From: Clytia hemisphaerica
Lineage: Eukaryota > Cnidaria > Hydrozoa > Leptothecata > Clytiidae
Length of the DNA stretch: 64,000 nucleotides
Assembly (NCBI GenBank): GCA_902728285.1
Contig: CACVBU010001176.1
Location: 461,552 to 525,551, forward strand
Direction: 5' to 3'
Shown here: positions 1 through 64,000 of the stretch, one piece after another
Layout: each line of letters begins with the position of its first letter
How positions within the stretch are numbered: position 1 is the first letter of the stretch
Translations under genes and position numbers: made by a program
The notes under the pieces: model-generated
What the model was told of the DNA's origin: nothing
Database searches by the model: none
The model's input: only the letters and a program-made list of their open reading frames with translations

Positions 1-800
1 AGTCAAGTCATTAATACCAAGTTTTATTGCTAGGGCAACGTTATGGTAGGGAGGTGGAGGTAAACAAAACATCCAATCAACGTTTGTTTTTCCTTGCAAG
101 GGTCCCCTAGGCTCATGTAACAAATTTTGATGCTGGAACTTCCTGGTATTTCTAATTATTAAAAATGATTTTTTGATTACAAAAATGTCTATACGGAGCC
201 ACTAAACTCCTCCAAAATTGAAATGTCCAATGAAAGAAAATTTAAATTTACTGAAATCACCATTTTTGCCAGAACTTAAAGAATTGAAAACATTTAAAAT
301 GCCAACAATTTTAATTTCCTTAGCAAAAAGAGGTGAAAGGGAGTGCCAATGGAACTTTTTCACATTTGCCACGCGCCCCAGGGCTGGGTGGTGGGCAACA
401 GACAGAAAACTGAAAAACATAAAAAAATTGAAGAACCAGCCCCTAATTCTTTTATGTTTGGGACACCGACCCGCATCAATCTGCAAGAGAGGTACCCCCT
501 GTAGGTTGTAATCACACTCGTAATATAAAAGTCCAAACAAAAGAAAAAGGGAGAAGACCTACCTTTAATTTCGTTCCCCATGATACATACAGTACAGTCT
601 TTAGCAGCCACCACACGTTTTAAATCTTTTTTTTCGCGCGGTTTTAAAGCTACCATTTTGACTTTAACTACTTTCACTTTCGTTTTTGAGAAACGAAAAT
701 GGTAGCGTTTTTAAGCGCGAAACTTAGAAACTAAATGTGCTAAATGTACCATTGTTATTTTTCGGATTATAATTTTTGTTGTATATCTTCTTTCTTTTAG
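1..800. other. Intron upstream of the first visible receptor exon
   Basis: No coding exon is visible here. Short open frames on both strands have no recognisable domain and no convincing splice sites. The first visible receptor exon begins in the middle of a codon, so this is intron and the 5' end of the gene, including the signal peptide, lies before the window. Confidence 0.6.
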
Positions 801-3291
801 AATCTTGAATGGTAATAGTATTTCATCAGTCGATCAAGCATCATTCGATGGATTGACTTCACTGCACTTTGTGTAAGCACCACAAAAAAAGTTGCCTGAA
901 TTTCAAATTCAATGAATGTTTTCACAAAAGTAATTCTTTATTTGTCACATATGCACACAGTCGTTTGTATTACAAAACCTTGGACAGATTCAAGGTTTTG
1001 ATTGTCAGTTGGGCTTGAAAGATTGATTTGCTTATTCTAAACTCATTAAAAAACTATGTGACTGCTTCTAGTGGATAAAGATTTTTTTGAAAACATTCCT
1101 TTTTTTGAAAGTTCTTGGGCAACAAACACCAAGGTAAGTATATATATGAAATATTGCATGCACCTCAAAACTCAAGCTTCAATTGTGTTTTCTCCTATTG
1201 TGAACTTTGGTATTTCTTGTTAGTGGGCCTGCTCAACACAATATATCCCAGACACTATCTCAATTGAATCTACATGTGAATCCTTATAATATTTAATTGA
1301 AATTTGACAGCATTTGACAATTGAATTTTAATTAGTTACTGTATTGGATTAGCTCAATTGTTAGGTTCAATTGAGATTGTCCGGTAATATTTTCAGTTGA
1401 TATTCAATAACCAAATAAAACCTGTTACAAGCACGAAACAGTCCATTGATTGCAATGATTTCAATTTTGTCAGCCATGCTACCTGAAATTTACACAATAT
1501 AACTTTTCTTGGAACAATCTGAGATGAAGCATGAGTAACACATCGCATTTATTTTTTATATTTTTTTTAACTTTAACATGCATCCCACATGCAAACATAG
1601 ATTTCAGTATTATAGTTGATCAGCATTACAATAAGTATATAGATATTCAAAAGGTAAATTTATTTGGTCATTGAAATTTATCAACCCGAGGTGATGTAAT
1701 ATTTAACAAGCCGGGTAGTGGAGTTTAATATTTATCACCAAGGTTTAATAAATCCAATAACCAACAAAAACCTGTTGAACTTATGTTTTATTATATACCT
1801 AGAAGCAAAAACAAAACATAAGTTATTGAAATAGTTAAACGTTTCACACTCGTAAAACACTCTCAAAATCAAACGTTTGAAAGTTTGTTTTTTTTAATGA
1901 TTTTCTAAATTTTTTGAGTCATAAAATTTGTTCATGAGATTGACAATATACCGGGTGACCCACGAAAAACTTCAGACGTTTCCCGACATCTTGAGGCCGA
2001 ACAAATGTCCCGAAGTGCTTGGAGTTTTGATATTTAGAAAGTAGATATCCTAACTTAAAATTTGAGCTATCACTTTTTAAATTTGACCAAAGTGGTCTCT
2101 ACTTATGAGCTTTTAAAGTCAAAATTCACTTTTCAGAAAGTGTAAAAAACACGTAAAAAAGAGGTATTAAAAATTTGTGCAATCAATTAGAAAATCACTT
2201 ACAAATTGAATTATTTAACGAGTTTTATGACATTAATAATTAATAAAAACACCTTTAAAAGAAATTTTTGTTTAAAACAAGACTAGTTTTTATAAAAATT
2301 GGCGCTTTTGTAGATTTTTCAGATTTTTTTCAAGAACTGTATATCAAAAACGTCTAAAAATACCAAATTTGATACCCCTTTTTTACGGGTTTTTGACACT
2401 TTCCGAAAAGTGAATTTTGACTTTAAAAGCTCATAAGTAGAGAACAAATTGATTAAATTTAAAAAGTAATAGCTCAAATTTTAAGTTAGGATATCTACTT
2501 TCTAAATATCTAAACTCCAAGCACTTTGGGACATTTGTTCGGCCTCAAGACGTCGAGAAACGTCTGAACTTTTTCGTGGGTCACCCGGTATTTTTAACTA
2601 TAAATTTCTTTGATAAACAACAAGAGCTACAAAATATTCAAACTTTGAAAAAAAAATTCTACTTATGTACAATGGCCTGTATATCAAGAATTATTCAATG
2701 GTTGTTTTAACCTACAGGTATATAATAATATTTTTTATCAAAGTTTAATATTTATTATGTAACACTTACTAAATTAAATCCATTTCCAGAATTTTTACAT
2801 GCACAAAATATTTTTATATATGCTTCATTGACTTGCTTCAGAATTATTTAATATCTAGCATGACTAAATAAGCATGTTCATCTACGCATGAGCTTCTAGC
2901 ATGCAGTGGGATAAGATAAATTATTACTGGATTTTTTCTCTTTTAGTGATCTGAGTGGAAATGATATTGTTTATCTTGAAGAAGGTGTCTTCAAAAGCTC
3001 GCCTAACTTGAAGAAATTGTAAGTAGTTTATGGATGCATCCCTATTTAGTCTACTAAAGAAATACAGAGATGAACTTGTTTTCATAGACGGACACAAATG
3101 ACTAAAAGCCAAATATTGATTGTTTTACTTCTTTCCTAGGGATTTGAGTAGAAATAAGTTATTTTGTGACTGGAGAATCTGGTGGTTAGTTCCTTTTGCA
3201 CGAAAACTTGATTCGTTTACTGGTGCTTGTTTTCAACCAAGAGCACTTCGTGGAAGAGACATTAGAACCTTAAAGCAAGAAGACTTAGCAG
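801..3291 (+). CDS. Receptor N-terminal part: leucine-rich repeats and LRRCT cap
   Basis: Two 72-nt exons (801-872, 2947-3018) each encode one 24-residue leucine-rich repeat with the pattern L-x-G-N-x-I ... F-x-x-L/S-x-L, flanked by phase-2 introns as in many animal LRR genes. Exon 3140-3291 encodes the C-terminal cap: LDLSRNKLFCDW, then two more Cys, then a P-x-A-L-R-G segment, typical of LRRCT. These are residues 1-98 of the visible protein. More repeats and an N-terminal cap probably lie upstream. LRR domains of this type usually bind proteins outside the cell. The last intron switches to phase 1, which fits the next module. Confidence 0.85.
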
Positions 3292-6200
3292 GTATTTGAA
3301 AATTTTCAATTAGAATAATGTGAGATAATTCTTGCTGCGATTAAGCACTCAATTTAGATGGCTTTCTCTCAAAAATTTAATTGATCCTAGGGGAGTGTCT
3401 TGTTTTAGCTTTCCTGAAAACTAAATGAAAAAGTCAAATATACTTACATTAACTTCAACATTGAATGATATTTTTTAAACAACCTATGATTTTATTTAAT
3501 CCAAACATGATAGTATGTTTACATATAAATTTTTCCATGAAAACATTCAAATATGATATCAAGTTTCATATTCTTTTCAGTTGATTGTTTAAGTGTGAAG
3601 AAGCTGACAGGTGCAACAAAAGATGGAGATTATGAAATGCGTGTGTTTGGGCATGACAACAGAATCGCTGAAATCTTTATTTATTGCTACGAGATGGCAT
3701 CAGATGACCCAACTGAGTTTCTTTCCTTACCATCTGGGGCTGATACAAATTTTGTAAAGATTGATAAAGACGCATGTGACTACAGTGAAGGTAGTTATAA
3801 TTTCAATACTATTCTGACCCTTTTAAAACTGATGTCTTTTTATGTCATTCCTATATCCTAAAAAGTATAATGATGAATTGCATTTAAATTCCAAAACTAT
3901 CTTTATTTTTTACTCCTACTTGGAAACTCAGTTTCTAAAAGTAAGCAAATTATTTGGAAATTTCTCTAATGTTTGTACTAGCTGAGTTAGAATCTGTTAT
4001 TTTATATCTACATAAAACCACTATTGTGTATAAAGCAAAGACTGAAGAATTTATGTTGTTTTAATGATAGTTGAATTTTGAATTTAATAAATGAAATATA
4101 TAATTTTAGATTTACAAACTGTCCTTGAATCCACCAATACAACTAGTACTTTCACTTACGTCAAAATTGATTTGAGAAGACTGCAGCTGATAGCTAATGA
4201 TTCTACCTTGCATCCAAGATCTCGAGTGACTTATGGAAAACCAACTGTTTGTGATTCTGTTATGTGTACAAAAGGAATATCCTCAGTTGATCTTAGAGGA
4301 ACACACTTCCAGTTGAAGGTAAGGCATCAGTCAATTAATTTGAATTCCTCTCTTTTTTGGTTGTTCCTACAATTCTTAGAGAATCTTTTGTCTCAAAGTC
4401 TGTGTGCAATACAGGAATACGAGTTGTATGATTTACATTTAGATTGAACTTTGATATTTTATATGATCGATGATTGGACTCTAAATTTTAATGAAATTAA
4501 AATCATTTTCACATATCACAATGGTTTGCTACATTTAAGTCCTTTGGTTCGAATTACTTAAACTTTAATTTTCACTATACTTTAGGAAACAAAATCAGCC
4601 AGGCAAATCAGCAAATGTACACAACAATGTGGAGAGTCGTGCTCTCATCCAAACCATCTGACATTGAGCATTCTGAATCCAGTCAAAAATCCATTTGCAG
4701 GTTTGTTGATATTAGTCACTCATTTTGATGTATGGTCCTTGATAAACCCTGTAATTAGAACTCGTAACGTATTCCTATTTAAAATACTTTCCATGAAATT
4801 ATTACAGCTTCTTCAAAAGCATCACATATCATTGATAAAACACAATTCAAAACAAAAATTTAAGAATGTTGTGATTAAATTTGATACTTGATAAGAACAG
4901 AACATGATCAACTCCATTAAGAATTTATAACATTTTTTTCAAACTTAAAACTTACAGTACCATTGTTTTTGTTTTAGCTTGTACCCTTCCACTTGGTATG
5001 CAAAACAGCAAAATTCCAGATCTAGAATTGACTGCATCATCACATCGCAGTCCCTACTTTCCTTCACATGCCAGAATCAACAGTATGAAACACATGGGAT
5101 GGTGTGCAGAAACTAATGATGGAAACCAAGAGTTTGTTATTCACTTGGGAAAGGTAATTGTGGTTTCAAAGTTACCATTGTTGAATGTCATAAATTAAAC
5201 ATATATATTTAGTAATGGTTGAAACCAATTTGAAAGGTTGGTTGTGATCAATCTCTTATTTATTGCATAATTACACTTTTATTTTTATATAGGTTTCAAA
5301 ATTAACTAAATTAACTTTAAATTTTACATACTGAACCCCAAATTTTCTGACAAAGCTGGGATCTTTTGCCAGCTTTCTTCTTGATGAAAAAGAGAGAAAC
5401 AGTTTCAGCTCATTGCTTAACTTGTTACCCAGATGAACTTATAACTCATTTTCTCATAGAAAATGACAATCTCTGGTATTTCAACACAAGGGCACAGACC
5501 GTCTCAAAGTTGGGTTAAAAGTTATGAAGTATTTTATTCAGTTGACGGCTTCAATTATGTAAATTATGAAGAAGTTGGTGTGAAAAAGGTAATGAAAAAT
5601 GTTGTCAACCATTATGAAAGCTGTAGAGGAAGCTTTGTAGTTTTAGTAACATGTTCCCTCTTTTCAATTTTTTGTATCATTTCAACATTATTTCTTCTAA
5701 TAAATTTTGATTCTTTTCTCTATACAATTTTATTAACTGTAGTCAAGTTTTCTGAAGAAAATATAAAATCCTCTCTCTCTCTCTAGATATTTCTTGGGAA
5801 TAATGATAATTACAATCTGGTGACACATTGGTTTCGACCACGTATCATTGCTCGATTCGTCAAGATCAAACCTGTATCGTGGCATCAGAATGTTTGTATG
5901 AGATTGGAAATTTATGGCTGCGAAAATGGTAGCTTTATTAATCAAAAATACTTTATTATACATCTTTCTAACTAAATAATAAATAGAATTAACTAATGTT
6001 TTTACCATCAAATTTAAGGGAATGAATCTTAATAAACCAGCCGAGGCTGGAAGGTCAGCCAATAGAGCTTAGCTAGATAGCTTTAATAAGTGGGTTAACA
6101 GATGTAAGAGATGCCCCGGCCCAGGGGGGGTACTAGGATTGATGGGTGTTGGGTATGTGCGTGCCAGACCTCTTGACCCTTACCCTTAGAGAGACTGAAT

Positions 6201-9200
6201 TTTGGTGAAAAGGTGACCCTTAGAGAGACTCAGTGTAGAAAAACCCAACCCTTAGAGAGACTTTTTCACAAAAAATTTCTATAAAAAAAAAATTTCACTT
6301 TTTTGACTTTTCACTTTTCTTTGACCCGAGTTTGTGAAAAAACCGACCCTTAGAGAGACTGATTTTGACTTTTGTTGTTTTGGTAACCCTTAGAGAGACT
6401 TTGGGAGGGGGAAAAACCCTACCCTTAAGGCACGCACATACCCAGCACCCATTTTTGCCTAAGTACCCCCCCCCCCCGGGAAGAGATGTACTGAAACAGA
6501 GTAGACCAAAAATGTTGAATAATGTACAAAATGTGAAACATTTGATAACTTGATTTAAAATTATTTAAAACAAGCCTGAGAGCTCCTCCAACCCCCCCCC
6601 CCCCCCCCCCACGAGAAGATCAAAGTATACTTCTCTTTAGCATTGTAGCACTGTTTCTACGACATCAAACAATTAAGCTATAGTTCATTACTATAAAATA
6701 AAAGAGAAACATAGTGTAATTAAAACTTTTTGTTAATTTCATTCCAGTCAGTTATGATACATTTTCTTCTGTTGGATGTAGACAATATCCATATCCAAAG
6801 TGTTATCTAGAAATAAATTAGCAAATTGCCAAAACGTCAGAACCAAAATAAAGATATCCATCAAATATACATAGAAATTGTACTTTTTGTTTTACTTGAT
6901 AAAACTCCAATAACACTTTAAACTAACAAGCTACAAACTTTAAGTCACAAAGCACAAACTCCAGAAAAACACAATTTGCATCAAAATCTTTGCAAAACGT
7001 AGTTCATATTTATAACATTTCAACAGGAACTGTATTTTGGTAGACTTTGTCAAATTACAGAAACCATTTGTCAGTTGTCTGCAAGGCCAATGAGTACGTA
7101 AAAACTGACTGCTATTCAGTCAAAGCCATAATTTGGCAAGGTCAGAAAAACATAATTTACATCCAGTCTTCGTAAATAAATTTTGCAGTTTAGTACCGTC
7201 AAGTTACACAACATGCACACAACCATCTTGAAGACTTTGCTGGTCGCAAATGATAATCGAAAGGAAAACTTAAAATTCATAACTATTCAGGGAAGCTCAT
7301 TTTTCCCCCATTTTGCTTTAAACTCCCTTTTGATTGGTCTATGAATTTGGGCGATCGCTTTACCGCCTTGACAGAATAAACACACGACCATAATAAATAA
7401 ATTCAACAGGGCAGCGGAGTAGCAATTAATTTCAACTGCGAGTCCTCTCTTCTGTGCCAAGCACTGGCAGTGTTTTTTAAACTTTAAAACAATGTTAAAT
7501 GAAGACCAGATGGATCTGTTTGTTATGACTGTGCAAGTTGTGACGTGAGAGTGCATGTTGTGTAACTTGACGGTATAATTCATTAAATTCTAGAAACCAT
7601 TTTTCATAACTTTCTGCAGTCCGCTTTCTGCAAGTCTGATAAGAGATATGTATAAAAAGTTATCGCCATTCATTCCATTCCATCATTCAGTCAAAACGTA
7701 CGCCAAGGTTAGAAAAGGTTAGAAAAACACAATCTGCGTCCGGAACTGCGTGAAAAATAGTTAGATCAATTTCAACAAGAACTGTATACATTAATATTAA
7801 AATATAATTGATCAAATTTCAAAGACCATTTGTCATAATTTTGCAAGTCCAATAATAGGAGATGTGATGTCATCATTTGGTTCCCGTCATCTGACCGACC
7901 CTGATTTACGGTCAGCAGGTAGAGTTGGAGAGTCGGAAAGCTTTTCCGCTGCTTTGCTGGATTTCCAACGTCGACCTCTGCACGCTCTGTGTTTACAAGT
8001 TTTCAAATCGAAGTAGCGAGCCGCATGCTAATGGAGAGTAAACCGAAAACCAGTTTATCCACGGTTTCTCAATTTCTTAATTTGGATCAGTCCACACGGA
8101 TTCCCTTTCAACAAGATGTATAGCTGCTTCTTAAAAGAAAAATATTTTCGACCGACCGACCGACCGACCGACCGACCGACCGAATGACCCCCACTTTTAA
8201 AAAAAATGACGGGAATCAAATAATTTTTTGCAATTCGCCTTATCAAACACTTCCAAACCAAGTCCAAAAAAGCACGATTGCATCCAGGCTTTATCAAATT
8301 TAGACAGTAGCTGTACTTTTGTAAACTTTATCAAATTCCAATAACATTATAACACCATCAATCCCACCTAGAGGAAACAAGAACAATATGTTTTTATTGC
8401 AAAAACTAATAAAAAGCAGCAATAAAAAGTATCAGAAAATTCAACATAAACAAAAACTTGAGCAAACGGCTTTAAACCTTCAAAAGATGTAGAAAAAGAA
8501 TCCCCTTGATGAAAATCATGTGTTTGATTTGCCGAGTTAAAAAAATAAATGACAGAAATTGAAGCTTGCAACAGATTTACACTGGAAATACTTTGGTACA
8601 ACACTGACTTATCACATCTGACTTATCGCTTGAGCCGCCATCTTGAAACACCACATTATGATAAACAACGCACGCTAAAAGTACCCAAAAAGTTAACCCG
8701 ATCGGAAGAAAGTTTAGAAATCAAAGTGAGATCGATCGGGAAATCGGATTTTTTTTTTGTCGTCTTATGATGATGGAAGAAAATTTTACCTATTTGAATG
8801 CTCAGCTTAGGCTGACCAATAACGAAAACCTATACTTTGAACATTTGAAATCTTTCTTTTCTCTGTTTTTGCGAAGGAACTCGCTCATAATGCACTCATT
8901 TGTCGAATTGTCTCAAACTATGTACCAACCTTTATCATTATCTAGATATCAACTCGTATATCATTCAAAAGATTCCAGAAGACCGATGTTTGACAGTTGG
9001 GGAGCGTGTTTATGACAAGAATGGAAGCCCACAATATCCACTGGTTCAAAAACGTGGATGCGAGGGTTCTGATTTCATGTTTACTTTTCATCCAAGACGA
9101 TTACAACACACAAAGACAGGTATATTAAATTTTAATTCACTTAGCCTCATTATTAGAGACTTTCTGCTTTTCGAGATCTAAACCAGGTAAAAGAAGTTTC

Positions 9201-12200
9201 GTTCCCTACAACACAATAAAGACCTTTGATAAGTTGAGTGAAGCAAAGAAGTGAGCTTTTTCTTTGTGTTACCATTTTTCATGATAATGTTCTTTGTAAT
9301 CAATGAAGTTCCAAACTTTAATGAATTTCAGTTAATGTAACTAGTTTACATCTTCATTTTGTTTTCTCTTCACAATTTAGGGCTTTGTTTACATTTGACT
9401 GATCAATCATGGTTCATTTTCAACAAGACATGTTCAACTGGTAGCCTAATGTTCCAGAAGGTGGTATCCAAAGCTGAAGTGTCCTTCTTAATCAAAGATT
9501 ATAATGGTTATTGTGCACGTATCCAGGAAACAGATCCAACGTCAGAAAGTAAAATCTTCTCAATCTGGAGGACGTGCCATAGGGGTGGATTCACTATATT
9601 CAAATTGACCAGAGAAGGTATGTCATAGATATTTCCCTAATAACGTCAAGATATTTTCAAACTTACAATTTTTGTCTTTTCGTGACAAAATGATGAAATA
9701 TCCTAAAACAATGACATGCTGTGGAGCCACTTAAGCCTGAGAATGTTCCTGCAAGTTCTTGATTGATTTACTTCATTCTTATATATTTTCTTTTGGGTCA
9801 TCTTCATAGATACTCGAGTTTTAAGAGATTAGAGGCAATTTTAGGCTTTCGCTTAAAGCAAGCTTAGCTTAGGAATCATTTCAAACTTTAAAAGCAGTCT
9901 TATAAAGCTTATCTAGCATCGTTGCAACCCCGGGGGGGGGTACTAGGGCAAGATGGGTTTCGGGGATGCTCCGCTGGTCAGGGTACCTTTTTTAACCTCC
10001 ACGAGTCCCTGGTAGGGTCGCAAAAACACCAAAATAGAAAAATCAGTCCCTCGTAGGGTGCCTATTTTTGGAAAATTTGGGGAAAAAGTAGAAAATTTGA
10101 GAAAATTTTGGAATTTCAGTCCCATTCAGGGTCACTTTTTTCGCAAATTTCGAGTCCCACGTAGGGTCCATTTTTCGAACCTCGGCGGAGCACCCCCGTC
10201 GGTCGACAAGGGTAGTACCCCCCCGGGGTTGCAACGACTCATTTTATTAAGGCAAGTCATTTCATTCAGCAATTAAGTTGTTTTAATATGGGGGATTTTA
10301 ATTTTTCTTTTAATGGCCTATTAATACAATAGAGAAATTAAGGGTTAGCACGTGAACGCTAATCTGATAATTAATTGCTGGTTATATTAAATCAAAACGT
10401 TTAGTTTTAAGTGCAATCGACTTAACAAAATCTTTTAAAGGTGCAATAAAGGTTGATTTAAGAACTGCACTGTTGTTTAAATTTCTTCTTAACGAAATTT
10501 GAGCCTCAAGATTTCATAGGCAAATACACGAGAGTTTGATTTCTCAAACGGGTATTTTTTTTCAGAGATTGGAGAGACTTATAAAAAGGCAGTAAAATAT
10601 TAAAATATAAAATGTTGATGAATTGCAAAGCTCGACAATCTCAATTTTTGCCGATCAACTGCAATATGTTTAAATCGCCGGTAAAGCTATAGCATTAGAA
10701 TAACCGTTTCTAAGGTTAAACAAACTCAGGCAGGGTCCCAGGAAATCATTCTAAAAACATTAAATCTCAAACAGACACACAAAATCCGTATTCACTTTCT
10801 TATAATCAGTGTTTATGCTGCCTTTTTTATTGTAGACATAAGGTATTAGTAGCAGGATGATAAAAAAAGAGATTAAAGGACGTTTGTCAAGCGAATAGTC
10901 GTTTACAAAGCCTACCATCCGTCCTATATGTAATTAGTAATTAACACAAGAAAAGAAGTTTGAATGAATGCTGGGGTGCATTGAATAGCCATGTTTGATT
11001 AAAATGTCATTGATTAGCTTTGTAATATAATAGTATATGTTTAATGATCACAAGATTTTGTGTTTTGAATTTTATACTGATTTATTATAAATTGATGCTG
11101 CAATTTTCTTAACCACAAAATTTGAATTTAATTTGATGGTATATTTTTGGTTTTGGGAGAAATGCCTTGGGTTTTTCATGTATTTTTTCTGGTCAGCATT
11201 TTACTGTGTAAGTTGTTATTTCGTTAAGTTCGTTAAATAGAATGTGATTTGGTTCGTTGTACGCAGATTTAACTCAGAATATTAAGTTTGAATAAATTGT
11301 TTTTTTAACTCCTATATATTTGCTTACGCAGTATTAGTAAGAACAACTTTCTAATCTCCCCTGGGCCGCGCAATCACAAATTTTTAGAAATTTAGAAATT
11401 TGTTGTTGATTCTGCTTTGTCACCATAAGAGGCGCGCCTCCTTTCAATAATAATAGAATATCTTTAAACTGTGGGTAACATTGAGGATGGAATAAACTTT
11501 TTTTGTGAGTGATGTATGAAATGAAAGTTTTTTTCATATCTTTATAGATATATTAGTTTTGAAATAGACTAAACGACATCTTTTTGATTGCGGAAACAAC
11601 ACTTCTTTCACTAACAATCAGTAGCTTAAGTTTGATAACCTTTCTGAGATTAGGAAATGTTACACGTTGAACATTGATGGATATTCTCACTATAAAGGTC
11701 AATTTTTTTACTCCTTTACTTCCTCTATATTGACTTGAATAATTGTTTGTACCTTTATGTTCCAGGTGTTTCCGCTTTCAAACCTGTCTTCCCGGAAAAG
11801 AAAACTACCGTTGTAACAGACCTTTTCAAACCTCTCACACTTCGATGTCACGCGCGTGCCGAACCCATCCCGCTTTACGAGTGGAGTAGAAACAACACTA
11901 TACCTTCAGGTCAAACCAAAATTCAAGATGGCGTCGTTGTTAAAAGTAATCATGTGACTTTAACATTACGTAATGTTTCATGGAGTGATCGTGGATCGTA
12001 TTTTTGCAACGCATGGAACAGTAAAGGTTACGAATTTAAAGAATACGAAGTGATTGTTAATGGTGAGTCATTTTTTCAGTAACTCGAATTATGTCTCCTT
12101 AACTCGAAAAAGTTTTCTCGTCCTTTCAAAAAACTCAAAATTTCCATAACTCGAACAAACAGATGTAAGAACACAGCTTAAATTGATGTTTCAACGATTT

Positions 12201-15200
12201 TTACAACTCATTAAAACTTTATTCACTAGCTATTCAAAAGTTTATCACAAGACCGACAGACCAAAAAGTGATTTACGGGGAGAGTGCAAAATTCGATTGC
12301 GTGTCACGTGGTATACCAACACCTCACGTCTCCTGGTTTACGTATGACGAATCTATTGCGGTAGAACGTAACGTCCTCGACATCAATCCACGTCAATTCT
12401 CCGTTTCTGAGAACGGATCGTTGGTCATTACGAATGCGCGTTACGTCGATGAGAAAACGTATCGTTGTGTTTCCACAAGTCCTCGGTTGGTTCGTAATGT
12501 TACGGCGAAACTCGACGTATACGGTATGTGTCCTTTCAGAAAAAATCTGTACACTATTTTTAGCTTTCATGTTGAAATCATTTCAGTATAACTAGACCTG
12601 TTTTGTTTTCGTAGTTTGAGGACAGTAACAAAAAAGACATTTTGAAAAGTCCTACAGTTTTAAAATTTATTCGATTCGAGCAGATAATTTGTTACCGAAT
12701 ATTATCTGGACATTTTTATCAATCATATTTGTTTTGCAATTAATTTTTTTTGATTTTAAATGAAAAACCCTACTAAATTTTCTTTTCAGTTGAACAAGCT
12801 TTCCTTCTCAAGCCTATAGACCAAACCGTACTCTATGGTAGCCCAGTAATTTTCAACTGTGTTTCTGAGGGAAGACCGACACCAACCATTAGCTGGCAAA
12901 TCTCTTTACGAGGGTCTGAAAAAGTCACCATTGTCGGCAAAGATAATGTCGATACTGATGAAAAATACGAGATTCTCAATAACGGAAGTTTAAGAATCAA
13001 CGCAGCCTTCGTGAAAGATGAAGGCGTCTACACGTGTCTGTCTACAAACCCTGGGTTAACAAGAAATACATCTGCTTCATTGGTTGTTTATGGTAAGTGT
13101 GTTTTTCTTTTCTGAATGTGGACATTCAAGAGAGACTTTCGGACAGAGTCATTTCTTGTGTCATTAAGTGATATAGTCGCAGCTATAAAGTCTTTCCAAT
13201 CTTTAATGATTAACTTTCATCATTCAAGAAATATATAGGCCCCAAGCAATCGGGGAGCTGAAGGACGGACCAATAAAATACTCAGATTTCAAAGTAAAAG
13301 TAATATTAATTTCACAATTTTAAATATTTTTCTAGTCACGCAAGAATTCACAAAAGTACCACAACCTAAACGTGTTTTATATGCATCAAACGTCACTTTC
13401 GAGTGTGTTTCTGTCGGCGTGCCAGCGCCATACGTCACATGGCGTAAGCGGGCCATTAACAGCACTACACACTCTGCACTCATTCATTCTGACCTGAGCA
13501 AGTACACTATCTTTGCCAACCGCACGCTTCGGATAAACAACGTTGATTACTCAGATGAAGGCATTTACGAGTGTGTCTCTGAGAGTCCACGCTTGATCAA
13601 AACCAAAGCAGCTGAACTGAATATATATGGTAAATTATTATATGATAGCTATGCAAGGTGTAAACTTTCATAAGTAGAAACTTTCATTTGGATAAACTTT
13701 TGTAATTTTCGAAAAATTCGCACTTTGATTGTAGTGCTCGAAAGTAGAAAACTATATCTCAAGTAATGAAATCTCTATAACTAGATCAGCGAATTTAAGT
13801 ATGTGTGTTTTTTTGCGATGGAGGTAGCACTTTCATCATATACGGTTTTGCGGGTCAGAACTGCGGATTATTCCAAATCGCTTTAGTCACTCCGTCCTCA
13901 AAGGTGCAGATACATAAACTCACTATTTTAACAAAATCGAACGGTAATCAAATTTCTACTTATGAAAGTTTACACTTTTCTTAAATTTGACAGTTTTGAA
14001 ATATTTAACAATAAATTTTGATTGCCTCGAAATTGCACTGAAGATTAAACGTTTTCTTACACTAATCCACCTAAAACTCTAATAGTTTTGATTCTGCAAT
14101 ATTTTTCCTACGTCTAAAGCACTGTCAACCAGTCATTAAACAAGTCAAATTTGAAACGGAAGCGCTTAAACTCTTATTTTGCATGCTCTAATACATTTTC
14201 ACTTAAAAACTTTAACAAATTTATATTCGCAGTAACCCAAAACTTCACGAGTCAACCTGAAGATGGTAAAATCCTCTATGGACATAACCACACCTTAAAT
14301 TGCCTCTCCGTCGGAGTTCCAACACCCTCCGTCACATGGTTCTACAAACCATCTTCATCTAACAAGGAGAATCAAACATTCATTAAAATCACTGATCTTA
14401 TAAATCCTAACATTAAATTGGCCTCAAATCATCAGTTAAATTTAACGAATGCTAACTTTGATATGATTGGCCGATACATTTGTGTATCAGAAAGCCCTGG
14501 ATTGAGGCGAAATATATCAGCATTTGTTTCTGTTCACGGTAAATCTCTTTTACTTAATTCAAATCTAATTGTTTTCAGCTTTTAAAATCGAATCGTCTAA
14601 ACGGCTGGAAAGTCTAAACAACTAATTTTTGTGGTTAAATCATGTCTAACTTTCTAAATTCAGTTAGATTTTTAATGACGTTAAATACCTCAAGATATTA
14701 ACCGCGGAATTAAGAAATCGAAGAATTAAAAGAATTAAAACGAGCCAAAAAAGGCTCGCAATTAACAACGTCTTTTAAATAAAACTTAAAGTTGAACAAG
14801 AGGCTCTTTTTGCTTTGAAACTTAGAAGTTTCATAGGAGCTCACTTTTTCATCAATTCTAGTGACACAACAGTTTACACACAAACCTCAATCACAGACCG
14901 TCATCGAGGGAGATCCAATTGCAATTATGACGTGTATTTCTACTGGTGTACCCACACCCAAAACGTATTGGAAATTCACCAGTTCTTCCACTGGTAAGTT
15001 TGTAATCTTTTTCTTCCGAATCAGATTAAGTTAATCCTTTTAGCTTGAATTCCTTTGTGAAAAGCAAAATTTTTGTTTTGAAAATATTTTTCTCATCGAT
15101 TTTGAACTTCAAAATGGTCTAAAAGCTTATAACTTGAGGAATATTTCCCCTTTCTATAACGGCTTAGTTTATGTCACGTCAATTGAAGTGGTCAGGGGCT

Positions 15201-18200
15201 GTTGCAAAAGGACAGAGTTTCGTGTTTTAAAGGCACCATCAGTATTAACATAATTTTTGATAATCGAGGTTCTAATTTCGAATATACGATAGATTCAATT
15301 ACGCTTCATTGAAATTATTTAATTGATTCCTTGTTAGAAGCTTTGCTAGCTTTTTTGCCCCAATTCAACATCTCAAAAATCAAAATTTTTCGAAATTTCA
15401 AACAGGTGCTGAGCGTGTTCTTGATAGCACGAGTGGCGGAGATTCTCGTTTGACAGTTGAGGAAAACAACGATCTGGTCATTCGTGGTGTACAGAATTCT
15501 GATGAAGGGAAATACACGTGTTTTTCGGAAAGTCCAAGGTTATTGGTGAATGTTTCCGCTACTTTGACTGTACACGGTAAGTAATTTTTAAAATCGATTT
15601 TAACAGTCAAATAGTAGTAGAAATTTTGACTAGAATTTACATTAAGTTCTTCTTATCTCGTCTAAACTGCAATTTAGTTTTAACATATTTTATATAAGAC
15701 TAATTGAAATTTTTCGTTTGTTTTTCTATTTCTTTAAACACATTATAGTCCCATTGAGAATTTCTTTGAATTGTAGAAGCATTCGAACAACTGAAGTTGA
15801 ATTGGATACTAAACTTGAAGTTGGCACTAGCGATAGTCCACAGTATAGAAATCAGCATTACCTTAAACTGATTAATACTTTTCATCCTCTAGTACCACCG
15901 ATCGTTTCCATCAGTGCAAAGAACATTACCGTCTTTTCATCGCAGTCAGCGCATGTCACTTGTTCTGCCTTTGGTGATCCCTCACCTGTCATCAGATGGT
16001 ATCAAATCAAGAACGGTGAGCGATCAGAATTGAGCGAACGAGCGACAGTGGAAGATGGGACTTTATCATTGAAGAAAGTGATCAAAGAAGACAGAGGGGA
16101 GTACGCATGCGTAGCTACAAATGCGGCAGGGGAAGTTGATGTTCAACTCAAAGTCAAAGTTAATGGTAAATTGATAGACTTATAATAGACTTATACCAAT
16201 ATTAATTTGGACTCAAAGTATTGTCCATAGTGTGTCTAAAAAACCATTTTGTACTACTATCCGCCTTAGTTGGCTTCCCAGCTGGCACAAAACGTTGTTT
16301 CGACGTTCATCTAATGTTTCACAACGTCCAAATAACGTTAGATGAACGTTGAAGCAACGTATACCTAATGGAAATCCATTCTTGAAAACAGACGACAACT
16401 ATCTGTCCATAGAAAGTCTTCACATTTCTAAAGCATAACAGCTAATTCTTTTCGAATTATAAACCGCCATCTCAATCAATTTTATTTTTCTTAATTTCTT
16501 TCCCTAGTACGTTGTTTGATGGACGAGATACCGAACGGTGATTTACATCCAAAGAAATATGTTTTTGGCGAGAAGGGAAAAGTTCGCGTGACGTGCCGTA
16601 AAGGATTCAAGAGAGAGGGACATCAGAATTTAACGTGTACTGGAACTGGATTCTTTAACCATCCATTCCCAAAATGTGAAGGTGAGGGTTTGAACGTCGT
16701 TATAACGTCCATATAACGCTAGCTTAATGTTAAAAATCCGCTACTAGGCTCCTTAGATAGTAACAACAAATATGGAGTAGTGGTCGAGTTTTAGCGTGCT
16801 TGACTCTAATCGGAAGGTTGTTGGTTCACACAATTTGACCATATCGCGTTGTTATTTGACCTTCTTGACGATCCAGGTCACATATAAGAATCAACTCTAT
16901 CAAAGTACAATAAATTACTTTCCTTGGGGAATAGTTACAATCCTAGACTAAAATCGTTAAATTAATAAGATATTAAATTCTCTTTTCTTCACCACAGACA
17001 TCGACGAGTGTGACACTGAAGCACCAACGGAAGATGGTAGCGGTGTTGGCATGGAGATGAATATGACGTCACCATCTATTGATGATGAGCCTGATGTTTG
17101 TGATTACAATGCAAGATGTGTCAATACTCTTGGGTCATATCAATGTATTTGTGCAGAAGGTGAGCATTATTGATTAGACCCTGTTTACATTGACAGCTTT
17201 TTTGGAGAGTGACGGGATAGTAGACTGTTATGGGAACGCTACCTCTATGCTACATTTGGTTTATAGGTAACCAAGTCGGCTGGCCGTTAGCCTGTACCAG
17301 ACGACGACAGCTTTTTCTCGACACTGTTCCGACAGAGTGATGAAAATAAAAGATGCTTACCCCTGGATATCGTATTTTTTTACTTGAAAAGACACTTTAC
17401 CCCCTGGATATCCGCTCCCTTGTAGATATTTAACCCCCTGGATATCCGATATCATCAGCAGGGGGGCACGGACTATTTCTGGAAAAGCCCATTTTGTGTT
17501 ACACGTGCTTAAATCACCGATTACTGTGAATAGATTGTTCAACCGATTCGGCGGTACTTAACCATTCATAACGACTCCAACACATTTTGTTTCAGGGTAC
17601 ATCATGGTGCGAAACAAGTGCGAATTCAGTCCACCAGGAAGCAAATCAAAGAACCCGCCGCCCAATGAAGAGAAGAAGACTTCCACCACACCACCGCCCT
17701 TTAACTTTGATGCATTTGACAGAATGGTAAGATTATCTTTTCACTACTCAGTAAGCACCCAGATGTGAGAATTCCAATGTGATAACCTGACCTGCTTCTT
17801 GATTCAAACATTCAAAATCTTGTTGCATTTTGTTTTAAATCGAAAACACGAAAGAAAAACGACTGTATTCTATTGTTTGTGATTGACGTAATGTTTTGAT
17901 ACAATTAATTTAAAGACCTGGGAAATATATTACTGTAAATTAAATTAAATTTACTTCAGCCTATAACCCTGCTCAAATTCATTCGATATTATTCATCCGA
18001 AATTAAAATACGGCGTGGAGTAATCAGGATAACGCTGCAATGACGGTCGTTTCTTTCATTCTAGATCATCTTGTATCAAAAACGAATTTTGGACGAAGAG
18101 AATTTTCTGATCAAACTTCTCAATTTTACCAATGGAATCTCCGCCCTTCCTCACTTCACATGGCGTCGAGAGGCGTTAAGAAGGGTGGTAGATCGTGCTT

Positions 18201-21200
18201 TGAATGTGACTGTATCCCAAGTATTGGTTGATGCTGTACCTAACTCGGATGCTAGGAATTTGATCAAGGTTAGTTGAGTGTATTGTGGTTTTCAGTATAA
18301 TTTTTCTTAGTCTCCTTTTTAAGGATAATACTCTCGTATTTTGATCTACATTTTTTAACTTTGATTCGAAACGAGCACGTTTTTACGGTTGTAAGGAGTT
18401 GGAACAAAGTCAATTATTAGTACTTTAGGACTCACTTTTCTTTTCATTATGTTTCAGCTTAATGGTTTGATTTCAAACTCCCTCATGGACACAAGATATC
18501 AAAAGGAATGGAACGAAATTAACGAAGTAAGTTAGCATTGTCGATTTATTTTCAGTGGACACTTACAGATGATACACCTGGTCCTGAAGCCAATTGTTAT
18601 AACTTTTTGCCGACCTATTCTGAGGAAGTAATGGATTTAAATCAATCATGCTACCAGATACTCCTCTTGGGATTAGTTCCCTAAACCATTTTTATATGCA
18701 AATGCGAGATGTTAACAAAAGAAATAAACAATAGGTTTCCATTCCAGACTTTTCAATTTATCATCTTTTCTTTCAGAAATCATGTGGTACAATCTGTTTG
18801 ATGAAATACTTAGAAGAATACAGCATGAAAATCGCTTCCAAAATGAGCAAAGGATTCAAAGAAAACATTTTGTTCAACTTTGATGCTTTAAGTAAGTATG
18901 GTTTTTTGATGACCAAAGGAGTTTGAGAAAGTTCTTTACCAAAATAAGGGGATGAGGTTGTGAAATGGTTTACTTGGGAGAAAAGGACAGAGTATTTCAA
19001 AAGGCTTTTTCCTTTCCCTGATCTGTTTATCATAATACTACTATTTATCCAAACAGGCATGAAGATTTCATCAGTCAATGAGACGTTCAAGTACACTGAT
19101 TTTGAAATGTCCATGATGAAAACACGTGATGAAGGAAATACTGTCCTTTTACCCAAAGAAAATTATGAGTTGTTGAAAGGTATGTAACACCCTAAAGTGA
19201 AACTTCAAAAGTACTAAAGTCCATTCGCTGTAAATATGCACTCTTTTTTTGCTATTATGCGGGAACCACACTACAAGGGGAGTTCATAAGTCATTTGATT
19301 TGCCTGAGACTTATTCGTGCCTGAGCCAAAGGAACCTTTGTTTATATAATCTGTTGAAACTTAATTAAGATGAATTAAAATTTTGTATAAGATTTTATGT
19401 TTTCTGTTGCGGTTTGTTTTCCGATGATGTTTTCTTGTTTCTCGTACCGATAACCTACTGTGTCTTACATCATAGATATAAGTAACCTGCCTCGAATTTA
19501 GTACAAGCTTAAAAAACGGATAAAGTTGAAGTTTGTCTTTCATACTTTCATCTATATGAATGCTTTTAAGATCTAAAAGTTGTCGCTAAAACATCACTTC
19601 GGTCCTCTGCTACTCTAAAGATGCTACAAAAATGCTCAAATATTGTATTTTTTTCTGTAGTTATTCTCATTGTTTATCAACCTTTCAACCTTTTACCTAT
19701 TTTAGATTCAGCCAGCGTTTCCATACAATACAAAACATTGTCAGAACTGATGCCAACACCAGAGATCAAAGAAATTGACGAGTAAGTCTATTTAGTTATT
19801 TTTTGTACCTTAGAAGTGCTTCAGTTTTAAATTTGTGAGCTCCTTAGTTAAAAACGGGGGCAAAAATTCTAGCTTTTCTCACAGCAAAGCTGAAGTGATG
19901 GCCTCCTCTAATATTAGGGTCGAATTAACTGCAGCTATAATTTCACTATTTTCCTGCATAAATAGCTGGCCCGGGCTTGTTTCTTCTCGATCCTGAATAT
20001 GAACAAGAAAAGATCTTAAGCTTATCAGAATTCATGACCAAGCTAGATCATATAAAACTAAAACACAATTATTTGAGCGAAGTTCTCCGACAGTTTCTTA
20101 CGAAAAAATGTTTATTATTTTTTACAATGTTGTAAGCATAGAGTAACGGAAAGAACGAGTCATTTCCTAAACAAAACTTTCCTCGGGCGACGTCAGTTTT
20201 TTTTGAACAAAATTATTACGTTTGAAAGTTTGTTTTGATTTTTTTGAGTAATGTAATAAATGGATAGTAAAATTTGAGATAAAATTGCTTGGCCTCCTTC
20301 TTTCTTCAAATTTTAGTCTATTTCATCAACTGTACGAAAATGGAAAATATTTTTTCCAATACGTCTTTTGATATCAGTTTATCAATTTCTTTATTAAATT
20401 TCTATATCCCATTTTGTACAACATATAGTCTTCTTTTTCAATGAAAATTGGAAATTTTGGAAATTTGTCATACAGCCATTTTTATTTTCACCCTTGATGG
20501 GGCCAGGAGAAAGATGTTTTGACTGCTTGGCCTTAATTTTGTATGGTTTTTTAACCTAAATAAATCCTGCTGCTAACAGTAGCTCATCATGAGGATGCTG
20601 TTTTCAATATGACCAGTTATTAATGCGTATTCCAGTACCATTAGATTTGACCTATTCATGATATGCACCATTGCAATGTCTTTCACGGACCCAACAGCTG
20701 ATTGGTTATAAATGACGTATTGACTGATTAAACGTCAATTTCAACCAATCCGCTGTTGGGTCCGTGGAAGACATAGCAATGGTGCATATCATGAATACTT
20801 TACTACGGCGGTGGGGCTTTTGTTGAAATTTTCTAAATTCCAATTATACGGTTATTTTGAGCCATTGGTTGAGCCATGAATTATTAAAGCTTTATACCAT
20901 CTATAACATGTGACAAAATAATTTTGTGTCATCCCTTGTAAGACTTGTAGTTTATAGATAACAATCTGTAGTGAAGGTTTTAAAGCCTCTTTATTTATAA
21001 ACTTCTTATCTAAATCCTCTCAAGAAAAAACTTTTATTTTTGCTATGGTTTTCTCCCTATTTTTTTCCTTCTGGAATCTGTTTTAAGGGTTTCAACCTTT
21101 GAAATTTTAAAGCTTTTTTTGAGAGAGAATGGTTTATGAGGAATGTGTCACACGAGGTGTTTTGATTGTTATAAAAGATATGTTATACATTAAAGAGTAA

Positions 21201-24200
21201 TACTCGTGTTTGGCTTGATTTTGACCAGTGATAAGAAAAACTTGTTTTGAGAAGATGCATCTGATTTCTTTCGGGAAAGTTTTCTTTAAGGCGGGTTGCT
21301 TGTGGAATGCCATGGACAAATGTCTGTAAAATGTAAACGACACCATTCAAACTAACTTATTGTTTATACCTGGCCTCCAGATCAAATTATAATTTTGGGG
21401 AAAACCTCCATTATTTGCACATTCTGCTGCATTCTGTCAAGTTCGATATTTTTTAAACTTCATCTTTGTATCTAGTATCATTTCTTCAAGATTCATATTA
21501 ACCTTGCAATTCGTGTGTGAATTTAACGATTTTAGAGTTATGCTGTGGTATTTATTGACTAAATGTTACAACTGATGATCTGTTTTGATTTTCATCGAAT
21601 TTATTTACTTTCGATTTTTAACGGTACTTTAGCAATTGATTCTATAATCAATTGAAAATGTGTTAAACACCTTGTTTGAAAGGGTTGTCAAACTATTAAT
21701 GTAGACCATTCGCGTATTCGTGTAACTTAATCACCAAATATAAAGATTACAAAAACAAATCAAGAATCAAAAGATAAAAACTATTAGAAAATGAAACTTT
21801 TTAAGAACACAATATTTACCCAGACTAATACAGAATGCTGTGTTCTCAAATACGTTTAAGGCTTTGAATTGTTGAATTGCAGTCAAAGGGGATTTCCATG
21901 AAGTTTCCAGAATACTTTGTATTTTTGTCAACTTGGAGTAAAATCTTAAATTAAAAAACTTTTTTGAGCGAATTTGGGAAATGTTCTTAACAATTAGGTT
22001 GTTAAACTATTAACAAAAACAACAAAATTACTGAGGATCACATTACATTCACGATTTGTCCCTTGGACTCTGTGTGTCTGTAGATTTGTTAGAATTTGTT
22101 TTTGTTTCCTGAAAATCTTTCCTACTCTTAACTGAAAGTGTTGGTCTGTGTTATGGTTTTTTCAGGTTTTAGTTTTGTTTTCTATTCTGGGTATTTGGAA
22201 GGCAAATTATACCGTTTAATGTAGCTATGTATTGTTAATTATGGAGTGTTTGTGTATATGAAGCTGCCGTTACTTAGAAATAGGCAGAAATAGTAGACAT
22301 AAGGCTGTTTTGAACGTCCATCTAACGTTATATAGTAGTAGACGCTGGTGAGATGTGGGATAAAAAAGAACTTTGCAGTGTAATTTCAATTTTTCAGAGT
22401 CAGGTGTCTTCAACACCACCCCTTTCAAAGAATCCATTTAAAGCTCTATTTACGGAAAAGATATGACCCTTATATATACCCCTGGTTATATTGCAAAAAA
22501 ATTTTGGAAATAAGAATCAAAAGTAGTAACCCCGTCTCAGTTGCTTCTTGGTGAGTTATTTTATCAATAAAAATCTCATTTTCTTATCATGTCAAAGTTC
22601 TTATCAAATTCCTTTTATTTTGGAATATGATTCATGAAAACTTATTTTTCAAAAGAAACCGTTTTACAACTACCAGTTTTGAGGTGCTTAAGAGGGAAAT
22701 TTAAAAAAAAATACTAGCGAAATGAAACAATGAAACTACCCAAACTATATCATGACCCAAAAATTACCTAGTTTCATACTTGCCATAAACTATCACGCAC
22801 TAAAATCATTTTTAAAATTTTCAATTGAAGAAGGAATGCTTATAAAGTACAAAGGAAAGAATTTTTTGGAAACATGTAACAGTTATTTTTATACGTTTGT
22901 TGTGATTTTTATTTCTATTCTCATCTTTCTCTTTCTTTCTAAAGAATCCAACCAAGATTCTTCACAAATTTTCACTTGCTTTTTCTATTGAAATTATTTT
23001 TGCTACTACACTTAAAAAGTAATTTTTCAAAAGAGTGTTTTTATTAAGAATTTAAAGAGTGTTAAAACTGATTCGTTGAAATTTTTAAATGATAAACTTG
23101 ATGTGCGATTATTTCTCCTTAAATTTCTGGAAATGTTAGGATTTATCACGTTTTGTCTCAATTCAGACTTCAGTCGGACTTGTTTGTAACGTCAGAGATT
23201 TTATTTAACACCAATTTAGACTGATATAACTTTTATAACACCAACCCTTTACTGAAGTGACCCGAAGTTTCGATTTTACTTTAATGTTTTGACTTCAAAT
23301 GTTGATCATATTTTGATGATGTCATCATTATTACTTTTTCTTTTATACATTTCTGACAGACGGGACCACAATAATGTCGTCTAGGGTTTTAGCTTGTTGT
23401 TTTTGTAGTCTTTAAAGCTATCAACGAAACTTGAACTAAATTTTCCTTATCTACGTATGTCCTTTAGCCAGCTGTAACTTTCGGTTCTAGAAAGTTATGA
23501 GGAACGTGAAAACATAATTGAAGTCAGTGAAAGTCAAAATATTAAAACTCAAGATTTTTGGTCCAGTATAGAGCAGATTGTTTCTTCTTTAAGATAAATA
23601 TAAAGAAATATGTTCAGAAAAACAATTTTTATGGAATTAATATACTTTAATTTGTTGATAATTTTGGTAGGGAAAAATAATGCTCGATTCTATTATGCCT
23701 TGTAATAAAGTTTCAAGTCATCGATGCAGTTTATTGGAATTGGAAGTGCAGTGTACTAAAATAATCCAATTTTCCATTCCATTTTGTTTTGAAGATAAAC
23801 GAATTATGATATGAAGTTATTACTTTAATACCAAAATCTTCTTAACGCTGTCTTGGCTACACTTTAGGTTGTTATAAATATTAATTTCTTCTCAATTTTC
23901 TGGGTTTCCTAGTGTCAAACACGTTCATAAACTTGTAGGAATTCGGTTTCTCAGTGAAAAGATTATCCACTATATTCTCATGTGGTGCTCCCGACTTTTT
24001 AGTTTGTTTTTTAGTGGAGAATTTGTTTCTGTATAAAAAGATTCGAATAATTAAAAAGTGGACTATAATTTATAATTCTTTTCATTTTTTTTTCAGGGGA
24101 CAAATTTTATCAGACGTCTTTTCTCTCTCCTTTACCAAACTACATTCCAAGAAAAACACAACATTGAAATCACCAGCACAAATCATCTTCAAAGTTCCCA

Positions 24201-27200
24201 AAGACCAGGTAAGAGAATCTTACTTTCTTAAAAAGTTTCTAATTGCTAAGCATTCCCAATTTATATCTAATATTTATCTGATATCGTGAATTTTGCTCAG
24301 TTTCGTCTCTATTAGGACCTAATTACTGGTCTTTAATGTTAATACCGAAAACACCTTACCACTTAAATTTCAAAGTGTCATGCTCTTGACTTCTTTTTTA
24401 CCTTTCAATGATTTTTCAGCGAAAATGTGTAGCTTTTAAGGATAAAGATTTTCGGAGATTTCCTAGACCTGGTCATACTGTGTCCATCTATTGGATAGAA
24501 TCTCCTTCGCAAATAGAAATATCTCAAAAACAAGAAAAATTTTCTTATCGTTTTGATAAGATTATTATTAAGGCCTTGTGGTTGTGAGTTAATTCTGATA
24601 GATATGTGTTCATGTGCAAAAGGGTTTTAGAAATTCCTTTTGACTGTGACTGTGTGATTCATTCAGATTTATCGCTTCAAAAAAACTCTTGTACGTGAGA
24701 ATTTATAGGATATTTTTTAAGTTTCGTTGTTGTAGGAACTGGATTTTATATTTGAATTTGATTTTCCGCAGTCAGGGAATACCGAATTACTTACTTACAC
24801 AAGAAAATAAATAAACATCTGAACTTTAAATACAAGCTTTAAAAGACTAGAATTCGGGGGCTCAGATTATTCTTAGTTTGTTCTTAGTAGAATGCGTTAA
24901 AGTTTTAACCTCATGTTCTCATAAATATTTTTTTTACTTAATTCGGAGATTGATTCTGCAAGCTTCCTGCAATGTTTACCTATTTCGTTGTTGTTGTTTT
25001 TTTCGAATGCTCCCAGTTTAAATTCAAAAGCACAAGTGACCTCCAGGTTCAATACACTCAAAATAGATATTCGACATCAGCACCATAAATGACAGATCGG
25101 CTAAAATATATCCGAGTGTTAAATCTCCTCCCTCTAAAACTCCAGCTGACTCAGAACATCAGCACTTCGTCCATTTAGAATTCACGACACCAATGAAACG
25201 TTAGATGAACGTCGATACAACGTCGTTTGTCAGCTGGGACGATTTGTTGATTGATTGCAAGGTGGTTGATAGAATATCACTTTAGGAGGACTTATCTGTT
25301 TTAAATGTGGGTGACAAAACGTGATGTTATTGCAACCCAATGTTTGGACGATGATGAAATGTGCCTTGTGTTTGTGATATACTAAGAAAAGATTACTGTA
25401 TTTCAAGATAGATGACTCTGAAAGAGCCTGAGAATTTGAGTGAAATTTTGGTTACCGCGTTTATCTGACGTAAATGTGAGATTCGAATCTCCTGAAACCT
25501 GGAAGAACTTCTCTGATAAATTATCGGACATAAACCCATAATGGAGTTTGGCCTAGGTTGTCAATTTCTTTCTGTTTAAAGTCAAATTCATTCCAATTTC
25601 ACTTTTATAGGAAGCACATAAAGAAGGTGTATGCGTTTACTGGGACTTTGAAAAGTAAGTATTAATGTTTTTTTAATTTTTTTTCATTTGCAAGAAAGGT
25701 GCTTGCTTCTATTAGTTGTGACTTAGGAAACTCTCTAATATATAGGTTGGATACCAAAATGGAAATATTCAAAAAATTTGATAACACCTCTGATTTAATC
25801 AAGGAACTTCAATAAAATTATATCAAAGTCCTTATGACTCAAAAACAAAAATCCCATCGCAAATAATGCTGTGATAAGCTTCGAATTCAAAGTTGTTTTT
25901 TTTATAAAAATCATTCAATCACTCCTAATGTCCATGGAAAATTCTGAGAATTTCAATGCTTAATACAAGTCTCTTTTGGTACATTTAAAATCATATGAAG
26001 TATTTTGAATAAGTTGATAAAATCTTTTTCCCATTTCATTTATACTTTGAAAATTTCATTTCACCATTTTACCACATTAGATTTTTCACGCAGATGTTTT
26101 ATAATATACTTTCATCCCCCCTTAATTTCAATATTCTCAACATCTTTTCAATTGAAAAATATCTATCTTGGATTCTGGTCGTTTTTGTTGTTATTTTCAC
26201 GAAGCTTCTAGAATCTAACCTAAGATTTCTCAATTTGACCTGGCTGTTTTAAGAGGGAATATGAGGAAAGATTCACCTTAGAAAGCAAGCTCTCGACTCT
26301 CGGAAATTTCTCATTGAATAAAAGCGGCACGATTTTCTTAGATAATTGAGGCACAACCTTGAATAATTACACTCATTTGAATTAAAAGTTACTGTCGCTA
26401 TCTATTTTTCCAGTTCTATTAGACAATGTTGTGCCAAGGTCAGGCTAACATATGGACAGAAACAAGATAGTCGATATTCTCAACCCCAGCAATCTGTTAG
26501 CATATCTTAAGTATCTTTCTCATTTTTATTTTCTGCAGGGGTCAGCACGGTTCATGGTCGACAGAAGGATGTGAAGTAGCAAACACCACGGATACTGAGG
26601 TCATCTGTCAATGCAATCACTTGACTAATTTTGCTGTTATTGTTCCCACGGTAAGCAGAAGTCTTTTAACCGTTTAGTATTATTTCGAAAACGCCTTGAA
26701 TTTTATCAATCCAAGAGCTTTGTAGTTTTTGAAAAAGAAAGAATGCGAGGTCTCGGTTTAGTAGAAATTACGAGAGCTCCAGAAATCTCATTCTATCGGA
26801 GTTACAGACGGCCAAAAATGGGATTCTTGCCCAACGGAACCTTTGGACTGAAAGGGGTTAAATTTATATAAACGTTTCAATTTTTTTCTTAAATGTATTT
26901 TGAAATGGAATGATAAAGTGCCACTTCGAGAAAAATATTTTCATGTTTTTATTGGGAGGTGACTTATGTTTTTATTGGAGACAATATTTCGTAAATTGGA
27001 GAAAGAATAACAGAAAATGTTTTGAGAGGAAGAAAATAACAATGTTATGGCATTGATATTTTGTTTGGTACAAAATCATTCTGTTCTGCAAATTCAGCGT
27101 TCGCGTCCTGAAGACTTCAATTTTATAGGTTGTTATGAGTCTTATAAATGCATGTTGAATGTAGTTTAGAGAAACTAGAATGATAAAGGTTTTGATACAT

Positions 27201-30200
27201 GAGCAGATATGTAGTTCGAATCTTACTTTAATTCATTAACCTAGCTCTTCATCCTTAAGTTAAAATATTTTCCATACAAAGTTAGCTATTTTCAACCAGT
27301 TTTTTTCGTGTTCTTATAGGTTTTTGCCAAATTTTAAAAACGCGAGTTAATTCTTCCCTTTTCCATTTCAGCCGCCATTAAAGATGATTCATTTACAAAT
27401 ATCGTTAGCTGTGGCAGTGGGTGTTGGCCTTTGTATTTTCTTGGCATTCTTAGCTTGTCTCTCACACGTCTGTTGCTCGCCGTAAGTTTTCACCTCTTCA
27501 AATTCTGTAAAATCTCTTTATTTTACTCCGCCTCCTGGGTTTTCCAATTCATTTTCCTGGTATTTACTCTGACACTCTGGCTGGGGGGGTTGTGAATCAA
27601 TTCTACTCTATGAATAGCCTTAGGTAGAGAGAATCAATATTCCACTTGGATGGCCCGATAATCTAGAACTTTTAGACAACATCTCGATCATTTTCACCGG
27701 GTCTATTTCATGGCGGCTCGGGGATCTATGAACTGTTGGAGCTGCAGGGACCAGGGCCCCTCAATTCCAACACCGAAGCTTTAGAGTCGAGTATTCAATT
27801 TCTACACCTGTCCACATTCAACTTATGATTCTTCATTTTGAACCACCACAGATATGCAGATTCGGACCGCAAAGCCATCTTGGTCAACATCACATTGACA
27901 ATCATCTTTTGTTTGATGATATTTACTGGTGCTGTCTTCCTTTCAACCATGGAATTGGTGCCTGCTAAATATGGTCAGGTATGGATTGATTGATAGTTTA
28001 TCGTTCTTTCACAATATGCTTATGGTTTATATATTTCAGTTGCTCGTTGATAGCTTGATAATGATAGACTGCAATAAAGACCGGAGAAGGGGGATTCTAT
28101 TTGAATAATACGTATGCTCGGCAAGACATTACACCCTCGCAATGTAGGGAATGTAACTAAAATTCGGTTAAATTTTGTCAGTTTGAGCAAATATCTTATT
28201 AAGTTGATATAAAATTTTCTGTCCTTTTCGTGTATTATATGATAAACCTTTTCAATTTAGTATTTCTGCTACACACTGATCGGATGTTTACAATTATTCG
28301 GATGTGCATTCTTCGCTTGGATATTCGCCGAGGCTATTCACTTGTATCTTTCAACCAGACTGGTCATCGATAAAGGAGATGGAAGATTAGCCTTGTTCTA
28401 TTTCATCGGATGGGGTAAGCGGTCTCCTGTCTAGAAAATTTCTCACACTTCAGTTGTGAAATAAGATGTGTTCTTACAAGAGACGGTAACATTCTTGTTC
28501 TGCAATGAAAGTATTCTAGTCCTACTTCAATTTACCTTCTTCCTCTAACAACAAGTTTCTTTCAAATGAAATCATGTATACAGCTGAAAATTGCTCCGAG
28601 AGACGACTTGAAAAATCCTCCTAACTTGAAAGCCGGAATAAACACTATTGCTCTCTTGCTCCGGGATTTTTAAGTTTTTTTAACTGTAAACTTGCACAAA
28701 AATAAAACTTTATCACAGGACAGTATCTGGTTTGGTCTCAAATTAATCTTTTTGTTATTTTTTTACTCAGGAATCCCGATCATGATAGTGGCAGTGACCG
28801 GTGTTTTAGTGTATTTCAATAAATTTGATTTACAATCGAGATGTGTGGTCAATATTTCATTATATTTGGTCGGTATTATCATTGGTGGGCCTGTGTTACT
28901 GTATATCCTTGTAAGTTCAATATGTCTTTCACGATGTACATATATTGAATTAAGGTTACAGTCACGCTGACAATTTACGTGTTTTTTAAAAGAATTTGGA
29001 TGAGAAAATTCGATCACCTAATACTACAACAATACTGAGAATTTTTAAGCCCACTTTCAAGTCAACATTTAAGAGTGAAAATTTTGAGAATTAGTAACAA
29101 CGGAAGCCCAGCTCAAATTTAATGATTATTATAAAAAAGTACTTTGATTTTGGCCTTTTGACTTTTCCTAATTAATTTGATTTTTATTGCATAAGTTCTT
29201 ATTTATTTCATCATAGGGAACTCTGATCGTTTACATTCTGATTCGAGTATCATTGGCAAGTGACAGAGAACTTCTGAACGCCAAGATACTTTTCCACGCC
29301 AAAGGAGCTATCTACTGTTCATTTTGTTTGATGTTGCTGCATTTGCTGGTGTTGGGATCAGCAACCATGTTCTTGAAATATAATGGGGAAATTCTATATC
29401 ACTATTTCTTTGCTGCGTTGACGGCTGCAGAGGTAAATATATATTTTTTGATTGATTTTCCCTATATTAAGAAAGCTATGCTTTGGTAACTTACCTGCTG
29501 ACTAACGACATTGCTTCGAAATCCATTCAAATCTCACAGGACGCCAATATAACGTTGAACGACCAAACAGTTATAATTTCAAATCTTGTTTACATTGTGA
29601 TTTTAGAGGCTTTACTTGGTGATCTATCGCCATGCCAGTTCTCTTTTGTCATTCCAATCGAGGACCTTTTTTATTTTAACTCCCTGTGTCTTTTGTCATT
29701 GGAGAGTGTCTTTACTTGGTGATTTGTTCTTATTCTGACGTCCTTGTGTCTTTTGTAATTCCCATAAGGACTTTACTTGGTGTTTTATCCTCCCGTGTCC
29801 CTCCCCTGTCTTCCCATAGGAACTTACTTTACTTGATTTTATCGTTATTCTAATACCCCGTGTCTCTCCCATAGGGACTTTACTTGGTGTTTTATCATTG
29901 TTATGTTGATCGACGAGCTCATCGAACCTCATCGAGGTCAAACTCCAAGAAAAGAAACTCCTACAGCACCAAAGAAACTGTGACAGTAAGTTGCTTCACA
30001 CTAATTCCTTTTTTAACCCTGAAGAGCCGTTATTTCCAACATAATTTACGCGGCCTTCATGGTTTTCCCACATGGATTGAAAGTCAAAACATGAGCTTCA
30101 CAAAGACAAATAAGGGATATTGTAGAATCAATCCACCGCTGCAAAAATGGCGCAAATTATCAGCCCAGACCTTACCAAAGCTGTATAATATAGACTTCAT

Positions 30201-32757
30201 CTAAACTAATGTTTGGTTAGGTGGACGGGCTAGCTTGCTAAACGAGTCGAATGATTCCTCTTTTTTGGCCTTCATCCAAAAACCTGCAGCAATTTCTCTT
30301 TGAAAGCAGGAAAAGAAGATTATGTAAAACGACTTCCGCAAAATTGTGTACAAGAAACCATACAGCTTGCCAAGTTACATTGTCTGACCAAAAATAGTTC
30401 AATAGTTCAGAATACTAGTTAATGACTTTTGGAGTAATTACTGGATTAGTTTACATCAATTACTGCTCATTATTCGTTTTGTATTTGGCACCATTTTAAT
30501 GTTTCATAATACAACATGTGATGCTGTTTGTTTCCAAGTGCAATTTCCTTATCTTATAACTTCTTGTGAGAGCGTATAATATTTTTGTCCTTGGTTTGTT
30601 TTGATGAATATTTATAAGAGGAAGCAACCAAACGAAAAAATGAAAAACAGAATCAACCGACACTCTTAAATTAACAGGCAGAGCTTTTAACCCCGATTCC
30701 TATAAAACCTTCTTTTTCATTAAAAAGCTACTAAGAGTAAATACTTTATGTTCAAATATCAATTCTTCCTTGTCTAACGTGGTCAAAAAGAAAGCATCGG
30801 TTTCTGTTTTGAGGGTGCTAAGCTCAGTAAAGGGAACAAAAAATGAAAAGGAAAAATCTGTTAAACAAACTTACTAAAACATGTGATATATCTTTCATGA
30901 ATCATAGTACTGTAGTTGTTGAATGAGATTTTAATGACCAAGCAAAACCAACGGGGGCTTCAATATCAAAAAGAGACTATTTTGAAAAGCAATTAATAAT
31001 ATCCATAACAAGCTTACGTTGGTTAGACCACATAATACGAAAGCTTGTAACACACTAAATCTAGTAATCACTAACTATTGGCGCCTTTTTAGAAATTTTA
31101 AAACCTTGGTTAGTCTAAAATTAAATTTGGAAGATTATGGATGATTAACAGTAAATTAGGATATTTCCTGAATGATTTTTGTCTTAAAATCGCCAACTCC
31201 TCCTCTGCGTGTACCTAATCGCTACACCTATGCCACAAGGGGAGTTAGATTCGAGTCAACTTGGATCGGATTATTACAAATATTCTTGTATCTGTGAACA
31301 TCAAAAGTGATTACTCAGGTACAATCCATGCATTTCGTTGTCGGTTCAATTCTTTCAAATTCTCAATTTGTTTGTCTTTCTTTTTCCAGTATTCGCCAAA
31401 CGGCACTTCTTCAAACACCGAATTAGCGGAAGAGGTTTCAGCTAATGACCAAAAGTTTTTGATCAAGCGCCCGTCAAAGCGGACATCAACAGACAGCCGC
31501 CCTTCACCGCCCCAAGTGCGGAATCTTCAACAACATAGCTCCGAAGAAGCGTTAGAATGGGACTCAGCATACCAAGGAATGTACGGTGGAAGTATTGGAT
31601 TTAGCAACAAGTGAGTATTTTGATTCCATTTAGTCAATTTACATTTGAATAATACGTTCCTTGTCTGCCGTTGTGTTTATTTTTATATACATTAAACCTT
31701 TGACATGGCAACTCGGCCGCAAAAAATCATAAAATTACTTTTCGTAAGTCAAATAATCCTCAAGGTAAATTCATAGTCCCTTGAAAAAGTCATGACTAAA
31801 ATCTCTCATTTATTCATATTTTTCCCCATAGTACACCTCACTCCTCACACGAAACAAAACCGCTCCTTTCACGTCGAACCGACACGTTAACGGAGGAAGA
31901 CGGACAACTGACGCCATCAACATTTCACGGAGGAACTATCAGTAAAAACAGTACGTTAAGCCGTAATAATACATTGCCAAAGAGATGGAAAGATCTAGAT
32001 GAGGTTGATGGCAGTGCGAGCTATAATCACCACAAACATCCTATACGAAGATCGAACAGTAAAGCTAGCAGTATACTCAGTGTTGAAACGGTAAGAAGAA
32101 TTAATTGAATTTGAACCATTAAATGATGATTTGCAATACTGACTTTATGATAACTATGAAAAAACTCGTACCTTTTAAATTATATTGACGTTCATTAAAA
32201 ACGCTCTGAATTCTCATTCTCTTGACTTTTTTGTTTTTCAGCATACGAGTGGCGCCAACACGCAACACGGTCTCCCCGTTTACTTCCCCGCCCCACCGCC
32301 ACACTACGAAATGTCATTAGAACGTCGTAAAAAGAACACTTTTGGTCATGAGTCAGAACCGTATGATGACGATTCAAGGCGTGGTTCCTTCGGTATGGAA
32401 TCAGACCGAATGTCAAATATCTCTTCAGAACTTTCGAATATATTATACGAACTTCAAGCGTTCGACACGAACGTTCCGCAAGACACACACGAGCGGAAAC
32501 AACCTCAGGCGTCAGGTAATACGTTACCGTCATCTCGTCGTGACGGCCCGATGACCGATATCAGTCATAGTCCTATGTCGACATTCAGACCAACGAAAAA
32601 TAAAGACTCGAATAAGAGCGATATACAGTATGAAGAAAATAAACCACCTAGCTATACTGATCATCAGCGAGTCCGTATTCTGAGAGGGAAATCGAGACAA
32701 GAAACTGACCCAGCAGATGGTCTCCATAGTCCAGGTTCAATGTATTCTAGCCTGTAA
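801..32757 (+). CDS. Giant multidomain adhesion GPCR (39 exons visible, 5' partial)
   Basis: A cell-surface receptor of the adhesion GPCR class. Exons: 801-872, 2947-3018, 3140-3291, 3581-3790, 4110-4318, 4586-4700, 4978-5153, 5460-5588, 5787-5928, 8946-9119, 9381-9617, 11766-12062, 12230-12523, 12790-13092, 13336-13629, 14233-14538, 14862-14993, 15406-15576, 15893-16165, 16508-16681, 16998-17159, 17596-17726, 18065-18268, 18458-18526, 18777-18891, 19057-19179, 19706-19781, 24097-24208, 25611-25654, 26539-26650, 27372-27481, 27852-27978, 28261-28414, 28771-28910, 29217-29432, 29875-29985, 31390-31610, 31832-32090, 32242-32757. Every junction is AG/GT. The total is 6934 nt, exactly one frame of 2310 residues plus stop after the first base. 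Extracellular modules are bounded by phase-1 introns, the usual sign of exon shuffling. Seen: the frame and motifs. Inferred: that one transcript spans all 39 exons; the 3.0-kb and 2.1-kb introns around the unknown Cys module are the weakest links. Confidence 0.88.
1651..1772. mobile_element. Short inverted-repeat element in intron (MITE-like)
   Basis: A tract of about 120 bp whose two ends are imperfect inverted repeats (AGGTAAATTTATTTGGTCAT against the reverse complement of the end near 1772). A related half-site lies near 1400-1425. No coding capacity. It lies inside the receptor intron 873-2946. Confidence 0.45.
1951..2588. mobile_element. 638-bp non-autonomous DNA transposon with very long terminal inverted repeats
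   Basis: The ends are CCGGGTGACCCACGAAAAA and its complement, flanked on both sides by the dinucleotide TA, consistent with a TA target duplication as in Tc1/mariner-like elements. The inverted arms continue for roughly 190 bp each (about 1951-2140 and 2400-2588) with only scattered mismatches, so the transcript would fold into a long hairpin. No transposase frame is present. It sits in the intron between two LRR exons. The rest of this 2-kb intron shows nothing I can name. Confidence 0.8.
3581..4700 (+). CDS. Receptor GON domain (exons 3581-3790, 4110-4318, 4586-4700)
   Basis: About residues 99-276. Matches to the GON domain, known from the C-terminus of GON-1/ADAMTS9/ADAMTS20 metalloproteases: the opening Cys region followed by DGDYEMRVFG, then IYCYEMAS.DPTEFLSLPSG (family pattern: DG-[DE]-Y ... 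YC..M .. P-x-[ED]-[YF]-[IL]-S-L-P-x-G), then TYVKIDLRRLQLIANDS, a VTYGKP..CDS segment and DLRGTHFQL, and finally a Cys-rich end (C..QCGESC). The block starts and ends at phase-1 introns and so is an intact shuffling unit. Known: in ADAMTS proteases GON is an extracellular domain tied to cell migration and trafficking. Inferred: here it is a ligand or matrix-binding module. Confidence 0.85.
4978..5928 (+). CDS. Receptor F5/8 type C (discoidin) domain (exons 4978-5153, 5460-5588, 5787-5928)
   Basis: About residues 277-425. It begins CTLPLGMQNSKIPDLELTASS and continues with ARIN, W(C)AE, EFVIHLGK, SWVKSYEVFYSVDG, NYNLVTHWFRPRIIARFVKI and ends with LEIYGC. These are the landmarks of the F5/8C fold in order, and the first and last Cys form the usual terminal disulfide. 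The usual WLQVDLG is NQEFVIHLGK here. Such domains bind carbohydrates, lipids or matrix proteins outside the cell. The block is phase 1 at both ends. A CT run precedes the acceptor of the third exon. Confidence 0.92.
6114..6480. mobile_element. 367-bp inverted-repeat element with 8-bp target duplication (CCCGG/GGTACT family, copy 1)
   Basis: The direct 8-mer AAGAGATG flanks the element (6106-6113 and 6481-6488). The ends are CCCCGG..GGGGGGTACT and AGTACCCC..CCGGG, followed inward by an inverted GGGTATGTGCGTGCC / GGCACGCACATACCC pair. Inside are about five spaced copies of CCCTTAGAGAGACT. An 8-bp duplication is typical of hAT-like elements. No coding sequence. It lies in the receptor intron 5929-8945. 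Confidence 0.8.
6591..6611 (+). repeat. Poly-C tract
   Basis: About 20 consecutive C residues in an intron. Length in such tracts is error-prone. Confidence 0.8.
7194..7575. mobile_element. Inverted-repeat element inserted in a tandem repeat unit
   Basis: The ends are TACCGTCAAGTTACACAAC and GTTGTGTAACTTGACGGTA, extending inward over ATGCAC/GTGCAT. The element interrupts one repeat unit, so it is younger than the array. Outermost TA on both sides fits a TA target site. A 98-residue minus-strand open frame inside has no recognisable similarity and I do not call it a gene. Confidence 0.65.
8149..8182 (+). repeat. (CGAC)n microsatellite
   Basis: Eight to nine tandem CGAC units in the same intron. 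Confidence 0.9.
8946..9617 (+). CDS. Receptor Cys-rich module of two exons, possibly beta-trefoil (exons 8946-9119, 9381-9617)
   Basis: About residues 426-562. The reading frame joins the F5/8C exon upstream and Ig1 downstream through phase-1 introns. Repeating elements are visible: RCLTVGE, KRGCEGSDFMFTF, TGLCLHLTDQSWFIFNKTC, GYCARIQ and IWRTCHRGGFTIFKL. The alternation of C-L-x-[VL], W-x-x-x-x-C and hydrophobic F-x-F strands resembles ricin-type beta-trefoil lectins, but the classical QxW triplets are not clear, so the fold is inference. It could be a lineage-specific Cys module. The coding status is good because the frame is open over 137 residues across a splice. Confidence 0.6.
9929..10227. 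mobile_element. 299-bp inverted-repeat element with 8-bp target duplication (CCCGG/GGTACT family, copy 2)
   Basis: GTTGCAAC flanks both sides (9921-9928 and 10228-10235). The ends are CCCGGGGGGGGGTACTAG and AGTACCCCCCCGGG, matching the element at 6114-6480. The internal sequence is different and is shared, in reverse orientation, with 60450-60765. Because the duplicated 8-mer is itself a palindrome, the exact element edge is uncertain by one or two bases. The rest of intron 9618-11765 shows nothing I can name. Confidence 0.75.
11766..16165 (+). CDS. Receptor array of seven Ig domains
   Basis: About residues 563-1252. Ig1 11766-12062, Ig2 12230-12523, Ig3 12790-13092, Ig4 13336-13629, Ig5 14233-14538, Ig6 14862-14993 plus 15406-15576, Ig7 15893-16165. 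Each shows the B-strand Cys, the core Trp in a P-x-P/T-x-x-x-W context and the F-strand Y-x-C motif (for example GSYFCNAW, KTYRCVST, GVYTCLST, GIYECVSE, GRYICVSE, GKYTCFSE, GEYACVAT). All are bounded by phase-1 introns, one exon per domain except Ig6, which is split. Ig2 to Ig6 share a rare ending, S-P-[RG]-L followed by R/V-N/K, pointing to tandem exon duplication within the gene. Ig1 and Ig7 differ (NSKG and NAAG turns). Several N-x-[ST] glycosylation sites are present. The role is likely extracellular ligand binding or a stiff stalk. Confidence 0.93.
16280..16360. mobile_element. Small hairpin element, CAGCTGGCAC/AACGTT family
   Basis: CAGCTGGCAC is followed by two inverted arms (AACGTTGTTTCGACGTTCAT at 16291-16310 and its counterpart ending at 16360). 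The same family occurs at 25186-25243 and 33283-33371, with pieces near 22310, 16690 and 35671. It lies in a receptor intron. Confidence 0.6.
16508..16681 (+). CDS. Receptor sushi/CCP domain
   Basis: About residues 1253-1310, a single phase 1-1 exon. Four Cys in the sushi order: RCLMDEIPNGDL, then VTCRKGFKREG, then LTCTGTGFF and PFPKCE. The N-G after the first Cys and the G-[FY] after the second are family landmarks. The usual Trp before the last Cys is replaced by Phe. It is the module between Ig7 and the EGF. Confidence 0.9.
16771..16845 (+). repeat. tRNA-derived (SINE head-like) fragment
   Basis: TAGTGGTCGAG (16778-16788) resembles an RNA polymerase III A box and GGTTCACAC (16823-16831) a B box, at tRNA-like spacing and with tRNA-like sequence between (GCGTGCTTGACTCTAATCGG). 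It is degenerate and lacks full tRNA stems, so I read it as a SINE remnant in an intron rather than a functional tRNA. Confidence 0.4.
16998..17726 (+). CDS. Receptor calcium-binding EGF domain and Pro/Thr stalk (exons 16998-17159, 17596-17726)
   Basis: About residues 1311-1408. It opens with DIDEC, the calcium-binding signature, and continues with CDYNARCVNTLGSYQCIC and GYIMVRNKC, giving six Cys in EGF order. About 28 residues rich in D, E, M, S and T are inserted between the first and second Cys, far more than usual. The intron falls between Cys5 and Cys6. After the EGF, a linker with PPP, KKTSTTPPP and charged residues leads to the GAIN domain and looks like a flexible, possibly O-glycosylated stalk. 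Confidence 0.88.
17358..17456. repeat. Three spaced copies of CCCCTGGATATC
   Basis: ACCCCTGGATATCG, ACCCCCTGGATATCCG and ACCCCCTGGATATCCG occur about 37-45 bp apart in a receptor intron, probably a remnant of a repetitive element. Confidence 0.5.
18065..26650 (+). CDS. Receptor GAIN domain with GPS autocleavage site
   Basis: About residues 1409-1693; exons 18065-18268, 18458-18526, 18777-18891, 19057-19179, 19706-19781, 24097-24208, 25611-25654, 26539-26650. The first half is helical (for example EENFLIKLLNFTNG, RRVVDRALNVTVSQ), as expected for GAIN subdomain A. The second half has SDVFSLSFTKLHS and AQIIFKVPKD. The GPS motif is complete: CVYWDF, then SWSTEGC, then VICQCNHLTNFAVIVP. All four Cys and both Trp are present, and the H-L-T triad fits autoproteolysis between Leu and Thr. 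Known of the family: the cut leaves the new N-terminus (TNFAVIV here) as a tethered agonist. A 4.3-kb intron splits the domain, and the 44-nt exon 25611-25654 is the smallest in the gene. Confidence 0.93.
19782..24096. other. 4.3-kb receptor intron
   Basis: The largest intron found. It holds the small inverted-repeat element at 20653-20797 and an AACGTT-family fragment near 22310. The remainder is AT-rich sequence in which I see no exon or known element. Confidence 0.7.
20653..20797. mobile_element. 145-bp hairpin MITE
   Basis: The arms TATTCATGATATGCACCATT and its complement extend over GACGG.CCCAACAG to give about 60-bp near-perfect inverted repeats (20653-20714 and 20738-20797) around a short loop. 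No coding capacity. Confidence 0.7.
24209..27371. other. Receptor introns between GAIN, GPS and TM1 exons
   Basis: Three introns of 1.4, 0.9 and 0.7 kb around the exons 25611-25654 and 26539-26650. An AACGTT-family hairpin fragment lies at about 25186-25243. Otherwise nothing recognisable. Confidence 0.6.
27372..29985 (+). CDS. Receptor seven-transmembrane domain
   Basis: About residues 1694-1965. Exons: TM1 27372-27481 (ISLAVAVGVGLCIFLAFLA), TM2 27852-27978 (AILVNITLTIIFCLMIFTGA), TM3 and start of TM4 28261-28414 (GCAFFAWIFAEAIHLYL, FYFIGWG), TM4/TM5 28771-28910 (GIPIMIVAVTGVLVY, then VVNISLYLVGIIIGGPVLL), TM5 end, TM6 and TM7 start 29217-29432, TM7 end 29875-29985 (GLYLVFYHC). F-x-A-W-x-x-x-E-A-I-H-L-Y and W-G-I-P are class B2 signatures. 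The Cys at the top of TM3 and the Cys in extracellular loop 2 (SRC) can pair. The signature is closer to latrophilin-, CELSR- and ADGRD-like receptors than to the LRR-containing ADGRA group, although ADGRA also carries LRR and Ig domains. Confidence 0.95.
29601..29874 (+). repeat. Tandem copies of the TM7 exon start and its splice acceptor
   Basis: The first 20 bases of exon 29875 (GGACTTTACTTGGTGTTTTA) and the preceding TGTCTCTCCCATAG are echoed at 29601-29623, 29701-29723, 29761-29789 and 29811-29840, each with T-rich spacer and two with a CATAG or ATAAG acceptor-like site. The reading frame from the 29767 copy runs into a stop within about 20 codons, so these are decoy copies and not alternative exons. 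Confidence 0.75.
29986..31389. other. Receptor intron after TM7
   Basis: A 1.4-kb intron between the last membrane exon and the cytoplasmic tail exons. No exon or named element seen. Confidence 0.6.
31390..32757 (+). CDS. Receptor cytoplasmic tail (exons 31390-31610, 31832-32090, 32242-32757)
   Basis: About 330 residues, rich in Ser, Thr, Arg and charged residues and without a predicted fold. It contains many Ser/Thr in basic contexts (phosphorylation is likely but not shown), a PPSY motif that fits WW-domain binding, and the end SMYSSL, whose last residues (S-x-L) fit a class I PDZ ligand. Exon GC and codon use are higher than in the introns around it, and the stop TAA follows directly. Tails ending in PDZ ligands are known in several adhesion GPCRs. 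Confidence 0.88.
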
Positions 32758-33282
32758 TCGCCTAGGAGGAGTGACGTACTTAGATACGTAATTATAGGAG
32801 TGATTCTCACTTCCATGTTGTTCCAGATAAAAACGCAGAGGCTCTACCGTTTAATTTAAAAATTGTTATACAAAATGGCTAAATTTAGATGAGGTAATGA
32901 TGTGAACCAGAACCTCGGCTTTCTACAAAATGGCTGGGCCCTACGTCTGGAATACATATGTTGAATTTTAACGTATAATAATTGGAAACACTCTGAACAA
33001 AAAAGATCTACTCTATGATAAGTCCATTTCCACCATATTTGTTCTCATATTTGCTTTATTACGGTGACAGTGGATGATCATGGTGTCAAAAGTCAATATT
33101 TAGCTTGCCAAAAATTCACTCTTTGAGATGTTACATGTTCGGAAAATGGGTGTTAAAAATGCTGTAAAAACATGCAAAACAGTATGGGTTGTAGCTCTGG
33201 AATATAAAGGAACAATGGTTTAGCTTTATTTTGGTTTACTGGGTCAGATATTGGCTTGCTTCTGTAGTGATTTCTGATCACC

Positions 33283-33371
33283 CAACTGGCACATAACGTT
33301 CGCCTGGCGTTTTATGGACGTTTTATGGACGACAGGTGGACCTCAGATGGATATTGTTTTGACATTTATGT
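33283..33371. mobile_element. AACGTT-family hairpin element in the 3' UTR
   Basis: CCAACTGGCACATAACGTT and TGACATTTATGTCAGCTGG form inverted ends, related to the hairpin at 16280-16360. It lies within the probable receptor 3' UTR. Confidence 0.55.
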
Positions 33372-33756
33372 CAGCTGGAATAATCATGTTCTTCGAAAAT
33401 ATAATCTGTGATCTTCACACGTAGAATACTATTCTCGAAATGCAGAATTTATTCCAACTAATAGACTATTAGTTTTATTGAATTGCCTTTATATGAAGAT
33501 TTACTTTACAACGAGGCCAGCAATCAATGAGCTTATGAAAGGAAATGTGTCTTTGAGGACTATTTTGCTGTCCTATCGTTTGCATGCCTTACTAACCGAA
33601 TAGGTCTTAATCCTAGAGAGTTTAGAGAACCTGAAAATTATGTTTTTACGATATTTTATTTGGATTTTTTTTATATTTGAAATCTACCCCTATCTTTTTG
33701 TCAACCCTTTGTAAATTATATTATTTTTTGTCAATAGACGTAAAAAGTCAATGTAA

Positions 33757-33762
33757 AATAAA
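33757..33762 (+). terminator. Candidate polyadenylation signal AATAAA of the receptor
   Basis: The first well-placed AATAAA after the stop at 32757, in AT-rich sequence. It would give a 3' UTR of about 1 kb. Confidence 0.5.
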
Positions 33763-33780
33763 TATAGATAAGTTATTCGT

Positions 33781-36700
33781 TTAAAATTTTGCGTTATTTT
33801 GCTGATACTTTAGAAAGAGGAAATTTTATCATTTAATTTGTTGTTTTTTTTATCAAAATTGTGTTTTTTTTATATTTTACTCTTTTAGAATATTTTGCCC
33901 TTCTAAAAATCTTAAATAAAAACAACTTTTCCAGGGGTCCCCTCAAATGTATGAAAGGTTTTTTCGCCAAGCTTCTCAAAATTTACAACATCCTTGAAAC
34001 CATTTCCGTTATAATTTGTTGTTACCTTGTAATCATAATAACAAAATTATATATTATTTATTTTGTGATACACAATTTCTTTTCCAAGAGGAAACTGATT
34101 GGAAATGGGTGGTTCATTATAATAAGGGGCGGAAGTATTGTGGTCAACCTGATCACAGGTAATCTCCTTTTAAACAATTAGAAATGATGCTCACAGTATT
34201 TCTTGAAAAAAAATAGATCCACCAGAACCTTACATGGTAAAAACACAATGCCAAGAAGTGTATAATTCCTCAAACGAATGGGTTTTCTAGGATTTTACGT
34301 TGCAGTCACTCAAGGAGATTAGCCTTTGTGACCTACATGACATTTGGTTTGGTTTTTTTTGATTGACAATATCTAGACAGTTTATCGTGTGGTGACATTT
34401 GAGGAAACGACAGCAAGGTGTTGTGTTTTTCAAACAAGGTGCAGGTGCTGGTGGTCGTCTGTTTACTTGTAGAAGTATTAACATTCTTTGTCTAAAAACA
34501 TTTATCTCCATTTTCCGCCCACTTTAATGGTAAAGTCAAATGGTGTTTTTCCTTTTTAATAATTGTCACCCTGAGTGATCGATGAATGGTAGAAACATTT
34601 TGAAACTTGAAAAAGATATTTTCCTCCGATTCTGATAGAACGAATAACAGGATGATTGAAAAGAAGAAGAAGCTTTCGTCATCTTAAAACTTCGTCGGTA
34701 AATCATGTGACCCTGTCTCTCTGATTCGATCTTTAAGGGGACCGAGAATTCACTTCGTATTGCCAAGTAACTTTACTTCAAATTTTATCATTCATGGGCA
34801 TTGCAGAAAAATTTGCCTTGTAGTGGATTAAATTCATGTGAGCCTCTTGTTTTTTAGTTGTATTTATTCTATAGCTTTTTTGTTTTTTATTTTAGTTGCA
34901 TTTTTTGTTGTTCTTAACTTTCATCTCTAACATTTTGCTTTGCAATAATTATCTCTAAAAACTAAAGCTAAGAAAAATACTCTAGGTTTTATTACTAGGT
35001 ACCATTATGGAAATATGTTTTTTAATAAAAGAATTTTAAGAATATACTGATAAAAATGTTATAAATCATTTCTTAATAATTTTCTCAAGCTTCCACCTCC
35101 CCTACCTCCCTAAGAAGAAGTTGTTCTCGCTTTGGTGTTTCGAGACACAAATTGTTCTCATACTGTTGGTATCTTGAGGGATTTTGAATTTCTCAATTTT
35201 AACGAAAAGATCAACGAGTTTTATTTTGTGTAGATTAATAACGATAAACTTTTCGAAGAGTTTCGAGATTTTATATGAGATATTTCGGCAGGAATCTGTA
35301 ATTAATAATATTAATCGGTGAAATTTGGGAAAATTCCTCTCGTGTCGAAATTAAAACACTTTCTAAACTATATATAAACATAACACGCTTCTTCCTCGGT
35401 AACACAAGGAAAATTGAAGAACTAATGACGCTTTGCTACCATAGTGAAGGATGTGTAGAAATAGAATAAAGTGAAAAACCTTTAGCATGGGTGTAGTTTC
35501 CTTTGCCGTCATCATGGTATAATTTCGTCCTTTTTGCAAGTTGGTGGGAGCTAATTTGTGTGAAGTAGCCAAGCCCTTTCTTTATATAAAGAAAAGAGAA
35601 ATCTGTATCTGAGGTTACTCTTCCTCCATAATTTTGTTCTTTAGGTTTCAGATTGTAAACACACAGGTACTCAGCTGACACAGAACGTTGTTATACTTAC
35701 GGTGATTGTAGCATCGTCTGAGGTAATTCTTTGTGTCAACTGAGTACGAATCTTTATTGCTTTTCTCATTGAGAGTTCATTTACGAAGGGGACTTCCCTG
35801 TAGAGACTTGTCGAGTGTGGTTTTGATGCAACTTTTACTGCCATGTGGTTTTTATGGCATCGTGTTGTCTTTTGCCTAATTAGTGAAGTGCACATGGAAA
35901 TGCACAAATAGTGTTACGAGAGCAAAGAAATTTCATCTCTCTTTTACTTGTACAGTTTGTAATCTTTTGACGTATAGCTTCGGTTACAGCCCTGTGTCAC
36001 AGACCCGGTGGGACCCCTATCACACTGGAAATTTTGGCCAAAATATTTTCCCGATGCGGGAAAAAAAGCCTAAAATTTCAGCCTCAATTGGTAATTTGAC
36101 TTAGACTTTACTGAAGAAGGCAAAACACTCACGCCGTGATTTCAGCCATCCAAACAGGATTTTTTTAGCTGGGAACAATGATTTTTCCCTATTCCCATTG
36201 GGATTTTGATAACATGTTCATCTCAAATGAAGCAAAAAGTTCCACCGGGGGATGTGAGACAGGGGTGTCTCAGGAACTTAGTGTAGAAGAGCAGTTCTGA
36301 AGAATTTGACACATGAAAATCATCAACTCGTGCATCAATCCTAACCTTAGTCACGTTTAACTTGGCTCAATCAAGATGACTTTTGACCTTTGATTTCAAA
36401 AGTGGAAAATTCTCTCATAATCACGAAAAAGTCAAAGTGGTTGTTAGCTAATAAGGTGGTTTTATTTTTCGAGAAGAGTAAATTGATTCAAATTGAGTAT
36501 AATTAGCGAGTGAAGCAAATTGGACAATAATTAGCGATGGACAATGAATTGTAATCTTTTTTATGAGCCATTGGCGGGGTAGGCTAATCATTAAAAAACT
36601 TTATATGTATGTAATATCCTCTTGTAAGCGAGTAAGGAAACAATCAAACTCTATTGTTTTTTTCAGTTTCAATGTTTTTGTTTTATACTAAATTGATTTT

Positions 36701-37394
36701 GAGATGGTTAGCAACAATTTCAAACTCATTTCTGATATTAGATAATTTGGGGTAGGACGTCCCTTTGGATTTTTGATGTGTTATTAATGATGTTTGATGT
36801 AGCTTTTTTATTCGAAAAAAGATTGCTGTGTTGTGGAAGAACTTGATGATTGAAAAAAATAGCTTCGACTATATATAAGTTAACGGCATTTTTGAAGAAG
36901 CCTGATTCGTATATTTTCATGATCTACCGACCTGATCAGGATAATATAAGTTTCGATGATTTGGAATTAGATTTATTAAAGTGCAGTTGACGCTCTCTGA
37001 TTCGACATTCTACTATTCGATACTCTCCATTATTCGTTAATATGAAAGTCACCGTCAACAAGAAACTCTCATAAAATAAGCTCTACTATGTATTCGATAC
37101 GCTCTCTTTTTCAATGAAAATCCAATTCCCCTTTAAAATTGAATTAAGGAGCGGCAACTGTATAATTAATATGTATTTGCATACGGTATTCAATCTATTC
37201 TGTTTGGTTGTAGCTTTCGAGCAAAAATTATCTTTACAGAAGTTTGCTTGTACGGGTTTATTCAAATAATATATTTTACATTTTCAGCATAAAAACTACA
37301 AAAATAACTGCATCAAAACATTGCAAGACCAATTCAATTACAATATCAAGGATACCATTTTTTTTAATACGTCAAACATTCTACCACAACACCA
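33781..37394. other. Intergenic stretch
   Basis: AT-rich. No exon is recognised. An AACGTT-family fragment lies near 35671. A weak inverted-repeat element spans about 35990-36275, its ends CCTGTGTCACAGACCCGGTG and the complement of CACCGGGGGATGTGAGACAG. Confidence 0.55.
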
Positions 37395-37736
37395 ATGCTC
37401 GTAATGGTTTACAGAGATTCAATGATGCCATCCCTAAACAAGAAAAGTTTAACTCGGTCCCATTCTTATGACCCTTTCTGTGCGAGCAAATCCAAAATGG
37501 TTACCAAGGAAACAAACAATTTTTATCGGAAAGCAATTCGCCGTGTATCTTTACAAATGTATGCTGAGCTCCCTGTTGAGTCGAGACAATCTGTTGAAAG
37601 CATTTTGGAACATGTTGAAAATGATCACATTCAACAAACACATTCAACAAAATCGAGAACATCATGTCAACAGCAAGAGCAGAGTGATAAAACGAGAAAT
37701 TTTGTTTTGACTGGTTTTAAACCTATCCCTGTTTGA
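37395..37736 (+). CDS. Small ORF or terminal exon, unknown product
   Basis: An open frame of 113 codons from ATG to TGA with protein-like composition (Ser/Thr/Gln/Lys-rich, segments such as YRKAIRRVSLQMYAELP and QSVESILEHVEND that could form helices). An AATAAA follows at 37973-37978. I do not recognise the product. It may be an intronless gene, or the last exon of a spliced gene: a TTTACAG lies just inside the frame (ending near 37411), and an acceptor there would be in phase with the donor of receptor exon 31390-31610. That would make it an alternative receptor tail, which is speculative. Confidence 0.4.
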   Translation: MLVMVYRDSMMPSLNKKSLTRSHSYDPFCASKSKMVTKETNNFYRKAIRRVSLQMYAELPVESRQSVESILEHVENDHIQQTHSTKSRTSCQQQEQSDKTRNFVLTGFKPIPV

Positions 37737-40156
37737 AAAGGTTGATTGTAAATTTGTTTAAGAAAATTGACTAAATTTGAAGTGGGAACCGATAAGGATG
37801 GGTGTGCTTCAATGTGCACGCACTCATACATAATCACCCATACTACAAAGAACTTGAATGATTTGTGGTAGAGCTTCCAAGAGAGGAAAAATAATAGATA
37901 AGTTAGATTTTAGATTTTCTTGTAGCAAGCCTGTTGAATTGGTTGAAATTACGAAGTGCGATAAAGCGAGAAAATAAACTTGTAATGTGAATATATATGT
38001 GATTTTAATTGAAGTTTTGTGTTGAAAAATGAAAATAATATTTTATCTCGAACTTTTTGTAGAGTTTTAAGTTTATCCTGTCTCAGTACCTGGACAATTT
38101 TTTTGAAATTTACATATTTACACTTTCTCAGCTTTTACATCATTGGAAAAGAATTCTGTTGGCGCTTTGGGAAGGCATTAGCTTTTAAGTGTCGATTTAT
38201 TGTTTACAATGGAAGAAGTTTGCAATATTTTGATCAAACTCCAACCTCGAACCCAGTCCCTTAGTTTGCTTTTTAATGATACTATCGCTCCCAAAAGTCG
38301 TAGTAAAAATTTTTGCAGGGTGCTAAAATCCGTTAACTTTATTTTCAGTTAGGCTTTTAAACGGACAAGGAGTGTAGAAACACTGAAACTGAGACAGGAC
38401 TTTGCTGTATTTAGATTTACTAGATTTTTCTTATATCTTCGTATGTGACGGATTGTTTGATTTTTTTTATGGAGCAGGCTCTTATAAAACTTTATCGACG
38501 ATTTTATGTAGAAAATATTTATGTAAATAGTGTAAATTTTACCAAGAACAACTGATTAAAACTAATTTTACTGTTTCTGTTTTATCCAATAGCAGAGTGA
38601 GGATACCTAGGCTGGTTACTAATTTTTTTTTGTTCAAAGATCTCTTGAATTATCAACAATTAAATGCTATCCCTTGAAATTGTTTGCGGAAGCATTTCTT
38701 AATTTCATCCATTACCGGTTGGTCTAAAAAAAAACTGTTATACTATGCTGATACGAGCAAAAAACGTTTTTCTTTTCCTCTTTCTGACCAATCTTGCTCA
38801 CATCCGTGTCAATCCTATGTGAAAAAGCTTGTTAATAGACCTTATCAGAGTTTTTGATGCATTGTGGGATTGCCATAAAAAAACTTTTTCTACAAATTTC
38901 ATATCATCGAAAATAATGCAAGACTTGAATGTAGTTTACTTGTGATAATGAAAATTAAAAATTGGTTTTTCAAAATGCTTTTTGCTCGAGATTGAACCAA
39001 ATAGACAAGATTGACATATTCTTCCTTTCCCCAAAAAGTCTAAATTATCCAACATCAGCAATTAAAGCATTAAAGGACCTGGGGTAAGAGCGTTTAATTT
39101 TTTTAAGGATTTTAAGAGAGATTAATGTTGTTCCGAATTTAGCCTTTTTGATAAAAGGAAATTTTAGATTTTCGTGATTCGGGGACCCTTCCAGAGAGAA
39201 TGACCTGTTTTTTTTTTACCCTAAAAGAGATCTTTGAGGCAAAAAAAGTATCATCACCTTTCGCAAATCCCTGCTACCTCCGGGTGAAAGGAATATTTTA
39301 TCCAAAAATTATGTTAAATTTTCATTCAAGACATAAGTGTAAATGCCTTATATTTGTATCTTTTATAAATATGAAAATTGTCCTAAAAGTGTCATTATCT
39401 AGTAACAAAACTATACTAAATTTTCGCTGAGCAAAGTCTTTAACTAGAAGGCTTTCCTTAAGTACAAAGCTTGTTCTTAAAGATTTCTTGTCAATTTTTC
39501 AATAAAAAATCAGTAGTCAACCACAGATCTGTAAAGCCCGAAGGGCTAGATTCGCAGCTTTTATCGAAAAGTGAAGCCTAGATTTGGAAGGATTTCCTAC
39601 CAAAGTCACGTGAGTAAAATATGCAATTCCACCGGTTTGAGAGATGTGAAATAGCGTTTGCCGCCTACTTTTTTGATCTCGCGCTCCAAAAACAATTAAA
39701 ATGCTAGATCCTATCCATCGGCACGAAATTTAAAAAGTCAAATTTTTGCTTCACTTTTTTTTGCTGGAGAAAGCTTAAAGTTGCCTATCTAGCCCTTCGG
39801 GCTTTACAGATATCTGTGTAGTCAACGTGTTCTAAAGAAAAGCCTTTATGTCACCAACTAGGCCCTACTTTGCTTAAAAGTAATATATGCGCCAACTATA
39901 GAACTAACTGGCCATTTAGCAAAAGATTCGATAACAAAACTATGATATACGATAATTATGTTGTAGTTAGTTCATCCGTAGATAGTTATCCATAGAGTCA
40001 CAATTCACGTTCATGTGCGCATGCTCAGAACGAACGGTTCGTCTCCATGACGACATAAGGTTGGATATGATGGACATGCATCAGTTATAATGTTAGTTAT
40101 ACATGAATATACATCAGCTCCTCTACGTAAATATCCCATGTACAAATTATCCTCTT
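37737..40156. other. Intergenic stretch between convergent genes
   Basis: AT-rich, with the hAT-type element at 39522-39818. No exon seen. Confidence 0.6.
39522..39818. mobile_element. 297-bp hAT-type MITE with 8-bp target duplication
   Basis: TAGTCAAC is repeated directly at 39514-39521 and 39819-39826. The ends are CACAGATCTGTAAAGCCCGA and the complement of TCGGGCTTTACAGATATCTG plus TG, carrying the inner palindrome AGCCCGAAGGGCT. The 8-bp duplication and CA...TG ends fit the hAT superfamily. No coding sequence. Confidence 0.85.
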
Positions 40157-40581
40157 TCAGCCTGCATTCGGTATAATTAGGCTATTCCCGACGACCGGTG
40201 AACCAGGATTATAACAATAGATGCAATTGGTCGGTTGGCATGGTGGGATATCACAGTTCAAGATTACAGGATGGTCTTTGTCACAACATACAGTCGGTGG
40301 TGCAGGCATTGTTGGGGCCACTACAAATCTGGATAAGGGCAATGAAGGCATGGTAGGGGCAACCATATTGTTATTATCGTTATGTCTTTTATCATCATCG
40401 GAAATATATCCTTTATGAGATTTTCTATCATGATGCCGTGTCTTTTTACGATGATGTAGTTTAGCATTGAAAGTTTTATTTTTCTTGTTACCCCCATGAC
40501 AACAAGTTGTATCACAGCCAGGTAAACATATTATAGTACAAGTACTGCATGGAAATGGTGATAGTGGAGGCAGTGGTAAAC
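40157..40581 (-). CDS. Alternative or extra last exon with a minicollagen-type Cys domain
   Basis: The acceptor (TCATTTAG) is at 40582-40589 and the stop TGA at 40157-40159; the 141-residue frame closes exactly from a phase-1 acceptor. It begins LPLPPLSPFPCSTCTIICLP and continues GCDTTCC: Cys spacing x2, x3, x3, x3, CC, a minicollagen-type domain behind Pro. Then follow a His/Lys/Arg-rich basic segment and a second Cys group (CCDKD, NCDIPPC, NCIYC). No signal peptide or start is found between it and 40868, so it is best read as a second last exon joined to exon 41879-41935 by skipping exon 40868-41783. It could also be the last exon of a separate gene whose start I missed. Confidence 0.6.
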
Positions 40582-43500
40582 CTAAATGACAAAATAAACA
40601 TTTGCTTGGTTTAAGCGTGTGTGTTTGTGTGTCATTGTGATTCAGTTAGCGATCATAGACAAATTATACGAAAGTAGAAAACACACCACTGCACCCACTA
40701 TCACCATTAACCTTTTTTGGTTTCGTCTCTAAAATTATTCATTTCGGTCAAATTATAAACAGAAAAAAAACTTTGTCATAAAATATAAACATGCAAGTGT
40801 GAAAGGAAAATATTAATGTACATTGTGTTTAGGATAGGAATATTAAAGAATGTCTGTTTCGTCCAATTTATTTGCCATGATCTTTAGCATAGTTAGCGAG
40901 GGCCCCTGCCAATGCACCTGATGGTACGACTTGATCCCACTCACAACAATCGCGACTGCAGGTTGGTCCACAAGCTGGGGGCATACAGGCTGGTGCACAA
41001 GGTGGTGGTGGTGGAGGTGCACATGCTACTGGACAAGGTGCAGGACATGGTACTGGGCATGGTGGTGGTGGTGGAGGAGGAGGAGGAGGAGGAGGGGGTG
41101 GTGGTGGTGGAGGTGGTGGAGGAGGTGGAGGTGGAGGTGGTGGCGGTGGCGGCGGCGGCGGTGGTGGAGGTGGGGGGGAGGAGGTGGTGGTGCACAAGCA
41201 CATGGAGGAGGGGGTGGTGGACATGGCATTGCCATACAAGGTGGTGGTGGGGGAGCACAGGCACATGGTGGTGCTGGGAAATGAATAACAGTTGAGGTAG
41301 CTCCAAAGGGTTCGGCACAGCAGTATGGGTTTTCGCAACCAGTGCAGTCTCCACCTTTGCCACCTGCTGCTCCAGGAGCGCCACCGGCACCACCAGGAGG
41401 GGGAGGAGCACCAGCAGCCTCATCTGGTTTAGCCTCAGTGGGAGGGGCGCCACCTGGTGGTGGAGGAGCACCGCCTGGAGGAGGAGCACCACCTGGTGGA
41501 GGAGCGCCGCCTGGAGGAGGAGCGCCGCCTGGAGGAGGAGCACCGCCTGGAGGAGGAGCGCCGCCTGGAGGAGGAGCGCCGCCTGGAGGAGGAGCACCGC
41601 CTGGGGGTGGAGGGGAACCGCCTGGAGGAGGAGGGGCACCGCCTGGAGGAGGAGCACCGCCTGGAGGAGGAGCACCGCCTGGGGGTGGAGGGGAACCGCC
41701 TGGAGGAGGAGGGGCACCGCCTGGAGGAGGAGCACCACCGGGTGGGGGAGCACCTCCAGATGGAGAGGGTCCACTAGATGATCCTAAAAGTAAAAATAAT
41801 TACAAAGATAAGATGAGGAAATTCCTGGTTTAGTGGGTGCAGTATTGGCAGGAGAAGAAAACGGTAAAAAGCTCTTACCTCCACTGCTGGCAGATAAGAG
41901 TGTTTCTACAGCTTGATTTGCTTTGACTAAGTTTCCTAAATAGATGAAAAGAAAGAAAAGGAGGTTTTTGACCTATTTGAATATTGAAGTGATACTCAAA
42001 AGTGACTAATTAGAATCTATTAGCTTTTGATGCATCGAGATTTTATTTTTGAATAACTTTTAGATTTAACTGATTTGATCAACGAACTCCAAAATTAAGA
42101 CTGGAATTGGGAATCTGATTTTTTAACGAGGTTTCCAAATTTCCATATCTGCAGCAGCCATTATTTGACATCTGAAAGAATCTCTTCAACCTTGAAGAAA
42201 ATCCGGTTTTTCGGATCTTCAACGTTCTAGATCGTTTCCTTTTCCATTCCAGTCTTTATTTTAGAATTCGTTGTGAATGGCTGGACATCTTACCAATACT
42301 TTCATCTAGTAAGGCTTTCAAATCTTCTTGATCATCTCCGTCAGATTTGGCTTCTGTTGGTGGTTTCTTTCCTGCTGGTGGTGGGGGAGCACCACCTGGA
42401 GGGGGTGGGACACCACCTGGTGGTGGAGGGGCACCGCCTGGAGGGGGTGGGGCACCTCCTGGTGGTGGAGGAGCACCACCTGGAGGAGGAGGAGAGCCGC
42501 CTCCTGGGGCTGGTTTTTGTTCAGGTGGCTGAGCATCATCATCGCTATCATCACTGTCATCATCATCACCAGCAGGAGGTGGTGCTGGAGTAGTTGTGGG
42601 CTGCCCTCCAGCAGGAGGTGGCTGAGCACCTCCTGGAGGTGGTGGGTTACCACCTGCGGGTGGGGCACCTCCTGGTGGTGGTGCCTCAGCTTCATCAGGT
42701 GCTTCCTCTGAATTTTCTGAATCGGCTAAAGGGAATGAAAGATGTCAAAACTACACTGAATCTCAATTTCATCAATCGTAACACTTTAATCTACGAAGTT
42801 TAAAACTAACAGAACTATCTAAAAGTATAAAAAAGCATCTGAGAAAAGCACAATCTTGAAAAATTAGTTTAAGAAGGGTTTAACCAAACTTAAATTTATG
42901 AAAGGGTTACACTGCTGAAGGAAAGGAATTTTATTAACTTACAAGTTCCTGCAGCATATGACTGCTTATTGTCTTGTTTGTTTTTGTTTTTGTTTTTCTT
43001 ATCATCTTGAACTTTCTTTGGTTTATATTTTTGGATAATCCCATTTAAGTTTTGTGGAACATGGCCTGGTTGTGGCATTGGATGAGCTTCATCTTCATCA
43101 GGGTTTTGCTCAGCTAAAGGATCATTATAACTTTGGACATGTCGTTTACTTTGGTCCTCTGAAGATGTATCTGGCGTGACTTCTTTCTTTTTGCCTTTAT
43201 GACCTTTGAAAAATGAAGAAGTTTGGTCGAATAATGGAGTTGATGGTGTAAGAAAGTGTTTGCTTTTTTAGATTGTTCAGCTAAATCCTGTTTATAATGC
43301 GTTTGGTTAAATGACGATACATGCGCGATACAAGTTATTTTTGGCATTTTTCTACAGTAGATGTGTTGTTGTTGTTGTAAGACATGCAAATCTATTCTAG
43401 GTCATCTCTATGTAAAAATTGTCTTTGTGAAAATGCTCAAAAATGACGAGTCTAGGGGTATGTACATCTCGTTAAATGTATGGAGAGTGGATTTACAATG

Positions 43501-44722
43501 AGAAGCACATTATGAAATGGGATAGAACATTCATTCTTTGAACAGGATGTTATCTATTGTAATAATTGGGAAAAGGTTCCAGTTATTTCCAGTGAGTTAC
43601 ATCAGGGACTCGTGACCGGGGGGTTGGGGTTGTGAGTCGCAGGTATTCTAAAATATGGCGAAGTTCACTTTGTTAGCCTTGTATGTATCCTACCTCCAAT
43701 AGTCTGTTCAGTATATGCTTGAACTGCACTATCTATCGCCTCTCCCAAGTCTTTTTTAGTTTCGTCTAGCGCATGCTGATAAATACTTTTCGAGGCTTCG
43801 GTAGCAAATTTACGAGCATGATGTGATAACTTTGAAGACTTTTTGTGATCTTTCCCTAAAAAAGTAAAGGGAATTATTCAAAAATTTCAAAAAAGTTTTT
43901 TTTCAAAATTTGTTCCGAAATTGCTTTATTCTTTATTTCGAAAAATCCCTTAAGTTCACACATCACGCCTGACTAGAATTGGTCTAAGATTACTCTAGAC
44001 TATTTTAATTTGATACTGTCTCATGCATTGCAGTTTTAACTTGGATGATTAGGTCGTGCATATATTGTAAGCAAAGAATGGGGGGCAAGGCCGTACATAT
44101 AATCATATACAGTATTAGGAGAGAAGAAAATAACACCTAGCCAAAACAAAATCAAGCTGTAGAATTTGTCTTAAAATCATGCAAACACAGAAAATATTTA
44201 CTTTTATAAAACCTTTCCATAAATTACGTCACTAGCAACTCCTCGTTTTCAAAATATTACTGTGGTAATTGATTCCCAGAGGAGTTCATAAGAAGTTTAC
44301 TCTACTTATAGAAAGTAGCACTCGAAGACCCAAGGAATTTAGTCACCTTGACAATGGTTTCAAAACGAGGCAGTCGTTGCACTCAAGATAATTTATGAAA
44401 AGGCGCCAAAGAATCGGGGCCAAATAATCGAGACCGAAATAAATAGATAAATCATGACTATTTTCCTCCCCATAAGGTAAATGAAATTTTATGCATCGAC
44501 AGTGAAGACGAATTTAGCGAAAAACATAACAAAGAAGGATCATTACAACATGAAAAGGTAACCGAGAAGGGATGCTCTTTCTACTTTCATTGCATTGAAA
44601 ATTCAGGAAGATTCCTTAGCTAGGTAAAAAACATTGAATAAAAGTATACCTTTTTTGATAGCCCGACAATCGATCAAAGCCACAAGTAGGAGTAACATCA
44701 CTCCCACGTGAAGAGCTTTCAT
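40157..44722 (-). CDS. Minicollagen-like, proline/glycine-rich secreted protein (probable nematocyst wall protein)
   Basis: Exons on the minus strand: 44650-44722, 43694-43855, 42943-43203, 42294-42725, 41879-41935, then 40868-41783 or 40157-40581. All six junctions are phase 1. Exon 1 encodes the signal peptide (MKALHVGVMLLLLVALIDC). Exons 2-3 encode a Lys-rich region with a dibasic KR that may end a propeptide. Exon 4 has PPPGGAPP-type repeats and an acidic D/S run. Exon 5 is a short linker. The last exons carry the Cys-rich domains. With exon 40868-41783 the length is about 633 residues if one frame break is discounted; with 40157-40581 it is 469. Known: minicollagens and the elastic protein cnidoin of cnidarian capsules join a signal peptide, propeptide, polyproline and C-x3-C-x3-C-x3-C-x3-CC domains that cross-link by disulfides. 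The central repeat here is not Gly-X-Y, so it is closer to a cnidoin-like elastic protein than to a true minicollagen. Confidence 0.8.
40868..41783 (-). CDS. Long last exon: hexapeptide repeats, polyproline and Cys domains, with a frame break
   Basis: From 41783 the frame reads SSSGPSPSGGAPPP, then about 14 PGGAPP/PGGSPP units, a TEAKPDEAAG break, GGAGGAPG, a Cys cluster (CTGCENPYCC), then PAPPCACAPPPPP and MAMPCPPPPPPC. Near 41172-41178 (seven G on the plus strand) this frame stops matching, and the neighbouring frame carries the polyproline run on into CPVPCPAPCPVAC and CAPACMPPACGPTCSRDCC, ending SGALAGALANYAKDHGK. The two halves are each clearly protein-like and differ by one base in a homopolymer. 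Read literally, the protein would end in a His/Arg/Leu-rich tail near 41026 and lose both distal Cys domains. Confidence 0.75.
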
Positions 44723-47173
44723 GCTGAATGAAAAGAAAGAAAGACAATTAAAATTTAATAGCGACAAGAATATGTGACAGAGTACAATGGGTACATTGAG
44801 TTTAAGGCTCAAAGGGCTCTAAGAAAAATCTTCAGCCCTTCTCAAGCAAGAAAAAGTAAAGCATTAAAGATTTGCGTATTCAGAATAACGGATTGAATCT
44901 AGTGCTTTCTTTGTTTTCACGTGGCGTATTTTTCGAAATCTAGCGATGAATATTTCTTTCACTCTGGCGTTTATGTGAAAACCACGCAGGTTACACGTTT
45001 CAGATAGACACTAAGTGACTTCATTTCCCATCCAAAAGTTTCAATTTTAATTTCTTCGGGGCTTTAAACTCAATGGTAGATTCACCGTGTATCACTCAAA
45101 TAAAATATTTAGGTTGCGTGTTCGAGTTATGGGGTTTCTAATGATTCTTTTTTTAATTTGTAACAATTTGAATAGCGAGAAAGCAGTCAGCCAGGTGCTC
45201 AATAGCAAATATCCAATTCAAAATATCATTAAACAAACAAAACATATCATTATCTTTTAACGATTGCAATAATATTTCTTAAGATGCTCCTGAAAAAATC
45301 ACTTTTTCAATCAAGCAAAGCCAAATAATGATTAAAATACGAGTCCAATTTATCAAAAGAACAAAATCTATCAAATTGGTAGTAAATGGTTTACTCACCT
45401 GGAAAATGTATATGCTCCCTTTTCTCCGATTAAATGTCAATTCTCTTAAAAATCAAAACAAAACGATAAAATTGTATTCAAAAATAAAAGATTTTCGTCA
45501 AAATTTTGATACAGCAAATGATTTTCAAAGGAAGAACTTAAAAAAGTTGAAGAATTAAACAAATTTATTGGTCCATTAACCATGCGAAAAAATATCAATG
45601 CTCAAAAAAGATCAAACGTTTGTGTTTGGGATCTGTTTCCGTTTTAGTTTGTTTCAGTTTGGTAAAATAATGTTTGGTTTACATTTAGTACTGTTTACAA
45701 TAAATTCTTTTGCTCCGAAATGATGAATCAACACAAATGCACAAATGCTGGTTCACTTGGCCTTCGCACGTTTTTTTAATATAAGAGCAAACTATATAAT
45801 ACCATAAGGGTTTGATGGAAAAGAAATTGTTAAGAACAAGTTAAGAACAGTTTGAGGCTTTGTGGGCTCTAAAACACCCGATTTCTTAGAAAAACGGGGA
45901 AAAATACTCAAAAAATGGTGAAAATATGAACAAGTCAAGAAGATTAGACTTAACAGTTAGTCACACTAGCGTCCCGCCAAAATGTGTATCAAAGATTAAT
46001 GCTGCGAAAGCGCTTTATCGTTTTCTTGACTCTCAAGCAAAAAAATGCGCCGCAAAACTTCTAAAGGGATTCATGAAAAAATAACCCGGCGCTTTTTAAT
46101 GAAATTTACATTTTCAAAAACTTTGAGAAATTGCCTAAAATTTGAGCCATAGATAAAAAAATTTGAGCCAAGCCAACCTTGAAAACTAATTTGAAGATCA
46201 ACTTCCCAAGAAAAAGATCTACGGGGAGGCGGAACCCACCTAGATCCGCGCACCACCGGATAGGCTGTTTCCCGGAAATTTTGCCGGACCTCAAACAATG
46301 ACCCATTTACATGTGCGGAATTATTTTTACTTTAGCGTATAAACAAGGCCTTAAAAATCGAAGCGCTGTCTCGGGAATTGAATGACAAATTTTGGTTGGT
46401 TGATTTTGGCTGCTGCATGTTTTATTTTGTTTCAAACTTTCAAGTTTTAATTAATTGTCTTGCGAACTTGATTCAGGTAACTCTCATCCTTGTTGTGCAA
46501 ATACATCCTGTAGATGACTGATGTTGTTTTTTCTGAAAGCTAGATTTCCTAGTGTGACTAACTGCTTAAAACTCAAAAAGTTAAGAATATATGGCTCTTA
46601 TAAAAAACGTTTACAGGTAGAATTAGAGTTATGTACTCAAATCAAATCTCCTTTTCCGTGGCATATATTTCATTCCCAATTAAATCCAATCAAATTCAAG
46701 GTTTTGTTTTACACGCCAGCTTGTTCTTTCCATTGAAAAAGAAACTATCATCTTTTAAACCCAAGCTAATAAGTTTAAAGGCTTTCTTTATTTTCGCTGT
46801 CTGTTGCTTTTATTTGTATTGTCTGATGCCTGATGCCAGGATGATAATTCCTACAAATCCAGTAGCATACTTTAGCAAATCAAGAAATGAAGCTACATGT
46901 TTTCAGATCATCTAAATGCATTCAAATTTGACGAATGATTACTCAGTATTCGGCTTGATCCAGGTTGACAGTCCTGCCACAACCACCTCATACTTTTACC
47001 AGATGGATAAGGTTTATTATTCTCTTGCCATGAATTGCTGGTTCGGTGCTTCACTGTGCGCTTTGATTTCCTGTGAAAATAAAAATAAAAAGAAAAGAAA
47101 AGTTTATCACTAAACACTAAACCCTACTCCAATTTTTATCCTTAAAGGGATATTCTGATGGTTCCATATTTCT
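44723..47173. other. Region upstream of the minicollagen-like gene
   Basis: It should contain the 5' UTR and promoter of the minicollagen-like gene, but I can define neither. A GC-richer patch at about 46080-46310 looks like an old repeat with no intact frame. Nothing else is recognised. Confidence 0.5.
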
Positions 47174-49304
47174 TTACTTTATTTTATTTTTGCTTCTATC
47201 GTCCAGAGAAAAACATCCAAACTTTTTGAAATGATTATTTTCCTAAGTAGAGATAGTCAAGTTAAATGTTTAGATTTTAGCATAAAATAAAATGGAATTT
47301 TAACATACATAAGAAACGTGTAAGAACCCATCCTTAGATATAGATTTCAAATTGCCATCTATCTGGATGTTTTTTTATTCAAGATAAGCAGTTTTGACAG
47401 TGATTCGATATTTTCTTTGACGATATAGGACATGTTCCGCGTTGGGGTGGTGTGCCGTCTGATGGATGAACGCAGACGTCTTAATGAGAAAATATTGTTA
47501 TGTGTGTATTTCACGAGGCTTATAATATATTCTTACCCTCATTCCTTGGGCGAGTGTACAACATGGACACAAACACGAGATCCAATAATCATCCACTGTT
47601 GCACCCTGTGTATATGGAGAAATGAAAAATAATTATATAAAAAATAAAAATATATAAAAAATAATTACTTTTTCAGTCTCCAAATGAGTATCTACAGTAC
47701 CATAATATTTTTATGATAAAATATAGCCCAGGTTTTCGGCTCCAAACATTCGATTTTTTGACGTCACTTTAAAGTTTTGAAGCTCTTGCAGTAGAGAAAA
47801 ATCGAATTTGCGTCAGGACACTAGTCTATACTAGACGTCGCCTGCGTTTTTTTACGCAATTAACGTCTATTCCACTTTGCGACTTTGTCGAATGTTTTAG
47901 GCCGGGTTTTCAGGCTCCAAACATTCGATTTTTTGACGTCACTTTTAACTTTCGAAGCTCCTGCAGTAGCAAAATAATCGAATTTGCGTCAAAACACTTG
48001 AAAGGCTTCTATTTTTCAAAAATCGTCAAAGTGGAACTCACTAAGAAACGAGATGAAAAATCCCGGTTTTTAGTGAGGTGCTCGCTATCAGGACACTTGA
48101 AAGGCTTCGTTTTTCGAAAAATCGTCAAAGTAGAAGTCACCAAGAAACGAGATGAAAAATCCCGGTTTTTCGTGAGCTGCTCGCTAATCCAGCGATAGCT
48201 TTGTAACGCTCATTTTAAACAAGGTCGGGAGCGGTTTGTTTGATTCTTACAGTGTATATGGAATTTTATTTTCTCATTATATAGTCACTTATAGGGGCCA
48301 CATAGTACGTACGTCCACACTAAAATGTCGAAAATCGAGTACCCCCTCCCCCTGTACGCAAGCGTACGCAAATGGCTATACCCCCTGATAAGTACGTACT
48401 TTTTCATTCACCCCCCCCCCCCCTCGGTTGAAGAAAATTTCGAATTCAGATCGTTTAGTTTGGAGCTTTATTTCATACATGAAACTCAATGTTTATTAGG
48501 AAACCTTTTCTTTTCCTTGATGCGTATAAGAAGCGTAAAAGTCGACAAAAAAAACAAGCAAAATTAGGCTATGAAAAAATTTTCTCTGCGTACGTACATT
48601 TTCCATTGACCCCTCCCCTCCCCCTGTACGCAAGCATACGCTTTTGAGATGACCCCTCCCCCCCCTTAGTACGTACGTACTATGTGGACGGCCCCATATA
48701 AGTTTGAAGCAAAAAAGGCTATTTCGCCAGACTGAATAGTATATACCTCATAATAAGAGTACTATTTAAGTTTAAGCAGAAACTTTCACGAGGTTGCAAA
48801 ATCGCGAAATTTCGCAAATTTTACTTTTCGAGCGAATTCAGCGGATATAAATTTCGCGAATTTTAGAATGTTGTTTCATTTTGCAAGCAAAATAGCGATA
48901 AAAATGCACAAAAACTAGTACTTGTACTTTTCGCGGAAAAACTTTCGTGAATTTCTCGTATAATTTCTTACTTGGCAGAAACTTTCTCGAAAAAGGGCAA
49001 AAATCGCGAAAGTTTCAGCCCTTAAAGTAGAACAATAAATTACCTAGTCGAGGCGGAAAAAAATGTGAGCAATTAGAAAAGAACGAATTACCTTAATACC
49101 ATATCTTTCTCGAATGGCTTTTCTTATTCTACCAATGAAAAACCAATAAAGACAAGAGCAACAGCCAATGGCATGCGTTGTTGTATCAGCTCCCACAACT
49201 TGTGCACTCTGGCTGAGCGTGAAACACGGTAACACTGAAGTCACCAAACAGATATCTTTGTCATGAAGACATTCAAATAAGCCGTATTGGAACGGTGCTG
49301 TCAT
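47174..49304 (-). CDS. PLAC8/cornifelin family protein
   Basis: Small Cys-rich membrane-associated protein. Coding exons: 49092-49304, with ATG at 49302-49304 four bases after a 5' UTR acceptor, then 47537-47605, then probably 47174-47242. Exon 1 reads MTAPFQYGLFECLHDKDIC, then LPCFTLSQSAQVVG, GCCSCLY and IRKAIRERYGIK. Exon 2 reads GATVDDYWISCLCPCCTLAQ, then GMR. These match the family order: G-L-[FD]-C, CxxPC-like, R-x-x-[IL]-R-x-[RK]-Y-G-I, D-x-x-x-x-x-C-x-C-x-x-C-x-L-x-Q. The last exon starts with Glu after Arg, as expected, and gives a total of 116 residues, near the family norm, but its position is inferred only from frame and acceptor. PLAC8 proteins have roles in cell size, metal handling or development; the role here is unknown. 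The 1.5-kb intron holds repeats and two mobile elements. Confidence 0.82.
47730..48190. repeat. Cluster of two interleaved duplicated repeats
   Basis: GGCTCCAAACATTCGATTTT with its following 85 bases occurs at about 47729-47822 and 47921-47998. A second unit of about 95 bp (GACACTTGAAAGGCTTC ... CACTAAGAAACGAGATG ... CTCGCTA) occurs at about 47993-48087 and 48092-48187. It lies in the PLAC8 intron. Confidence 0.7.
48294..48695. mobile_element. 402-bp inverted-repeat element
   Basis: The ends are GGGGCCACATAGTACGTACGT with the complement of ACGTACGTACTATGTGGACG plus GCCCC. A second inner pair, CCCTGTACGCAAGC(G/A)TACGC, occurs near 48350 and 48620. No target duplication is clear. It lies in the PLAC8 intron. 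Confidence 0.65.
48780..49020. mobile_element. CGCGAAA-rich inverted-repeat remnant
   Basis: Repeated CGCGAAA/TTTCGCG words between AGCAGAAACTTTC and GAAAGTTTCAGCCC, similar in wording to elements at 62130-62660. The edges are unclear. Confidence 0.4.
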
Positions 49305-49308
49305 GGTT

Positions 49309-51158
49309 CTAAGATAAAGAAAGATATTGGTCATTCTGCTAGTATTTTTATTATCCCCAAAAAAAAACAATCACCCTTTGCCTGAAACCTTTCTATAAGG
49401 GTCTCTCCATCATTCAAACCTTTCTCTTAGAATTAGAAGAAATTCAAATTAAAAAGAAACTCATCTAATAATCTCATCTATAATACATTAAAAGACTATT
49501 ATTTCTTATTATATTAATATAACATTGCCAAGCCGAGAATGAACTAGGCATTATAGAAAGTCTATTACCATTTCATCTAAACGACCGTAAGATAGGACTT
49601 CTTAAAAGCTTTTCATTTTGATAACACTTGTATAATACTAAGTTATGACAACAGAGGAATTCACAAGATATTTTTTTCTAATAAAGACTTCTTTTCAACA
49701 AAAGATGTTTTTGTTTGTTCGGAAAGCAAACACTTATTAAACCACGTACGTTATTGCCCTTCAAGTTTCTTTATGATGATCATTGTTTTCCAATAGTTAC
49801 ATCAACCTGGAAATATTTCAAAGAAATAAGGTATCATCAATTAGTGACATCATTTAATCTTAGCAATTTAGTGAAACAGAATTTTGTACCACAAAAAATA
49901 CAAAGTAAGGAGCCAAATAAATTACGGTTAATTTACAGAACCTCCAGGTAGGTCCAAAAAAACAAATCAATACACATCGACATGCACTGAATTGTATATT
50001 TTTACACTTTTATTGCTGAAATCTAAAACAAGAATGGGAAAATTAATATCAAAATATTCGAGATAAGACCATACAATATCTAAAATGGAAAATTTTAAAA
50101 TAAAAATTTGGTGCCTTTATAGAGATTTGATTGCTTCTATAAAGTTGATTACTACGAGGGGATATAATGAGAAAGGGTAATAATTTGCCATAAACATCCA
50201 CAAATGAGGAGAGACAATCACTCGAACGAACTATTATACATTTTAGTAATACTGTTATTTACTTATATTTTATTTATTAAAATAATCCAAAAAGACATTT
50301 AATAATAATAATTTTAAAGGTATAATGTCGTTCAGATTCACTGAATCCATCTTAATCCACTGGATCGGCAAGGAAATCAAGTAGTTTGATATCACCAAAC
50401 TTTACAGAACTAAATCTGAAATTTCGGCTACATCCCCGAATCTCAAGTCAAATTTTTCAGCAATGTTAGATGTTACACGATCATTTCAAGACAGAGGCCT
50501 GAATTCATGTTTTCTGCATTATAGTACGCCGACTTCGTATAGATATAATATGAAAATGAAAAGGATTCACTTTGTGGTATTAATAACCTATCCAGTGGAC
50601 TAAGATCTACATATCAGTGTTCTTATTGCTGTGATGCAAGTTACTATCGTTTAAAAAAAATTATTCATAATATACACAACGTGGGAAAAATAAGACGTTA
50701 TCATAATGCTGAAATTATAAATCAACTGCTTTAATAGGCCAAGAAAAGTTGATGGAAATCAAAGACTTTTTCGTTAAAAAAAAACATTTGTACTAAAAAG
50801 TTTTAAACCGAATGTGAACTACAAAATCACAAAAGTGACAAAAAAGGTATATATTGATATTTTAGTAAAAAATAATTTCTTAAAAAACTCAAACCTAAAA
50901 TTATTGATTTACTGTTCCGAGACGCATTTCATGGCAGAAATTGAGAAAAAATCACATAATCTAATTTCAGAATCTTCTGCTTTAACTTAAAAATTGAATT
51001 TGGACATAAAGAAGTAGTTTTTGATAGTTTTTGCATTTGAATCCATCACTAATTAACAAAATAACTAATAAATTTCTGATTTTCAATTTTGTTCCAGTTT
51101 GTTCCAATCAAAAATCCTCCATTTTTGTCAATATATATTTTTAATTTTTTCTTTTCTT
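49309..51158. other. Region between PLAC8-like and ORMDL genes
   Basis: AT-rich. It presumably includes the PLAC8-like 5' end and the ORMDL 3' UTR. I see no further exon or defined element. Confidence 0.5.
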
Positions 51159-52650
51159 TTAATATTTATTGATACCGAATAATCGCACTTTGTAAAACGT
51201 TGGTAGTTTGGGTATTAGACATAGCATCATGACCGCCAGATTTATGATGAAATGCGTTGCGTTATAATGTGAGTAATAGCTTGCAAGTATAAACCTAAAA
51301 AAAAACAGAAGAAATAACAAAATCTTGAATCAATAATAGATGGCCGCAAAAGGAACAATGCTATGAAAAACAATGTCCCTACAAACAGAGTCCATTCCAA
51401 GATAGGATAACTTTTAATAAATTGTTTAAAGTTACAAAGATACATGTTTGTTTTTTTATAAGCATACAAAAATCCGAAAACAGGCTCAGAGATGCTTAGT
51501 TCGAAAGCTTAATAAGGCTGAAAAATGCTTGAGGGGATGCTTAAATCTAAAGCATAAACTTAGGGAAATACTGAAAATCCGTGAAATTCCAGCCAAAAAT
51601 GCCAAAATCAGGAAAAAAATAATTTTTGTAGGCTCAAGCAATGCTTGCCATTTGCTTAATTTTCCCCATATCTGAGCCTAGATATGCTTATAAGTGCAAT
51701 GCTTATTAAAAAAACATGTATTGTGGATATTGAAACAGGATATTGAAACAGAATTTTGCCTCATTCTTTTGTGCAAAAACGTTACAACATTCAAGAATGG
51801 ACCCATAATGAAAACAATTGACTGAAACAGGTATCATTAAATGCTTTCAAGATACATCGCATACAGGACCAGTGATTGAAGCAAGTGGAAGCAGATTTTA
51901 TAAAGTGGGCTTAAGAAAGTAGAGTAAAATAGTTGTTGGATAAAAACTCACAAGATAATGGGTGCAAGTGTGAGAAACTTTCTAGTGCCTGTATTCATTT
52001 CACCAGCATCTATTTGCTCCCAGTGTGTCAAACGCCTGGATTGTCCTTGATCATATGTTTCAAAGGGAGCTCCTTTCAAGTGATGTAACAGAAAATAGTT
52101 GAACTAAAATTAAGAAAGAATTGACAAAAATTAAAATCAAATCATCATTACCATTTGCTTCAAATCATGATATTTTTGTAAAAATACAGAAGTAAAATTA
52201 TTTTGACATAAAAAATTACAGAAATATCAGCAAATTTAATTAAAGCATTTCCACATGCAACAATTGTTTACAAAATGATTGAGAAAAGTGGAATCAAATC
52301 CTTTAGCTTGATAGTTAAGGAATGGTTTTAGTTCCATTCAAAAGTTATTTCCATACTCTTTCTAAAAGTCCCCTATGCCTTATCAAAGCAAGAGGTCTGG
52401 TTTATTGGTTTATTTTGAACGAGTTTCACAGGTCTGAAGGACACTGAAGGACAAAGACGCAATGACATACCACATCATGAATGACATTCGTCAGTGTCCA
52501 TGCAGTAGCAGTCGCAAAAATGGGTACACTCAAAATCAAAAGATGAAGAAATGTCACTGATAAACCATATGTCAACCAGGCTCCTTTCATATCCATCCAT
52601 ACTTCATTCTGGTTGTCAATTGTACTATGTGCACGAGGTTTATTTTCCAT
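51159..52650 (-). CDS. ORMDL: ORMDL sphingolipid biosynthesis regulator
   Basis: Complete gene: exons 52471-52650, 51952-52103, 51159-51294, giving 468 nt or 155 residues (vertebrate ORMDL is 153). The start is the ATG at 52648-52650, not the upstream in-frame TTG; a splice acceptor before 52712 gives a 5' UTR exon. Landmarks: [36 protein letters not shown], then [41 protein letters not shown] and the conserved end [17 protein letters not shown]. Four hydrophobic segments fit the ER-membrane protein. Known: ORMDL proteins bind serine palmitoyltransferase and restrain it when ceramide is high. Confidence 0.97.
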
Positions 52651-52712
52651 TATTTCCAACGTTGCTTCTTCCCAATACTTATTGCCAATTTTAATATCTA
52701 TTCTTCTAGTAT

Positions 52713-55689
52713 CTATGAAAAAGAAAATGTAAGGTACTTGGTTTCAAAATCATTTGATTAGTTAAGTCCTAAAAAATGAAACATACATTTTTTGTATGTG
52801 ATTGGTATTCTGTGAGCAGAAACCTAGTAGAAACGCCTGCCTTTTTGATTAGATCAATACTTTTACTTTAAAGTTTGTAAAAGGCAATTCGTGAGAGTTT
52901 ATACTGAGAAAATTTAGATTTGTAAAATAAAAATGAAAACAACAAGTCTGGCTTCTTTTGGGGATTCTCTTGCATTTTTCTCTTGCATACATTTTCAATA
53001 TATTGGGGCACTTACCAATATATTGTAATAAATTGTGAATGCATGTTCAAGCTTGGAAATATGAAGGTTTAAGCAGAACTGGATACCCACTCAGTAAACT
53101 GACCCATAGCTTGCGAGTGTGTTTTCAAGCCAAATTTGAGTTAGTACAGTGTACTTAAAGAGTGGTATCAAAGCTTTGGTCTTGGAAGTACAGTGTACCA
53201 AAAAGCATGTTGTTTTGAGTTGATAAACAAAGAAATTTTGAACAAAAACAAACAAAACATTGAAAAAATTACAGAAAAAATGCAATTCAGTATTATACTA
53301 GACGGTTCCCGTCGTCGCAAACGCCGGTTAACGGTTTTGCTTCCACATCAAAAGCCTTTAAAATACTATAATGTGGGTTAATTCCTGACATCGTTTTGGC
53401 TTAAAATGCCGAATACAATAATAAACATTATACTTCTAAACTTTCTACATTAGTCAAAATTTGTGTCTGTAGCCTCGATGATTATCTTTTTAAGATAACG
53501 GAAGTTTGTGTTCAATGAAATGCCATAGTGACCCTGTCAAAATTATCGAGGGTACCCGTCGTTGCAGACGCCCAAAGGTGTCTGAGGTGGTGAGAGGGTT
53601 GCTTCTAGGAAAGAAAAAGCCTTAGTTGTGAAGGAGAGGCTCGCGCTTTGCGATTGAGCACTGAAGGTTTTCCCGTTTGTCGGCTTCACATGCGGACAGC
53701 TTAAGACCGGCGCATATGCAATGCAACCAACATTGAAACCTTTTTAAATAATGTTAGACGAAGTTTAATCATCAAACAACAATGTTGGATTTTGTTGCGT
53801 GTGTTGATATAAAATAATTCGAAATCGTGCAACAAAAATGCCACACCTTTTTATTTGAAACTTTGTGACGTCGCAGTACTTTTTCATGAAATTGACATCA
53901 GAACTTTTTTCGTTTACAAATAGCAGTGTAGAGTCTTCTCTAATCCGAGTTTTCTACGCTTGTCAAACTTAGCGCGAGACTTTTTGTATCGAAGGAGGAT
54001 AGGTTTTCCAGCCGCGGCGTTCAAATTTTAGAAACCTTAATATGTTACTGGGCTAGCGTTACAGAAATTTTTCATAAATTCAATTAGTATAGAAGATCTT
54101 TTCTTTGAGAGACTGAATCCCATGCATGTTGAAGCTGGATCAAGCTATTCATGTTTGTTGATATACAGTTTTGCTGCCATTATAGGCCGGTAGAATATGG
54201 TTTTTACCTTGAAAAGTTAAAATGTGAAATCGAAATTTGGCACAGAGGTTCCTTATGGTTCCTAGACCATACTGAAAAAACCGGCAAAGGAGTCAGAAAG
54301 TTTTTCACCGTCAATACAAGATTTTCTGAGACTGTTTCATCTGAAAGATTAGACCCCCTTAGATGGTCCTGATAACTGAAACCTCTCACATTTCCTGGTG
54401 AAGTCATAAGTTGCTTGGTAAGATTTACATTTTCAAACAAGACTCGAAAGCTGAGCCTTGAGACGCGCTAACTGAAAATGGAATGCTTTTTAGAGTTTTT
54501 AGATATTTGCGTTTAAATAAGATCAATGAATTTTTCAGCAAAACTTTAAACCTAAATAACAAGTGATCCAGAGTGATCTGCTAATCGAAATGCTATACTT
54601 ATAGGGTAGTTGTAAACAATACTATTTTCAGTTAGTGCATTTGAAGGCCCTTCTTTTGTACATGCTTTAAAATTATAAAACATATTAAATAGTTGATGAC
54701 TTCACAAGGAAATATTGAGGATTTTGGGTCATTCCTGACCATTTCTTCCCCAGAAAGCTAGACAGAGTTCTAACTTGAGACTATCTGACAAAACATGGGA
54801 CGGCAATCCAGTCACCATTTCCTTCCATTTCACCGAACCTCCAAAGTCATTTGATTTGAGTTAATGAACAGCGTTTTAAATCGAAATATGAAAAAATCTG
54901 TAGTGGAACACACGCAAATTTCTGGAACGAAGAAGACCATATTAGTGGCAAAACGATGGAGCGTTTGACATCACTCGCGCAGCAAGTTACACACTCGTTA
55001 TTTGTTAATCCCATCGGGCAATAGGCGGTTAGAAGGCGGGCGTTCTCTAATTCTCCAATCGGCGTCCAGTCATTTTGAATGAAAGCAAAAAAGTTAAAAA
55101 GGGCGCGCTATCAGTGAGAGTTATCGTGACATGTTATGACAGAAAGTATGATTGATAAACTTGGTGGAGTTATCAAAACAAATTTGTTGTCAAAGAGATT
55201 TAACAGTAAGTGAAAATACAGGCCAGATAGACCAATCGTCCCAAGTTAGAGCAGTTGATGATAGCTCCGCTCGCATCTCTACTTTATCATTTTAAAATCA
55301 TGACATCACTTATGATTAGGAGATAATATATTTTACCACCAGCAAATTTTGTAAATCATCAGGTTTGTTTTGATTTGATTTAACTTTGCATTTTAATGAC
55401 CAGCCAGGTCTTCGTTTGAGGGCTTTGCATGTTAACCTCCACTGCTGCAAGTTACCTGATCTCACGGTAAATGGATGGATTAGATATTGATTGATTCTGA
55501 TAATCTATTATAGTAATAGACAATAAATATAAGGTGAACGATTGATCATTAATCGATAGTCAATCAATGAAAAAACCAATTGATGGTGGATCAGTCATTG
55601 ATTTATGGGTGTTTTTTCCACACAGTCTATTTAATTAAGTGGCAAGAATGTGCCAAAATGACTTTTCTTACTTTCAAATAGAAATTACA
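52713..55689. other. Non-coding or unassigned stretch
   Basis: It probably contains the ORMDL promoter and first exon. Related GTCGTCGCAAACGCC/GTCGTTGCAGACGCC words occur near 53305 and 53560. A GC-richer patch at 54950-55110 stands out but holds no frame. No gene supported. Confidence 0.5.
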
Positions 55690-56060
55690 AATTATCTGTT
55701 CTGAAAGGTAAATTTCCCTGGAAAATGTATCTGTTCTTTTCTTGCACTCCTGGATAAACTTATCTGTTCTTGAAAGAAATCAGGCTACTGGAAATTTACA
55801 TATGTTCTGAGGTTAAATAATGATTACTGGAAAAATTCATCTGCTCTTATGTAATTTAATTGAACACCGACATGTTCCTGGAAAAACAGCATCTATTCTT
55901 TGTTTAAACTTGGTCCTGGATTCTCTAGGCAGGGGATGTCTACGGCCTGCTGGAAAATTAAATGAATTTTTTTCTAATTTATTGCTCCTGGATTTTCACA
56001 CTCCTTTCCAGAATTCTCGAAGTGCTTGAAAAATAGCTGGCTCCTGGATTTTACTTCAAA
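55690..56060 (+). repeat. Degenerate minisatellite, CTGGA ... TCTGTTCT units
   Basis: About eight units of 35-60 bp share CTGGAAAAT/CTGGATAAA followed by TATCTGTTCT or a variant (for example near 55720, 55750, 55790, 55830, 55880). Unit length drifts and no frame persists. Confidence 0.55.
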
Positions 56061-56110
56061 ATTTCAAAAAAGAACAGATATTTTGAAAAATTCCGTCGCT
56101 TTGGCGCCCG

Positions 56111-56205
56111 GAAGCGCCAATAAATACTATCTCATTCAAAACAAAACTATCTTCTTTTTAACAACATAGTTTCGTTTTAAACAAGATAGTATTTATTGGC
56201 GCTTC
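56111..56205. mobile_element. 95-bp hairpin
   Basis: GAAGCGCCAATAAATACTAT and its complement form about 25-bp arms around an A/T-rich centre that is itself imperfectly palindromic (CAAAACAAAACTATC / ATAGTTTCGTTTT). Confidence 0.7.
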
Positions 56206-56252
56206 CGTGTGCCATAGTCGCTGGTTGATCCTGTACTCTTACTACTCTTATT

Positions 56253-57939
56253 CCAGACGGTACTAATCGATAATTTCGATTATCGAAGTAATTGATAATG
56301 ATCGAAGTAATCGAAAAACTACTTATTGATTAACAATCTAATGTCGAGTACCAAAATTTCAAAATATTTGCGAGTATTCGATCACTTTCTTAACAACCCT
56401 TCGAAGACTCGATAACCATTTGAGTACTTTGATTGTTATTGATTACTTTCAATAACTTGGACAACTTAGATTGACCCCCTTATTTTCCAGCCATTTTCCC
56501 GCCATTTTGTGTGCCTTCACCCTGGGTTTCCTCAAGTAATTCATATTGCACATTCTGATTGGTCGGGAGGAACAACAAAAGTGATTTTCGTGCGTGAATC
56601 GCATGTTTTAATTGGTTGAAGTAAACTTGGTTTCAGATTATTTTGACGCGCTGCTACTGGAAACATATTTGATTAAATCAAAGGCTGGAAAGTACTCAAT
56701 ACAATCGAAGGTATTCAATATGATCAAAGGTAATCGAAAAGTAATCGAAATGATTGAACAAATCGAAAATGGTCGAAGAAAATGCCATAATCTGGAGTTG
56801 AGTGAGTATTCAATTATATATATATATAAAATTTTACTATTTCCTATTCCTAGAAAATAAGGACAGAGAGCCCTTTAAGAAGACTCTCTGTCTATCTTGC
56901 ATTTTTCTTTGCAATAGCCAGTCCACAAAACTTTTCAATCAAACAATTCTCATTTTTAATTACTTGATCGAGTAAAGTCAAAGAAATTCTACCACGTTTG
57001 CAATTTTCATCATCATTAAACATTAACAATATACTCAAGCGACCAGAAGGCATTCTCATAACATGAGCTGCGTAGTTTCGTTGTTGTTGTTTGATAAAAA
57101 CATTATTACCAACAGTCTAAACTTAAACTCCTATATCAGGATTAGAAACTAGGCTAGTCTTACCTCTTTTATCTTTTCCTTTACAACAATACAATGCTGA
57201 CAAGTTGACACAACACATGTGTACATGTACATTGACAAGTAATCACTGAGAGAAGTTTATATGGAAATCTGCAACAAAAACGAAAGTGGTCTCTTCAACT
57301 GATTGCTTCCCAGCGCTCCTTCGCAGCTGTTTATCAAATTTCCACCAATGAGGTTGCCGCATTTCAAACGACCCTTCTTTTTGGCACCCCTGGCCTCTCA
57401 GTGCCTTGCACGACGGGTGGTTATAAAATCTCACCCTTCATATATTTGTTTCAATCCGTGATCTGTGGCTTAGGTTTTTTCTCATCTTCAATTTACAGAA
57501 GAAAGCGGGAATTTGATGCTAGAGTTAGATTGTCAACAAAGTGCCGTAAAAAATCATTGAATAAAAGAAGAACTTAAAATCTTAAATATTTTCTTTTTGA
57601 AGAATAGGTGCAAAAAAGTGAAACATAGAAAATTTTCATTTTTCATTGCTTTAATCGAAATGAGGTATTTGGAAAATTTTCTATGTTTAGTTTTTCGCAC
57701 AAACCCCTGTAACTATGGGCAAGCACCCCGTTGCTAAGATGTTGGCTTGAAATCGAAAATGAAACCACTCAAAACGATAGTAAAATAGGCCCGTACTTGA
57801 AATCCTGTAATCTTGATATACGAGTTTAAGTCTAAACTGACCAATAAAATCGATAGGTGGTCACTGATAACCTTCAATTAATAGCGATCATTATTTGATT
57901 ACTTCGATCACAATCGAACGTTCGATTAGTACCGTCTGG
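56253..57939. mobile_element. 1.69-kb non-autonomous DNA transposon
   Basis: The ends are CCAGACGGTACTAATCGA and TCGATTAGTACCGTCTGG-type inverted repeats, followed inward on both sides by many ATCGAA/TTCGAT and GATTACTTCGAT words that form a subterminal repeat array, as transposase-binding regions often do. No target duplication is clear. The interior holds an inverted pair around 57610-57705 and a GC-richer block at 57240-57440, but no transposase-like frame. Confidence 0.7.
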
Positions 57940-58260
57940 TTTTTACTTTTACTTTCAAAAATACTTCACTTCAGTGTTATACTTTGAGTTAATCTAGATA
58001 GCTAGAGTCAAGTCACCAGTGCGCAAACAAACCCGATGCACAAACAAGTGGCTTTGGACTCGAAAAAGAATAAAATAAAAATGTTTCTGAAACCTACTTT
58101 GGATTGCTTTGTTTGAACAGCACAATACTCAAGCAACCTATGTCTTACAATCCAGGCTGGAATTAGTGAACAGCATGCCAAATATATTTGGCGTGAGGCA
58201 GTAATTACTTTTGGCGTATTTGCGCCGTAAGGAGTGAATATAAAGTAAGATATTGGCGTA

Positions 58261-58815
58261 CGACCCTCGACATGGCCCGAGAATTCTCGGGCCAAAACTT
58301 TTATTGGAATGCGCATAAAGCCCGAGGATGGCCCGAGTTTTCGGGCCACACGCGGGCTAACTTTTGAAATCATGATTTAAACCCGCGTGTAATTTCAGGA
58401 CTGCATTTTTTCAATATTTTCTCTAGAAAAACTTGATTTCACTTAAATATTTGCTATTAAACTGGTCCTGGTTTTAAACTTTAAGCGTGGTCAACGAGGA
58501 GTTTGTTAAGTTTATTTAGCAAGATGAACTGGATGAAACGCGACGAAATAAATTAAAATTAACATTTTCACACATTTTCAACGTTATTTTCACGTTTTAA
58601 TTTCATTATGACTCTGACTGGACAAGCTGGGATTAATCAATGGAATCTTCTGACACAGGCACAAAGGTATAGCTTGAACAGTTTACGTCTTAAGTCGTAG
58701 CCCGAACGTGGCCCGAATGATTCGGGTCAAGTTCGGGCCAAAAGAATTGATAGGGTCTCTCGGCCCGAACATGGCCCGAAGAGGCCCGAGAATTCTCGGG
58801 CCATGTCGAGGGTCG
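58261..58815. mobile_element. 555-bp element with 10-bp target duplication, MULE-like
   Basis: TATTGGCGTA is repeated directly at 58251-58260 and 58816-58825. The ends are CGACCCTCGACATGGCCCGA and its complement. Several GGCCCGA/TCGGGCC words are repeated near both ends (58274-58345 and 58700-58800). A 9-10 bp duplication fits Mutator-like elements. No coding sequence. Confidence 0.82.
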
Positions 58816-59991
58816 TATTGGCGTAAGTCAAAGCTTTTCAAGACGAGAGCAGCAACGCCATTCTAACGCCTGATTTCATTACGCCAGGTTTAAACGCATC
58901 CACCTCGCTCTCCCTTGTCCTTGACAGTCATATAACGACGTAGTGTATAAATAGAATACAAAGCACTTTTAATTCATTAGCTAATCCCTAATCCCATTAA
59001 TTCCTAAAATATGGCTCATGGTCATGATTCATTTAACTTTATACATTTCTTTCTTAGAAAGTACCAGCAATTCAAGCTCTTTTTCTACAAATTTTGAGCA
59101 ACTTTTAGACATGAGAAGATCAAAATCTCAGGGCATCCCTGGACCCGTTGGGGGGCTTACAGCGCCCCCCAAAACCCCCTGCAATTTAGCCCGCCTTTTC
59201 CGCAAGCCGAACTTCTTTTGGCGTGCACCTCACTTTAATAAAATAACAAAATTTGGCGTGGACTTTGCATCGTTTCGTTTCCACACTGACTGGACTGGCT
59301 TACAATCTATCAAAAAATTACAGCTGAAGAACAATTAGAATTCCCAAACTCCAGATCTTATAGAGGTACCCATAAAAATAAACTTTTTGAAGAACCTGGA
59401 TATTGTCATGGAATCCAGCTGGCATGGAATTCTCTTGTATTTCTTGTTTCTTGCTCTAGAAAAGCTTGGAAATAAATTGACTGACCTAATTTTATCTTTC
59501 ACATTTGCGGGAGTAGAACCTTTCATCCAAAAATTTCACTCTCAATAAGGAAAAAATAGTAATCAATGGTTCCTTACAGAGGAAAATAAAAACATGCTGG
59601 CGTCAGCAATTACGAAACGCCCACTGCCCTATTTATTTACCACCTAGTCCCGCCGGGCCGGGCGGGCAAGCAAACCAAGGAAATAAAAAAAGGGGGAGGG
59701 GGGCAGCCTCCTCGCGATTGGGGGGGGGGGGACGGGGGGTGAGACATGGTGAATAGAATCATAGAATAAAAACTCAATTACGTTACAGGCACTCAAGGTA
59801 AAACGACCTACTGCACGTGCACACCCCCCCCCCCGACCGAAAGATCGAGACTCGAATTTTTTCTTACCGTGTAAAGGCACAGGCAGTGGTCCTTTTTGCA
59901 AGCTTCCCAAAGTGCACTGTAGTAAGGGTCGAAATGAGCAAAGATGAGATCTAAAAAAAGTGCACTCTCTACTAAAGGGTGTAGTAAAGTT

Positions 59992-60076
59992 TAGAAAATC
60001 TGACCAAATTTTGCCATGCCGCCTTTTTTTTAACCGTAAAAAAAGGCGGCATGGCAAAATTTGGTCAGATTTTCTA
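59992..60076. repeat. Perfect 39-bp inverted repeat with 7-base loop
   Basis: Arms 59992-60030 and 60038-60076 are exact complements (TAGAAAATCTGACCAAATTT at the start of the left arm), with loop TAACCGT. The arms include CCATGCCGCC followed by a T run. Transcribed, this would be a very stable stem. Confidence 0.92.
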
Positions 60077-60449
60077 GAGTCGATTTTTCGCCCAGCGGTA
60101 CTACCCGCGGTCTGGGGGAGGGTTATCTGGCACCCAGATGGTGAAATTTTCATCCGACACGCTAAAGCTCTGAAGGTCGGAAAAATTTTCAACATCTGGA
60201 AGGTTTACATTACGGAATTTTGCGAGACCGCGTCAAGAATGTTGCAGCGGGAGGTCTGGTAACCCAGCCCTCGTTTTCGGGGATTGGCGGGTCCAACTGA
60301 AATATTTAATTTATAGGTTTCCGCGCAAGGGCTGTTGAACCTGACTGAGGATGCGGCACATCAAAGGCCGACTATCATTCCTCTCCGATGGGAAATTGGC
60401 CCGCTCCGTTTAGAGCTTTAACGTGGGTGGCCGCCAATCCACCATCGGA

Positions 60450-60765
60450 ATATCAGATAAGGGGGAGGGGTGTGCTACTGAAGTTTGAAAAATGGACCCA
60501 AGACTCATTCTTTTGAAAAATGTGACCCTGAATGTGGGACTGATTTTCTCAAAATTTTCCATATTTTTCCAAATTACGCCCAATGCAAAAAGGTACACCC
60601 TACGAGGAACTGAATTTTCTATTTTGAGAAATTATTTATCCATGGGAGGTCAAGAAAAAAGGTACCCTGGCCAGGCTACAGCTCGAATAAATATAATATT
60701 TTCTCTTTGAAAACTTGGCATCTGATACTCCAGTGAGGTGACTGGCCAGCGGGACACTCCGTACC
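60450..60765. mobile_element. Diverged copy of the 9929-10227 element, opposite orientation
   Basis: The same landmarks appear in the same order as the reverse complement of 9929-10227: AAAAATGGACCC, GTGACCCTGAATG..GGGACTGA, CACCCTACGAGG.ACTGA, TTTTCTATTTTG, AAAAAGGTACCCTGGCCAG. The terminal G/C runs are eroded, so the edges are approximate. Confidence 0.7.
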
Positions 60766-61559
60766 CCTTTTTTTTGCCCAATTAACCACTACCTGAAAGG
60801 TAGCACTTGCACTTTTATGACGTCATATAATTTAGCTATCTCGAAAATTCCTAACTCAAAAAATCCGGGCCTCTGTATAATAGCCATGAAGTTTTGAAGG
60901 CACGAAGAGAGCACGATATTTTGTTACAACTTTGATACTATTTCTGCACCTAATATGTTGTTTTATGAACATATAAACGACTGGACATCCATCTCCTTTT
61001 TCTTTTTGAAGATAACACTGCTAGCTTCGTTGCCGCATCGTTAAAGGGACATAACAGTACTTGCAAAATTTGTAAACAAACTGTATGCAGTGGATACAAA
61101 ATCAAAACAAATGTCACATGTCAAAATAAAATCAAACCAAATATTGCTAATTTTGATTGTTCAATTGTTTTACAAGTTTGTTTTGGACACGTGATTTTAA
61201 TTGTTCTCTTTAATGACACGTGGTTCGCGCAATGTTTACATTTTACTACTTTTATGTCTCTTTAAAATCATAAAATGAAACAATGGATTTTGATGATATA
61301 CCTCAGGGGAATGCGAACTACGACGAAACTTCGACAAAAAACCTCAATGGTCCAACTCTTTACAACTGTTTAATTTATATTATGAGGAAGGTAAGAGAGG
61401 CAAAATACACCGTCAACTCCAGAAATTTATTCCAGCGATAAAAGAGATTCAAAAGTATACACGCTGTTGAAATTCGGCACTTTATCGTTGAAAAAAGCTT
61501 TTAAAATGTATTGCAAATTTATAAAAAATTGGAGACTATTTTTTTTGTGAATTACGAGT

Positions 61560-62375
61560 AATAGTGAGAGCCACTATGTTCTGAAAACATCCTTCGTGTG
61601 CACAGAGTTGTTAAAAGCAAACTAACTTTTTTAAATGATCAATTAGGTCCATAAAATCACAAAAACGAATGGTGAGAAAAATGTTGACCATTTTGCTGGA
61701 AAATTAGAAGCTCGTATACTCTTGGGTACCTAATACTAATAGCCGGGGGGGTTGGAATAAGCAGGGGCCTTGGAAAAAACCTCAAAACTTAATAAAGCGA
61801 GGGGGGGTTGGAATAAAAATGTCCTGGGTGGAAAGTTTTGAAAAAGAGTCTAATACAGCAGAATTAGGACAAAAGAGGGAACTCCCAAAAACATTTTCCC
61901 AAAAATTAATAAGCGGTTTGGAATAAGAATGTCTTGGGTGGAAAATTTTCAAAAATTAATTAGCGGTGGGGGGACGGCTATTAGGTACCCGAGAGTATGG
62001 CTCAAATGAGAGATGGTGAACAGAATATTCAAAATATTCTCAAAATAAAATACTTCTCAAATGTTGATTTTCAGTATATATGTTGTGATAATTTTTGGAA
62101 TCCTTCGATAAATACCATATAAGTTAAGGGAATTAATTTTCGCGAGACAGCTTCCCTCGCGAAATAATTTATTAATTTTCGCGACTAACTTTGACTGTAA
62201 AGAGTGATGACGTCACATGGGGACCAGCAAAATGGTCAAAATTTTTCTCACCATTCGTTTTTGTGATCTTTTAGACCTCATTCATCATTTTAAAAAGTTA
62301 GTTTGCTTTTAACAAGTCTGTGCACACGAAGAAGAACATTGTTGTAGCTCTCACTATTATGTTGAAGCTCTATCA
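61560..62375. mobile_element. Composite inverted-repeat element, arms about 140 bp
   Basis: Left arm about 61565-61700 and right arm about 62224-62370 are inverted copies (CCAGCAAAATGGTCAA, CTCACCATTCGTTTTTGTGA, AAAGTTAGTTTGCTTTTAAC, GTGCACACGAAG). Another element (61716-61998) lies between them, next to the left arm. Confidence 0.65.
61716..61998. mobile_element. 283-bp element nested in a larger inverted repeat
   Basis: The ends are ATACTCTTGGGTACCTAATA and the complement of TATTAGGTACCCGAGAGTAT. The inside repeats GGGGGGTTGGAATAA and GTCTTGGGTGGAAA-like phrases. Confidence 0.75.
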
Positions 62376-62401
62376 ATCCTTTTAGATACTTTTTAATGCC
62401 C

Positions 62402-62656
62402 TAATGGGATAAACTTTCGCGGGGATTAAATTTCGCGGTTGGGATCCGCGAAATTCAAAATTTTCGTATTTTGGTTGTTGAAATACAAATTATTAGCGCT
62501 TCTTTGATGCCAGTAAACATTCAAAAAGTATTTGTTTGACATATTTTGAGTTTTGTTTAGAAATATTTCGCGGATGAAGCCCTTCCAAATTTCCATTGGG
62601 ACTTAATTTCGCCATTTCGCGGACGACACCCAAATCCGCGAAAGTTTATCCCATTA
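62402..62656. mobile_element. 255-bp inverted-repeat element
   Basis: The ends are TAATGGGATAAACTTTCGCG and CGCGAAAGTTTATCCCATTA, with further inner CGCGAAAT/ATTTCGCG pairs. Related wording occurs upstream at 62130-62200. Confidence 0.7.
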
Positions 62657-62716
62657 AAGTAAGTAATTCAAAGAAATAAAATTATGACGGAATACAGGCG
62701 GCAACGTTGAATATCA

Positions 62717-62857
62717 TTATAAGGATCATTTTGCAAAAAAAAAACTTTTCGAAATTTTGCTGTCGTCAGCAGAAATCAGCAAAATACGAAATTTTGCAAA
62801 AAAGTGCTGATGTCAGCAAAATGTCAGAAATTATTTTTTGCAAAATGATCCTTTTAA
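62717..62857. mobile_element. 141-bp inverted-repeat element
   Basis: ATTATAAGGATCATTTTGCA and its near complement at 62838-62857 bracket repeats of AGCAAAAT and GCTGATGTCAGC. Confidence 0.65.
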
Positions 62858-64000
62858 TGATGTGCAGCTGCAGTCCAAATTTCATGTTTCTATCTTTAGC
62901 CAAACTAGTTTTGCTGACGTCAGCATTTTTTAGTTTTTGCGGTTTTTCGCGAAAATAAGGGCGTAAACAATTAGGGTAACACCCTTACAGCGAAACTTCA
63001 TCATGGTATCCTTCGTAGCAAATCATTGGTTTCCTCATTTTCTGCCGGCTAATGGCCTTCAAAAATTATGGTAATTTTCAGGTTCTTGAGACATGCCATA
63101 ACTTACCTGAGTGGAGGTGATAAAAATATAGATGGAGATACCACTCCTACTTTTCTATTGCATTGTATCGTTGATAGAAAACTGTTGCTTTGTTGCTTTG
63201 GGAAAAAGCCTTTAATTTTGCTTTCGCTCATGGGAATAATTGAGTCGAAGAGAATTTGAATAAAATAACGCTACATTTTTAATTTGTTCATTGTGTGATG
63301 ACAGTTTTGTTGATAAAACATAAGAAAACCTTGCAAGAATAAGCACAGAACATCGAATTTGAAATGTTCGCTGCTCAGGGAATCCTCGGCAAATTTTGTC
63401 AATTTTTACATATTTACTAATGCCAATCTTTCAACTATATTCTATCAAAATTTTGAGACAGCTGCTATTTTAGATCTAAAGATATTTATAGCAAAGAACC
63501 TTCCACAAACAACAAAGAATTCGCAAAATTTGAAGAAGTTTACCTCTCGAACGTTTCCGGATAAAATAAAAACTTCTTTTAAAACTATATATAAAGAAAT
63601 TATTACTCGAAAAAAATTCGTATTTTACCTAAAAATACGAGGTTTAGTTGGACAGAATAACTTTACTTTAGATCTCATAATCTATATCTTGACTGATTTT
63701 TGCTATCAGTGATTGGTAATCAAAGGAGGCCGATTTGAAAGAAATTTCTAAAGAGTTTTATGACTTCTCTGGCTATTACAGAAAAGTTGTTACTCCATCT
63801 AACTTTAATTACCTCTATGTTTTAACCCTTCCCTTTAAAAACATCCAATTCAGTGACGCGAAATTACACGCGAAAAATTCCGGAAAGTGCCAAACGCAAA
63901 ATTTAGTACTCGCAAAAATATATACGCTTACCGTAAATCCTCGAATCGGTTGCTTATTTAATTTTTCAGGAAGGGGGGCGCTTATTCAAAGCGGGGTGCT
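62858..64000. other. Window end, no gene seen
   Basis: AT-rich. Open frames at 63068-63259 and 63359-63712 have no domain and look like chance frames. The last about 40 bases (GGGGGGCGCTTATTCAAAGC) look like the edge of another repetitive element cut by the window end. Confidence 0.5.

Follow-up and report, generated by a model that had tools for sequence, protein, structure and literature searches.

The window, i.e., the whole stretch of 64 kb that was analysed (positions 461552-525551, the final 64 kb of contig C810), carries on its plus strand what is probably one 40-exon gene encoding a single 2373-residue adhesion G protein-coupled receptor (aGPCR), most likely a receptor tethered to the extracellular matrix or to a cell surface. 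As judged from the predicted protein, leucine-rich repeats (LRR), a GON domain, an F5/8 type C (discoidin) domain, a cysteine-rich module (Cys module), seven immunoglobulin (Ig) domains, a Sushi domain and a calcium-binding EGF domain would precede the GAIN domain, the seven transmembrane helices (7TM) and a cytoplasmic tail (Table 1).

Table 1. Parts of the predicted receptor gene, in window coordinates (negative positions lie upstream of the window), and the second aGPCR locus of the genome
Feature	Exons	Position	Strand	Basis
ATG, signal peptide, LRR N-cap	1	-2684..-2500, upstream of window (locus L009)	+	hydrophobic segment aa 5-26
LRR (two 72-nt exons) and LRR C-terminal cap	2-4	801-872, 2947-3018, 3140-3291	+	LRR_8 42.9 bits, aa 62-117
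GON	5-7	3581-3790, 4110-4318, 4586-4700	+	PF08685 63.1 bits, cut-off 22.6, aa 162-308
F5/8 type C (discoidin)	8-10	4978-5153, 5460-5588, 5787-5928	+	PF00754 92.6 bits, aa 356-482
Cys module	11-12	8946-9119, 9381-9617	+	sub-threshold Ricin_B_lectin
Seven Ig (I-set)	13-20	11766..16165	+	I-set, 7 stretches, 276.4 bits total, E 7.5e-84
Sushi/CCP	21	16508..16681	+	PF00084 31.3 bits, aa about 1321-1371
Calcium-binding EGF and linker into GAIN	22-23	16998..17726	+	EGF_CA PF07645 29.0 bits, cut-off 27, aa about 1403-1435
GAIN ending in GPS (CQCNHLTNFAVIV)	24-31	18065..26650	+	GPS PF01825 61.7 bits, aa about 1711-1753
7TM	32-37	27372..29985 (exon starts 27372, 27852, 28261, 28771, 29217, 29875)	+	7tm_2
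Cytoplasmic tail	38-40	31390..32757 (stop 32755-32757)	+	PPxY x2 (PPHY, PPSY), C-terminal YSSL
Second aGPCR locus		C254: L026-L029, L045; C589: L030-L033	C254 -, C589 +	Pfam on ORFs

The gene model was obtained with an exon-chaining program that uses home-made scoring, generic splice-site matrices and codon log-odds trained on 1375 codons from obvious exons of the same gene, the start at 802 and the stop at 32757 being imposed. Its output comprised 37 exons (2198 codons) at a milder intron cost and 26 exons (1729 codons) at a harsher one. The 37-exon version was edited by hand: one LRR exon was lengthened, 3140-3291, 5787-5928 and 29875-29985 were added, and a program-proposed exon at 7044-7140 was dropped, 5787-5928 being preferred as completing the F5/8C domain. 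The final model contains, within the window, 39 exons (801-32757) with introns that are all GT-AG and a single open frame of 2312.3 codons including the stop, i.e., about 2311 residues. This bears out the 39 exons and 2310 residues in one frame that a sequence-only reading of the same DNA had proposed; the agreement is not fully independent, because the boundaries 3291 and 5928 were already known during hand editing. Of the extent given in that reading, 801-32757, the stop stands and the start does not, since exon 1 sits upstream of the window; its addition brings the full model to 40 exons and 2373 residues.

A stronger test of the model than exon agreement is provided by Pfam on the spliced protein, run as four pieces. 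Codon scores, which are partly circular because training used exons of the same gene, exceed those of 95% of stop-free background windows for 20 of the 40 exons and those of all background windows for nine. The tail exons, parts of which were in the training set, lie above every background window, and several LRR, GAIN and transmembrane exons are unremarkable against background (e.g., 3140-3291, 5787-5928, 24097-24208, 27372-27481 and 28771-28910). The acceptor of GON exon 6 at 4110 is poor, and the GON Pfam match nonetheless spans that joint.

Several further features were seen in and around the gene. An LRR-like stretch at about -1884..-1833 (L009; QLELKEDQFRSMTFLDI) was rejected as an additional exon, as it measures 52 nt, breaks the frame and has, by eye, a poor donor; it follows an AG, out of frame, and is possibly a decayed LRR exon. 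The second intron holds an inverted repeat (1945-2594) with arms of 227 nt that are 93% complementary, reminiscent of a MITE. Farther upstream, at about -13130..-12453 (L010), lies an ORF with a CCHC zinc knuckle (CYVCQEPGHLAINC) that resembles a retroelement gag. On the minus strand downstream of the gene, an ORF at 40868-41419 combines a long polyproline run with Cys-Pro-rich stretches (CPVPCPAPCPVAC ... CAPACMPPACGPTCSRDCC), and GGAPPP repeats are found just upstream of it in another frame (region 40868-42744), the frames not joining simply. We take these ORFs to resemble cnidarian nematocyst minicollagens, the cysteine spacing at 40868-41419 being one residue off the minicollagen pattern CxxxCxxxCxxxCxxxCC; Pfam returned no match for them. 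On this resemblance, the DNA probably comes from a cnidarian. Rfam and tRNA scans of the 64-kb window gave nothing informative.

On the spliced protein, all Pfam modules except the Cys module exceed their curated cut-offs, and they follow one another as LRR, GON, F5/8 type C, seven Ig, Sushi, calcium-binding EGF, GPS and 7tm_2, which is the unusual order claimed from the sequence alone. At the N-terminus, an LRRNT match stays under the cut-off (E 0.02), and the nearest matches of the LRR part in a PDB sequence search are LRR proteins. The GON match covers positions 3-159 of the 199 of the profile, so that the last fifth of the profile is unmatched; the domain was also seen at 3583-3765 in the genome-wide profile search. 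Factor V/VIII C domains are the best solved relatives of the F5/8C domain in the PDB sequence search. The sixth Ig domain is split across 14862-14993 and 15406-15576. Mutual identity among Ig2-Ig6 amounts to 32-42%, vs. 17-32% for pairs involving Ig1 or Ig7, as expected from a tandem duplication of the inner five domains.

The assignment to the adhesion GPCR class, likewise put forward in the earlier reading, holds: the GPS and 7tm_2 profiles both score over their cut-offs, and the best match of the GPS and 7TM part among solved structures is ADGRL3 (7wy5, E 3.6e-26), with ADGRG6, ADGRD1 and others also matching. Residues 1563-1754 align with solved ADGRG3 (7qu8, E 1.4e-10); GAIN before residue 1563 is assigned by position only, and no GAIN-named Pfam profile matches the spliced protein at E<=1. 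Directly before the first transmembrane helix, at aa 1744, the GPS reads CNHLTNFAVIV, that is HL/T followed by NFAVIV. By its sequence, this is a canonical GPS with a tethered-agonist-like segment, TNFAVIV; we take the arrangement CQCNHLTNFAVIV to be the one that known aGPCRs cleave at the L/T bond. The 7tm_2 match (48.7 bits, cut-off 20.6, aa about 1768-2007) extends over positions 4-248 of the 250 of the profile. A plain hydropathy scan gives six segments in the 7TM part, not seven, and one more in the sixth Ig domain; the 7tm_2 and ADGRL3 alignments extend into the TM7 region. As a separate observation, the start of the TM7 exon (29875-29896) has an exact 22-mer copy at 29768-29789, 107 bases upstream in the intron.

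The exon phases carry a signal of their own. Introns of phase 1 occupy 12 of the 12 extracellular module boundaries (LRR/GON, GON/F5-8C, F5-8C/Cys, Cys/Ig1, six Ig/Ig, Ig7/Sushi and Sushi/EGF) vs. seven of the 27 other introns (hypergeometric P 1.3e-5, the boundaries having been picked by domain after the model was seen). This supports the earlier suggestion that phase-1 symmetry of the modules reflects assembly by exon shuffling.

The identity of the Cys module deserves closer consideration. It matches the Ricin_B_lectin profile PF00652 at about aa 496-566 with a library-wide E of 0.0057, and its length of 137 aa, near that of one trefoil, together with three C...C pairs visible by eye, suggests that it may be a degenerate ricin-B-type beta-trefoil; in codon score, one of its exons, 8946-9119, exceeds 1843 of 1875 background windows, both Cys-module exons having been excluded from the training set. 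However, the match reaches only 17.3 bits and falls under the Pfam cut-off of 29, the PDB sequence search returns as best match an unrelated protein at E 0.47, internal symmetry is not significant (reached by 1711 of 5000 shuffles), and the codon score of the other exon, 9381-9617, lies above just 631 of 766 background windows. Nor was a paralog found: two of three genome matches merely recover the module, and the remaining one, on C654 (E 0.49, inside a retroelement-like ORF), was discarded as a chance match. That the module is instead an unrelated Cys-rich domain, or that its exons are absent from the transcript, is a doubtful reading with a real chance of being correct.

Profile searches covered one animal genome (417 Mb in 951 contigs), in which one copy of the present gene was found; it is the sole gene found there with GON and GPS together. 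GON gave nine exon matches on four contigs, those of this gene and of three others (C18, C93 and C939). At the C18 locus, the ORF with GON also contains TSP1_ADAMTS matches, and others immediately precede that ORF. The C939 locus (L037, C939:500001-510000; 1418-9040, plus strand) is flanked on both sides by Kazal matches and followed by VWA on the same strand, and a pattern scan of that stretch for TSP1 and zinc motifs gave no match; GON stands there in a setting with no recognised ADAMTS modules. In two ORFs neighbouring the C93 locus, no Pfam match was seen. None of the three qualifies as a further GON receptor, since of the 37 GPS matches, at least that many existing in the genome (counts of large families being lower bounds), none lies on these contigs. 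Elsewhere in the genome, the GPS of the present gene is best matched on C254 (47%), and a copy of that locus lies on C589 (48%). In a comparison of 60 kb, pieces totalling 15.9 kb aligned between these two loci at 91% identity; the two probably represent uncollapsed haplotypes. At C254, seven of nine scanned ORFs have a Pfam match (two F5/8C pieces, I-set, fn3, GPS and two 7tm_2 pieces) and two have none; the tail ORF carries a PPSY motif. An aGPCR combining F5/8C and Ig domains therefore seems to occur twice in the genome.

A single gene for all modules is supported by the continuous frame, by introns that are uniformly GT-AG and by the clear signal peptide that exon 1 encodes; the second aGPCR locus, with F5/8C, Ig, fn3, GPS and 7TM, also speaks for one receptor. 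The locus could also be read as two adjacent genes, the first encoding a secreted matrix protein with LRR, GON and F5/8C domains (and possibly the Cys module), the second an aGPCR with Ig, Sushi and EGF domains and a start of its own. The gaps of 3.0 kb at 5928-8946 and 2.1 kb at 9617-11766 speak for such a division, as do the stop that read-through past 9617 meets after three codons and a weak signal-peptide ATG at 11162, where the background of 4 per 42 kb predicts about 0.2. However, the exon ends flanking each gap are phase 1, and in both gaps the best stop-and-restart parse scores under the joined parse. The joint 9617-11766 scores -0.02 vs. -8.7 for the best split (with a stop at 9628 and a restart at 11162), so that splitting costs about 8.6 units there, without a stop penalty. 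The joint 5928-8946, with its weak sites, scores -5.8 vs. -8.3 for the best split (-3.7 plus -4.6, no signal peptide, again without a stop penalty); it is the weakest splice joint and the weakest point of the model, ahead of the split by about 2.5 units only, and it falls at the first gap, as two genes would have it. No signal-peptide exon was found in 5929-8946 by the criteria used, and the F5/8C and Ig ORFs at the C254 locus lie only about 0.7 kb apart. AATAAA occurs 11 times in one of the gaps and three times in the other, counts that say little because the DNA is AT-rich. Taken together, a division into two genes appears improbable.

A third reading retains one gene, in which the 5' modules (LRR, GON, F5/8C or Cys) would be alternatively spliced cassettes and the full order would correspond to one, possibly minor, isoform. 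Since the module boundaries are all phase 1, the modules are skippable without a frame shift, and adhesion GPCRs are well known for diverse isoforms. This reading is compatible with a single receptor gene; as an account of the locus we regard it as rather unlikely, though less so than two genes. We retain the single 40-exon gene as the preferred model.

For such a receptor, the class to which it belongs suggests how it may work. The GAIN domain would cleave itself between HL and T, as the motif predicts, and the long N-terminal fragment would be anchored through its adhesive modules by ligands of the extracellular matrix, by glycans or by neighbouring cells. A pull on this fragment, or its removal, would then expose TNFAVIV, which would activate the 7TM part and its G protein; the tethered-agonist mechanism of aGPCRs is summarised in part of PMC12716839. 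WW- and PDZ-domain proteins are candidate partners of the PPxY and YSSL motifs in the tail. GON may serve here as a ligand-binding module, or it may help so large a protein to be secreted, a role reported for GON-1. While the anatomy is described at the level of sequence, we infer cleavage, ligands or anchoring, and signalling from the receptor class, and a matrix-binding role is suggested by the types of module present.

Tentatively, GON may have moved as a phase-1 module within this lineage and joined LRR, discoidin and lectin-like modules on a signalling receptor. The receptor would then be a composite sensor of the matrix, linking ligands of GON or the secretory role of GON to a tethered-agonist GPCR, and possibly founding a cnidarian GON-aGPCR subfamily. 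The protein is a novel arrangement of familiar domains within a known receptor class, and no new kind of receptor; GON on a GPCR is unexpected, but the adhesion GPCRs of invertebrates are commonly domain mosaics. If all modules reside on one transcript, an early-branching animal equips an aGPCR with more kinds of adhesive module than the sections of papers considered here describe, GON also occurs outside ADAMTS proteases, and a natural receptor is at hand for testing what GON binds.

With adhesion GPCRs (class B2), of which ADGRL3 is the nearest solved member, the predicted protein shares the HL/T GPS, TNFAVIV, 7tm_2 and a long modular N-terminus, differing in GON and the possible ricin-B-like module. 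Among these receptors, ADGRA (GPR124/125) has LRR and Ig upstream of GAIN, with HRM before GAIN. The present gene similarly unites LRR and Ig on one aGPCR upstream of GAIN, whereas Pfam finds no HRM in it at E<=1 and it bears several additional modules. GON itself (63.1 bits here) is common to the present protein and to ADAMTS9/20/GON-1, which are metalloproteases according to the consulted part of PMC4517882; in contrast, no protease or TSP1 match at E<=1 was obtained in the 2373-residue model. In open-licence PMC, titles of the GON domain literature mostly name ADAMTS, and no paper there pairs "GON domain" with "adhesion GPCR", "GPCR" or "cnidarian"; subscription journals and protein databases lay outside this search, so that an annotated counterpart of this architecture may already exist among the proteomes of other cnidarians. 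In one paper that mentions both adhesion GPCRs and ricin (PMC12716839), the word denotes a plant genus. EGF, fn3, Ig, HRM and SRCR are listed on aGPCRs in part of a sponge survey, from whose text GON, discoidin, LRR and ricin are absent (PMC4302439). For amphioxus aGPCRs, excerpts of PMC2246102 describe discoidin and I-set domains and propose domain shuffling; the present receptor has both domains, and its GON and Sushi are not named in those excerpts. Within the same genome, the aGPCR on C254 and C589 differs from the present one in having fn3 and no GON match at its locus, and resembles it in the order F5/8C, then Ig, then GPS/7TM, and in its PPSY tail.
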